Assembly: GCA_018902385.1 (NCBI GenBank)
Contig: JABSSW010000019.1
Coordinates: forward strand, 310,001 to 374,000
Source: Physcia stellaris
Taxonomy: Eukaryota > Ascomycota > Lecanoromycetes > Caliciales > Physciaceae
DNA: 64,000 nt
Reading direction: 5' to 3'
Below the pieces are notes generated by a model. The model ran no database searches. It saw only the letters and a program-made list of their open reading frames with translations, and was not told where the DNA came from. This document shows positions 1-64,000 of the stretch, piece after piece; within the stretch, counting starts at the first letter, position 1, and every line of letters starts with the position of its first letter. The position numbers and the translations under genes were made by a program.

Positions 1-40
1 TACTCTACGTCACGTAGTAGAACGTTGGCAATTTTCTAAA

Positions 41-1297
41 ATGTCTGGCGGCGGCGTAGGGACTCACCAGATATCGCTGATTCAAAGAAGAGTATCTAAT
101 TTAGAAGTGCAGGACAGAGAGCCAGTTTTCCCCACCCGACAGTCGCTGGGTGCTATGAAAAGCAAGCTGAAGGGCGCCGAGACAGGACATAGTCTATTGA
201 AGAGGAAAAGTGAGGCCTTGACGAAGTAAGCTATGCAACGCATGTTTCCAACAACTGCTAATGGTCGTCAAATAGACGCTTCCGAGGTACTCATGATCTG
301 ATGCTAATAGGATGAGATACTGAACCAATCAGAAATTACCAAACGAATCGATGAAGCCAAGCGCAAAATGGGCCGGGTGATGCAAATAGCAGCGTTCTCT
401 TTGGCCGAGGTGACCTATGCTGTGGGTGGCGACATTGGTTATCAAATACAGGAGTCGGCCAAAAATGCTCGCTTCCGGGTCAGGACCAAACAAGAAAACG
501 TATCAGGCGTATTCTTACCTGCCTTCGAAAGCTACACCAAGGACGAGAACAACGACTTCGGCTTAACCGGTTTAGGCAAAGGAGGTCAACAGGTTCAGCG
601 CTGCAGAGAAACTTACTCAAGAGCAGTGGAGACATTGGTGGAGCTGGCGAGTTTACAGGTCTGCAACCTCGTTCTCTTCCAATGTCCATGATTGCTGAGC
701 TAGTTTCAGACAGCTTTTGTAATTTTAGATGAAGTAATCAAGGTGGTAAACAGAAGAGGTAAGCCCAGCGTACAGTCTCCCTTGCTGACGCAAACTAAAT
801 CAATTACACAGTTAATGCCATGTGAGTTGCACGAGAACCCAACAAATGTAGTGGCTTTGCTAAACACAAATTTTTCGTTCCTCGAAGTGAGCACGTAAGT
901 GCTGCTAGCAACGAGAAAATTTGGATTCCCCATTGACTGACATGTGTAGGTCATCATACCTCGAACGGAGAATACCATTAAGTGTATGTTTGAGCGCTCT
1001 TTTAACCAGCACACATATGCTAATAGCGAGACAGACATTAACTCGGAGCTGGACGAACTTGATCGGGAGGAGTTTTATCGGTTGAAAAAGGTGGAACTGG
1101 TTGAGTTCGCAACGGATCAGATCATTGGCTAACAGTGTGTCTTTCAGGTCAAAAACAACAAACAGCGAGACAATGAGATCGCGGAAAAGGCCGAAGCGGA
1201 AAAAGGCAAGAGACGGGACAGTGACAAGGAGAACGAAGCTGGACCGGAGGCCAAGGATGTCCTGGGTGAGCAAGAGGACCAGGATGTAATTTTCTAG
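41..1297 (+). CDS. VMA8: V-type proton ATPase subunit D (ten exons, three microexons)
   Basis: Subunit D is part of the central rotor stalk of the V1 sector of the vacuolar H+-ATPase and couples ATP hydrolysis to proton pumping. My exon model is 41-55, 113-225, 276-286, 333-658, 710-758, 812-821, 888-894, 950-983, 1035-1090 and 1148-1297: 771 nt, 256 residues, the usual size for the family. Recognisable blocks are FPTR...LKGAETGHSLLKRKSEALTK near the N-terminus, KMGRVMQIAAFSLAEV, GLGKGGQQVQR, VETLVELASLQ, the IIPRTENTIKYINSELDELDREEF helix and the acidic C-terminus ending QDVIF. Introns start GT and end AG. The 11-nt exon 276-286 supplies K-R-F-R-E and rescues a junction that otherwise fails. 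The 10-nt and 7-nt exons supply N-A-I and I-E-H. The gene converges on its neighbour with ~195 bp between stops. Identity is near certain; the microexons are inferred from frame and family conservation. Confidence 0.95.
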
Positions 1298-1492
1298 TGG
1301 CCAATCCTTCCCTGATCGAACACAATGTATGCTTCTCTCTGCTATTCTCGTTGTGATGGACACTCAAGTTGACTATTCCCAGGCGCTAGTCCCTGCTTGT
1401 CGTTGTTTGTAAGTCATGATCCAGATGGCAGTTCCTAGGTTTCTAGTCCTGTTGGGCCGCAATGTGTGCAAGCTAGGCGCCAGTGTTATCTT

Positions 1493-2362
1493 TCATTGCC
1501 GTTGGTATACAACTTTCATGATCTTGCCCTCGTCTCCAAGTGCCATGCCGGCCGTCCTTTCTTTCGCGCTGATGGCACCAGCTTCTGCTTCGTATTCAAC
1601 GAACGCTATTCCCGTCCTTCCAGGCACGAGTCGAACCTCCCTAAATCCTTCGAATCTGCCGAATATTGATGTGAGACTGTCGACATCGTAATTGTCTGGT
1701 AGATTCTGCACGAAGAGGATCTTGTTCGGCGGTAGGTACTCTTCCGGCACGACGGCACCTGCTGCTGGGTTCGAGGATTTGAGGCCCGCTCCACGTGAGG
1801 CTTTGACGGGTCTGGCGGCACCAGCGTCTGGTGCGGCCACTGCTGCCGACCTCTTCAGCTTCTTCTGGATCTCGGCTGCTTCTGCAGCTTGCTTTCGCTC
1901 TAGAATCACTCAAATTTTAACGACGTTCGCCGAGTGCTCGACTTAACTCCATACCTTTTTCGGCCAGTCTTCTCCGCTTGTGAGATTCCAGCTCTTCCGA
2001 GGTGCCCTCCTTCGCAACGGTCGCGTCGCTTCTCGTCTTGGCATAGTCCAGTAGCATAGGCTTCTCGAACAATTCGAACCCTTGAACTTCCTTGATTGCC
2101 CGCTCGGCAGACTGAGTGTCGTCGAAGACGATGAAAGCTTGTCCTTTGGCTTTGATGTTAGACTTGGCCACCAGGTCAATGATATTGCCGTATTCGGAGA
2201 AAATCTCAGCAAGAGCCTCCTTCATTTGATCGATCTTAATGCGCTCTTCGAGGTTTTTGACGTATACGCTGGGAGTTTGTTAGTGCAAACGAGCTCAAGG
2301 ATTTGGAGATAGACCGACGTGGGACTCGGCGCATGCATGACACCACCCTGTGCTCCTGCCAT
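1493..2362 (-). CDS. MSL1: U2 snRNP B'' / U1A-family RNA-binding protein (two RRMs)
   Basis: This is a small nuclear spliceosomal protein of the U1A/U2B''/SNF family, which binds a U1 or U2 snRNA stem-loop. The model is complement(1493-1899, 1955-2268, 2319-2362): 765 nt, 254 residues. Both introns are about 50 nt with GT-AG ends (intron 2 is 1900-1954, donor GTATGG). RRM1 begins VYVKNLEERIKID (RNP2) with RNP1-like GQAFIVF, then the family-typical KPMLLDYAKTRSD after strand 4. A lysine/arginine and alanine-rich linker follows. RRM2 has PPNKILFVQNLP and REVRLVPGRTGIAFVEY, which is highly diagnostic of this family. Having two RRMs makes it more U1A/SNF-like than the short yeast Msl1, so the symbol is a best guess; it may serve U2, U1 or both. 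Confidence 0.9.
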
Positions 2363-2663
2363 AGCACTTTTTTAGTATTCAGTTCAAGATTTATTGGCCT
2401 CGGGCGTGCAGAGAGAGTTGAAGCTCGAGGACGCTAATATTGTCTCGGAACCTCGTTCCGTTAGCGTCGGCACGATCGTTTGTGCTAAACCCCGCAAAAT
2501 CCGTGGGTCTGACTCGCCGAGACAACGCTAACACTAGTGAGGTAAGACGTTGCACGGAATATTCTCCGTCTTTGTAGATGTCAAGAACCAATCAGATTTC
2601 ACCCACTTCTTATTTACCTGTTTATTTTATGAGTCAAATACAGTCATGTTAAATCATTGTTGA
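2363..2663. promoter_or_regulatory. divergent intergenic region between the snRNP gene and CCA1
   Basis: These ~300 bp separate two genes transcribed away from each other, so the promoters of both must lie here or overlap it. I see no clear TATA box or named operator. A 66-codon minus-strand frame at 2391-2591 matches nothing I recognise, so I do not call it a gene. Confidence 0.5.
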
Positions 2664-4433
2664 ATGTTGCTTTTCAAACGAAGCTGCTCTCGCTTTGGTT
2701 CTATTCGTTTTCGACAACCTATCAGGCTAGTATCAGAGCTCCGTCGTGAACGAGTCATGATGAAGAAAACTTTGCCATTGTCCGATCTTACTGAGGTCGA
2801 ATGTCAAATTCGGCAGCTCTTATTGGATATATCAGATCATATCGGCAATCTGCAGGAACACACCAGGCCAGAACTTAGATTTGCTGGTGGCTGGGTCAGA
2901 GACAAACTCCTGGGAACGGAAAGCGATGATATCGATGTTTGTATTGATAACATGACTGGTTACAACTTCGCCAACCTGGCCAAGGCCTTTGTCGATAGTA
3001 AATACGACTTGGAAACCGCCCAGAAAATGCTTGGGAGGCTGGCCAAGATTGAGGTTAATCCCGAGAAATCGAAGCACCTCGAAACCACGGTCATGCGGGT
3101 TTTTGGGCTGCACCTTGATTTTGTAAATCTTCGGAAAGAAGTCTATGATCAAAGCAGTCGGACACCATCTATGACGTTTGGTACAGCTGAGGAAGATGCC
3201 CTTCGCCGAGACTCAACCGTCAACTCTCTATTCTTTAACCTTACGTCTTTGGAGGTGGAAGATTTCACGGGGAGAGGTATTGACGATCTGGAGCATCATG
3301 TTATCAAAACGCCGCTGGCGCCATTGGAAACCTTTCGTGATGACCCATTGCGAGTCCTTAGGCACATACGTTTTGCAAGCAGACTAGGATTCACCATTGC
3401 GCCTGAGGACAAGCAGGCAATGAGCGACCCAGCTATCCAGAAAGCATTAAAGCTTAAGATCAGCCGAGAAAGAATCGGAGTGGAGGTCGAAAAGATGTTC
3501 AAGGGTAAAACCATTACTCACTATGCAGTCCAGTAAATCTGACCAATTCCTTAGGTCCAGATCCTCTCAAAGCACTGTCCCTGATCGAGGAACTCGGGCT
3601 GTATAAAATCATTTTTTCCCCTTTAGATGAGAGCTTCAACTCTAGCAGCAACATGCATGAAGCACCGAAAGTTGCGTTGTCATCGTTAACACCGGACATA
3701 TTCATCTCAAAGTTCCAGAGTAACATGATCCATTCAGAAGACCCCTATCACGTCTGGCTACTTTTCGCGCTGGTTCCATGGGCAAAGGTTGCCTCCCCGA
3801 GGCCCAAATTGCTAAAAGGCAGACCATTAAGCGCAGCAGCTACAGTCGCACAAAATGGTCTCAAGGCACCGAACAAGGCACCGAACGACATCATCAATAT
3901 AGTGACGGATGCTTCCAACTGTGTATGTGAGATCCAAGAAATGATGGCCCAAGCGGTCAACAATAGCTACCTTGTAGATGGCTTCGGTGGAGAAGATGTA
4001 CGCCAACATCAAGATCTTGCCTCACTGCGGGTGAGGTACGGCACAGCTATACGCCGGTGGGGTACCCACTGGCGCCTATGTGTGATGTATGCATTCTTTG
4101 TCCAAGTGTTTGAAAATAGCTCAGCCGGTAAGTGCCACACCATCTGAATACAGCATTCGCTGACCTCTTCGAGATTGGCAGAACATATTCGAGAGCTATA
4201 CAGGGTGGCTCTCACAGATTGAGTCACTCGAATTGCTTGACGTTTGCTCCCTCAAACCTTTGGTAAACGGCACAGAGCTCAAGAAGGCTCTGGGTGCCGA
4301 AGGAGGCCAGTGGACGAAAACAGCCACTGGGATGGTCATTGACTGGCAACTTCGTAACCCCAAAGACATGGACCCCAGCAGAGCAATGGCAGAGATACAA
4401 AGACGAAAAGGGGAGCTAGATCTAACAAAATGA
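2664..4433 (+). CDS. CCA1: CCA tRNA nucleotidyltransferase, mitochondrial/cytosolic
   Basis: This enzyme adds the 3' CCA to tRNAs. The model is 2664-3504, 3555-4127 and 4174-4433: 1674 nt, 557 residues. Introns are 3505-3554 and 4128-4173, the latter 46 nt with donor GTAAGT and a CGCTGAC branch site. Class II polymerase-beta superfamily motifs are present: FAGGWVRDKLLG near residue 72, the metal-binding DDID at about 88-91, the LRRDSTVNSLFFNL block at about 180 and DDPLRVLRHIRFASRLGF from about 226, then SRERIGVEVEKM. Residues 1-31 are Arg-rich and lack acidic residues apart from two Glu near the end, like a mitochondrial targeting sequence. In-frame Met codons at 2757 and 2760 would give a form without it, matching the dual-start use known for yeast CCA1. 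An insertion of about 25 residues (KAPNKAPND region) sits in the C-terminal half. Confidence 0.93.
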
Positions 4434-5252
4434 TTGAGTTCATTGTCAACAGGGCGATTCTCAAACACCGCGCCCAATGGCGCTGGTTTTGAAGGCGCCG
4501 CTCTACTGAGTACTGTTGACCACGAAGCCACTTCCTCACAAGGGGCGAATAAAAGAGAGAGTTCGGAACCAAAAGCAACGAGAAGACAACTTTCTCTGTA
4601 TCATCGACTAGGGGTAGTTATGGTAATTGGCCCCTATGTTAGGACAAACACCAAGGCTAATACCCGATATGATTCAGTGCTTTAACAAAAAGGTCTATGA
4701 TATACCCATTGTCCCAAGCCCAGCCACCTTCACGTGGACTAGCGAAGGTCATAGAGAAACTGTTGCAGATAGTACAGGTTGACGCTGTTTTGTACTAAGT
4801 CGAGTCACGTGAATAACTCACGGGACTTGTTTGGGTTTTCCGTAGGGTAATGTACCTTACTGAGTGTACAGAGATTTGTGATCCTTACCTAGGTACACAT
4901 AACAAATAAAAATTGGTATCTATCAAATAGGTTCTTCAACAGGAACACGTTGCAAGCTGCTTCGGATGTAACAACGAGGGTAGCTCTCCAGTGGTCTTTC
5001 GAGCGGCTTGGACACAATTTTCAACAATTTGACATTCTCGCCTTTGGTACCCACAGTACCTTATCAGTGGAAAGTGTCGGTATTCCGTATTGTATTTACT
5101 GTTGGTTGTGAAGGCTTAGGGTTACGAGTTGAACTGGCCCAAGTGGCTAAGGTACATGTATCTCCATGTTACTTCATGTGTGGTAATCCCGGCAACAACG
5201 CCCACGGGTATTGTTGTGGAAGGTCCGTTTGTACTACGAGCTTCATGGCGGC
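4434..5252. other. intergenic region between CCA1 and the TTI2-like gene
   Basis: About 820 bp between tandem plus-strand genes. Short frames occur but none has recognisable protein content. It probably holds the CCA1 3' UTR and the promoter and 5' UTR of the next gene. Confidence 0.5.
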
Positions 5253-7142
5253 ATGGACTTTGAAGCATTACGATTAGCCGCCTGGGCTATTGTGGATACC
5301 GAAGGAACTCCGGATCAATTGCTTTCAGAGAATTTAAGCCACCCATTTCCCGTCGAAGGAGATTTCCTGCAGACGTTGGGATTGACGAACAGTCTACCAA
5401 ATGGAGAGGTTGATCTCGAAGTGCGACATAGTTACCTTTCTTAATGGCTTGCTCTGACTATTAGCTTAGAAACTTTACCATGACGTGCTCATCGCAGAAT
5501 TTTGCTTCAGAAAATCTCACGGTGTCCAATCGCCGCTGCTAGATTGGGATGCAATAGTCCGCCTACAAAGTCATCTATCGCTAATTATGCTGCCTGGAGA
5601 CTCTTTTGCCGAACCCTCACCCTATGCTCAAGGTATAGTGTTCTCATCTATTTTCTTTTAGTGCCTCTGTTTATCAGGAGGTAGAGCAACACACCGTCTC
5701 ACTGTCGAGACGCTGTACGAGGCTCCGCGCCATATATGCCGTCGGACTTCGGTTGCTGTCACATCTACAGAGAGTTGGGGATACGAATAGTCATGAGCTA
5801 CCTGTAGAGCTAATACTATGCCTGGCATCTTACACGAATATTGAAGATCCATGGACAGCTCAGACTTCCTACCTTGAAGCGTCCGCTTATCTGAAGGAGT
5901 GCCTGGCGAGGATAGAGGATAGGCCAACGGGGATCCAAGCCCTCCTCACCAAGTTACTTCACGAGAACGTGAAGCCGGCTTTTGCGAAATCGAAAAACTC
6001 CGCTGTCACACCTGCTGGTCGGAAGGCAATATCGGCACTTCCGCCTAAGCTCGAAGCAAGTATTGACGAGATGAAATTGAAGCCATGGAAGTACAGTCAA
6101 GTGTATATTGTCACCGTATTCGAATGGATCTTGATACAGCTAGACGTTCGCCTTCCCCTTCCGTGTCCGGATGGTCAGAAACACTGCTAATTAGGAATGC
6201 ACCAGGCTTCATCGTTAGAGTCGAATTGGCCCCTCTTGATACCACCTTTGCTAGCACTTCTCGACGACGCTTCCACGGCCTACAAGATCCGAGGCTGCTC
6301 GCTACTCACCAGCTTCCTCAGAACCGTTTCTCCGCGGCTTCTTGAACGTACAGGATTAGGCGAAGTCTTTCAGGAGGCTCTAACCCCCTGCCTGCTCTAC
6401 CTGCCTGAGTTGACTCCAGAGCTCGAATCGCTTCGATTACTGCGTATCATATACCCTACTTTACTCATTCTCGTTCGGACCAGGTTTCCTGAAGAGAGGG
6501 ATCAGGAATGCAAACAGAAGGCCCTCGATCATATCTTTCGATGTGGTATCTTGAAGGGGTTCGCGCTCGCTGGGGAAAATGTCCGGATAGCAGAATGCCT
6601 TATCCGGAGAATGTCAGATATAGTGGAAGAGATGGGTATTGCGAGCTGTCAGCACTTGAAGGTATGTATCTATTATTTATTTCACCATGGCGCGCCGTCC
6701 TTTGCCGGAGTCTCAGGTTCAGGTCGCCGATTGTCCAGGTGTCCAAGCAGATACTACCGTCGTCTCCTCAAATGGTATTCCTCTGTTAATGCGTCCACAG
6801 CATATCCTTCCTCTTCTGTCCGAAATATTTACAAACCCTTTCGCAACGGCTTACCCGCCATTGCTACTTGCGGCATTGCACGTCATCCGTTCGGTGATTA
6901 TTCGTTGCTGGCCTCGAATAGCACATCACAGAGTCGAGATTATAAAAGGCTTGGGGTTTTGCTGGTGCAAAATTCTCGAAGATGACAAGGAGCGATCCTC
7001 GGATATATCACAAGTCCAGACCGAAGTAAAGAACAGTGTGAGACTGCTTACCGCGGTGGTGAAGCGGGAGATCGATGTAGCAGCCGAGTATCGCATGTTG
7101 ACAAGAAGCGATTGTAGGCTAACGGAATTATTGGTAACATGA
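5253..7142 (+). CDS. TTI2: Tel2-interacting protein 2 (TTI2)-like protein
   Basis: TTI2 works with Tel2 and Tti1 as the TTT co-chaperone that helps fold and stabilise PIKK kinases (TOR, ATM/ATR). The model is 5253-5430, 5498-5632, 5685-6145, 6206-6661 and 6717-7142: 1656 nt, 551 residues, all junctions in frame. The protein is mostly alpha-helical and HEAT-like. The clearest family signal is the block after exon 4 begins (6206): N-W-P-L-L-I-P-P-L-L-A-L-L-D-D followed by a KIRGCSLL-like helix, and later LPLLSEIFTNPF with LLLAALHVIRSVI. I chose the ATG at 5253 (MDFEALRLAAW) because a stop lies upstream in frame at 5184 and there is no earlier in-frame ATG. Splice sites at 5431 (GTTACC) and 5684 are weaker than the others. 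The family call rests on pattern recognition and is moderately certain. Confidence 0.72.
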
Positions 7143-7546
7143 GTACTACCCGCGTATGTGCTTGTATCCGCGACTGGTAATTGCAATCGTATGTCGCAAC
7201 GCTAGAAGTCTTGCGCTAGTATTAGTTATCGTGCAAATGAATAGTATTGGGCTGATAGAATTGAGGTAAGAATAACGTTGACGAGAGTCAGCCGATCCTG
7301 CCATGTTGCCCACCAACTTGTAGAAGATGTATAGGACAAAACGGAACATTCAGCTCATACGACACAATCTCCATGGGAGTGTTCAACAGGTCCGCGTTAT
7401 GCAGGTTCCAAATGAGGACCTCATGACCCAAAATGTCTACGCCCATTGGGTGATATAGGACCAACGTCAGAATTTCACCACTATAGTAATCAATAAGAAA
7501 TTAGAGGTCATAATGTCTCAACGAACAGCCGGGAACTGCCTAGACA
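7143..7546. other. convergent intergenic region
   Basis: About 400 bp between the stop codons of the TTI2-like gene and FIG4, which face each other. It should contain both 3' UTRs. I see no gene or RNA in it. Confidence 0.5.
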
Positions 7547-10500
7547 TCATGGGTCCAGTCGTTGCTGCTTAAACAACGATTTGCCCTTGAGCCATTGCCG
7601 ATAGGCTTTATACCTTTTCTTGGGCGTGTCGGCTTCGAAAACGGTCAGAGGATCCTCTCCAACGTTCAGAAACTCTGTATAGTCGGCAATGTCTTCTTCG
7701 TTGGATGGCATACTTATCATAGCATCGGGCGCGTTGCTGTTGATGTGAACGAGAAAATCCGCGTTCGGGTTGGGCGGGATGTCTGTCGTGGTCACCAACG
7801 GTAGATTCAATGGGTGACTAATGTAGCGTTGATACTCGTGTGCCTCGCTGTCAGTGACCGAGGGGTTGAGAGAATTTGAGTAGAATTGATTGAGGGTCCA
7901 CTGGGTCACCGCTGATTTATCCTTCACCGGCTTGCCAGCGCTACCATCGTCCTTCGCCGCTTGCACGATACCATGACTATTCAACTCTACATTTTGCATG
8001 ACACCAGACCGCAATGGTGTGGATTCACTTAGTTGAGAGTGGAGCCAACTCGGCAGCTCTGTATGCTTTGTTGGAGAAATGACCTGAGGAGCGCCCGCTG
8101 ACCGATCAGTGGATGTGCCCTCTTGCGGTGTTACAATGGACACTTCTTTCCTCTGCCGTACCTTCTCGGGAGTGTCGTGGTCATGCGTCGCTCTGACGCG
8201 AAATGGGCTCAAATCGTATTTGCCGTCTTGCGTCGACTTGAATGGTATGTAGCGGAAGGTGGAATTCATCTTGTAAGAGAAGACTTTCCCAAAGGACGAT
8301 AATGCCAAAGGTCGGTAGTATTCAAGCCAGTAATCGTCAAAAAACGAGAGTGATTTGCCGGCTAATGGCCCTTGAGGCTGCGTTGCATCGGGGAGCTCTC
8401 TGGTTCTGAGATTTTCAGGGGTATACCACTTGATATAGCTCTTACGCGATTTGCCCGACCAGAGCCGTGGGTCGGCGTGATGGAGGTAGTAGTCCGTTGT
8501 GAGATCCCACAGCATCGGTTGCCCTTGTACGAATATGTAATTTCCCAGGAAGAGATTGTAAGCTTCCTGTCGCTGTCTGTCGAGAAAAGAATTATTGTAG
8601 TAGCGCTTGAAGCTCTCCACCATGTCTCGGGAGTGGCTCGTCCATTGATTGATTTTCCTGTATGTTTCCATGGTATTGACTAGGTGTGAACCACCGTATT
8701 GGATGGCTATTGTATCACCATGATCATGATACCTGATATCAAGGTTTCAACAAGTGATGAACAGTCGAAGGGATCAAGGCTTACATATGTGTAAAGAGAT
8801 TGACAGCATCTGTATCATAATCGACGGAAGTGTCGCTGATGACTCCCAGAGCGTGTAGTTGATGCCCAAGCGCGCGTTTACCGATTACAAACTGTGCGGC
8901 ATTCGTTCTATCCAAACAGTCTATGCAATTGGTCCTAGCAACCCCATTTTGCATTTGTAAGTCTTTAGACTCAGTGCTACCATTGCGGAAGAACCCCGTT
9001 GCCGTTACTACATCTTCCGCGATCGATTCGAGTGTACCGATCACATCTTGATCGCGACTGGTGAAACGATTAAGCTCGTATCTTCTGACAGACAAGGGTT
9101 GAGGCACAGGTTACCTTTTCGACGCTCGGCTCATGTCCCAGGCCTTATACAAGGTTGTTTTATCTTTGGGCAGAAACTGATTAAGATACTCTATTGCATT
9201 GGTGTACTCCTTTAGCAAGATAGACTCGCGGGGTGTCCGCTCCCGAGACTGATCTAGATCAGTCACGAGGCCAAGGGCCAGTAAGTCGAACATACCTTGA
9301 CGAGGTTGAGCACATAAAGAGGGGCTCCGTATCTTTCAAAAAGATCGTCAAAGTGGAGCGCAGCAGCGCTGTAAAAAGGATCTATGAGATTCACTAAGGA
9401 GAATCAGTGGGAGAATATTTACGTATCATTGGTTGTCCTACTCTCAATATCTGGCTTTGGGGTGACTCCTGTGTTGTCTTGAGTCCAGTACAGCGGAATG
9501 CTGCCCCGATGCTGCACATAGGAGGTGTAGTTTGGATTAGCGAATAATTCGGGCCCTGGCCCATGGAAAGACGTTGTGAGCATCTCAGAGACGATCTGCT
9601 CCGTCTCAACATCATTGGCAACGTATCCCTGCTTATGTCGTTAGCCGCTTTTTGAGACAGAGCGGAAGACTTCTGAACCAGATCGTTAGCACCTCGCTTC
9701 AAAAAACGTGCGCCAGCAAAGAAGCGAGACCGTCTCGCGATGATCGTTATATAGATCGTTCTGCCGTAAATTGAGAGCCCTGTGCACAGAATTTTAATCA
9801 GGTAGAATAATTAATGATGTTGCCGGCTTACTAGCTTGGTCTACAAATCCATGGATGACTGGGAGACACCAGTCGTCGGTATTTCTAAGCGCGCGTGATG
9901 CCGGATCGAGCAAATGGTGATTCCAGACGAACATTGAATTATGTGAACGTTCGGGTATGTCAGCGTTACCACTGCGTAGGGTTTGTCGCTCTCGGACAAT
10001 GTTGTGCTGCAAGGTTCTTGTAATGTCATAAGAGTAGCTAAAATAGAAGGATCTTGAAAGATCAAGATTACTAAGGATGCCAACAAAGCGTGTTTCCTCA
10101 GCGTCACGATCTAGTCTGAAGCGCGAGGAAGAAGAGACTGTCAAGGAAACGAGTTCGGTACCGTCTACCTGATAGATGTAATGGCCTCCAATCATGGCGA
10201 CTTGACTACGTTTTGTAATTAGAAGCATGTAGTAAGCACCGGTAAACCTGATAAAGCCAAGGAGACCCCAAGTACTACACTTGAGTCTCAAGCCTCCAGA
10301 AACTCTGTTCCCGTCGTCGACGGCATTGAGAAGCTGGTTCATCTCCTTCTTGGTGTACACGATCTCATCTTCAGCAACGATCAGGTCTCCAGAGTCGGCT
10401 GTCCGGTCTATTTTCAGGATTCTAAATTTTCTGTCCGTGATATCTCCTCCAACCAGGTAGTATCGGCTTGTCGTCTCATAGAGAGAGAATTTATGCATTT

Positions 10501-11053
10501 TACACACACCTTCCTCTCCAACCTTCTCATACAATGCCCCCTTGTTTCTATGCATCGCCGACGTAGGGCTAGCGGATCGCTGAAAGCCTTTTGCGGTCGC
10601 CGGCTCCTCGTCCTCCCCCTCGGATGGCATTCGCTTTGCGGAAGGCTTAGGAGATGTTGGTGTGTTGTTGGAGAGCTGCGGAAACGATGGCGGTTCCGGA
10701 AGCATACCGAGCCTTTGGGCTTCTGCTGCAGTACTAGCGGGGCTCTGACTGTCGGCAGAACCAGGCTTTTCACAGGTGGTTCCATCATTGCGTGAATTGA
10801 GTTGCTCATGTGAGGATATGTCGTCCGTAGGTAAGGCTGATTCATCAACCGACAAGGGTCGTGAATGGCCATTTGCGGTCCCAAAGGTTGCATCAGCCGC
10901 TTGGTCGATCGCTAAAGAAACCATGCCTCCAAAGTCCTGCACAGCAACGTATTGGGTGAGGGAAAATTCGAGCCTTGCGGAATGAGAAAACCCACCGCGC
11001 AGCTGAGTGAGGTAAAGTTTGGTCTGACCGGCTCTCATGTTGGGTCTAGACAA
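7547..11053 (-). CDS. FIG4: polyphosphoinositide phosphatase, SAC domain
   Basis: Fig4 is the PtdIns(3,5)P2 5-phosphatase of the vacuole/endolysosome and is also a structural partner in the Fab1-Vac14 complex. The model is complement(7547-8732, 8785-9057, 9115-9248, 9296-9393, 9442-9628, 9679-9779, 9832-11053): 3201 nt, up to 1066 residues. SAC-domain blocks include [59 protein letters not shown] and [12 protein letters not shown]. The catalytic CX5R is N-C-I-D-C-L-D-R-T, Cys about residue 625 (8925-8927) and Arg at 8907-8909. All six introns give clean in-frame joins. The start is uncertain: ATG 11053 begins a Ser/Pro-rich extension without family similarity, and the in-frame ATG at 10924 (MVSLAIDQ) would give 1023 residues. 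A short acidic/Pro-rich stretch precedes the conserved [15 protein letters not shown] start of the SAC domain. Confidence 0.94.
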
Positions 11054-12494
11054 ATATCACCATCATCGGCTTGGTGGGACGGCGCCATGAGCTATGTTTC
11101 AAAACGCAGTACCTTGCTCATACTACTGGGTGCAAGAGGAGATGGAAAAGTGAAGTAAATTTGCTCTTTCCCTGCGTTCAGGTTGCTGGTCAAGGTCGTG
11201 GAAGAGAGCCGGAGAAATCATTAGGCCGTCCCTCCGCACCAATCGGCAAGATCGTACCAATATCATGTAAGTAGAAGGTACTCTCGTCCTGTACCAGGGG
11301 CTCAATACATCATTATTCATACCAAAATGCGAAAGTCAAGTCCTAGCAGTCGCCAAAAGCCATCTAGAGTAGACTCGGGTTCGATCGATGAGCTGTGTTG
11401 GGTTTGTCACGCTTGTATGTGAATATTAATAGCAACAATAGATCTTGATTGCTGCTACGTACAGGTAGTCAGGTACCTTAGTAATTTTCATTATCGAAAC
11501 AGGCTCGAAGGAATATAAGGTAAAAACATGCGCTACTGCTAGAGGAGCCTCTGCAGCCGCGCCAATCGAACGCCCACCACATAATCCCTTTGCTGAAGAC
11601 GGGCCCTCTTGATTTGTACGCAAGAGATACACATCCGCAAAAACCCCCTCTCTCATTTCATTCTTTTCGCCCCGACGCACGCTGTTATCGTCTAACTTCG
11701 TGCCTACACATTGGTGTGCTTTAATTCTCCGAGGTCATTCAGGGGTCGCCATGCCTTTCCAGACCTTTGGTCAACGCCTTTTCAACGCTGACCCACTCCT
11801 AGGCAATGGGCACTCTGAGCCTGACCTGGAGCCAGCAACGCGGGGTCCCCTTGAACCGGCTTTTGGAACAGTTGTGAGATCGACACCTCGTGCTCCGCTG
11901 ATCCCAAAGATGAGGTTACCACGTAGACGCCAGATGACCCGGCGTCTGACTTGCATGTCCATGATGCCAGATTCAGATTGCTAGAGATGGGCGAGAGCCA
12001 CCGCCGGTCCTATCGCTCTCTTCGGCCTCCCTTCTATGCATGTCAACTGGTTTAGTGGTGCTGTCTAGCATCGCCCCGTCTGTGCGTTGATACCAGAATG
12101 GTTTATCCTGATCGCTATTGGACACCGCCTGAAGCCACCGACCCTGTGCCTGGCAGACTCTAGCACTCAAGTCCGCGCTTCTGCATCTACTCGTACTAGC
12201 TAGATTGGCCTACTCCGCGTTTTGGCGTCTTGCGAATTTCTTACGCCACGGAGCGACGAGCTACAGGGATGGCACTCCGTCACACTACTACACCAACCCT
12301 CAGCCGTTATGTGCGGAATTGGTGTTTTGACCCCGTCTCATTTTACCTCTATAACACCTGATTCCTGCAGCACTTCGGTTTCGTTTTGCCCGCCTTTTGC
12401 ACTGTCCAGTCAATGTTCATCGCATGAACGCTGCACCGTCAGAACTGTGTTCTGCTACGTCTTTTCACTGATCAACCGCATCATACATGCAGTC
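11054..12494. other. long divergent intergenic region
   Basis: About 1.4 kb between the FIG4 start (minus) and the start of the seven-TM gene (plus). It should contain both promoters and 5' UTRs. Frames at 11426-11680 (minus) and 11700-11984 (plus) have no recognisable content. The frame of the downstream gene stays open upstream to 12222, with another in-frame ATG at 12309, but those residues do not look like the start of a membrane protein. Confidence 0.45.
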
Positions 12495-13745
12495 ATGGAG
12501 AGCCTGCTCAAACGCGAAACGACTGGGGTAACTGGGGCTCTTCCCTACGATCCGCTTCAGTACTGTATACTGGCTGCAGGAACTGCAATTGCCTGGCTGT
12601 ATACCATCGAGCTTGATCTAGTGGTCTTATATACCTTCCGACGACGTACTGGATTATACTTCTGGTCACTCCTCATTAGCTCTTGGGGATGTACATTGCA
12701 TGCCCTCGGCTTCATCCTCAAATTCCTCGTTGGATCTCCTTCTGCTGTCACCCTACCTTTCATTGAGATCGGATGGGTGTGTATGGTCACGGGTCAAGCT
12801 TTTGTGCTCTACTCACGACTTCATCTCGTCGTTCGGAAGCAAAAAACGTTACATTACGTTCTCGCCCTCATTCTAGTCGACGCGCTTGCCCTGCATGTAC
12901 CGACGATTATCTTCACATGTGGCAGTAACTCATCAAATGCTAGCGTATGGGTCAGCAAGTTTAATGTCATGGAACGAATCCAGCTCGTCGGCTTTTGCCT
13001 CCAGGAATTTATCATCTCGGGTCTGTACATCTTCTCGACGGTCAGACTACTTGGAGCTATCTATCACAGTATGACAAGAAAAGTCATGTTCCAGTTGATC
13101 CTCATCAACAGTGTGTGTATTGGCATGGACATCATCCTAATTGGTCTTGAGTTTACGCACAACTATGTCGGTGAAGCGTCCATCAAACCCATGATTTACG
13201 CTATCAAGCTCAAGCTCGAGTTTGCAGTCCTCAATCAGCTCATGGGTTTGACCAAAGCTGGGCTTACGGAGGGCAACAGATGGCGGAGCGGCGGAGATCC
13301 AAACAGTCATGAAATGAAGAACAGGACTCTAGCTTCAACGCATGATCCTGAAGCAGGTGCTCCGCCGAAGAAAGCCGCCGCGTGGATACCCGCTCGTGGG
13401 ATGCGCGGTTCTGTGTCAGGAGCACATCATAGTCAGGGTAACCCGGAGCAAATTGTCAAGACAGAGCATATCGATGTCATCACCGAACCCGCGTTGTCTG
13501 ATCAGTCCAACACTTCGTCGTCTACCGCCGTTACAAGCGGTGAGCAGTTATCGGCACCGAAGGGCAAGAGCCTGATGGGAACAGCTACGGTTTTCATGCC
13601 AGGACGAGCGAGGAACTCACGGCCTGAACCGGGCAATCGGAATTCCAGTCCGAGCGAAAGTGAAACGGAAATCATCCGGAAAAGCGTGGACAGCGAAAAG
13701 GAAGGCACACGGTGGATTGAGGGACACTACGATGGCTCGAGTTGA
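12495..13745 (+). CDS. seven-transmembrane fungal membrane protein (DUF7703-like)
   Basis: Single-exon protein of 416 residues from the ATG at 12495 (MESLLKRE). About seven hydrophobic segments can be read at roughly residues 22-45, 55-78, 85-105, 118-138, 165-190, 198-220 and 230-250. Short basic loops (FRRRTGLYFW, RLHLVVRKQK, MTRKV) separate some of them. A hydrophilic tail of ~165 residues follows, rich in Ser, Thr, Glu and Arg and presumably cytosolic. The GLYFWSLL motif after TM1 and the overall layout resemble a large family of uncharacterised fungal integral membrane proteins with a receptor-like topology. No ligand or function can be read from the sequence. The frame is open upstream, so ATG 12309 (478 residues) cannot be excluded. 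I prefer 12495 because it starts just before TM1. Confidence 0.75.
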   Translation: MESLLKRETTGVTGALPYDPLQYCILAAGTAIAWLYTIELDLVVLYTFRRRTGLYFWSLLISSWGCTLHALGFILKFLVGSPSAVTLPFIEIGWVCMVTGQAFVLYSRLHLVVRKQKTLHYVLALILVDALALHVPTIIFTCGSNSSNASVWVSKFNVMERIQLVGFCLQEFIISGLYIFSTVRLLGAIYHSMTRKVMFQLILINSVCIGMDIILIGLEFTHNYVGEASIKPMIYAIKLKLEFAVLNQLMGLTKAGLTEGNRWRSGGDPNSHEMKNRTLASTHDPEAGAPPKKAAAWIPARGMRGSVSGAHHSQGNPEQIVKTEHIDVITEPALSDQSNTSSSTAVTSGEQLSAPKGKSLMGTATVFMPGRARNSRPEPGNRNSSPSESETEIIRKSVDSEKEGTRWIEGHYDGSS

Positions 13746-14325
13746 TGGGGGGTAGCTGAAGCCTGTGATATAATGATTATATGTTTTGGAGCGTCGTAAA
13801 CCGGCGCGCTAGCTCGTGGCTGGTTGCAGCATCTATACCCCTGATAGTAAAGTGGTCTCCAATATAACAGTTCAAATCTTAAACATCATTATGATCTGTT
13901 GCGACTTGCGCCGAAACAGCAAGTATGAATTGCCCCCGCCTAGCGTTAGCGATATTTTCACGCAGCATTCGAGGAAACTATCCATTCGCAATGAATAAAA
14001 TGATCAGAAACTAGGTAGAGTCATCCTGCCAGACGGCACAACCTCCTTCGCCTTTTTGGATGTTCAACGATAGTAGTATGAGGAGCATAAGTGAGATGTC
14101 TCTTGTGTAGTAGAATTGAAACCCGTAAGCCCAATGTCCAGCCAATGGCAACAGGTGCAGTAACGTGGTTTTTTTTGCTATTGACCCAGGCAATGGATGT
14201 GTTCTGAATCCAAGGGGTCCGAAATGGCCAGACGTGGCGATAAAGATGAGCAGATCAAGAGATTACCTTAGCAGTAAATTGAGGGGACGCTGCGAACGGT
14301 CAGTAGTCGTCACTGTTACCTTATT
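13746..14325. other. convergent intergenic region
   Basis: About 580 bp between the end of the seven-TM gene and the end of the minus-strand hypothetical gene. I see no convincing gene in it. There is a poly-T run at 14169-14176. Confidence 0.45.
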
Positions 14326-14700
14326 TTAGCCAGCTGCTAGTGCGTGCCGCTTGAGCAGCTTATGGTGATGATTGGATGCTAATTCTCCGATCAGAGGGGC
14401 GCGGCGACTCTTATCCTCCCCAGTTGACCTTGGGGCGAGCTTTGTTGCCGCCTTCTGCGACTGGTGTGTCTCGGCACTTGGCCTTTCTTGGGATCCTGCA
14501 CACGCTGCAGTGTTTCGGGTCCTTAACCCCTGGATATGCCACACGTGTCTACCGTTGGCCTGGAACCACTGCACAAGCGAGCTGTCGAGTCTGAAAGCTT
14601 GGTAATGCTTCTGCGAGTAAGCTGCATTGTGTACCCGGCCATGGTACCACGCATCGTCGAAACAACGATCATAGTGCGGACTGTATCGGTAGGATGGCAT
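14326..14700 (-). CDS. small hypothetical protein
   Basis: An open frame of 124 residues from an ATG at 14700 (MPSYRYSPHYDRC). The frame continues upstream to an ATG at 14886, but that extension is hydrophobic and unlike the rest. The predicted protein is rich in His, Tyr, Arg and Ser, with a basic C-terminal half (QSQKAATK, HHHKLLKRH). There is no signal peptide with this start, no transmembrane segment and no domain I recognise. Base composition matches the gene-rich side. It could be a genuine lineage-specific gene or a chance frame. Confidence 0.35.
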   Translation of the reverse strand: MPSYRYSPHYDRCFDDAWYHGRVHNAAYSQKHYQAFRLDSSLVQWFQANGRHVWHIQGLRTRNTAACAGSQERPSAETHQSQKAATKLAPRSTGEDKSRRAPLIGELASNHHHKLLKRHALAAG

Positions 14701-14924
14701 CGTGAAACAGAACGTTTGCCAACTGGGAAGGTCCCTGCTGAAGGTGTTGATTTGCTGTTGACTGTGCCCTAGTTGCAGATCCGTTGATAAAAACGGAAAA
14801 TAATTTCTTGAGTGCGGTAGTACTTGTGTGTGCTGTGAAATGAAAAGGAAACTAAATAGAATGTAGGGACTGCAAAGATTCAACATAGTTAAATATAATT
14901 TTTGTCAAATATTCCAGTACCATC

Positions 14925-15009
14925 GTCCATATAGCTCAGCGGCAGAGCGAGAGATTGCAGTTTATTCGCAGTCATCTCTAGGTCCATCGTTCGAATCGGT
15001 GTGTGGACT
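14925..15009 (+). tRNA. tRNA-Cys (GCA) with a 13-nt intron
   Basis: A full cloverleaf folds by hand. The acceptor stem 14925-14931 pairs with 15002-15008 (one G-U), discriminator U at 15009. The D-arm contains TAGCTCAGCGG (A box). The anticodon stem AGAGA 14950-14954 pairs with TCTCT 14975-14979, and the loop begins TTGCAG with anticodon GCA at 14957-14959. The T-arm CATCG/CGGTG (14985-14989 / 14997-15001) encloses TTCGAAT (B box). The anticodon loop is 13 nt too long; removing 14961-14973 restores a 7-nt loop, with the intron just after position 37 as is standard for nuclear tRNA introns. Confidence 0.92.
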
Positions 15010-15016
15010 TACATAA

Positions 15017-15021
15017 TTTTT
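15017..15021 (+). terminator. RNA polymerase III terminator of tRNA-Cys
   Basis: A run of five T residues lies seven bases after the tRNA 3' end, as expected for Pol III termination. Confidence 0.75.
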
Positions 15022-15645
15022 CCTCTTGCCAATTCAATGCTTATTATTGTATTTGCTTTTTGGTCATTCTTTGAGCTTTCAGCTTCAACGCAACATGTCA
15101 CGGCCGGATGTCATTATTAACTAGCTGTGCTCGTTATCAACAGACATGGCTTTGGAAGCCACAGTCCTCTGCTTCCACCTTGTCGCTTGGTACTTCGAGA
15201 CTAATGTGGATTTCTCGGCATAATCGACCCCTGTGACCCCAATAGTGTGACCGACAAAAGAGATGAAGTCACCCACCAAACGACTGCCGCCAATATGTTC
15301 ATTTTGATCATATCAGTATTTCTTATTCTGGGCTGTCTATTGCGCATAAGAAGATATCCTAGATTTCATGTTTTCCCCAATTCGACCCACCGTCTTTCAC
15401 CAGCATCACACCGTTTTCTGGCGTGGCGAGTGGTTGGTGTAGAGAAGCTTGATCATTCAGAGCAGCAGGTCACTTCAATCAACAACGCCATAAGACACTT
15501 TCCTATCAACCCTCACTGCAGATTACTACTGCTTGGTGGATGGCTGACTCTGATGAGCAATTGCAGAACGTCAAGTCCTGTACAGGCCAGCTGATCGTTC
15601 GGGTAGCAGTGGTTTTGTTTGCGATGGCGCAGCTTGGATTCAACA
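15022..15645. other. intergenic region after tRNA-Cys
   Basis: No supported gene. A plus-strand frame at 15247-15594 has one short hydrophobic stretch but no ATG until 15295 and no similarity I recognise, so I leave it uncalled. Confidence 0.4.
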
Positions 15646-16373
15646 TCAGAGTACCTTTCCTTGTGCGACGTCGGTGCAGGGAGAAGGAGTGCCCCTTCTA
15701 AACTGATACATGCATTCTTTCGTCTTCGGATCAACATACCCCACAAAGCCAATACCAACCTCACCCCGATCGCCATCATTGATCTGGAAAACGATAGGAT
15801 CTCTCGACTTGTCGTATCCCGCGTCTGCATACTGTTTGAGACCGGTCAGTGCAGCTGCCAAGACACTGTAAGTCAAGATTCCTTTGCTGCCCTGGGCCTG
15901 GATCATGAAATTTGTGGCAGCTGGCGAAGTATACCACACTCCAAATATGCCCAGGTTTGCATCCACTTCGCTTGCTAGAACTGGACCGTCACCTTTCCTG
16001 TCAATGATCCCTAGGATCTCCCTGATGGCCTCGTTCAGCGCGGCCTGTATGTTTCGGTATGTCAAGGGCGGCGGTACTAGCCGGCCGTTGCTGAAGAAGG
16101 TGTATGTTCTTGTCCCAGGCGTACACCAGAGATTCGAAAACCAGGGTTGGTCAGAGCCAGATGCTGGTAGGATAGCTGGCTGTGTGATTGGTACATCAGA
16201 GGGATGCAAAAAGCTATAACGATTGACTGTTAGCTGTCTTTACCAAGATATAACTGCCAGCACGTTAAGGCGACGGTAATAGATGGTGCCGAGCCTCACT
16301 CACGTTCCCGCCAAAACGGTTGGTGCATTGCTGCATGTGCAGTTCCATTTATTGTCTCGGTGCTCCAGGTCAT
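15646..16373 (-). CDS. hypothetical protein, two exons (5' end uncertain)
   Basis: The model is complement(15646-16213, 16300-16373): 642 nt, 213 residues, starting MTWSTETINGTAH. The main exon encodes a soluble protein with FSNLWCTPGTRTYTFFSNG, a helical stretch (AALNEAIREILGII), a KGDGPVLASEVDANLG segment and a C-terminal part with two cysteines. I do not recognise the family. The intron (16214-16299) uses donor GTGAGG; an overlapping GTGAGT four bases earlier would break the main frame. More exons may lie upstream, since minus-strand frames between 16374 and 16709 stay open and contain a plausible intron (GTAACG...TTACAG with a GCTAAC branch). If so, the true N-terminus, possibly with a signal peptide, is missing here. 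This is the last gene before the AT-rich block. Confidence 0.5.
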
Positions 16374-17247
16374 TGTGATGGTTTTCCAGTGGAGACGTTT
16401 GGCTTCTTGCTGTAAGGAATGCTATTAGACAGATAGCACGTAGAGTAGGATGGGGGACCATCGCGAAAGTCGGTTAGCGTAAGCTGCACGTTACCCGATA
16501 GCAACGTCGAGGATATGGAGGTAATAGTAGTGTGAGCGCCAGCTATAGGCTCTAGAGTTTTGAGGTTCAAAATGCATACAGCAGGTATTTGTAGGATTGT
16601 CGCTTGTGATCTTTAAATGATGCGGCAAGAAGAGCGCATATAGATTATTTCGGACATATTGGGGGACAAATATAGAAGCTCTGCCTCTAAGTTCTAACAA
16701 AGTTGTCATTGCGCGTCTCGTCCGAATTAGCTTATCAAAATAGAGGCCGTTGCGTGATATACGAGTAGATCTGGCACGAGAGAAAACTCGTAAACGCTTC
16801 TAAACGCGAAATCGCTCAATTAAGGTTGTCATTGCAGTCACTTCCTATTTTCTGCATCCCACCTCCCATTTTCCTACACACACTCCCATGCTCTAGCCTT
16901 ACAGTTATACCAACTATTTCGTATCGTGGTGGTGAGGTTTTCGCATGTCTCGCATGTGATTTAATACTCATGCGACTGCGAATTGTATCGTCGAAGTTGA
17001 TTAAGAAACAATTTAACATATTTGCCGTGTCGCACGCCTGACGAATGAAGTGTTCTCAATCTATTCGAACAGACTAGACTATCTTATCATCTTACATATG
17101 CATACAACGAGCATAAGTGTTATACAGACGCAAATATACAATGATTTCGATCATTGTGTGAAAATAATAAGAAATCGAATGTTCGAAAATATTGTTGTTA
17201 TTATTTGAAAAAAAATGCGAATAAAAAATGCAAATATGCGAAATAAA
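16374..17247. other. transition from gene-rich to AT-rich DNA
   Basis: Balanced composition persists to about 17040 and then drops sharply. No supported gene, apart from possible 5' exons of the neighbouring minus-strand gene before about 16709. Confidence 0.6.
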
Positions 17248-18162
17248 ATAAAATTTTCCTATAATAAAATATTCTGTAAATTCGTTTGACGCGAGTGATC
17301 GATCGAGAAAAATTCTGATCAATTTTGCGTTCGTATTTTTTAAATTCGATAATTTTCATCAATTGAAAGTTTAAGTTTTTAATGCGATAAATTATCAAAT
17401 TTTTTTCGTTCAATCATCGAAATTCATTTTGAATGCGAGAATTCGTACAGTTGTTTCGCATTTTGCACATCAATCAACAATCACATATGATTTTCATTTA
17501 TTTAATCAAAATTGTAAAACAAAATGAGCGCATTTCAAAACTGCAAAAATAACAAAAATCGATTCATTATCGCAATAATTTTGAAATTTCGAAAATTTCA
17601 TGATCAAATTTGTGTCAAATCGTCAATTGAAATGATTGCGAAAAAATTTCGCTCAACTTTTTGTCGTTCGTACAATTGTTTCGCAATTTGCACATTAATC
17701 GTCAATCACATATGATTTTCATTTAATGAATCAAAATTGTAAATCAAAACGAGCGCATTTCAACGTTTCAAAAATTATTGAAATTCGTCAATTATCGCAA
17801 TAATTTTGAAATTTCGAAAATTAAATCATTGTTAAATGTTTGCTCGTCGAATGTTTCGTTTCAATTCTTTCGCAATATTTGCAATGCAACGATGCGTTTT
17901 TCATTATAACTCAATGCGCATTCGCTCGATTTTCGATATTTTTGATTATTTGAATAAAATTCATTTCAAATTTCAAAATGAATTTTTGATTGTAAATTTT
18001 ATTTATTGAATGCAAATATTATTAACGTGCGAAATAGATGAAGTCGCGAAAAAATTGCGAAATTCTAATTTGAACGACGAGAATTTCGCAATCTTATCAA
18101 ATTTAGTTTTAATTCTGAAATTCTGCACGAAATTTTTTTGAAAAAATTCACGAACAAACTTG
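17248..18162 (+). repeat. dispersed repeat R, copy 1
   Basis: About 0.9 kb, closely matching 50617-51531 in the same orientation from TATAATAAAATATTCTG to CACGAACAAACTTGTT. It contains an internal partial duplication spaced ~220 bp (CGTACA(G/A)TTGTTTCGCA near 17445 and 17668, each followed by AATCACATATGATTTTCATTT). It has no coding content. It may be a solo LTR or a non-autonomous element; no target-site duplication was found. Confidence 0.75.
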
Positions 18163-18397
18163 TTAAAACATAAAAATGTATATAAAAAATGAAAAAAATG
18201 CAAAAAATGAAAGAAAAAAATGCAAAAAAAAAAAAACAATTAATATTAATTTAAACAAAAATTTCAATTATTTGTTTTAAATGCAACAATATCAAAATAA
18301 CAATAATTTTGAATAAATACATTGAATCAATGAATTAAAAAAATTATTTAAAAAACAAAAAACACATCATGTTGTTATATGAAACAATTCGTGATAC
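18163..18397. repeat. A-rich low-complexity DNA
   Basis: Runs of A and short GAAAAAAATGC-type units around 18185-18240, then AT-rich sequence with no coding signal. Confidence 0.5.
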
Positions 18398-18595
18398 ATA
18401 TTAAACGAATATGAATGATTATTATTGTATTACATGCAATATTATCGAAATTACGTACAATAATAAATACAATTTGATTGCGCAAATGTTTTTAATAATG
18501 ATCGATTTTGACACGTTTCGTTTAATCGATTAATTAAAAATTTTGATTTTATTCGTGTTCATATTTCAATTTTTCGTCATCGTACTTTTTAATAT
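18398..18595 (+). repeat. dispersed repeat S, copy 1
   Basis: About 195 bp matching 61793-61988 in direct orientation, beginning TAAACGAATATGAATGATT and containing GATTTTGACACGTTTCGTT. Non-coding. The two copies differ mainly at CpA/TpA and TpG/TpA positions. Confidence 0.75.
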
Positions 18596-18889
18596 TTTCA
18601 TTCGATGACAATTATGTTTATTGTATTCGTGAATGCGATTTTCATTAAATTTCAATTTTTGCATTGATTGTGATTTTTATTAAATATTAATTCGTGCAAC
18701 GACGTAATTTTCATTGAATTTCAATTTTTACGATCATTGATGAAAAAAACATTGAATTTTTCTAATCAAAAAATCGAATTCGAACGATTTCGAAAAAAAT
18801 CATTTTGAATTATTATGTAATTCGAATTTGAACACGATTAACGAATTCATGTTTTTAATCATAATTTGTCAAATTCGTATAATCGAATT
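18596..18889 (+). repeat. repeat copy A, target of gypsy element 1
   Basis: Contains short tandem-like units (ATTTTCATT(A/G)AATTTCAATTTTT around 18640 and 18710). The part from about 18710 matches the DNA at 32860-32976, which resumes at 48165. This suggests that elements 1 and 3 landed in two neighbouring copies of one older repeat. Confidence 0.55.
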
Positions 18890-19083
18890 TGTTATGCGTA
18901 AAGTGTGAATTGATTGATTTAGAAACTATGAACGACGAAATGTCAATCTATGTACAATAATTGCGAATCAATTGTCTGATCATTGTTCATTTAATATGAA
19001 ACGATGACAAAATTTTTGTCAAATGTTTTGCAAAAATATTCGATTTAATTTCAAATCATTTAATTTGATTTTATGTTATAACA
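18890..19083 (-). repeat. LTR of element 1 (3' LTR)
   Basis: 194 bp, TGTT...AACA termini. It differs from its partner at 32640 at about eleven positions by eye, about nine of them CpT/TpT or ApG/ApA. Confidence 0.92.
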
Positions 19084-19300
19084 ATCTGTCAATCAAAAAA
19101 AAATCAATATTTTCATTGAATTTCATGTTTTATCATCATGCGTAATCATGTCATGCATCAATTTATTTTTTTCGTTTTTTTTTGTCGTTGCGATCATCAA
19201 AATTTTGCGAATGATTGAATTCGTATTGCTCAATGAAATTTTGAAAATTCTGTAATTCGAAAATAAATCGTCATTCGTCATATTTCGATTCATAGTCGAT

Positions 19301-20500
19301 TCATTTGACTAGATATTGAGTTACGAAAATTTTGTTGTACTTTTTGATACGTTTGTCGATTAACTTTTCGATTTCATAAAATTTGTATTGATTCGTATCG
19401 TTTTCAATTTCAATGAAATCAAAATAATGAAAACGAAAACGATTGTAAAAATCAACGTCAACAAATGTTAATTCGAATTGTGCAATAAACACGACGAAAT
19501 GAATTCGTCACGTTGATGACAATTTCAATTTATACGCAAAACGTTTGATGCGTTCAAAAATTCGAAATGATTCGCATTTTTGTTGAAATAGTTTCGAATT
19601 TGATTTATCAAACAGCTTGTAATTTTTGTTGAATTGTAAATAAATTTTTTCGTTTTGTTTTAATCGAATCGAAATATGACGTGAATTATAATATATTTTG
19701 ATTTTGACAATCGCAAAATTCGTGACATTGACAATTTTTCGTTGATATTTCATGCGTTGAATTGACAAATTCTGTATTTTTGTTATGTTAAATGCGATTA
19801 AATTTGATATCGCGTTTTTGATTTTGAATTCGTATATAATTTCATTGAATGATAAATTTGTAACGATGTTAAACGTGTTCTTTAGTTGAATTTGAATTGC
19901 AAAAAAAATTAAAATGTAATCGATGTTCGAAAATTCAATGACGAAATATTTGATAACAATTTCAACAATTTGATTGATTCGTTTTGACGAATCATTCGTT
20001 TGCGAATGATAAATCATTGAAATTAACAATTTCGTGTTTAATTTGATGAAAAACATTTGTCAAAAATTCGACATGAATTTTGAATCGCGATTTAAAATTA
20101 TAATTTCAAACATTTTTCAATCGACGATCAATAGTTTGTTCAATAATGCGTTGATTCATTTTTTCGTTTCATAAATGTTTTTGTCGAAAATCAATAAAAT
20201 TCGACGAAAATGTTTACATGTTGCGAACATAATAATGTTCATTTCGTCGAACATAATTAAAATGAAATCAATCGTAATAATGTGAAATGAACGCGAAACG
20301 AATATAATAAACATGAATTTTTCGTACGATCGATGACGTTTGATTTGTGTCAATTGACAAATAAAACAATGTTCGATATATTTTTTAATTTTTCGCGAAA
20401 ATCGAAATATGTATAACGTATTGAAAATTTTGTCATAACATCGATGAATTTTCGAATGATAATTTTGATCGTGAATTAAACGAAATATTTTTCGTTTCAT
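19301..20500 (-). pseudogene. element 1 integrase remnant with chromodomain-like tail
   Basis: Read on the minus strand. The H2C2 zinc-binding region (YIEHCFICQLTQIKRHRSY) and FHIITIDFI lie in 20156-20500. The catalytic core C-terminal half has YHSQTNDSSKRINQ at about 20000. A chromodomain-like piece (EIEKLIDKRI...TQYLVK) is at 19301-19492. Frames are broken, so there is no functional enzyme. Confidence 0.8.
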
Positions 20501-20905
20501 TGTGACAAATATACACGATCGACGCGAATCAATGTCAACGTGATATATAATGTCATTCGTATTTATCGCGAAATTGATTTTTGTTTTGAATTTTTTTGAT
20601 ATAAATTTCGTATCGTCATTTTTTTGCTCATTGACGTTTCAATTTTTTTACGTTGTTTTCGAACGACAACGAAATTTGAAAATTTCGAATCGACAAATTT
20701 TGTTTTTTTTCGTGCATTCGAATCGTCAACGATTTTAACATCGTGATCATGTTTCGTCACGTTTTTTCGTTTTGATATTCGTTTTTGATTTTTTTTTTAA
20801 ATTTTTCGACATGACAATAAGAATGTTTTGAAAAACGTAACAATCGAAATTATTCGAAAAATCGATTATTTCGTCATGATATGTGTTCAAATCAAATTTA
20901 TTTTT

Positions 20906-21457
20906 TTAATTTTTGTCGATTTGTTCATTTTCAAACGTTAATTTTGATAACGCATTCGAAACAACATGATTTTTTTTGAATTTATATTTCATTTTCAATT
21001 TAAATTGTGACAGATAAATTGAAACACGAACAAAACGAAAGTTAAATTTATCGATGTTGTTCGAATTCATCGTGATTTGTTTAACGATAAAAATATTAAC
21101 GACATAATTCGTGAACACAACAATGATATTTTTGATTGTTTTTATTATATGTCGAATTTTTTTGACAATTCATATTAAATCACACATTTCGAATTCGATA
21201 AATCAATATTTGATTTCGATTTCGTTCAACATTCGATTTAAAAATAAAATGAATTCAATGTCGTTACGCTTGAATTTGTTTGAATTATTGTTTGTTTTGA
21301 AATGATAAATTATCGCGTCGAATTCGCGTCGTTTAAACGCGTCGATGTCGATGTACAATTTTCGATCGAAATTGAAATGTATCAAAAATGAAATTTTGTT
21401 AAAAATTTTTTGCAATAATCGATATGATTTTAATTTTTCAATTGAAAAATTGTTCAT
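20906..21457 (-). pseudogene. element 1 RNase H remnant
   Basis: Fragments FNFDRKLYIDIDAFKRREFDA (start of the RNase H-like fold) and FRFVRVSIYLSQFKLKMKY followed by NHVVSNALSKL, the typical C-terminal end of gypsy RNase H. Two frames separated by stops. Confidence 0.75.
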
Positions 21458-21583
21458 TACAGTTTTTTGCGAATAGATTTTGCGAATCGTTTATTTGTTG
21501 CTTGAAAATTGACGTAAAAATAAAATTTTGCGACGTTATAACGTGTTCGTTTTTTGAACATAAAACGCGACGAAATTTCGTAA

Positions 21584-22003
21584 TCATTTTGTAAAATTTA
21601 AATAAACTTTCAGATTTTTGAAAATATAAAAAAAATTCAATTTGATTATTGTTTTCAATTTATCGATTGCGATAATGAAATCAAAAACGTCAATTTTTTG
21701 ATCAAAAAATGCGATCGTAAAATAGTCGAAAAATGACTTTTTCGACGATAAATTAATTTCATAAATATTCAATCGTTCGAACATCGAATGAAAATAAATC
21801 ATATGTTTTTCAAAAATATTGAAAAAAACGACAATGTCGTTTACGTAAACACGAGCAAATTCGCGAAAATTTCGAAAAATAAAATCGATTCGTCGTTGTA
21901 CGTATGATGATGAATTTTTGAAATTCATCACGACAACGTTAAATTGTTTTTGTTTTTTATGTGAAACGACGATAAATTTATGTCTGTTTGCAAATTTTAT
22001 CAA
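21584..22003 (-). pseudogene. element 1 reverse transcriptase remnant
   Basis: Palm and thumb fragment with SSSYVQRRIDFIFR, then YVND where an active enzyme has Y-V-D-D, then the KSFF and FFDQKIDVF region. The second catalytic Asp position now reads Asn, and the upstream fingers region (to about 22650) is broken. Confidence 0.8.
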
Positions 22004-22882
22004 TCATTGATGAAAAAAACTCGCAACGTCAAAAACGAATATAAATTTGCATTCGACGACAATTGAAATAATGTTTGATTGAAAAAACATAAAATAAAAA
22101 TCGATTAAAATGATTTTGTTTAATTCGCGTATATTTACGACGATTCGATTTTTGCGTTTTGAATCATTTGATTCAAATATTGTTTTTCATATTGCGAAAA
22201 CAAAATAATCATGCGAAATGAATTGATTGATGTATTTTATTCGATTTTGAACGTGCAATTTATCGAAAATTTTATCAACAAATTTTCGATTTGCGAAATC
22301 GAAAAAATAAATTTTCGTTGTTTCGATTTTCGCGTCGAGTTTGAATTCAATTAATATTCATTTTTCAAACGAAATTCGCACAGTAAATTCGTTATCATTT
22401 CACAATTTTGAATAATTCTCGATTACATTTGCAAATTTAATTCGTGCGTTAATATCATCGCAAATCGTGATATTTGCGAACAAGATTTTTTCAACATTAA
22501 TGTTTGAATTTGAAACAAAATTGTTAAAATTTTCGCACGAATTAATTGCAAAATTGATCGTAAAATTGAAATTTAAAACGACGAAATTAAACGCGATCGC
22601 ATCGTGCAAACTTTCATGATTGATCGCGATAATCGCGTCAACGATCAAAATCGAAACATCAAATTTAATAATTTGTTTGAATCAATTGCGTGAAACAAAT
22701 TTATAAACATTAACAATTAAATGCGCGTATTTCGAATTAACTAAATAACATTTTTTTTCGTATTTTTGTACGAGTTTCAAACGCGTATTTTGAAAATGTA
22801 AACATTTTCAAAATTGACGTTGTTCGTTTGAATCATTTCTGTATGTGTATCAATGATATGAAAAATACGTTTTCATTTTAAT

Positions 22883-23433
22883 TTAAACGTTTAATTCGCG
22901 AAAACGTGAACATAAAATCGCGTTCAATAAATAGATTATTTTTTCACGTAATTTGAAAAAAATCGTAAAAATTGATTTAATCGATATTCTAATAATTTCG
23001 TTGACACGAGTCACGCGTTTGATCGACGATTCAACATTAATGACATTTAATTGAATTTTCATGTTTTTGCAATTTTCAATGATAATCATTTGTTTGTTTA
23101 CATTTATATTCATTCGTTTTGAATTCAATATATCATTGTCAAAAAAAAATTTGTTTTTAATTTTTTCATTATGTAAATTTGTCGAATGAACGTGACAATC
23201 GCATTTTCGTCATTAATCGAAATTTCGAAAATTCGAAAAATTAATGATATATAATTCGTCGTGATTACGACGACGTTTTCGATATCGCGAATTTTGAAAA
23301 ATTTTATATTTTGTCGCGCATGAATTCGATAATCAAATATTTTTTGCATCAAAAATTTGCGATCGATTAATGACGTATCGCATTCGATATCGACGCACAT
23401 ATCAATGAAAAATTGTTTTATGTTTGTTTTCAT
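22883..23433 (-). pseudogene. element 1 aspartic protease remnant
   Basis: A CVDIECDTSLIDRKF segment at 23125-23433 resembles the active-site D-(T/S)-G region of gypsy proteases, with the core Thr/Gly changed. The following frame (22883-23128) carries its downstream part. Confidence 0.6.
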
Positions 23434-23780
23434 CGTGACGTAACGTCACGAACGAAATTCGAAATTGAATCGTGTATTTGTTTTGACATTTGATTGTATG
23501 ATAAATGTTTGATAATTATGAACATTTTTCGTCGACGATGTGTCAAATTTAATCGAAATTGTCTGACACGAACGCAAATGTCGATGAAATTTGTTATTAA
23601 AATAAAATTTCGATTGACAACGTTTGCATAAATAAATTTTTGTTTATTTGATTGAAATATTCACAAAATATTCGAATAATTCATGAATCACATAATTTTC
23701 ATTAAATTTTTGAATTTCGAAATGTTTTTCGTCATAATATTCATCATTTATCATAAATATTTTTGATGCGTTTTCAGTAT

Positions 23781-24209
23781 TCATGCTGTGATTATCTTGA
23801 TAATTTTTTTCATCGTTTGAATAATTGTTTTTTGTTTTTTTTTTGCAAAGTACGTTCGTCGATATAATGTTTCATTTTGATTTGACGTTTCATTCTGATT
23901 AAAATAAATATCTTGTTTAAACGAAAACGAAAATGAATTTGAAAAATCAACAAAATATTGACTAAAACGTAAAAATTGCGAATATTGAAATCGCAAATCG
24001 AACGTGTTTCGATTTTTTTGAATTTCGTTTTGTTGCGTTTGTTGAAATCGATATTGCTGATTTTCGTATGAACGTTTTTGCATATTTTGTGTCGACTGTT
24101 ATCGATTTGAATAATCTAATTGATACGAACGTTGTTAAAAAATGTAAACGTTATTTTGCTTTTCAAACTGATACGATGTCGAATATTGAATCTGACGAAA
24201 TTGCGAAAA
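23781..24209 (-). pseudogene. element 1 gag, C-terminal piece
   Basis: A Gln/Asn/Tyr-rich linker (ENQQYRFQQTQQNE) typical of the end of gag. It is cut at 24209 by the insertion of element 2. The rest of gag resumes beyond 30738. Confidence 0.6.
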
Positions 24210-24529
24210 TGTAAAAAATTCAGAATTCAAAATCTGCGAAACGAGTTTCGCTTGCGAGATGAATTCGTCAAAAATTCAAATCAAGCAAATTCGAAACATC
24301 AAATCGATTATATCATGAAATCAACAGTTTCGTCATATTAATAAAATCAACGCAACAACGATTATCGCATCGATATTTGCGCATATGCGACAATTGATGT
24401 GTACGTTGCATTTAGCAAAACGTGTATATAACAAATCGTATGAAAAATAATTAATTTTGCAATTATTAATTTAAAAATTATTTTGTTTTCAATTATACAT
24501 TTTTGATGTCACATTTCACGAATTTTACA
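24210..24529 (+). repeat. 5' LTR of element 2
   Basis: 320 bp; pairs with 30414-30733. It retains several CT and AG sites (for example CTGCG, GAGTTTCGCTTGCGAG) that read TT and AA in the 3' LTR. Confidence 0.9.
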
Positions 24530-24578
24530 TTTTAATAATTATTATAATCATCAAATTAACATCATTCGTGTATACAAC

Positions 24579-25505
24579 ATGTTTTTTTTTTTTTTACACA
24601 TTTTCATCGAATTCGACGATGAATTTGTTTTTGATTCGTCAAAATCAAATGTCATCGCGAAAAAATATCGAACATATATAAAACAACAACATGTTCGATA
24701 CGAAACATTACGAAACGCATTTAATTTTTCAATCGTTCAAACAATTGTTTTTAAAAAAAAGTTTTTTTATATCAAAATAATGAAAGACAAATTCGATTTA
24801 TTTTCGAAAAACAATTATGCAAAATGAATTCAATACGTTTGAAAAATGAAAAATCAATTCGACATGAATCAAATGAACGATTATGCGAAAAATTTTGATA
24901 AAATTAAACTTTTCTTTGTTGTCATTTTTTTGAAAAAAAAATTTAACGCACAATTATTATGAAACGTCAAAACGAAAAACAATTTTGATCAAAATTATAC
25001 GTGAAAAAAATATGTCGATTTTTTCAAAAAAAATATCAAAAAAATTTTCATCAAAAAAAAAAATAATTTCGAAAAATACAAAAATTACAAACAATTGATT
25101 CATCAGTCAATAAAAAACTATAACGCACATCGTATCGTTTTGATTTCAAATTTACATTCATTCATGAAATTTTCATCAGCAATAAAATTGCAAAATTTCG
25201 TATTAAATTTCACGCAAAATAATCAGAACTTTCTGATCGAACAAAATATTGAAAACGATAAAAATTTGATTTTGAAACGTTTCAAACAACGAAAAAACAA
25301 CGAACGCAAAAAACAACGAAATATCAACAAAAATAAATTTGCGAACGATTTCAACAAACGCAAAAAAAACGACGAAAATTTTGATGCAAACGAAAACGAT
25401 AATCAAAATCAATTCAACAAAAATCGCAAAAAAAATCGAAAAAACGATAAAAAATTCAAATTTAATAATTTTAATCGAAAATCAATTAAAAATAAAAAAT
25501 TATGA
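24579..25505 (+). pseudogene. element 2 gag remnant
   Basis: Broken plus-strand frames rich in Lys, Asn and Arg, including a very basic asparagine-rich stretch at 25290-25490. The position between LTR and protease identifies it as gag; the sequence alone is weak. Confidence 0.5.
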
Positions 25506-25854
25506 CGTTGAATCAAAATCGAATACAAAAATATTCGAAATAATAACAAATGTATCGATTGCGATAAATTTGAATGCAATATCAACGATTGCAAAAACAT
25601 CAAATCGAATACACATTCGTTTGAAAAAAATTTTCGAAAATCGAAATCAAAAAAATAATCGATTTGATGATTTTCAATCAAATTGACACAAAAAAAAATT
25701 CAACATCAGACGAATATATCGATTTTGATCATGACGAATTTTTTGCGATTGATATCGAAATCAAAAACGTCAAACGTCGTCGTCGAAAATTTCGCATGAC
25801 TAAATGTAAAAAAACAATGATCAAAATGAACAAAAATTCGACGAAAAAAATAAA

Positions 25855-26085
25855 TTGAAATTCGAAATCGTCATGAATTTTGAAACAAAAATCAATTTGA
25901 TAAATCATATTTTTGTTAAACAATTCGAATTAAAATTATTCAACGTATCAAATTGCGAAATCGTGATTATAAAAAATCATTCATTCAAAAATTATGAAAT
26001 TTATTTCGTGCAATTTGAAATACAAAACGAAAACGACGTTAATCGTTTTTTCAACGACAATTTTTTAAAAACTGATTTGACATGA
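25855..26085 (+). pseudogene. element 2 protease remnant
   Basis: A FETKINLINHIFVKQFELKL segment matches the region around the active site of gypsy aspartic proteases (D-S-G-A-x-x-N-L-I), with the catalytic residues lost. Confidence 0.6.
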
Positions 26086-26303
26086 AATATGACGTTAAAT
26101 TTATTTTGAATACAATTATCGAAAATTAAAATGAATTGAAATATCGATAAAATCGAATCGTGATCACTAATTGTAAAATCAATTTTTTTCACAACAAATC
26201 GTATTGAGAAAATCGAATTCGAAAAACTAATCAACGCAATCGTGAATGACAAAAAAATTTTTTTGATCATGTTCGTACGAATCATTCGTGACGAAAAAAA
26301 AAC

Positions 26304-27374
26304 ATGAATAACGTACATATCGAACGACGAACACAAATCGATTTTGTTTTCACGAAAATCAAAAACAAATCAAATATCAAAATCATCATTTTCGAAATTT
26401 TGAAAAATTTCGTTGATTTGACAAATGAAAACAAAACATACGAATTATTTGATTATGAATTAGACGATCATGCAATAAATTTGAAATTTGACAAAAAATT
26501 TTCGTATGATTTTATTTATTCGTTGTCAACAAACGAATTCAAAATATTGCGAACGTATTTGAATAAACATTTCAAAAACGAATTTATTCGATTTTTCATT
26601 TTTTCGATCGACGCATTTATTTTGTTCGTCAAAAAAAAAAACGAAACGTTGAAATTATATATGAATTATAAAAATTTTAACTTTTTAACGATCAAAAATA
26701 AATATTTTTTATCATTAATCGATGAAAGTTTCGATCGTTTGAACAAAATTCGCATTTATACAAATTTTGATATGATAACGACATACAATCGATTTCGTAT
26801 TAAAAAAAATGATAAGTGAAAAACAACGTTTAAAACACGATATGAACATTTTGAATATATCGTTTTATTTTTTGATTTCATTAATGCATTTGCAACGTTT
26901 CAAAATTTTGTCAACAAAATTTTAACGAAACGATTCGATTTTTGCGTCATAATATATTTGAACGATATCGTCATTTATTTTATGAATCGAAAACAGCATA
27001 TCGAAAACGTCAAATGAATTTTTTAACGTTTGAAAAAACATAAATTTTTCATCAATATCGATAAATGCAAATGATTCACGAATAACATCGATTTTTTGAA
27101 TTTCGTCGTCTTTTCAAAAAAAATGCAAATGCAAAAAAACAAAATCGAAACAATACAAAACTGATCGATTTCAAAAAACGTGTCAAAAATTCTGAGATTT
27201 CTGAAATTGTGTAATTTTTACAGACGATTCATTAAAAGTTTCAATAAATTAGCATTATTTTTGATCGTTATGCTAAAAAAATCAACAGAATTTCACAAAA
27301 AAAAACAAAAAAAAACGCAATCAAAGCAAAAGTCAAAATCGCAACAAATTATCGAACGAATTTTTGATTTTTGA
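26304..27374 (+). pseudogene. element 2 reverse transcriptase remnant
   Basis: Very recognisable Tf1-like RT: IYSLSTNEFKILRTYLNKH, FVKKKNETLKLYMNY, then NKYFLSLIDESFDRL to 26816. After a TGA at a Trp position it continues with TTFKTRYEHFEY, ATFQNFVNKIL and a YLND box (Y-L-D-D in active enzymes) near 26950. LCNFYRRFIKSFNKLA at 27205 marks the thumb/connection. Confidence 0.85.
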
Positions 27375-28035
27375 AATTTTCAAAACTTTTAAACGTTTAC
27401 GAAAAACATTTTTAAAAACATTTATTTTACAGCATTTCGATTCGATTAAATTTATTCGTGTAAAAATCGACGTTTCAAATAAAACAATAAACGAAATTTT
27501 CGATTAATCAAATGACAAAAATCATTGACATTTCGTGATTTATTTTTCAAAAAAAATGATTTCAACGAAATATAATTATGAAATTCACGACAAAAAATTT
27601 TTGATTATAATTTTCGCATTCAAACAATGACGTCATTATTTTGAAAAAACAAAAAAACAAATTTTCGTTTTGACGAATTATCGAAATTTCAATCGTTTCA
27701 TGATTACAACGAAATTAACATTTCGACAAATTCGATGAACACAAAAATTATCACGTTACAATTTTGTGATCGATTATCGTTTCGACAATAAAAATTTTGC
27801 GAACGATTTGTCAAAACGATTTGATCATATGACGATCATCGAAAAAAAAATTGAAAATAATCGTCAAATTTTGACGCGTTTACGACAATTTTTGCGAACA
27901 AATTCGAACGAATTTCAAATTTGCGTGAACGAAATCAAAACGTCGTTCATGTTCGACGAAAATGAAAAAAACAATTTTACGAATGATTTTTTTGACGTTT
28001 TCGATGAAAAATCAAACGTGATTATCGACGAATGA
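27375..28035 (+). pseudogene. element 2 RNase H and linker remnant
   Basis: Position between RT and integrase. The last frame (27766-28035) contains NFANDLSKRFD, corresponding to the N-x-A-D-x-L-S-R end of the RNase H domain. Confidence 0.55.
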
Positions 28036-28047
28036 AAAACAATAATA

Positions 28048-29276
28048 TTGAATAATGTAACGATTTTCGAGTCGATCATCGAAATGATTGCGCGAAAACA
28101 TATTTACGAACATGATGCAACATATGACGATAAAATCATTGATAATTTTGTCGAATTGATTCGTTCGTTATTAAAACAAAATTCATGCGCAATTCAAATG
28201 AAACAAAAATTAATTATTTTTGATAAATCACATTCGCATTGACACGACGAAAAAAAAATATTATGACACGAAAAATGTTTGTACGTTTCGTCGAATTTGA
28301 GAAAAAAACGTCATTAAAACAAATCATAACAATTTTTTCGTTAATCATTTCGAAATAAAACGTATTTTTGAATTGATACGCAAAAAATATTATTAATTCA
28401 ATCAAAAAAAAACGATTTCGAAAAAAACGTCGAACATGATTCAAACATGCGTGTTTAAATAAAAAAATATTGCGAAACATGCGCAATTTGCAAACAAAAC
28501 AAAATATTTCGATACAAATCATAAGAAAAATTTTCGTTTTTTTTATATCGAAATTCAAATGAATTGACATTACAATGAATTTCGTAACAAATTTATCAAA
28601 AAACAAAATATGAAATGAAACAACGTATGATTCGATATTCGTTGTTATAAATCGTTTGACGAAAATGACATATTACATTTTAATCACGAAAACGATAATC
28701 GCAAAAAATTTCGTTGAAATATTAATTCGAAAAATCATAAAATTTCAAAATTTTTTATCGTCAATAACAATAAACAAAAATTCAATTTTTATTTCGAAAT
28801 ATCATGATGCATTATGTTACGTTTTCAAAATAAAATTCAAATTGTTCACGATTTATTATTTTCAAACAAATGATCAAACGAAACGTCAAAATTCAATCAT
28901 GAAACAATATTTCAAAATTTTCGTCAATTTTCAACAAAATGATTGAATAAAATTATTGTCGATAATTGAATTTGTTTACAACAACAATAAACATGCGTTC
29001 ACGCAAATGTCATCATTTGAAACAATGCAAAAATATATATCAAAAATGTTTTTCGAAAAATTTGCGAATTTCAAAATTAAATCAAAATTTGCAAAAAAGC
29101 ATGTCGAAAAACTGATCGCGTTGATGAAAATATTAAAAATCAATTTAACATACGCACAAAAACAACAAATTAAATACAAAAATGCAAAAACGAAATCAAT
29201 GAAATTCGACGTCGAAATTTACGTCAACGTCAACGACAAAAATATACGCATCAAACGAAACAAAAAATTGAAATGA
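28048..29276 (+). pseudogene. element 2 integrase remnant
   Basis: Core domain at 28656-28946: LTKMTYYI, the SSITINKNSIFISKYHDAL catalytic region and YFQTNDQTKRQNSIMKQY. Then IEFVYNNNKHAFTQMSSFE and the linker AQKQQIKYKNAKTK at 28956-29276. A broken zinc-binding region precedes it. Confidence 0.8.
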
Positions 29277-29818
29277 AAATTTTTCGAATCGTTCAAGATA
29301 TTCGAAACGATAAAAAATCAAACATATCGACTTGAAATATTCAAACGTTGACGAATTCACGATGTTTTTCACGTTTCGTTGTTTGAAAAAATTATATTTA
29401 AAAAAAAAAAAAAAATTTCGCTAAAATTCACGTATCAATCAAACGATATTGACATCGAAAACGACGACGAATTCACAAAAAAAATATTTGAATCGAAATT
29501 ATTCTTGACAACAAAATTTACAAAAAAAATCAAATTTCTGATAAATCATACAATGAATCAAAATTTTATTATTTTATGCAATGAAAAAATTACGAAAAAC
29601 GTATTTGAAAATCAATTGCAATGATCAAACATTTAAAAAAAATGTTGCGAAAATTTCACGCAAAAAATTCGAATAAAAACGATGCAAATAAAATCATTAA
29701 TCGTCGACGCGTTCGACGTCAAATAAATGTAATTTTTATCGTGAAATCGTTGACAAAAAAAATTTACTTTTCACATTTGATTCGATGTTGTTTATTGTTT
29801 AAAACTTACGACGCATGA
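29277..29818 (+). pseudogene. element 2 C-terminal / chromodomain-like remnant
   Basis: Continues with RIHDVFHVSLFEK after a TGA at 29349-29351 where the family has Trp. An LCNEKITKNVFENQLQ-type chromodomain fragment and a basic tail (NRRRVRR) follow. Confidence 0.65.
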
Positions 29819-30413
29819 AAAACTGAATCGTGTTAAAAACATTTTCAGAAATTGTTGTTCGATTTGATTGAACGATGAATATGTGAATGTAAAATAAAAA
29901 AAAAATCGAAAAAATTTCGAATTCGATATATTCAATGCGATCGATTACGACGTTTTTTGCGATTAATCATTTCTTTCAATCAACTCATGACTTCGACGTA
30001 CGAAATAAAAAAATAAAAAAATAAAAAATAATTCAAATTCAGAATTCATTGTCATTCAATTAGTTGTCAGTCATCAAATCGAAAATTGTGAATTGTACGA
30101 AATCAAATTATCGATTTTGAAAACAACAAATAATAAAATCATCAAATCATGCTTTTTCTGAATTATCGAAAAAGATGTATTCAGATTTTTAACGCAAACT
30201 GATTAGAAATCGAAAAAAAAAATATTCGATGCGAAAATCACGATTACAATGATTTTTCAAATCAAACAATTTTTGAATTTGAAAATCGCGATTACAACGA
30301 TTTTTCAAATCAAAAACATGAAACATATTTACACATGTTCGAAATTTTTGTTGCAAAACATACGAAAAAATTTTGATTATTTCAAGAAATTTCGATGCTA
30401 AAAAGAAAACGCG
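29819..30413 (+). other. element 2 3' untranslated region
   Basis: Non-coding AT-rich DNA between the last integrase frame and the 3' LTR. It includes a short duplicated unit (GATTACAATGATTTTTCAAATCAAA-like) at about 30240-30310. Confidence 0.5.
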
Positions 30414-30733
30414 TGTAAAAAATTCAAAATTCAAAATTTGCGAAAAAAATTTCGTTTGCGAAATGAATTCGTCAAAAATTCAAATCAAACAAATTCGAAA
30501 CATCAAATCGATTATATCATGAAATAAACAATTTCGTCATATTAATAAAATCAGCGCAACAACGATTAACGCATCGATATTTGCGCATATGCGTTAAATG
30601 ATGTGTACGTTGCATCAAACAAAACGTGTATATAACAAATCGTGTGAAAAATAATTAATTTTGCAATTATTAATTTAAAAACTATTTTGTTTTCAATTAT
30701 ACATTTTTGATGTCACATTTCACGAATTTTACA
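30414..30733 (+). repeat. 3' LTR of element 2
   Basis: 320 bp partner of 24210-24529. Overall it is the more depleted copy at CpT/ApG sites, though at one position (AAACTATT) it retains the C. Confidence 0.9.
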
Positions 30734-30738
30734 GAAAA

Positions 30739-31183
30739 AAATTCATTGAAATTTTCGTAATTTACACGTTCATTGATAACAAAGAAAATATTATACAAAT
30801 CGAATGATGTTGACAATATTGATAACTAAAAACGATAAATGAATTGAAAACGACGTTCGTTTTCGTGCTGAAAATAAAAACGATATCGATTTTCGATATT
30901 TTATCATATTTTCTTTTTATCATCAAGTTGTTGAAAAAATTCATTCATGATAGTTTTTTTTTGTCGATTTAGTTAAATTTCGTCGAAATTCTAATTTCAA
31001 TTCATTGTAAATTAAATAAAATTGTGAATAAATTGACATCATAATCGATTTAACATTTTTGATTATTATTTCGACGAAATCGAATGATTTTTTATGTTTA
31101 CGAATATTTTTCATAATGTATTTTTTTTTCGTGATCATCGTCAACGTCGTGAACGACGATTTTTTATAACGTTTTAACAACAA
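30739..31183 (-). pseudogene. element 1 gag, N-terminal piece
   Basis: Minus-strand frame with YSQFYLIYNELKLEFRRNL, a recognisable gypsy gag motif, at about 31000. It is separated from the rest of gag by element 2. Confidence 0.7.
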
Positions 31184-32639
31184 AAGTTTTCACTTTTTTA
31201 CGTTTTTTTTTAATTTGATCAATTTTTTTTGATCGTTATTGACGATTTCAATATATTATCGTAATGCATGATCACGCATGCAATTATAAAAATTTGTTTC
31301 AATCACATCAACATTTTTGAACAATGTCATATTTTTAATTTTTTCAATATAGAAATGAACATTTCGAAAATATGTATTTTTGTTCGAATGTTCGATCGAA
31401 TTGTCGATAATAACGTTTTTTTTTTCGTATCACGAATCGAAAAATTTTGTTTTTTGAACATTTCATTTGACATTATCGTCATTGTCAAAAAATTCGATTG
31501 AATTTGATGATTCGACAAAATTTTGAAATTTTGTTTGAACATCGTTTCGAACATCTGTAATCAATGTTTAAAAAATTTGTCATTGTTGTTGCGTGAATTT
31601 CGTGTTTTGTTAATTGTTATTTTCATTCGTCATGTTTGTATTAAATGCAAAAATAGATTCGATATTTTTTGTGTTTCGAAAAATAATATTCAACGAAATT
31701 ATGATGTTGTTTCGTCGTTGAAAAAACGACGTCGACGAAATGACTTGAAATTTACGACGTAAATTTTTCGAAAAATGAACGTAAAAAATATCAAAAAAAA
31801 TATTTGCAATCGTCGATTTTAAATCAAAAATGAATGACGTAATTCGATCATTAATTCAATCGAAAAATGATTGATTGTTTCGATACGTTTCGATGACGAT
31901 CACGAGAATTTTAAAATTTTTGCGAAAACGAATTTTGTCGACGATTCATTTTGTTGAATAAACAATGTTTGTCGAAATTGAATGATTAATAATTGACAAC
32001 GATGTTGATTTAAAACAATTAATTACGATATTGTTCACAGTAATTTCTGTCGATGTATTGACAAAATAAATTGAATTAATTGTATCGATGTAATCGAATA
32101 ATTCAAACGCAATGTGAATGATTTGTGATGTGAAAACAATCAAAATGACTTAAATGAAAATGATAATAAACAAAACAAAAAAAAAGCAAATTGAAATTTT
32201 CAAGATTTGTTGAGCAAATTATCTGTTGATGAAAAAACAAATAAAATCGTTAATTTGAATTGTTCGAATCAAACAAAAACACAATGATAAATTGATATTC
32301 AAATGTGTCGTCGTTGAGCGATGACAATGCGAATTTTCACGAAAAATCGAAATGTTTTGAATATTTAAAAAAAAAATCAATCGTTTTTGCTGAAAATTGT
32401 AAAAAAAATGAGAAATTTGATTGAAATTTTCATTTTCAATTGAATGTTTGTTGTTGATGATTGATTTCGATCGACACGTCAAATCGAAAAAACAATAAAG
32501 TTTTCGACGATGACAACGACAACAATGATGAATAATTGACATTTTAAAATCGTGTGCTATTTCGAAAACTGATACGTCAAAAACAATTGATGATGTCGAT
32601 TTGTTTACGTACGATCATCGTTTGAATGATGTTATCAAT
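31184..32639 (-). other. element 1 leader / 5' gag region
   Basis: AT-rich DNA between gag and the 5' LTR with only short frames. A plus-strand frame at 31523-31762 has a CxxC pair and a basic cluster (KKRRRR) but runs against the element, so it is not called as a gene. Confidence 0.4.
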
Positions 32640-32833
32640 TGTTATGCGTAAAATGTGAATTGATTGATTTAGAAATTATGAACGACGAAATGTCAATTTA
32701 TGTACAATAATTGCGAGTCAATTGTCTGATCATTATTCATTTAATATGAAACGATGACAGAATTTTTGTCAAATGTCTTGCAAGAATATTCGATTTAGTT
32801 TCAAATCATTTAATTTGATTTTATGTCATAACA
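32640..32833 (-). repeat. LTR of element 1 (5' LTR)
   Basis: 194 bp partner of 18890-19083, followed by target duplication GAATT at 32834-32838. Confidence 0.92.
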
Positions 32834-32976
32834 GAATTATTATCGTTTCAGAATGAAAAAAATGACGTAATTTTTATTAAATTCGAACTTTTTTAATCAT
32901 TGACGAAAAAAACGTTGATTTTTTTTGATCAAAAAATTAAATTCGAACGATTTTAAAAACAATCATTTTGAATTAT
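32834..32976 (+). repeat. repeat copy B, left part
   Basis: 143 bp between element 1 and element 3. It resembles 18710-18820 (repeat copy A) and is continued at 48165 after element 3. Confidence 0.6.
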
Positions 32977-33151
32977 TGTTAGATGTCATCGACGATTTGA
33001 TTTGTTTGATTTGAATATCTGTTCGCTGAAATGACTAATTCTAGCGAAAAAAGCGAAAAAGATTTTTTTTTCACATGTAATTAAGATTTATAAGTCGAAA
33101 CTTCTCGATAGTTTACAATTCATTTTTTTTTTTACATTTTTGCTTTCAACA
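32977..33151 (+). repeat. 5' LTR of element 3
   Basis: 175 bp; pairs with 47986-48159. Most substitutions between them are CpT/TpT or ApG/ApA. Confidence 0.9.
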
Positions 33152-33814
33152 TATGATAACATCATCGTTACAATCAGTCGTCATTTTGCATCATCGATTG
33201 CATTGTGACAATCATCATACAAAATATTTTGTTGATTTAATTTGTTTGTTTTTATTCTATCAAAATTTTCGTGTTTTCGCAATTTTGTTATTCGATGATT
33301 TTTTCATTTCATTTTTCAAAAGTTTTTCGATCGATTTTTTCATCAATTGTCATTGTACGAGTATTTTTTTGATTTAATACATTCGTTTTTTGATTTGTAA
33401 AAGTTTTTTTGCTGATTTAGAAAGTTTTTCACATTTCATTATTTTGATTAGAAAGACAATCTCAAACATTTTTCATTAATCGACATTTTGATTTTTGTTT
33501 TTAGTGAAATTATTTAATTTGCGTGATCATTTCACGAATTTTATCAAATCGATCACGAATTTATTTTTTTGTTCAATAGCGAGAATCAGCGTGCGATTCA
33601 AGCTTTGATTGTCAAAAATTTTCGATTTCTCAAAATCAGAATTAGTGATTCTTTCTATTCATTTCAGTGAGTCAACGACATTGTTTCATTACAAAACGTT
33701 ATCAATCAGTTTCGCGTCGATATTCAGCAATTCAAACAATCGAAAATTTTTCGCAATTTTTTATCTCGATCTGAAACTGTCAATTCAACGTTTAATAATT
33801 CAATTTTTTCATCG

Positions 33815-35517
33815 ATGTCGCGTGTAATCAAATTAGAAACGTTTGTTCAATTTATTGTTTTTGATCAATTTGATGTTTTTGTCAGATTTAGATTTCGACG
33901 AAATAGCGTTTCGAAAATTCGTAATTTCAATTTTTCGTCACGAACATTTAGTTATTTTTTCATTATCAATTTTGATTTTGATAATGAATTAAATATTTTT
34001 CGTCAATTCATCATCGAATCAAAAACAATTGACAATGAACATTCAATCGAAAATACACAATTCGACAATAATCAAACAAACAATAATCAAACGTTTTCAT
34101 TTATCAATACGAATCAAATCGAAAAAATTCGTCGCAACATGTCATCAATTGAATCATTTTTTGAAATTGATCAAATTTTTTGAAATGACATTATGATCGT
34201 GATCGCGATTTTCGTCATCGTGTTTCGTTTTGTTAACGAAACATTTTTTTTTGTCGACAACAATAATAATTTACAATCGATCATCAAATTTGTCGAAAAT
34301 GTTGATTATTTTGATTCGAATTATGAAAATTCGATCGATATTGATCAATTTATTGTGAATTTCGAAAAACACAATTTTTATCGAGATGTTTACATTTTTA
34401 TCGATCATTTCAAAGATTTGAACAAAATCACGTTTGATTTTAAAGTCAAAAAACTTGTGATTATTTGTTTTAAAAAAAAGCGTTACGTTGATACAATTCG
34501 AAATTTACTGAAATCGAAAAGAATTTTTTCAAAAAGATTACGATTGAACGTTGATGCATTCATTTAATCAAACGATTTAAAAAAAAAAATTTTGTAATCT
34601 TAAAGAAATTACAAACTGAATTTTACATTTACGTCGATGCTCGTCGTGAGCGTAAATCACGTGTTTACATGCAAAATATTTTACGATATTTCAGAGTCGC
34701 TGATTATTCGTTCGTTTTTCATCAATGTATCATTGTTTGAAACAATCTTGAGCTTGATTTTCGAGCGCAAATTTTCGAGTCAACGAAAAATATTATTTTA
34801 TTCAGCTTTTTGATTCAGTTGAACGTTAAAAAAAGTGTTTGAATGAATATGATCGCTCGTCAACGTGATTTTAGCAATTTTGACGTTAATTTTAGCAACA
34901 ATGTTGATCGAGTTAATCGATTTAGTAAACAGAATCGAGAGCGACAAAATGATTATCAACAACAATTTGACGTCAACGATTTTCAATTTTCTTATCTTTA
35001 TTCAGAACAATACGAAAAATGATTTTCATTTGATTACATTTCGTATCAATTCAAGAATTCAGTTTATCAGAATCAGAAAAATCAATATCAATTTTTCGTC
35101 GAAAAGTTTGTTTCAATTGCAATCGTTTTGTCATTCGTCAAGCAACTTTTGCAATTGATTTTCGAAAACGAATCAAATTCGAAAAATCAAACGAAAACGA
35201 AGTCTGATTTTCAGACAAACGAAAAAAAATTCGATAATCGTGTTGACAAAATCAAAACATACGTTGTCGACGAGAAAAATGAATTTGAGTTTGAAAAAGA
35301 TTTTCACGAAAAACAGAATCAAAAGCAAAAAAATTATCACGTTGATGACGAGAATTTCACATATTACGAATCAGATGATCAAAATGACGAGAAAATTGTT
35401 AATTTCATTTCATTTGTTTTTGCGACGACGTCAAAATTTCGCTGTCGTCATTGTAAAATTTTTTTCAATTCAATAATAATTTACATCGACATTTTCGTGT
35501 CAATTGCTCGACGTTAA
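33815..35517 (+). pseudogene. element 3 gag remnant
   Basis: Frames 33815-34183 and 34193-34567 (VENVDYFDSNYENSIDIDQF, then a Cys/Lys-rich helix region) and 35128-35517, which ends with FRCRHCKIFFNS, a short metal-finger-like motif. Broken by stops; called gag from position and composition. Confidence 0.55.
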
Positions 35518-35978
35518 TCAAAATCAATATGAAAAAAATTTTCACAATTGATTTTGATTTCATTTGAATTTTTTCAAAAAAATCGAAATTTGAAATCGTG
35601 TATTTTGCAATGTTCGTGTCATTTGTCGAAATTATCAAAAATTTCGTTTCGTTCGAATCGATGTCATCGATTTCGTCAATCGTTTCATTATTCGATAAAG
35701 TTATTTTACGTTTCAACGTCAATTTCGTTTTTGACGTCGATATCGACTATGATTTCAGAAATTGAAATTATGTCAAAATTAGAATATTTTTTTCGCTAGT
35801 CGTCGAGTCAGCAAACGTTTGTTTAGACATTGACGTCGACGTTTCATTGATAAATCGTACGTTTTTCAAGATTCAAACGTCAAACATTTTCGTTCGAACT
35901 ATGATTTTTTTTTTGCAAATTCGTGATTTGAATACAAATCGTCATCAAACATGAAAATATGTTGTTTGTGATATTTAT

Positions 35979-36503
35979 TTGTCAAAATCGAAAAACGACA
36001 AGAATGTCATCTCGTTTATTCAGCGAGAAGTTCATTTAGTGAACAATTTTAAAATCAATATGTTGATTGACAATGATATCATCGAGTTTGAGCAATTCAT
36101 TATTGATATGAAGATTAAACAAATTATCATTGAAAATATTGATGTTTCAATTTTTATCGAAGTGAAGTCAACAAAGATGTCGTTTCAACGTTTGATACAT
36201 TTGAAGAAAATTGTTATTATTTCGTCGCATATTGAAATGATTATATCAATTCACAACGTCAATTTATTTGTTTCGCGCGATTTTTTGTTCGAATCAAAAA
36301 ACACGAAATTGATTATGTATGTTCATTTTATTGACGTCAACATTATTGCTATATTGATACGCAATGATAAAAATATTTCTGTCAAAATATCACGCAATTA
36401 TCGACTAAATCGTGTATTTGAATTAAATTTTTCGAATGTTTTTCACATTGAAGAGTCAGATGACGTCAGACATTTTGCGATTAAAAAGTCAAAATTTTCA
36501 TAA
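35979..36503 (+). pseudogene. element 3 protease remnant
   Basis: The longest frame here (174 codons). REVHLVNNFKINMLIDNDII and VSRDFLFESKN match the protease-to-RT stretch of fungal gypsy polyproteins. The protease active-site triad itself lies upstream and is not intact. Confidence 0.6.
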
Positions 36504-36849
36504 AAATGAATGATTTAAGAAGTTCATTTCTGTTTGCGTTACAGTTTATGTAATTGTCGTCGTTGTTAAAATCGAAACAACATTCATCGATTTTTTTAAT
36601 TTAATCAATGTTTTCATGTCATTTTTTACGTCAAAAATGTTTGATTTTTCATTCGCGTCACTTTTTGATTCAACGTCAATTTTGAAAAAGATTTTCACAG
36701 ATGTTTTTAATTCATCAGAAATTGTGTTATTCAACGACGTCATTATTTACAATTTTGAATCGAATATTGTTGACTTTTTCGTCAAAATTGTCAAGAATTT
36801 TTCGACATTATGACACGACATCGATTTTGTTAACATGTTTGAAAACAAA

Positions 36850-37621
36850 TGAATGCGTATATCTTTCAAATCTGATTGAAAAACGCGTGTATTTGACAAA
36901 ATCAAGATATATTCATTAAAAATCAAAGATCGCGAGCTAGTCGATCAAACATTCGACGAGTTTCATCGTATCGACAAGTTGTTTTGAATTAACGAATTAA
37001 CGTTTTTTTTTATTCGATTTTCTGTGTTTGAAAAACAGTTGAAAAAAAGCGAAAAAACAAAATGATCGTCGACATTCGTGATTTCAATGTCATTATTCAA
37101 TCGAATGTTTATTTTTGTCGTTTCAAACGAATATTTTCATTTTGATTCGCGATTGCAAATATATTTTCGTCATCGATTGTTTTGCTTTTTTTTATCAATG
37201 AAAAATACATTCGATCGACAAACACAAATTCATCGTTGTTAATCATCGAAATCAAAAAAATTTCAATGTGACAATAATGAATTACAAAAATTCATCGACA
37301 TACGTTCAACGTCAAATAAATCGATTATTTCGTACGTTTCGCGAGTTCGTTCGCGCATATGTCGATGACATCGTGATTTTTTCATATATCAAAAAGAAAC
37401 ACGAATCTCATCTGCGACGCGTTTTTATCGTTCTGATCGAAAACAACATATTCGTCAAGATTGTCAAAGCTTTTCTTGATTATTCGTCGATTTCACTTTT
37501 TGATCAAAAAGTTGATTCATTTGATCTGATTATTTTTGAAAAAAAGCTTAAAGCAATATCGAAATTTCGCTTTTCACGTATTTTACGTCAATTAGAAATT
37601 TATTTGAATTTGATCGATTGA
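36850..37621 (+). pseudogene. element 3 reverse transcriptase remnant (Y-V-D-D box intact)
   Basis: Upstream pieces contain KIKDRELVDQTFDEFHRI (about 36920) and VFEKQLKKSEKTK. The frame 37268-37621 has SSTYVQRQINRLFRTFREF followed by an intact YVDDIVIF catalytic box near 37360. Stops and shifts upstream make the whole inactive. Confidence 0.8.
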
Positions 37622-38407
37622 ATGCGAAATTACGTGCTTTATTATGTTGATATTTTCAAATCATTTCAAAATCGTAAGATCGAATTTTTGCGTCATAATT
37701 CGACAGCGAGCAATGTTCGAAAATTTTATTCGATCAAAATTCGACTAAAAAATTCAACTGAACTAGAAATAATTTCATTCGAAATTTTGCAAATCATGTT
37801 GTCAAAGTTTTTTTATTTGATTCACGTCGACATCAAGCGATCGCTATTCATTGATTTAAATATCAACAAAAAATTTGATTTCGAAATCATGCTGTATTAT
37901 GTTAAAAAAATTTTTTTGAAAGATAGTTTGAAAAACAAATATTTTTCGCGTCACGCAATTGAGTCGATATTTTTTTTCAATCGTTTTGTCATTGACGCGA
38001 AATCAAAATATTGATCAACAAAATTTGAAATTGCTGACATTGTATGAGTTTTGAAGAAAACTCGTCATATTGTTGAAATTTCAGATAAAAGCATTATTTA
38101 CATCGATCACGACGCAACATTGAAAATCGTTAATCAAATTATTTTTATTATTTCATTAATCGACAAATTGAATTTTCGATTAGTCAAAGCGTTCGATTAC
38201 ATACAACGTTTTAATTTGAAAATACGTCACAAGTCAGACAAGCAACATATCGTGTCGAATGTTTTATTCAGATTGATTAGCGTCAACATCAATTCGTTTA
38301 ATCACGTTAAAGACGAATTTGATGTTCTGTTCATTGTTTCATTAGTCGAAATGAATTTCGTTTTTAGACAGCGCATTTTGAATGATTACAAAACGAATTT
38401 CAATTGA
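37622..38407 (+). pseudogene. element 3 RNase H remnant
   Basis: Frames 37622-38014 and 38051-38407. The second contains IYIDHDATLKIV, LIDKLNFRLVKAFDYIQRF and HIVSNVLFRL, a standard gypsy RNase H ending. Confidence 0.75.
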
Positions 38408-38443
38408 CAAAAAATTGTCAACATTCTGAATCAGAATGTCGAA

Positions 38444-38756
38444 TTGAGCAGCGAAAACGTCGCTAATTTTTCTTTTTATAAAAAGAAAAACGATTTTATT
38501 TTTCGTTCTGAAAACATTACTATTGATGATCATGTTTACGAGTTTTGTCGATTATGCATATCGCATTCGATCGTTTCGAATATTTTGCGATTAATTCATG
38601 ACGATGATCACGTTGATTATGTCAAATGTTTCGAGAAAATTTCGTCATTTTATTACATTCGAGATTTGTCACGATATTTACGTGATTATTTGAAACATTG
38701 TTTTCAATGTCAAATATATTAAACGCGTCGACACGCGTTTTATGATTCGTTGCAAT
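38444..38756 (+). pseudogene. element 3 integrase, N-terminal piece
   Basis: Zinc-binding H2C2 region: VYEFCRLCISHSIVSNILRL, DDHVDYVKCFEKI and LRDYLKHCFQCQIY. It is truncated at 38756 by element 4; the core continues at 46393. Confidence 0.8.
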
Positions 38757-38983
38757 TGTGAAATGTCATGCATTGATTGAACTAATACATAATTACACGA
38801 GAATTTCTAAATGAGAAGCAAATACATGAAAATCTGTAAAAACATATGTAGAAAATTAAATCGTTTGAATGCGTCAAGACGAATTTCGACTCTAACATTC
38901 GATGTGATAAAATAAAAGTGTTAGTTCTAGTGACTGATCAAATGTTGATTTCAAATGTTGAATTCGATGCACGTTCGTCACAT
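38757..38983 (-). repeat. LTR of element 4 (3' LTR)
   Basis: 227 bp, TGTGA...TCACA termini; pairs with 46162-46387. The sequence differences are about a dozen, nearly all CT/TT or AG/AA. Confidence 0.92.
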
Positions 38984-39959
38984 TATTTTTCGTTTTTTTT
39001 CAATTTCGTTTCGAAACGATTAATTGATTTTTTTTGAGCGTTTTGCGCGATGTAAATATGTCGTTAAATGACGTTGAATTGATTTGTCGTCGAAACAGAA
39101 AAATAAACGCGAAGCGTCGCGAAATAAATCTCGTCAACGAAATCGATTCGTCGAAATTTTGAAAACATTCACATGATCATATTTTGAAATAAACAGTTCG
39201 AGCATGTTAATAAAATCGTCGTTACAATTTTTAATGTATTGAGATTTTCGAATGTGCGAAAATGAATGTGTACATTGCATGCGTCAAAGCGTGAAATCAA
39301 TGAATGTTTTGAAAAATAATCAGTTCATACAATTCGTAAAAAGTAATTTCGACGAACATTAATAATTGATGATTCGACTTCGCGTATCGACAAACATGAA
39401 AATTTTTGCAACATCAGATTGATATCACGAGACGAGCAATTTGATCACGTCGATAAAATTTCTGTCATCATGATTAACACGTCGATGTTATCGCATATAA
39501 AACAATTGATTCGTACAATGCATTCAGCGAAATATGCATGTATTAAATCTTTTTGAAAAGCAAATATTTTGTACGAATTTTACAAATAATTTCGCGTGTC
39601 ATTAGTAAGCAATTGAAAATTTTGTTGACGAATTTGTAAATGTTCGAATTTTTTGACATTTTGTTGTTTATTCATATCATTGCATGACATTTTACATTAT
39701 CATTCATTGTTCAATAAAATTTGACGACAATTTCTGAAAATGTTTTTGACACGATTCAGTTCTTCATGCGACGTAAATTCTGATTGTAAATAACGCAAAA
39801 TGACAACGAAACGAATGACAAAAAAGAAAAAAAAATCATTGACGTCAATCTGAAAATGAATTGTAACGAATTCGATGACAATTTTTTGACTGATTACAGA
39901 CAGTAAAGTTCACGATTTAGTCATTTCGCAAAGCAAATTTTGCTGTTTTTGAATTAATT

Positions 39960-40200
39960 TCGTGAAAAACATCGACGATATTTTGAACATTCTGAAATTC
40001 ATCGTCGTCGACATAGTATCAAACGCGATCGTGAAAATTTCAATTCGATCATTTACAACGATATTGAAGACGATGATAATGATATCGAAATTGCAATATG
40101 TCGTCGAATTTTCATTCGAATGTTTCTTTTGCGATAACGAATTTCGAAAAATCGTTGTGCTGTTTTTTCAACGAGTCGTTGAGATTTTTTTTTAGCAATC
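39960..40200 (-). pseudogene. element 4 chromodomain-like tail remnant
   Basis: On the minus strand short pieces FHDRV and YYVDDDEFQN, separated by a TGA at a likely Trp position, resemble the end of gypsy chromodomains. Between here and the LTR the DNA is non-coding. Confidence 0.5.
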
Positions 40201-40444
40201 AAAAATGAAAGACGAAATGAATGTGCATGTCATCGAACAATTTCAGTTCGTAAACAATGTTTCGCTTCTTGACAACGAAATATGAATTCAATTTTTTGTC
40301 ATTCAATTTGTCAAATGAACGAATTGTTTTGATGTGACGACGATTTAATCATACATAATTTTCTGTTTCAAAACTGATCGAATAGCGAAATTTGTTGATT
40401 CGAGTCGTTATTTTTTGTTTAACGTCAACAGCATTGATTTTGAT

Positions 40445-41026
40445 TCACTCGATGATGCGATTCATTTTTTCGACGATGAATTCGCTTTGTTTGATCAATA
40501 AACGTTTTTTAATGATTTCGTAGTCATTTAAATTCGAGTCAAAAATCATTCGAGAATGATAGTTTTTATTGATGAAAAACGAAATGAAATTTGTGATTGC
40601 GAAAACGTCATTGTTGTCAACGAATTTCATGATGTCGATTCATTCAATTCAATCGTCTTGACGATAATTGCAATATAAACGTAAACGAATTTCAATGTTT
40701 TAATTAATTCGCTCGATTTGATCATTCGTTTGAAATTGAAATGTCGTGAACAATTTACATTTGATTTTTAGACGTTTGCAAAAAACTTTTCAAACGCGAC
40801 TCACAAATTGATCATCTCGATTCGAAACGATAGAAGAAAATAAATCATGCGTGCGAAATACGTAATGAAACAATATTTTGACGCATATTTCGATTGTCAA
40901 ATCGTCATTTTCGATCACACAAAAAACATAATGTCGTTTTTTGATTAATCGATCGATAATAATGCAAACAACGTTGTTTTTTTTGAATTCAAATAATTCG
41001 ATTATGAAGTTTATCGAGATATTCAT
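40445..41026 (-). pseudogene. element 4 integrase remnant
   Basis: Core piece 40790-41026: VCIIIDRLIKKRHYVF and YVFRTHDLFSSIVSNRDDQFVSR, the D-R-D-Q-F catalytic region reading N-R-D-D-Q-F. Downstream NDVFAITNFISFFINKNYH at 40445-40630. Confidence 0.8.
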
Positions 41027-41266
41027 TCATCGCTGACTAAAAATTGACAATGATGTTAATAATTCATGACGATCATCGTGAAAAACTTTAAAACGTTGAC
41101 ATTTGTGACAGTTACGAATGTAACGTTTGATAAATAGTCGCATATTAAATCAATAATAATAACGTTTAATGAGTTTCTCAATGCGATTCATGTTCGAATG
41201 AGCACAAAAAAATTAATCGTGAGCATCGCGAATTATCTTAATCATGAAATTTAAACGATTTGATAT

Positions 41267-41912
41267 TCATAAATTCTCGTTTTTGAAAAGAACGTCGTCT
41301 CGATTTGAACATTTTTGTAAATTTATTTTCTCGTTGATGATTTGTTCATCGATTAGAATTTGACGATGATTAATGCAATTTTCATTTTTTCGATTGATTT
41401 GCATTATTCGTTCGTACAAATCGTTTTGAACGTCAATCGAACATAATTGCAATCGAAAAAACGACAACAAAATTTGTTTTTTATAAAGTTTTTGTTCGTC
41501 GTCATCGACAAAACGCAATTCAAACATTCGAATCAAAACGTTCGTTTTAACATTTTTGATTTCGAATTGATATTGAATTTTGATATTATTATCGATTAAA
41601 ATTTCTGTTCAACGTATTTGACGAAAAATAAAAATTTTGTTTGTCATGAAAATTTTCAAATTTTTGTGATCGATGTAAATTTCGACGAATTCGTCGATGT
41701 TTTCGAATTCGAATTTTCAATGTTTCAAACATCGAATAATGATTAAAAATTTTTTGTCGTATATTTCGTAATTGCATTCGACAAAAATCATTTTTTTGTT
41801 GAAAAAAATCATCGAATGAAAAATTTCTTCGTCATCGTATTGCGACAGAATTTCATTCAGACATCAATTCGATGAGTCAATTTCTAATATAATTTTACGA
41901 TTACGATCGTAA
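41267..41912 (-). pseudogene. element 4 RNase H / connection remnant
   Basis: Two short frames (41267-41536, 41589-41777) between RT and integrase. The first contains SFFRLQLCSIDVQNDLYERI, a segment also present in element 5 at 54531-54803. Recognised mainly by position and by that match. Confidence 0.5.
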
Positions 41913-42115
41913 TGTCGAAATATGAAAATTTCGATAATTTGTTTTTTCAATGTTTCGAACGTTTCATTGACGAAATCGATTCATTCGAAATCAGTTTTTT
42001 TTTTGATCATTCGAATCAAGAACTTGACGAGTTTGAAAAATGCTTTGATGAAACGACGATAAAAATTGCAAAAATTCACAAACGTTTGTATTTTTTTAAT
42101 GCAAATTGAACGAAT

Positions 42116-43237
42116 TCAATTGACGATATTTTGAATTTTTTTGAAATTCATACGTAAATTTTCTGTCGTCAATATGACGTTCAGAAATGAAATTTTCGTT
42201 TGAAAAAATTCGCATTTTTTGATATCAATTTGAAATTCGATTTTTTTCAATTTTTGAAACATTTGTGTGAAATGTCGTTCATGCTCTTTTCGAATTTTGC
42301 TGTAAATAAAAATATCGTTCAAATAAATTTGACAGAAATGATTAATATATTCGAATAACAAATCGTTCATGTAATGTTGTCAACTCGTCGAATCATTTGT
42401 TAATTCGAAAAATAATACATGATATTTGTAAATGTTCAACGAACATATAAAGATAATCAATTTTTCGTTTTGTGAATTCATTCGAAATTTATTGAAAATC
42501 GATATGATGTTCAGTTTGAACAAAAATTTGCAATCTATAATTCGAGCAAAAATTTTTTCAATCAATGATATAAAATATTCATTGCGCTTGATTATGACGT
42601 TTAATTTTCGATAATTCACACAAAAACGAAATTGTTCGTTCGATTTGACGACGAATAAAATGAACGATGCATACGATATTTTGCTTGAATTGATAAATTT
42701 CTTTTGAAAATTCTCGTGAAAATATTTCTGAAAAATTTCGAATTTTTTTGACGATAGAAAATAAACTCGATTTCGAAACAATTGTTTCGATTTTTCGATC
42801 AATTCGATTTTGTGATCGTAAAATTTATGAGAAAATAATTTATCGATTTTCTTGAAATTGAGCACGCTTTCGAATCGTTTAAAAAAATTAGAAATTTTTC
42901 GTTTCAATTTCTCGACGATTGCTTTCATGATTTTAAAAATTTTTTTGAAATCGAAATCGGAATCAGACTTTGTTTTGATTAAATTTTTTTTGACGTTGTC
43001 AATAATTTCATTTAACTTCTTCATGATTAGCGAGAATGTTTTGATTTTCTTTTTTTTCTTTTTTGATTCTGTCAGAAATTGATAAACAACGACGTCGATA
43101 AAAACGACGTTCAAAAAAACATCAGAATCGAAATTTTGTTCGTCGTTTTCATTATCAAAAGTCGAAATCTTGAATCGACGATTAGATCGTCGAGCAGATT
43201 TTTTGACTAGATTCGATTTTCGAACAGAAATTTTCAC
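42116..43237 (-). pseudogene. element 4 reverse transcriptase remnant
   Basis: A 285-codon frame (42380-43237) has RNRVYFLSSKKFEIFQKYF, SYASFILFVVKSNEQFRFCV, YRKLNVIIKRNEYFISLIEK and KYHVLFFELTND. The next frame (42116-42370) has HYMNDLLFEYINHF, the catalytic box as Y-L-N-D and SKIRKEHERH. Confidence 0.85.
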
Positions 43238-43650
43238 GAATGTAAATTGTTGAGAATTTCGTATGATTTTAATTCGTCGTTTTTTTCTCGAGAATTTGAC
43301 AAAAAATATTTTTTATCAATTTTTTCAATAGCATATCGGAAACTAGAATTCAATATGTTTTTGAAAGAAAATTTTTTTTCATTCTCGAAATTTTCGACGA
43401 TAAAAAAAGAAAATTTAATCTTGAACACAAATGACGTCGATCGTTTCTGAATAATCTAATATTTTTGAAAACTCATCGATATCGAGAATCTGTTTGACGA
43501 TACTGATGAAAAAAAATATAATTTTTTAGACGAGATTGAACGCTCGTTTTTGACTCTAAAAATTCTGAATATTTCGAAATGAGAACAGCGATCGAGTTTG
43601 AAAATAATTTTATCGTTTTTCATGTCGAGAATGATTTCGTGAACGTTCAT

Positions 43651-44019
43651 TCAGAACTTATTCAATATCAACGAATGAGTTTCGATTTTGATGATGAACA
43701 TAAAAATAATAATTTTCGAATGATTTTGTACAATAAATGTAAAATAAATGACATGAGTAATGAATTTAGTTTCACGATCATTGAATTCGTTGACGAATTT
43801 CGATCGTAATAAAATCACGAAAATTATTTGAAATGTTTCACAAATCATTTGCGCAATCTTTTCATCAATGAAAACGTATTCAATGACATTTGTATTCATT
43901 AATGTTTGCAAATTGTGTTCGTATTTATCAAAAATTAATGTACATTTAATCACTAAAAAATTGTTTTGAAATTTATTGAACGTGCTGAATGCTTTGAGCA
44001 TTGTTGAAATAAACAGCAT
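43651..44019 (-). pseudogene. element 4 protease remnant
   Basis: LMNTNVIEYVFIDEKIAQMI matches the protease active-site strand, with D-S-G-A reading N-T-N-V, followed by ITHVIYFTFIVQNH. Confidence 0.7.
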
Positions 44020-44204
44020 TTTCGTCGCGACTCTGAAAAAATTTAGACGTTTTTCGATTCATGATTAAAAAAAATTTCATTGCTGATATCATTAAGATAA
44101 TCATCAAAAAAAGTTTGATCGAATTCAAATTGAAAATTCATCAAGAATTCATTCATTTCGTTGATTGTCAGAATGTTTTTTTTTTGTTTAATCTTTTTGA
44201 ACAA

Positions 44205-45663
44205 TCAGATATCGATGATTTTAAAAAAAAAACAATTTCGTATCAGATGATTGAAATTTTCACAACGATAACAATTTTTATCGATGTCATTTTTATCATA
44301 AAGAATTTTCATGATCATTTGATCGACGACGAACATGATTTTTTTGACGTTGAACATGTTATCACGAATTACGATTTTGACAGTTGATGTTTTGAAAATA
44401 ATTCGTGAAATATTTTTAAATGTCGAATTTTCGAAACGTGTGATTTCAAAAAAATGTAATTTTTGATTCATTTTTTCAATCAATTTTTTTAAATTCTCGA
44501 TTGTTTCAAATCGATCGTTATTAACAATGACTCGTTGCAATTGAAAAGTGAACTTTTCGCGAAATTCATCGATCAGATTTTGTTTTGAATAATGAGACAA
44601 TTGACTGAACAACATCAAAAACTCGAAAAAAAATTTCGAAAAACGTTGATTGATACGCATGATAAAAGTTTTGAATTTATTGCGTACGTTTCGTTTTTTG
44701 TTTTTTTCAACATAAATCAGAATCAAAACATCAAAAATCATTTGAGAAATTTTGAAATAAACAATGTCGATTTTACGTCGAGCGAAAAAATGTTCGCGAA
44801 TTTTGTTTTCGATTCAATTGATGAATGTCGTTGTTTTGATATATTCGTCGACGAAATGATCAACGTTAACAATGAATTTGTTTTTGATCAATTGTTTTCA
44901 GATTTCGTAAAAAAAATCTGAAATGTTTTCACTGAATTTGAAAAAATTCGTCATTTTGACATTTTTATCTTTTTTATCGATAAACAGTGTGAAATTGGAA
45001 ATTGACGTTGTTGTGATTTTTAAAAAATTTATTTCGTTTTGCAATTTTACATTGCGATTGATCAATTTAACATTCTCGATTTTGAATTTGATGTCATTTT
45101 GAAAAATGAACGTTGTTGTAAAATTCATTCGAAAAATATTTATTTCGTCACGCAACGTCTGATTATTTTTTTTGAATTTTTCATTTTCGATGTTGAGTTT
45201 GAATTTATCGACATTGAGTTGATTTATATTTTTATTTTTTCGTCGAAATAAGCTGGCGATTTCTCGATTGTGTTTTTTGTTTTTTTTCGATTTTTTCGAG
45301 ATTTTTGAGCAACGAGTTATAATTTTTTACGTGAACGTTTCAATTTCAAACAATTTGAATTTTCGCGTCACGATCGATTTTCAGTTGATTCAACATTTGC
45401 AATATCGTGAAAAAATTTTTGCGAATTCATTGTTGAAATTGTTCGACGATACAAATGTTTATCGTATGTTTCGCATCGTTCGAATTGTAATTTGCGTTTT
45501 TCGAAAAAACGTAATCTAAAAAGATGTTTTTTATCAATCTGAATGAATCGACGATAGTTTGATCATTTTTCGAAAAAACTGCTAATTGTTGAATTTGACT
45601 AAAAATCTTGCGCTTAAACTTAAAAAAAATGATCACAAAAAAGATGTTGATAGAAATAAACAT
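44205..45663 (-). pseudogene. element 4 gag remnant with CCHC zinc knuckle
   Basis: The frame 44205-44741 contains the knuckle C-Y-R-C-x4-H-x4-C (CYRCENFNHLIRNC) near 44240 and a capsid-like helix region. Shorter frames extend to 45663. Confidence 0.75.
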
Positions 45664-46161
45664 GATTGAAACTTTAATGCAAAAAAAAAATTTCGTTTCA
45701 ATGAATTCGACAATAAATATTCAAAAATAGTCGTGTTTTAAAAATTTGATCGTGAAAAACAACGAAAGCAATTTTAAACTAGTGTTATTTTCGATGAAGT
45801 AACTCGTGTTGATTTATGATGAATAATTTCTGATGAAACGATAAATGTTGAATTTCGATTTATCGTATAAATGTTTGTTGATTGATAATTTGACGATTAT
45901 TTTTGTAATTCGTTTTTCGATATATTCGATTTGATACATCGATTTTCGCGATAAACATTTTTTTGAAAATTCTGTACAACATTAAAGCGAGCTAAATTTT
46001 CTGTTTTTTCTTTATTGATTCGCTGAATAGAGTCGAGTCTTTTTGTTCAATCTGACTTTGAAAATGATTTCTTAGATTTTCGTGATTGATTTGAAATCTT
46101 GTTTATTGAATAGATTGTCGTATTTCGAACAATCTGAAAAAAATGAATAATTTAGAAATAA

Positions 46162-46387
46162 TGTGAAATGTCATGCATTGATTGAATTAATACATAACTA
46201 CACGAGAATTTCTAAGTGAAAAGCAAATACATGAAAATCTGTAAAAACATATGTAGAAAATTAAATCGTTTGAATGCGTCAAGACGAATTTCGATTCTAA
46301 CATTCGATGTGATAAAATAAAAGTGTTAGTTTTAGTGATTGATCAGATATTGATTTCAGATGTTGAATTCGATGCACGCTCGTCACA
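46162..46387 (-). repeat. LTR of element 4 (5' LTR)
   Basis: 226 bp partner of 38757-38983, followed by GCAAT. Confidence 0.92.
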
Positions 46388-46392
46388 GCAAT

Positions 46393-47465
46393 CAATATTG
46401 ATTTTTTCGATTTCATTTCACATTGTTATTTTGAATTTCATTTTCGTTTTGTTTTTATCGCGTCAAGAATTTGATACGATTATGTCATTGTCATGCAAAT
46501 TTTTCAAACGTGATTTCGTTATTTTTGACAAAAAAATTTGATTCGTCAAAAAATGAAATATCGCGTTATTCGATCGATTAAATATTGCAAATTGAAATTT
46601 ATCAAAAATCATTATTTCGAATAAAAATCGAAAATTTTTTTTCGATATGTGAACGATCATATTCGAAAAATTGAAAATAAAATTCATGTATTCGACAACA
46701 TATCATTTTCAAATCGACGAACAAAATGAGCGCATTAATCAAATTATTGAAATTGTTTTTCGATTTTATCTGATTATTATGAAGAATTTTGTCGATTGAT
46801 CAGATGTATTGTTTGTGATTCAACGTCATTTCAACAATCATCGATCAATTGTCATCGACAAAATTTCTAACGAAATCGTCTATGATTTTACGTCAGTTCA
46901 ATTTTTTAGTTTGCGAAAATCTGTCGACGTCGATACAGAACAGTCGATCATAAAATGAAAATTTTTTACAAAAATTTCATTTTCATTTTTTGCGCGCGTC
47001 AAAATCGAAATCGTCAATTTTATCGTTTTCGCTCAAATGCAAATCAAACATCATTATGATCGAAAACATCAATCGCTTTATATGAAATTCGAAAATTACG
47101 TTTATATTCGATTACATCATGAGTACGATATTTTTGCTATTGCGATGTTTGAATCGAAATTTAGTCAACAATACGCTGAATTTTTCAAGATTTTGAAAAA
47201 GATTGATCAATTGTTTTATCGATTTAATTTGTTTACGCACTGACGCATACATTTTGTTTTATTAGTGACACAATTGAAATCGACGTTTTTTGACGAAAAT
47301 TCTTATCGTAAATCAAGATTTATTCATTCGAATTTCGTTTTTGTTGAAAAGAACATTGAGTTGATAAAATTTTTTGAAATCGAACGTTTAATTAATAAGC
47401 GTCAAATCGTTCGTCGTGATTTTGAATATTTTGTTCGTTGATTAGAATATTTTTCGCAATTCGAT
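46393..47465 (+). pseudogene. element 3 integrase core and chromodomain-like tail
   Basis: Resumes the integrase cut at 38756: FIFVLFLSRQEFDTIM, TTYHFQIDEQNERINQIIEI, a TGA at 46797-46799 where Trp is expected, KHHYDRKHQSLYMKFENYVYIRLHHEY at 47040-47130, then ERLINKRQIVRRDFEYFVR with another TGA at a Trp position (47439-47441). Confidence 0.8.
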
Positions 47466-47498
47466 GAATGACGCAGTTTTTCGAAATTAAAAAACGCA

Positions 47499-47879
47499 AT
47501 GAATTTAGTTCACGATTACGAATTCGTCATAAAATTTGCAATTTTTTTGTTTGATCGATTAAACGATATTGACAAATCGACTAAAAACAAGTCAGCTAAA
47601 CGTCTCGATATGAAGAAGTTTTTCGAAATTAATAACATCGTCATCAAAAAATCTTTCGCAATTGAGCAATTCATTGTTGCATTCAGAAAATTTTTCGCAA
47701 TCGATCAATTCAGCACTTTTACATTTAGTCAACGATTTGTCGTCGTCATTCGGAAATTTTTCACAACAAAATCAAACTCATTCGTCGATTTAAGTTTTAT
47801 TTCGTCAGAATCGACATCATCGACTTCGTCAAAAACTGATTCGATGATTTTTCGATCTGCTCGAACATTGAGAAAATAA
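47499..47879 (+). pseudogene. element 3 C-terminal open frame
   Basis: 126-codon Ser/Phe-rich frame at the 3' end of element 3. It probably encoded the low-complexity end of the polyprotein. No domain recognised. Confidence 0.35.
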
Positions 47880-47985
47880 AAATATGATATGAAAAAAAAT
47901 ATGACTAGAAGTTGATTTTTTGATGAATATACAATAAAAACATTGTTGACATCGAAACGTTATCGTTTTTTTGATTGAAACAAAA

Positions 47986-48159
47986 TGTTAAATGTCATCG
48001 ACGATTTGATTTGTTTGATTTGAATGTTTGTTCGTTGAAATGACTAACTTTAGCGAAAAAAGCGAAAAAGATTTTTTTCTCACATGTAATTAAGATTTAT
48101 AAGTCGAAATTTCTCGATAGTTTACAATTCATTTTTTTTTCATATTTTTGTTTTCAACA
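47986..48159 (+). repeat. 3' LTR of element 3
   Basis: 174 bp partner of 32977-33151, followed by ATTAT at 48160-48164. Confidence 0.9.
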
Positions 48160-48723
48160 ATTATCATGCAATTCGAATTTGAACACAATCAACAAATTTT
48201 TGTTTTCGATCATGATTTGTCAAATATGTACGATTGAATCATCAACATTTTAACATAAAAAAAAAACAATTCTGATTATTAAGAAAAATTTAATTGATTT
48301 TCGATTTTTTCAATTTCAATTGTTTCACGAATTTCTTGAATTTATTTTTTGACAATGATTTAGTCAAATCAACGATTATCATGTTTGCATTTGAAACGTA
48401 ATTCAATTAAATCAAATTTTTTTGATACAAATTTTTGATATTGTGATAAATTACATCGATATGTTTTGATTTTTCATGAATGTGTGCGTTTTTGATCAAA
48501 AAATTGACAATTTGATTGTTTTTCAAAAATTGCATTGATAAACAAATTTTATGTTTATCGTTTTGAACAATTGTTATTTAATTCAATTCGATTTCGAAAT
48601 ATTTGATGAAATTCAAATTTCGAAAAAATTGTGTTATTCATAATTTTTTTTAACGCATGTCGACAAAATCATATATTCGATTTCAATGATTGAAATAACG
48701 ATCGATTTCTGTTTACGATTTAT

Positions 48724-49155
48724 TTATGATATTGATTTTTCAACGAACATGTAAACGTATTCGAAAATTGATTTTTTGTTCAATTTATCGATTGCGTAAT
48801 CAAAATTCGAATAAATTTTAATTTTGAAATTTTCATTATTGTTCAATTTCAAATCGTACACAAAATTTAAATCAATAATCGATCGAATATAACGAAATAA
48901 AACTTTCATTGTTTTGTCGTGATGTTTCGCAAAATTATTGAAATATTGATTTAATTGTTTTAATGTGAAAACGATATTTGAACGAATGTGAATGACAACG
49001 TACATGAATTTTTCGATTTTATGTTGATAATTTTTTGAATCGATTCGTTCGTCGTTTGATTTTGTTGATTTGAATAAATCGTAATTGTTCATAAATAATT
49101 TCGTACGTTCGTGTTTATCGATATTCATATGCAATTTATTCAATATTTCGTTCAA
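48724..49155 (-). pseudogene. copia RNase H remnant
   Basis: YQHKIEKFMYVVIHIRSNIVF, HHDKTMKVLFRYIRSI and IYSNFDYAIDKLNKKSIFEY match the conserved copia RNase H segments. The last corresponds to the D-x-D-W-A...R-K-S region with Asp and Trp lost. Confidence 0.8.
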
Positions 49156-49508
49156 ATAATGAATTTAATTCAATCGAATAATTCGTTTTTTACGATCGCG
49201 AATGATTTTAATGTCAAAATTTTTTTTTATTTTTTTCAAATTTTTGATTTTGAATATTTTTTTGAATTCATTTTTAAATCAATTGATTTGTTCGTTGAAT
49301 TTGACGACAACAAAAATGTCATTCACGTAAAAAAATAATATGATTTTTCGTTTTTTTATGACGAAACATACAAAAATCAATCGAAATTTGTTCGAAATTC
49401 AATTTGTGCAATTTTATTACGCAACGTTCGTGTCAATTTCTATTTGTTTGTTTCAATTCATAAAATTTTCGACGAATCAAAAATGTTTGTTCGAAAAATA
49501 AATTCACG

Positions 49509-49760
49509 TCAAATAACGATTTCATGTAAATTGCTTTTTTTAAAAAATGATTTCGTGAAAACATTGTTGACGTTTATTTGATGATATTCGAAATTTTTCA
49601 ACGCGACGATGACAAAAAACAAACGAAAAATATCGAATTTGACAATTGAAACAAAATTATTTGTATAATCGATTTCATATATTTGCGAAAAAAATTTTGC
49701 AACGAATTTGATTTTCAATTTGTTCAATGTATCATTTATATGCATTTTGATTTTGAACAT
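49509..49760 (-). pseudogene. copia reverse transcriptase remnant
   Basis: FKIKMHINDTLNKLKIKFVAK, FSQIYEIDYTNNFVSIVKF and ALKNFEYHQINVNNVFTKSF, the classic start of copia RT. The later catalytic part (49156-49508) is too broken to read as one frame. Confidence 0.8.
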
Positions 49761-50169
49761 TCATTTATTGATAACGATATTGACGTTTTTCGATGAAATG
49801 ACGACGTTTCAAATTTCATTGATTATTAACGTCGTTAATTCGATTTGAATAATTTCAAATCAAAATTTGTTTCAAATAATATCATTGACGATTTTTTGAT
49901 AATTTTCGAATACAAATATAATTAAATTTTCAATGAATTGTCGATTTGTTTTTTTTTTGTTATTACAAACAAAATTTATTTATCATGTTTGCACGTATCG
50001 AAATTTTCGATCAAAAAAATCATCATGATGCGTGCAATTTTGTTGCGATGTTCATTTTGTTTTTTTTCGTTCGTGATGTTTCGTTTACGTTTAAAAATTG
50101 TTACGTGAAAAAATTATTGTATCATGCGTAAAAACTTTGTAAAAAATGTTAATTTAATACGCGTTTGAA

Positions 50170-50436
50170 TTATCGATTTCGTTGTAAATTCGTTAATTTC
50201 ATTTTTTTCATTTGATGTATCAACGAATTTATCGTTTTTTTATATGCATTGATTGATTTTTTTTTCGAAATCATAAACGCAACAAAATTCGAAAATTTCG
50301 CGAAAATTAATGCAACAAAAATTGATGCAAACGTCGATATTATCGAAACGATTGTAAATGTAAAAATTATTTTGCGTGATTTTTCGACAAATTGTTTTTC
50401 AAATAATTCGTTCATCGTAATCGTAAACAAATTCAA
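50170..50436 (-). pseudogene. copia linker between integrase and RT
   Basis: 88-codon Ser/Lys/Ile-rich frame lying where copia elements have the variable integrase C-terminal region. Assigned by position only. Confidence 0.35.
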
Positions 50437-50616
50437 CGATTTATTTTTTCATTTTTCACGTTCAAAAAAACATTATTTTGTGATGTTTGATAATATCACG
50501 ACGATCGAAAATTCATATTTTGTATTGAATCGTGATGTTTTCGTTATAATTTATGAACACGTTTGATTTTTTTGTATTAACGAATTTGTTTTTTTTTGTT
50601 TTTTTCAAACAATGAT

Positions 50617-51531
50617 AAAATCTTTCTATAATAAAATATTCTGTAAATTCGCTTGACGCGAATGATCGATCGAAAAAAATTTTGATCAATTTTGCGTTCG
50701 TATTTTTTAAATTCGATAATTTTCATTAATTGAAAATTCAAATTTTCAATGCGATAAATTATCAAATTTTTTTCGTTTAATCATCGAAACTCATTCTGAA
50801 TGCGAAAATTCGTACAGTTGTTTCGTATTTTGCACATCAATCAACAATCACATATGATTTTCATTTATTTAATCAAAATTGTAAAACAAAATGAAATTTC
50901 AAAATTGCAAAAATAACAAAAATCGATTTATTATCGTAATAGTTTTGAAATTTCGAAAATTTCATGATCAAATTTGTGTCAAATCGTCAATTGAAATGAT
51001 TGCGAAAAGATTTCGTTCAATTTTTCGTCGTTCGTACAATTGTTTCGCAATTTGCATATCAATCGTCAATCACATATGATTTTCATTTAATGAATCAAAA
51101 TTGTAAATCAGAACGAACGCATTTCAACGTTTCAAAAATTATTGAAATTCGTCAATTATCGCAATAGTTTTGAAATTTCGAAAATTAAATTATTGTTAAA
51201 TGTTTGTTCGTCGAATGTTTCGTTTCAATTTTTTCGCAATATTTGCAATGCAACGATGCGTTTTTCATTATAATTCAATGCGCATTCGCTCGATTTTCGA
51301 TATTTTTGATTATTTGAATAAAATTCATTTCAAATTTCAAAATGAATTTTTGATTGTAAGTTTTATTTATTGAATGCAAATATTATTAACGTGCGAAATA
51401 AACGAAATCGCGAAAAAATTGCGAAATTCTGATTTGAGCGACGAAAATTTCGCAATTTTATCAAATTTAGTTTTAATTTTGAAGCTTTGCACGAAATTTT
51501 TTTTGAAAAAATTCACGAACAAACTTGTTTG
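50617..51531 (+). repeat. dispersed repeat R, copy 2
   Basis: About 0.9 kb copy of 17248-18162, inserted between the integrase and RT remnants of the copia relic. By eye, differences from copy 1 are mainly CT/TT and AG/AA with a minority CA/TA. Confidence 0.78.
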
Positions 51532-51975
51532 ATATTAACAAATGAATAAAAATTGCATTTTCAAACGCGTATGTGATTTATTGATGATTTAATATTTGTT
51601 CAAATTTCAATAAAATTTGTTGAATTGTCGTCGATTATTGATTTTGTATTTATACGATTGCAAATATATACATTTGATTTTTTTTGTTTCAAATTAAAAT
51701 TTTATAAACAATTTTGCATTTTGAATCATTGTTCGAATTTGATTTTCGATCGTTTTTATAACACGTTTTATTACGTCATTTTAAATGAAATTATACGAAA
51801 CGATATATTGTGAAACAATGTCGATAAATTTGCATTAAAAATCGAATATAAATTTCAATTTTTTTACGTTGTCACAACGTATTGTTTGTAATTTTCGTTG
51901 AATTTTTAATTTCATTTTCAATTTTCATTTGTTGAAAATTTTTGATGCATCGATTCGTTTGCGAAAAAACAAAAT

Positions 51976-52209
51976 TCACGTTCGTCGAAAATGATTATTC
52001 ACGATTTTTAAAAAATATTCGTAATCGAATTTTGAAACGAATAAAAATTTACAAATATCGATAAATATCAATTTCAATATATAAATTTTGCGTTCGATTA
52101 AACGACGATTATATGCATTAATCATTTTCGTAATCGCATATATTTTGCATAAATCGTTGCAATTTTCAACAATAAATATTGATTTGCGTAAAATTGTAAT
52201 TTTGTGCAA
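51976..52209 (-). pseudogene. copia integrase N-terminal remnant
   Basis: CAIT-like CKIYAITKMINAYNRRLIERK followed by LIFIDICKFLFVSKFDYEYFL and VNNHFRRT, the typical H-H-C-C to D-region of copia integrase. Confidence 0.8.
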
Positions 52210-52503
52210 ATTTCGAAATTTTGCAAATTTTATATGATCAAAACGTCGATATTATAATTCGTATAAATTACGTTTTTTTTGATCAACATTTGAATCGACA
52301 TTCGAATCAATATTTGATAATTGAAAATTAATTTCGATATCATTTCGAAAATCAATATTTGCATCGAACAAAATTTCGTTCGAATTTACGATTGTTGACA
52401 TTGCAATTGAAACAAACAAAATTTTAAAAAATTCAATTGCAAACATCGTGTTGCTCGTTAACAATGCGTATTTTTTAAATTTTGATGTAATTTTGTTTAT
52501 TAT

Positions 52504-52753
52504 TATCATGAATCGTGCTTGAATAAACGTATTATTGATTAATTAGACGAAAACAATAAGTCTGCAGAAACAAATAAATACAAAATGATGAAATTGTAAA
52601 CAATGTGCGAACGTCAAGTTTCAATTCACGTTAATTTCGTCAGAAAATTAAAACATAATTCGATTTAAACATATTTGTTCAATCATTTATCATATTAATT
52701 ATTTATTTGTCAAATTTATTTGTCAAATTTATTTGTCAAACATGTTCGTAACA
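52504..52753 (-). repeat. LTR of element 5 (3' LTR)
   Basis: 250 bp. It carries an extra ~14-bp tandem ATTTATTTGTCAA unit absent from its partner at 58919. Confidence 0.85.
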
Positions 52754-53462
52754 TTATTTTTCTCTTTTCGCGAGCGTCGTTTCGACGATTCGTTGTTGTT
52801 TCGAAATTTGAAAATCTTGTTGATCAAATTGTATGATCGCAAAATTCAGAAATTTCACGATCATCATATTTTATCTTTTAGTATTTTATTGTTATTTCAA
52901 ATTTCGATAAAATCTGACAACAATTTCTGAAAATGTTTTTGACACGATTCAACTTTTTATGCGATGTAAATTCTGACTGTAAATAACATCGAAATAGCAA
53001 TAAAAACTGAATTGTTGAATAAAAATTGTAATGTCAAAAGCAAATGAATGAAAATTGAATTCGTGACGTCAAATGTTAATCGAAAATAATTTCGATTAAT
53101 GTCAACATGACGATTTTTTTTCGAAAACGACGACGACTCGTTGAAAAATTTGATTCGTTGACGACGATTTGAAATATTGAAATCAACGTTTTGAACGATT
53201 TTGAATTTGTTGTCGTGAAATAATTACGATGAAAATCGTCGATTATATCGCGAACATTATCGAATTTTTCGTTGTCGACATAATATCACGTTCGATCATA
53301 AAATCAATTTGATCAATTGACACGATATTGAAAACGATTGTAATAATATCGAAATTTCAAAATATCGTTCATTTTTCATTCGAAATTTTCGTTGATTATG
53401 ACGAAATCGAAAAATTCATTAATTTGATTTTCGAAAAAATCACGAAAATTTTTGCGAAAAAA

Positions 53463-54278
53463 TCAACAATGAAACACATCGTAAATTCGCATGATTTTTG
53501 ACAATTCGAATCGATAAAAATTGTTTTTACGTTTTAATATTTTGTACGAATTTAATTTTTTGTCATCAAATTTGTCAAATGATTTGATCGTTTTGATGTT
53601 TCGTCGATTCAAAAAAACGAAATTTTTTTCGACGTATTTCACGATTTTTCGATGTTTGTTGATTTGAATTGTTATACGTTTTTGAATCATTTTTGCATGA
53701 TTTCGTACGTAATTGAAAATATTTTGCATCGTGTCGATGATATTTTTTGCTTTGACGATCAAAAATCGTTTTTTCGTTGTAACATATGAAATAAAATTTG
53801 ATAAAAAATTCATACGAAAATGAAAATTTTTATTGATGAAAAATGATGATAATTTTGTCGTTGCAAATATCGCGTTGTTATTTGCAAATTCGATCATAAA
53901 CAATCAAACGTTTCAATCGTTTTGCATGTAATTGCAATATTGTCGCAATTGTTTTTCGATATTTTGATTGATTTTTTCGATTTGTTCATCGATTTCTGAA
54001 TGAAAAACGATGAAAAATTTATATTTGATGTCGAAAATTTTGCAAAAAATTTGTCAAACGAATGATATAAATTGAAATTTTCGATTTGACGTTATAGAAA
54101 AAAATAATTCATGCGTACGAAACACGTAATTGATAAATATTTTGATCGTGATTTTCGCATTTGTATTTTCATCGTCGACGATACAAAACACGTAATGACG
54201 TTTTTTATTAAATTTGTCGATTATCGTGCAAATGACGTTGTGATCGTGAACGTCGAACAATTCGATAATAAAATTCAT
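53463..54278 (-). pseudogene. element 5 integrase remnant
   Basis: VICTIIDKFNKKRHYVFCIV and YVFRTHELFFSITSNRKFQF at 54054-54278 (catalytic R-D-P-Q-F reads R-K-F-Q-F), then NNAIFATTKLSSFFINKNFHFRM at 53463-53903 and a basic tail. Confidence 0.8.
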
Positions 54279-54530
54279 AAATATGTCGATTCAACGTTGC
54301 AAAAAAATAATCAAAAAAATGAATAAATCATTTTTTCGATTTTCGAAAATTTTCGTACGTTGACATTTATAACAATTGCGTACGTATCGACGAACGAATT
54401 TGCGCATATTGAATCAATAATAATCGCGACGTATAAAATTTTTCATACGATTGAAATTTGAATGTTTCGAAATCGAAAATTTATGAATTTTTTTGAAAAA
54501 ATCAACAAATAAAAAAACGTCGACAAACAT

Positions 54531-55205
54531 TCATAATCGATTATTTCGATATAAAACATCGTTTTTTTCATTGCAATTTCGTAAATCGATTTCGTTCATT
54601 GAAATGAAATTTTGTTCGATAATTTCACGATACGTCGTGCAATCATCGTCAATTTTATTGACAATTAAAATTCGTTCGTAAATAAATTCGTCAAATTTTA
54701 TCGCGTGAATTTCGAATCGTTTTGAAATGAACAATATTTGTTTTCGATATTGATGTCGTTCATCAATTTCGTTTTTGAATCGAAAATCAAACATACGAAT
54801 CAAAACATTTGTTTTAACGTTTTGAATTTCGAATTAAAATTGAATGACAATGTTGAATTTCGAAAAAAAAATTGTTCAACGAATTTGACGAAAAATGAAT
54901 TTTTTTGACGTCATGAAAATTTTCAGTTTTTTGTGATCGATGAAAATTTTGATCGATTTTTCGATATTTTCGAATTCAAAACGTCAATGTTTTAAACAGC
55001 AAATGATAATTAATAGTTTTTTGTCATAAATTTCGTAATTGCATTCGATTGAAATCATGTTACGATTGTAAAAAACAACGAAATGCAACATTTTTTCGTC
55101 GTTAAATTGAAATAGTATTTTTGCATTGACGTAATCAAAAAAATCGATTTTCAAAATGATTTGTTTTGTTCGATCGTAATGTCGTAATATGAAAATTTTC
55201 GTCAT
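54531..55205 (-). pseudogene. element 5 RNase H remnant
   Basis: FFDYVNAKILFQFNDEKMLHFVVFYNRNM and [20 protein letters not shown] at 54984-55205 match the start of the gypsy RNase H domain. A degenerate linker at 54531-54803 follows. Confidence 0.7.
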
Positions 55206-55645
55206 TGTTTTTTTGAAAAAATTGAAAACTTTTTCGATTTTTTCAATTCATTCGAAATTCACAAATTTTTTGATCATTCGAATAAAAATTCGAATTTTTT
55301 TTGAAAAATCACGAATGAATCGTTTGTAAAAATTGACGAAATTCACGAAAATTTGTATTTTTTTCAAATTCGTAAAACGTTTTCAATTGACAATGATTTT
55401 TATTTTTTTCGAAATCATGCGAAAATCATTTATCGATAATATAACGTTCAAAAATGTCATTTTTTTTTTGAAAAATTCGCATTTCTCAATATTCATTTGT
55501 AATTCGATTTTTTTGAATTTTTTCAATATTTTACGAACGTGAACGATGTGTTTTTTTTGAATTTATTGTAAATGAAAATATCATTTAAATAAATTTGACA
55601 AAAATTGTTCAAAAAATTGAATAACAAATCGTTCATGTAATATTG

Positions 55646-56398
55646 TCAATTCGCGAATTCGTTGATCAATTCGAAAAATAATATTCGATATTTGTATGAT
55701 TTCATGAAAATAACGAACGTGATGAATTTTTCATTTTTTTCATTCATTCGAAATTTGTTGAAAATCGATATAATATTCAGTTTGATCAAATATTTGCAAT
55801 TTTGCATTTTGATTAAAATTTTTTCGATCAAAAAAATGAAATATCGATTGCGTTTCGTGATGTGATTAAATCGTCGATAATTCACACACAAACGTAATTG
55901 ATCGTTCGATTTGATTGCAAATAAAACGAACGAAACGTATGCAATTTGATTGAATACGATAAAATTTTTTTGAAAATTATTTTTCAAATATTTTTTGAAT
56001 TTTTGAAATTTGAATTCGAACAAAAAATATATTTTGTTTCGAAACAATGTATTGTTATCGTTTAAAAATTCGATTTTGTGATCGTAAAATCGATGCGATG
56101 ACAATTCAATTGTTTTTTGAAAATCGAATATTTTTGACAAATGTTTGAAATATTTGAAAATTTTTTTCATTATGCGTTCAAAAATCGATTTGATTTGTTC
56201 GTGTTTCAAAATTTTTTTGATCATAACAACAATTTTCAACGATTCAAAATTTGTTCGCAATGTTTTGAACGCGAAATCGATTTGATTGATCGTAATGAAA
56301 AAACATTGCATTTTTTGTTTTTTATTTTTGAAATCGACGAATAAACAAAAAAAAATTGCATCAATTATCGCGATATTCATTGAATCGTTTGAATTCAA
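55646..56398 (-). pseudogene. element 5 reverse transcriptase remnant
   Basis: A 250-codon frame with FRNKIYFLFEFKFQKFKKYL, AYVSFVLFAIKSNDQLRLCV, YRRFNHITKRNRYFIFLIEK and YKYRILFFELINE. The catalytic part continues in broken frames to about 55380. Confidence 0.82.
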
Positions 56399-56886
56399 TT
56401 TCGATAATGAAAAAATTTCGAATTGTTATTTTTTGATTTTTCAACGTTTGTTGCGTTGTTTTTTCAAGTTTTTTTTTTGATAAATGTCGTTTTCGTAATT
56501 GTTGAAATATCAATTTCTGAATCATTTGATTCGATGATTGACGATTCGTCATCGTCGTCGACGTTCGAATGAATTGAACATTCGAAACATTTCGAATCGA
56601 ATACATTTGATTCATTTTCAATTGTAAAAAACAAAAATTTGACTTTGAAACGAAACAAAATGATATATCGAAATTTTATTATCGTTATATATTTCGAATC
56701 GTTTTTTTGCGATAATAAAATATCACGACGTCAATTAAATACATTTCATCGACGATTTGACTTGAAAATTTTCAAACGTCGAATTTGAACAATTTGATTG
56801 AATATATTGTCATGATGATTGCATTTAAACGATTTGAAAATCAATTTATCGTAAATTATGTTCAATATGATTTCATGTTTGTTCAT

Positions 56887-57219
56887 TCACGATTTTTTTA
56901 AAATTATCGAATGATTATTCAAATCGATAATTAACAAAAAAACGATCAATTCGAAATGCAATTCTATCGTTAATTTAAAATATATGACATGAATTATTGA
57001 TAAAATTTGACGATCGTCGAATTCAATCAATGATTTCGATTTCAATAAAAATACGAATTTTATGTTCAACATGTTGCATACAAATTGCGCGATTTTTTTA
57101 TTAATGAATGCATAATCAATTGCATCAATGTTTATTAAAATTTTTAATTTATGTTTATTATCGTTGAATGATAACGTACAATTGATAATTAAAAATCGTT
57201 TGATAAAAAAATCAAACAA
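56887..57219 (-). pseudogene. element 5 protease remnant
   Basis: LINIDAIDYAFINKKIAQFV resembles the protease active-site region (D-S-G-A lost), followed by IIHVIYFKLTIELHFE, parallel to element 4 at 43651-44019. Confidence 0.65.
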
Positions 57220-57389
57220 ATCATCATCGTGAATAAAAAAATTTTTTAAACATTCATCAATCGCGTTTTTGATGTGAATTGTTAATTTTTCGAATTCGAA
57301 TCGTTCGATTCGACGATTAAATTCATGTACGATATTTGCATTTTATGTCAATGACGTTTTTGATGTTTGTGAACGTTCGAACATTTTTT

Positions 57390-58839
57390 TCAAACGTGAT
57401 TCAATTCGTCACATGTGAAACATTTGTTCGTGACGATCAATTTGTCAATCATCGAATCACGAAATTTGATTTTCACATTGAGATGAAAATGAATCGTTGA
57501 TTTCACAAAAAAAACGAAAATAGCAAATTTCGTGAACGATATCGAAATCGAAACGACAAAAATGAATTTGAACTGAAATAATTCAAAACGTTGTTGACGT
57601 GTTGTCGTTTTTTTTTTTGAAATTCGTTTGTCGATTGTAAATTTATTGAAAAATGATTTTGATTTCGTCAAAAATGATAATTTCACGAGAATATACGCTC
57701 ATAATTTCTTTCAGATTTCAGAATATTTTTTTCATTAATTTTTCAATTTTGATAATCTCGTTATAATCTGTTGAATTATTGAAACGAAAAAAAATGAAAT
57801 AAAACGATTGAAAATTTTGAATGTTCATGATCAATGTTCGAAATTAATTACGCATGTTGCGTTTGAAATCAAAATTATCGTAAATGTTTGACAGAAATTT
57901 CAACATCATAAATCAATTTTTGAAATGATTAAAATCGATGTCACGTATCGATTGAATGTGATCGTCAATTTCGTCGACAATTCAATCAATAACAAATGTA
58001 ACGACGAACAGATTCGTATTGTAATGATCATTGTTGATCGTCATTTTATCATGCATTTTTGTTTTTCACACACGTCAAATGAAATTCATTTCATCGATAA
58101 ACGTGAATGAATCAAAATGTTTGACGAAACGACGTTTTTTTGAAATGTTAAAAACAAACGCATCGTCGTCATCGTTGTTCGCACGTTTTTTTTCGTTGAT
58201 CGATAAAATTTGATATTTCAATTTCAACGCGTCGTACTTGTCTTGAAAAATATTATAAGCGACATCGTTTTGAATTTTCAATGAACGTTTTTTTGTTAAT
58301 TCGAAATTAATTTTTGCAAATTTGTTGATGTTGTTTTGAAATTCATTCGCAAACTTCTGATATTGATTAAAAATTTTCAAATAAATGTTTCGATTCGAAC
58401 GCAAAACATCGAATTTTTGCAAAAAATTGACGACATGATTTTCGATTCATCATTTCAATTGATTGACGTTGATGACGTTCAAAAAATGAATGACATCGTC
58501 ATTTTTTATCGATACATTTATACGCGAAAAAACGAATTTGCGACGTTTGAATTGAATAACAATTTTTTTCTCGTTGATGTTGTCGATTATTTGTTTCAAA
58601 TAACGATCGATTTCGACACGAAAAATTTCAAATGACGAAATCTCAAATGAAAAAAAGTTATGATGATTTCGAATCATAACGAGAAATAAAAAACTGACGA
58701 TTGTAAATAAAAAAAAGTAAATTTGTTTGTTGTTCGTTTTATCGTTTTTTATCGTCGAAAACTTCGTCGTTGTTTCGTCAAAAAAAAAATTCAAATCGAT
58801 TGTCTGATTAACAAAACTTTTTGTCGTTTGTTTCGTCAA
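57390..58839 (-). pseudogene. element 5 gag remnant
   Basis: The frame 57390-57686 ends in a half zinc knuckle (CFTCDELNHV). Frames at 58075-58422 and 58450-58839 are Lys/Asn/Phe-rich. Assigned by order and by the knuckle. Confidence 0.55.
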
Positions 58840-58918
58840 AAAAGTTTGATCGATTTGAAATTTTATTTTTAAACGTTCGCGTATCTCGACGAGCGATAAA
58901 AATGAAAACTTATTGTAA

Positions 58919-59154
58919 TATCATGAATCGTGTTTGAATAAACGTATTATTGATTAATTAGACGAAAACAATAAATTTGCAAAAACAAATAAATACAAAA
59001 TGATGAAATTGTAAACAATATGCGAACGTCAAGTTTCAATTCACGCTAATTTCGTCAAAAAATTAAAACATAATTCGATTTGAACATATTTGCTCAATCA
59101 TTTATCATATCAATTATTTATTTGTCAGATTTATTGTCAGACATGTTCGTAACA
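58919..59154 (-). repeat. LTR of element 5 (5' LTR)
   Basis: 236 bp partner of 52504-52753, followed by ATTAT at 59155-59159. Confidence 0.85.
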
Positions 59155-59159
59155 ATTAT

Positions 59160-59560
59160 GTAAATATTTTTGAACGAATGTTCGAAATATTTCAACGTTT
59201 TGTTTATTGCGCATGAACAAATTATCGTTATTGAAATTTTTTATCAAAAATTTTTTAATAAAATGTTTGTCGAATAGAAAATTAACGTCGAAATCAAATA
59301 CATAAAACATTTTCGTTAACGTGTTTTTATCATTTTTGACACGTATCGTCATTGAATCACATTAATTTGAATACAATTTTTTTTTTTCGATTTTGATCGT
59401 GCGTCTTTTAATCGATTTGAAAAATTCATTAAAAAATCGAAAATCGTTAATTATGTGTAACGAAACGTCGACATTTGTAATTTATACGAATTTGAAAAAT
59501 TTATTGATCAATTTTTTTGAAAAAACGACGATTTTTTTATATGTTTTTCATTGTTTGAAT
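59160..59560 (-). pseudogene. copia protease / pre-integrase remnant
   Basis: MTIRVKNDKNTLTKMFYVF and FLFDKHFIKKFLIKNF at 59160-59352 match the stretch after the copia protease. A broken upstream frame has LHIINDFRFFNEF, resembling the protease region. Confidence 0.65.
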
Positions 59561-59639
59561 CGATGTCGATATCGAAATTGAAATTATTGTTAAACGAAAA
59601 AAAATTTGCGACGTTGTACGTTTTATGTTTTATGTTTTT

Positions 59640-59995
59640 ATTTTTATTTTTGACAAATAATTTCGAAAGTTTTTTTTAAAAAACTTTGTTTGAATTGATA
59701 TGAAATTGAAATTGAATTTTGAATTTATCAATTTGTATGCGATCGAAATTTCGCATTTCAATAATTCAATGCGTTTTCGTCAAAATTTAACAAATATTAC
59801 AACATCGAATTTTTTTCATCGAATTTTACAATTTTGATTATATAAACGAAAATCATATTAAGTTTTTGATTGATGTGCAACGTGCGAAAAAATTGCATCA
59901 AAATTTTGATATTTTTCGTCAAAATTGATTTAATTCAATAAAATAATAAACTTTTTGAAAAAAAAACGATAAATATTTTTTTATGAATTGTGTTC
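59640..59995 (-). repeat. dispersed repeat R, diverged partial copy
   Basis: Contains GATTGATGTGCAACGTGCGAA and ends ATTGTGTTCTATTGT, features shared with the inverted R copies at 60888 and 62478. More diverged than the others. Confidence 0.5.
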
Positions 59996-60031
59996 TATTG
60001 TAAACAATTTTTTGATTTGTTGTTTTTTTGT

Positions 60032-60494
60032 TCATTTTTTTAATGTTTTCAAAAAATTGCATTCGACGATTCTGTGTGAATCGTCACTAAAAAAACAATT
60101 TTTAATTTTTTTCGTCATGATTTTGAAACGACGACGAAAATTTTCATCAAAATTAAAAAATCGTCGTTGAAATATGCGATACGATTGAAAACGATTGTTT
60201 TTGATCATTAACGTCGATTTAACGATTTTGTTCGCAATAAATTGTGTTTTTTTTTTACAATTTTTGAATAAATTTATCGATATCGAAATTGTTTTGTGCG
60301 TTGATTGTATCACGAATAATATCGTATTCGATAAACAAAAATTGTAAAAATGTTTGAAAACGACGTTTTGATTTGAACAAATTCGTTATATTTGATTGCA
60401 TGTTTGCAATTTTGCGATTTTTTTTGATAATATCAATGTAAACGATTTCGATAATCATATTTGAAAATTTTTTATAATTCATGAATTTTTGCAA
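60032..60494 (-). pseudogene. copia gag remnant with zinc-knuckle trace
   Basis: FLFIEYDIIRDTINAQNNFDI at 60255-60494 is a strong copia gag motif. The next frame has CFFSDDSHRIVECNFL, a knuckle with its second Cys changed to Ser. Confidence 0.75.
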
Positions 60495-60887
60495 ATATTG
60501 TCGTTCAATTGTAACAAATTTTTGTTTGTATTTGTTGATAAAAAAATTTTAAATTTTTTTGACAATTTTCAATTTCGTTATCATTTTTTGATCATCGTTA
60601 TCAATATATTCAATGAATTGATATTATGTTTTTGCGTCGAATTTTTTTTCAATGTTTTTATTATCAAAATTCAAATCGACATTTTATTTTGATTTTCGAA
60701 AATCATTCGATAATAATTTCGACATATAATTTGAATCGACAATTGTTCAAATTTTTTCGTCGATAAATCATTGTTTTGTTAATTTGAATTATTTTTCGCA
60801 ATTTTAACGAATAAAAATATCGCAAATTCGACACGCGTTGAATTTGTTGAATTTGAAATCGTTCATGATGCGTGATATGATATGTAA

Positions 60888-61570
60888 TAACAAACAGATT
60901 CGAAATTTTTTTAAAAAAAATTCTTTCAAACGTCTTCAGAATTAAAGTTGAATTTGATAAAATTGTCAAGTTCGACATTTCGTTATTGTTTTGCGATCTC
61001 ACGAAATTCGCATCTTAATAGCATTTACACTCAATGAATAAAACATATAATCGAAAACTCATTTTGAAATGCAAAGTGAATTCTATTTAAACAATCAATA
61101 ATTTCAAAAATCTGACGTGATCGCATTGAGTTATAATGAATATCGCATCGTTGTTTTGCAAACATTGAGAAAAAGTTGAAACGAAACATTTCGCGAACAA
61201 ACATCTCGATGACAATGATTTAATGTTCGAAATCTCAAAACTATTGCGATAATGAATCAATTTCTGTTATTATTGCGACGTTGAATTGCGTTCATTCTGT
61301 TCTACAATTTGAACTAGATAATTGAAAATCATATGTGATTGTTGATTGATGTGCAAGTTGCGAAACAACTGTACGAATTCTCGCATTCAAAATGAATTTT
61401 GATGATTGAACGAAAAAAAATTGATAATTTATCGCATTGAGAACGTGAATTAAATATTGATTGAATTTATCGATTTTAAGAAATACAAACGCAGAATTGA
61501 TCAGAACTTTTTTCGATCGATCATTCGCGTTAAGCGATTTTAATGAATATTTTTTTATAAATTGTGTTCT
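60888..61570 (-). repeat. dispersed repeat R, inverted copy 3
   Basis: Reverse-complement relative of 17248-18162, from AACAAACAGATTCG to CATTCGCGTTAAGCG and ATATTTTTTTATAAATTG. It retains more CT/AG sites than copies 1 and 2. Confidence 0.7.
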
Positions 61571-61792
61571 ATATAAATTTTTTTTATTTGTTGTATTTCG
61601 TAAAATATTTTCATAATCGTTTATTTATTCGTTGAATTAATGATCAAATTCGAATATGTAAAATATTTTTACAATTTTGACGCGATCGAATCGATGAAAT
61701 ATTTTCATTGTTGTTTGATTTTCGCGATTTCGTAATCGAAAAATTGATATTGACAATCACAAAAAATTTATGTTAATTCGAATTTCATAATT
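61571..61792. other. AT-rich unassigned DNA
   Basis: No coding signal and no match seen elsewhere in the window. Confidence 0.4.
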
Positions 61793-61988
61793 TATTAAAC
61801 GAATATGAATGATTGTTATTGCATTACATACAATATTATCGAATTTACGTACAACAATAAATAAAATTTGATTACGTAAATGATTTTAATAATAATCGAT
61901 TTTGACACGTTTCGTTTAATCGATCAATCAAAAATTTTGATTTTATTCGTATTCATATTTTAATTTTTCGTTATCGTACTTTTTAACA
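61793..61988 (+). repeat. dispersed repeat S, copy 2
   Basis: Direct copy of 18398-18595 with differences mainly of CA/TA and TG/TA type. Confidence 0.75.
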
Positions 61989-62224
61989 ATAAATCAATCA
62001 TATTTTTCGATTAAACATATTTATTGTTTTGAATTTTTAATATTTTAATTTTTTTTCAATAATAATTGAATTGATCAAAAATAACAATTTTTGAATAAAA
62101 CACAATTTATAAAAAAAATATTTTGCGTTTTCTTTTGAAATTTTAAATTTATCGAATAAAAAATTACAAAATTTTCAAAATTCGAATTACGAATATCAAA
62201 ATTTGATTATTACGTTTATGCAAT
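61989..62224. other. AT-rich unassigned DNA
   Basis: Nothing recognised between repeat S copy 2 and the R fragment. Confidence 0.4.
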
Positions 62225-62461
62225 ATTTTGCAATTTGCACATCAATCAATAACAACATATAATTTTTAATTATATAATTCAAATTGTAAAACAAAATAAA
62301 CACAATTTATCATTATAATAAAAACAAAAATCGATTCATTATCGCAATAATTGTGCGAAATTTGATTTTAATGTAAAAATTTCGCAATTTTATCAAATTT
62401 GACATTAATTTTAAAAGTTTTTAATGAAATTTTTTTTAAAAAATTTTCGAATTTGTTTATT
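62225..62461 (+). repeat. dispersed repeat R, forward fragment
   Basis: Starts GCAATTTGCACATCAATC and ends with the R 3' part (CGCAATTTTATCAAATTTGAC). It faces the inverted copy that begins about 16 bp downstream. Confidence 0.6.
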
Positions 62462-62477
62462 ATAATATAATATTACA

Positions 62478-63380
62478 AATGTGCTCGAAAGTTTTTTTAA
62501 AAAAAAACTTTATTGAAAATTCTTAAAATTAGAATCAAATCTGATAAAATTACGAAATTTTCGCAATGATTTCGCACGCGTTTTGCGTTTTTATCAATTT
62601 CGTATCTTAATAACATTTGCATTCAATAAGTAAAACATACAAACGAAAACTCGTTTTGAAGCACGAAATGAGCACTATTCAAATAATCAATAATTTCAAA
62701 AATTTGTCGTAATCGCATTGAATTGTGATGAAAATCGCATCGTTGTTTTGCAAACATCGCGAGAAGTTGTTTCGCAAACAAACACATTTTTGATTGCAAC
62801 ATCGTTTTTCAAATTTCAAAACTATTGCGATAATAAATCGATTTTTGTCATTTTTGCAACGTTGAATTGCGCTCATTCTGTTTTACAATTTTGTTCACAT
62901 AACTGAAAATCATATGTGATTGTTGATTGAAATGCAAAATGCGAAAAAATTGTACAGTTTACGAAAAGTTGAACGAAACGTTTTCGCAAACATTTTTGTT
63001 TGCGATCTGACACAAATCTGACAAAAGCATGATCTTTCAAGTCTCAAAACTATTGCGATAATGAATCGATTTCTGTTATTTTTGCGACGTTAAATTGCGC
63101 TTCTTCTGCTTTACAATTTGATTTAAATAACTGAAAATCATATGTGATTTTTGATTGATGTGCAAATTGCGAAACAATTGTACGAACTTTCGCATTCAAA
63201 ATGAGTTTTGATGATTGAACGAAAAAAATTTGATAATTTATCGCATTGAAAACGTGAATTAAATATTGATTGAATTTATCGACTTTAAAAAATACAAACG
63301 TAAAATTGATCAACATTTTTCTCGATCGATCATTCGCGTTAAACGATTTTACTGAACATTTTTTTATAAAATGTGTTCTA
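62478..63380 (-). repeat. dispersed repeat R, inverted copy 4
   Basis: Inverted R copy. An internal unit (CAAAACTATTGCGATAAT...CATATGTGATT) occurs twice, near 62815 and 63046, as in copy 1. Confidence 0.68.
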
Positions 63381-64000
63381 TTGTTACGAACATGTTTGAA
63401 ATCTCGATTGAAATTTTATTTTATCAACAAAAATTTTTATAAAAATTAACGTAATTTAAATTTAACACACAATTTATTTTAAACATTCGATCGTTTTGTA
63501 CATATTTTTTTCTAAATCAAATATTTTCGTTATATTATTTGTTTTTTCAATATGCGTTTTACATTATATTTGATTTTTAAACGAACGATGTAAATTTCAT
63601 ATTCGTTGAAACGATTAACGAATAAAAAACACGATCGTTTTCAATCAATTTCGTGACGATTTCATTTTCAACACGATGCGACAAACGTGTATCGAATTCA
63701 ACATTTATTCAATCATTAAAATTAACATTTTGTTTTATCATATCGAATGACAAAATCGAAATTCGTTTTAACGCATTTGAATGTTATAACATTAACATAT
63801 TAACATAATTAATTAAATAATTAGAAAATAATTGTTCGAAAATTATAATATTTTGACACATGTATTTAATCAACAATTTTCTCGATAATTACACAATTTA
63901 TTCTTTTTATATTACAAACATTTGTATTATAATATATAATAACATCATCAAATTTTGTTTTGTATTTTTGATTGTTGACAAAACGATCAAATGTTTTTTT
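63381..64000. other. AT-rich unassigned DNA to window end
   Basis: No gene, domain fragment or repeat match recognised. Confidence 0.4.

Follow-up and report, generated by a model that had tools for sequence, protein, structure and literature searches.

Composition of the window

The window analysed here, 64,000 nucleotides of the genome of Physcia stellaris, a lichen-forming fungus, joins ordinary gene DNA to a long mutated block. Positions are those of the window, with contig coordinates prefixed C19 (window 42173-42646 equals C19:352173-352646).

1..16400: gene DNA with normal CC and CT content, used as control
17001..17100: transition from ordinary to mutated DNA, placed by 100-base counts
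17050..64000: AT-rich block of decayed transposons, almost without CC or GG and with CT and AG scarce, running to the window end
41501..44500: stretch belonging to a repeat family that yields at least 46 match pieces genome-wide; six copies were aligned
42173..42646, minus strand: RVT_1 (reverse transcriptase domain) match with one internal TGA, from a decayed retroelement
42380..43237, minus strand: 285-aa open frame of the element bearing this match, devoid of Pro, Gly and Trp and used as query in the protein test
55655..56425, minus strand: another stretch resembling reverse transcriptase (C19:365655-366425), sharing 42% identity with protein P0307

GC content falls from 0.487 in 1-16400 to 0.259 in 17041-64000, the border lying at about 17,050-17,100 with a transition of roughly 100 bases. 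For 17101-64000, base counts predict about 1570 CC and GG together, but only 6 are present; CT and AG are depleted four- to fivefold, CpA and CpG are retained, and both strands behave alike. These counts confirm the first-pass annotation, which had described CT, CC, AG and GG as near-absent with CpA and CpG kept.

Dinucleotide in 17101-64000: observed, expected
CC: 1, 736
GG: 5, 832
CT: 445, 2233
AG: 527, 2259
CA: 2745, 2125
TG: 3029, 2373
CG: 2686, 783
TA: 2764, 6443

Dinucleotide per kb: block, 1-16400
CpC: 0.06, 54.4
CpT: 10.4, 65.6
CpA: 61.6, 69.8
CpG: 57.3, 53.5
TpA: 58.9, 48.9

CpG is not depleted relative to gene DNA, contrary to what decay through CpG methylation would leave. For the block, TpA/ApT is 0.43 and (CpA+TpG)/(ApC+GpT) is 1.43, and none of its 92 one-kb windows passes the RIP index thresholds (product >1.1, substrate <0.75, composite >0.01; cut-offs chosen for this analysis). 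The signature reaches the window end and recurs in the further stretch read downstream, C19:414001-424000. CC and CT are normal in 1-16400, in five further stretches (L035-L037, L039, L046) and in 74 of 80 half-kb bins from a 20-place genome sample; the signature is present in the 6 low-GC bins. Unique DNA is thus spared in this sample of the genome, and the CT/CC depletion of single-copy DNA that would have counted against the first-pass reading did not occur in the sampled gene DNA.

C-to-T changes by 3' neighbour

Substitutions were tabulated in three repeat families. In family 1, six decayed retroelement copies (L040-L045), hand-picked among at least 41 matches with 40 of 236 candidates scored, were aligned to L007, a copy with an open frame. 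C-to-T change affected 78-97% of CpC and 44-82% of CpT sites, against 4-9% of CpA and 2-9% of CpG. L007 and the control L006, which are 95% identical across 3.4 kb and entirely unmutated, differ by 3-5% whatever the context.

C-to-T changes/sites against L007: CC, CT, CA, CG
L040: 379/488, 187/423, 16/446, 10/462
L041: 425/489, 212/423, 16/445, 11/461
L042: 457/491, 327/432, 23/447, 10/462
L043: 446/490, 313/425, 35/447, 13/462
L044: 474/491, 352/431, 29/447, 12/462
L045: 450/489, 339/427, 42/446, 40/461
L006 (undecayed control): 24/491, 20/431, 17/447, 14/462

Family 2 gave the same picture, with 131-137 of 142-143 CpC, 267-321 of 440-449 CpT, 28-35 of 687-695 CpA and 23-31 of 718-734 CpG sites changed in five copies aligned to L053. 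In family 3, the window's own (41501..44500), the six copies differ chiefly at leftover CpT; across all pairs, 55-86% of remaining CpT sites were changed, compared with 3-15% of CpA and 1-10% of CpG. CpC mutated faster than CpT, the ratio of their rates being 1.8-2.9 in five copies. The older copies L045 and L052 show 8-15% change also at CpA and CpG, alongside more change of all kinds.

Dense C-to-T mutation of both strands of repeated DNA, a hallmark of RIP, was found in all three families. Together with the composition, the alignments uphold the earlier reading that C changes to T before a pyrimidine on either strand while CpA and CpG escape. CpA-to-TpA change, whose dominance would have overturned that reading, was at or near background in the family alignments (in the six family 1 copies 16-42 of 445-447 sites, versus 17 of 447 in the control).

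The main stop codon produced is TGA, via TGG to TGA. Ten DDE_1 matches contain 44 internal TGA, 3 TAA and no TAG, and over 149 of 150 domain matches the stops number 249 TGA, 33 TAA and 3 TAG. Damage to genes under the CpY rule is of another kind than usual: TGG-to-TGA change and erasure of proline and glycine, with glutamine codons untouched.

Candidate enzymes and alternative mechanisms

A genome search for RID and DIM-2, which the first-pass annotation had proposed as a check, found two RID-clade genes and one DIM-2-like gene.

C5:499k (P0001): RID-clade gene, PPCQ in motif IV, EQT in motif VI
C6:792k (L001): RID-clade gene, PPCQ in motif IV, EET in motif VI; its PF00145 match spans two TGA
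C3:341k (L002): DIM-2-like gene and candidate DIM-2, ENV in motif VI, with a PF25423 (DUF7893) match; DUF7893 ahead of the catalytic domain marks DIM-2

Both RID-clade genes carry the hallmarks of the RID/Masc1 clade, PCQ in motif IV and EQT or EET replacing ENV in motif VI (PMC6709928). The target-recognition domain of P0001 is short, about 63 aa from the motif VIII-like to the CITT stretch (counted by eye with our own motif borders), as is that of PaRid at 80 aa. The RID tree was built from 45 of 193 proteins plus two frames of our own, 10 of the 45 being dropped because the motif pattern missed where their domain begins. The branch to the DIM-2-like outgroup of this tree is very long.

From DNA-level evidence in this one genome, we consider it probable (roughly 0.78) that P. 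stellaris has RIP or a RIP-like process with the rule CpC > CpT >> CpA, CpG. In repeated DNA, C on either strand is converted to T before C (fastest) or before T (about 2-3 times slower), and C preceding A or G is left unmutated. As in Neurospora, the process would sense homology and be timed around the sexual cycle. The CpY context may reflect a methyltransferase or deaminase of different specificity, as first proposed from sequence, and the mutator would be a RID-clade DNA methyltransferase with an altered 3'-neighbour preference. The candidates are the EQT-type gene at C5:499k and the EET-type gene at C6:792k, with the DIM-2-like enzyme at C3:341k a less likely alternative mutator. Points against the explanation are the unmutated pair L006 and L007 and the CpA and CpG change of the older copies L045 and L052.

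The same context might instead arise slowly, through methylation of CpC and CpT in silent transposons by a methyltransferase such as the DIM-2-like enzyme and subsequent spontaneous deamination of 5-methylcytosine. The genome does have a DIM-2-like gene, and a context set by the 3' neighbour is compatible with a C5-methyltransferase. The least decayed copy, L040, points rather to a burst, because it carries 592 C>T/G>A changes against 50 others and a patch of several hundred bases mutated on one strand (51/67 versus 2/53 CY sites, p 4e-17), so that we regard slow decay as unlikely; the patch evidence resides mainly in this copy, being weak in L041 (p 0.009; switches 258 versus 269, s.d. 9). 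A repeat-targeted AID/APOBEC-type cytidine deaminase acting in place of a RID-type enzyme seems more improbable still. Such enzymes do convert C to T on single-stranded DNA, but the context of the known ones is defined by the 5' base, which here alters the C>T rate by about 1.6-fold at most, and editing of this type was rejected on that ground. A PF08210 profile search of the genome gave no match, and its control likewise gave none.

Very little probability attaches to a misreading of ordinary CpA-type RIP or CpG decay. Although a CpA-index signature has been reported in the lichen fungus Endocarpon pusillum (PMC3897900), the family alignments refute both, with CpA change near background and CpG retained (10-40 of 461-462 sites changed), as it is in the block; the low TpA/ApT and the failed indices also speak against CpA-type RIP. 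Least probable of all is a base-calling artefact or neutral AT drift. Nanopore reads were used in the assembly, but so were about 30-fold Illumina data (PMC7513301), gene DNA in the same assembly is normal, and drift would not leave CpA and CpG spared; both were rejected.

Relation to known RIP systems

RIP in N. crassa (RID, DIM-2) resembles the P. stellaris process in its dense C-to-T change on both strands of repeats, its sparing of unique DNA and the presence of RID-clade and DIM-2-like genes, but its preference is CpA>CpT>CpG>CpC (PMC5496416), whereas in P. stellaris CpC leads CpT, with CpA and CpG near background. The rules given in the papers covered are CpA-led, CpT/CpA or CpG, and where a ranking is given (N. 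crassa, T. reesei) CpC comes last. Across 1,239 fungi, a survey published in 2025 concluded that a CpA preference is common to RIP-like defences (PMC12543289).

The first-pass annotation had called the context unlike either CpA-type RIP or CpG decay. It does differ from both, but signatures of CpT with CpA are known in Magnaporthe, Botrytis and Sclerotinia (PMC4352252), Anisogramma (PMC10998396) and Colletotrichum truncatum (PMC6180176). These share the CpT target with P. stellaris and differ in that CpA is also a target and, in the parts covered, CpC is not named as one. CpT is the first target in M. oryzae and B. cinerea T4 (PMC4352252, Table 2) and in 5 of 13 C. truncatum families (PMC6180176, Table 5); CpT to TpT exceeds CpA change in the N. 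crassa Tad1 family (PMC2621366) and is called the dominant change in RIP-capable fungi by a paper whose own CpA-based indices run contrary to it (PMC7882544). Such CpT-biased signatures blur the boundary with known RIP.

The lichen fungus Cladonia rangiformis likewise has decayed, sharply bordered transposons of very high AT content, together with RID and DIM-2 homologs; RIP is there defined by GC content, and a word search of the main text finds neither CpA, CpT nor 'dinucleotide' (PMC12542154). Transposon C-to-T change is shared with basidiomycetes and Tuber, where the target is CpG (PMC4352252), the dinucleotide retained in P. stellaris. In a Rhizoctonia table CpC is the densest SNP type, though the section is headed CpG-biased (PMC4014442). 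Neither a CpC lead nor the sparing of CpA was found described in the passages covered of the RIP-context literature; the term 'CpY' occurs once in a further paper, on Sclerotinia (PMC4188875).

Reverse-transcriptase fragments of other organisms (101 of 867 and 96 of 868 candidates scored) suggest, at the protein level, that CpC loss extends beyond Physcia. The test is biased towards hits free of Pro and Gly because the 285-aa query itself lacks both; that all Pro and Gly are changed is true by selection, and the informative part is how far Q, H, C and M persist. Over 39 protein pairs, 16% of Q changed, as did 13/198 H to Y, 15/134 M to I and 5/123 C to Y. CpR-type changes make up 11/73 in the P0311/P0307 pair (in nine cases R to W, Q or H) and 8/53 in the P0303/P0307 pair, and that organism may therefore also target CpG. 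A related-locus pattern search among viral contigs gave 600 pattern matches, none confirmed, and a DNA search with locus L008 returned only itself.

We put at about even the chance that a whole fungal group beyond Physcia undergoes RIP by a RID-clade enzyme with a re-set 3'-neighbour rule (CpC > CpT, no action at CpA or CpG), a form overlooked because the common indices seek TpA gain and CpA loss. Index-based surveys can label CpY-type genomes RIP-free, as the failure of every one-kb window in this heavily mutated block illustrates. A near-exclusive, opposite preference, leaving so little CpC, offers a natural handle on how the sequence preference of RIP is determined.

Composition of the window and its spread through the genome

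The genome analysed comprises 44 Mb in 147 contigs, the window being C19:310001-374000 on contig C19. This assembly version is a little smaller than the published Physcia stellaris assembly, which is given as 46.6 Mb in 184 scaffolds with 43.3% GC, from Nanopore and Illumina reads (PMC7513301). Positions 1-16400 of the window are gene DNA with 48.7% GC. Ordinary genes lie to the left of the mutated block:

2664-3536, PolyA_pol head domain (Pfam match)
6197-6985, Tti2 (Pfam match)
9794-11053, Syja_N (SacI; Pfam match)
12222-13745, DUF7703 (Pfam match)
14925-15009, tRNA-Cys (gca)

Pfam gives no match to a 374-aa open frame at 7547-8671 on the minus strand.

From ~17,050 to the window end, GC is 26%. 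The first-pass annotation had described RIP-like decay from 17041 to 64000, with CpT and CpC lost and CpA and CpG kept, and dinucleotide counts bear this out. CC plus GG occur 6 times in 46.9 kb, where the block's own base composition predicts ~1570; CT and AG are at about one-fifth of expectation, and CA, TG and CG exceed it. Per kb, CpC falls to 0.06 in the block versus 54 in gene DNA and CpT to 10 versus 66, while CpA and CpG are near the gene-DNA level.

Elsewhere, 20 two-kb stretches placed blind and cut into 80 half-kb bins yielded 6 bins below 35% GC, with CpC pooled at 0.3% of C contexts; the remaining 74 were normal. Among 30 reverse transcriptase (RVT_1) loci, 23 were below 35% GC, with CpC at 0 to 3.3% of C contexts, one (L010) was intermediate (37% GC, CpC 7.8%), and the other six had 47-53% GC and 21-27% CpC. 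No CpA-type signature was seen among the profiled loci (RVT_1 loci, family copies and sampled bins).

Direction and context of change

Because the direction of change cannot come from composition alone, repeat copies were aligned. The reference element, L007, carries an RVT_1 domain in a 1151-aa open frame with 53% GC, and has at least 41 genome matches (itself included) at 100 to 69% identity. L007 (C12:58812-62288) and L006 (C5:1165021-1168497) form a retroelement pair, 95% identical over 3.4 kb, without mutations at CpY (C before C or T). Six decayed copies (L040-L045) and the undecayed L006 were compared with L007. All six showed C-to-T change in one order: CpC 78-97%, CpT 44-82%, CpA 4-9% and CpG 2-9%. 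In the undecayed pair the changed fractions were 4.9% for CC, 4.6% for CT, 3.8% for CA and 3.0% for CG. CpA and CpG were not above this background in L040 (p 1.0 and 0.54); the corresponding values for L044 were p 0.095 and 0.84. In older copies CpA and CpG were somewhat higher, alongside other changes; L045 showed 9.4% and 8.7%, and L052 10-15% and 7-11%. A second family, in which L053 was compared with five copies, agreed in context, as did six copies of the family found in the window itself. The proposed C-to-T change at C-pyrimidine, tabulated by 3' neighbour, thus holds in three families. Canonical RIP, in which CpA to TpA change dominates, does not fit these alignments.

Neither the base 5' of C nor the second base on its 3' side altered rates by more than ~1.6-fold, so that the immediate 3' neighbour decides; CpC mutated 1.8-2.9 times faster than CpT (first-order rates, five copies). 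The changes in L040 point to a burst, with 592 C>T/G>A versus 50 others. In this copy (C95:25001-28600), ~500 bases are mutated almost only on one strand: in the first 500 columns, 51 of 67 CY sites were mutated on one strand and 2 of 53 on the other. Strand switches numbered 195 versus 235 in shuffles (sd 9). In at least one round, therefore, only one strand was hit along a stretch of the copy, and the patch is possibly the footprint of a single round. The effect was weak in L041 (p 0.009; switches 258 versus 269, sd 9).

Stops in ten DDE_1 transposase matches comprised 44 TGA, 3 TAA and no TAG, and those in RVT_1 matches (149 of 150 rows) 249 TGA, 33 TAA and 3 TAG; the codon effect expected of a CpY rule is seen here. 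CpA-type RIP would convert CAA and CAG to TAA and TAG.

Candidate methyltransferases

Four matches to PF00145 correspond to three genes; this profile, the one searched, gave no fourth gene and hence no DNMT5. In the gene at C5:499k (P0001, 932 aa) the motifs are PPCQ and EQT and the target-recognition part is short; the gene at C6:792k has PPCQ and EET, and that at C3:341k SPCQ, ENV and one DUF7893. EQT or EET with a short TRD marks the RID/Masc1 clade (PMC6709928). The search proposed for RID and DIM-2 thus found two RID-clade genes and one DIM-2-like gene. Two TGA interrupt the C6 match and probably mark introns, given normal DNA composition and a 524-aa relative (P0128). A rapidly built phylogeny places the C6 gene, together with related lichen sequences, alongside enzymes of Aspergillus and Talaromyces (SH-aLRT 91); the C5 gene falls in a group including Usnea, Heterodermia and Pseudocyphellaria. 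The C6 locus (L001, C6:790057-794028), the second RID-clade gene and of EET type, lies outside the main Lecanoromycete RID group in that tree; its relatives are 60-94% identical, one being from Heterodermia.

A RID-clade enzyme would be the first candidate for the mutator because in Neurospora RIP of new repeats requires RID; older repeats there are mutated without RID, so DIM-2 also stays a candidate (PMC11969663). Timing would be around the sexual cycle, as in Neurospora.

Relation to known RIP and traces in other organisms

The preference in P. stellaris puts CpC first, whereas CpC is last both in N. crassa (CpA>CpT>CpG>CpC) and in T. reesei (CpA and CpG on a par, CpT below them and CpC lowest, the CpG-CpT relation being imperfectly legible in the source; PMC5496416). 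For other Pezizomycotina the cited work gives CpA as the target, or CpA together with CpT with either one leading (PMC4352252, PMC10998396, PMC6180176, PMC2621366, PMC4522978), and for Tuber and basidiomycetes CpG (PMC4352252). A 2025 survey of 1,239 fungi describes CpA preference as common to RIP-like defences and, in its available text, reports RIP-proficient species from four classes, of which Lecanoromycetes is not one (PMC12543289). Among lichen fungi, a CpA-index signature is reported for Endocarpon (PMC3897900); strong RIP is reported for Cladonia, the context not being stated in the available text (PMC12542154). In the papers examined on RIP contexts, no report of CpC-first RIP was seen; a Sclerotinia paper beyond that set (PMC4188875) is indexed with one mention of CpY. 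The earlier reading was right: the process behaves like RIP, and the most fitting label is RIP-like with inverted context.

Under a CpC-first rule, codons for Pro (CCN) and Gly (GGN) disappear, whereas those for Gln, His, Cys and Met remain. The 285-aa RT frame in the window is without P, G or W. Against 5.8 billion proteins it gave 376 matches, of which the 120 listed were analysed. Among these, 80 lacked both P and G, and their content of the spared residues (Q 2.9, H 2.1, C 1.2, M 2.2%) closely resembles that of the 13 with more than 3.5% P+G (Q 2.9, H 2.2, C 1.2, M 2.4%). Two P/G-free proteins, P0307 and P0285, have at most 51% identity to P. stellaris among candidates scored, and therefore come from other organisms.

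Changes between pairs of matched proteins (CpY-type; CpR-type, at C before A or G; total)
P0252/P0259: 35; 0; 41
P0311/P0296: 28; 3; 50
P0303/P0269: 22; 2; 37
P0309/P0269: 31; 2; 42
P0303/P0307: 29; 8; 53
P0311/P0307: 41; 11; 73

As these counts differ between pairs, rules may differ between organisms. The organism of P0307 possibly follows a CpC plus CpG rule, because this RT fragment has no Pro or Gly and shows several R to W, Q and H changes. With the proviso that a query free of P and G favors P/G-free matches, these protein sequences suggest that CpC loss extends beyond Physcia.
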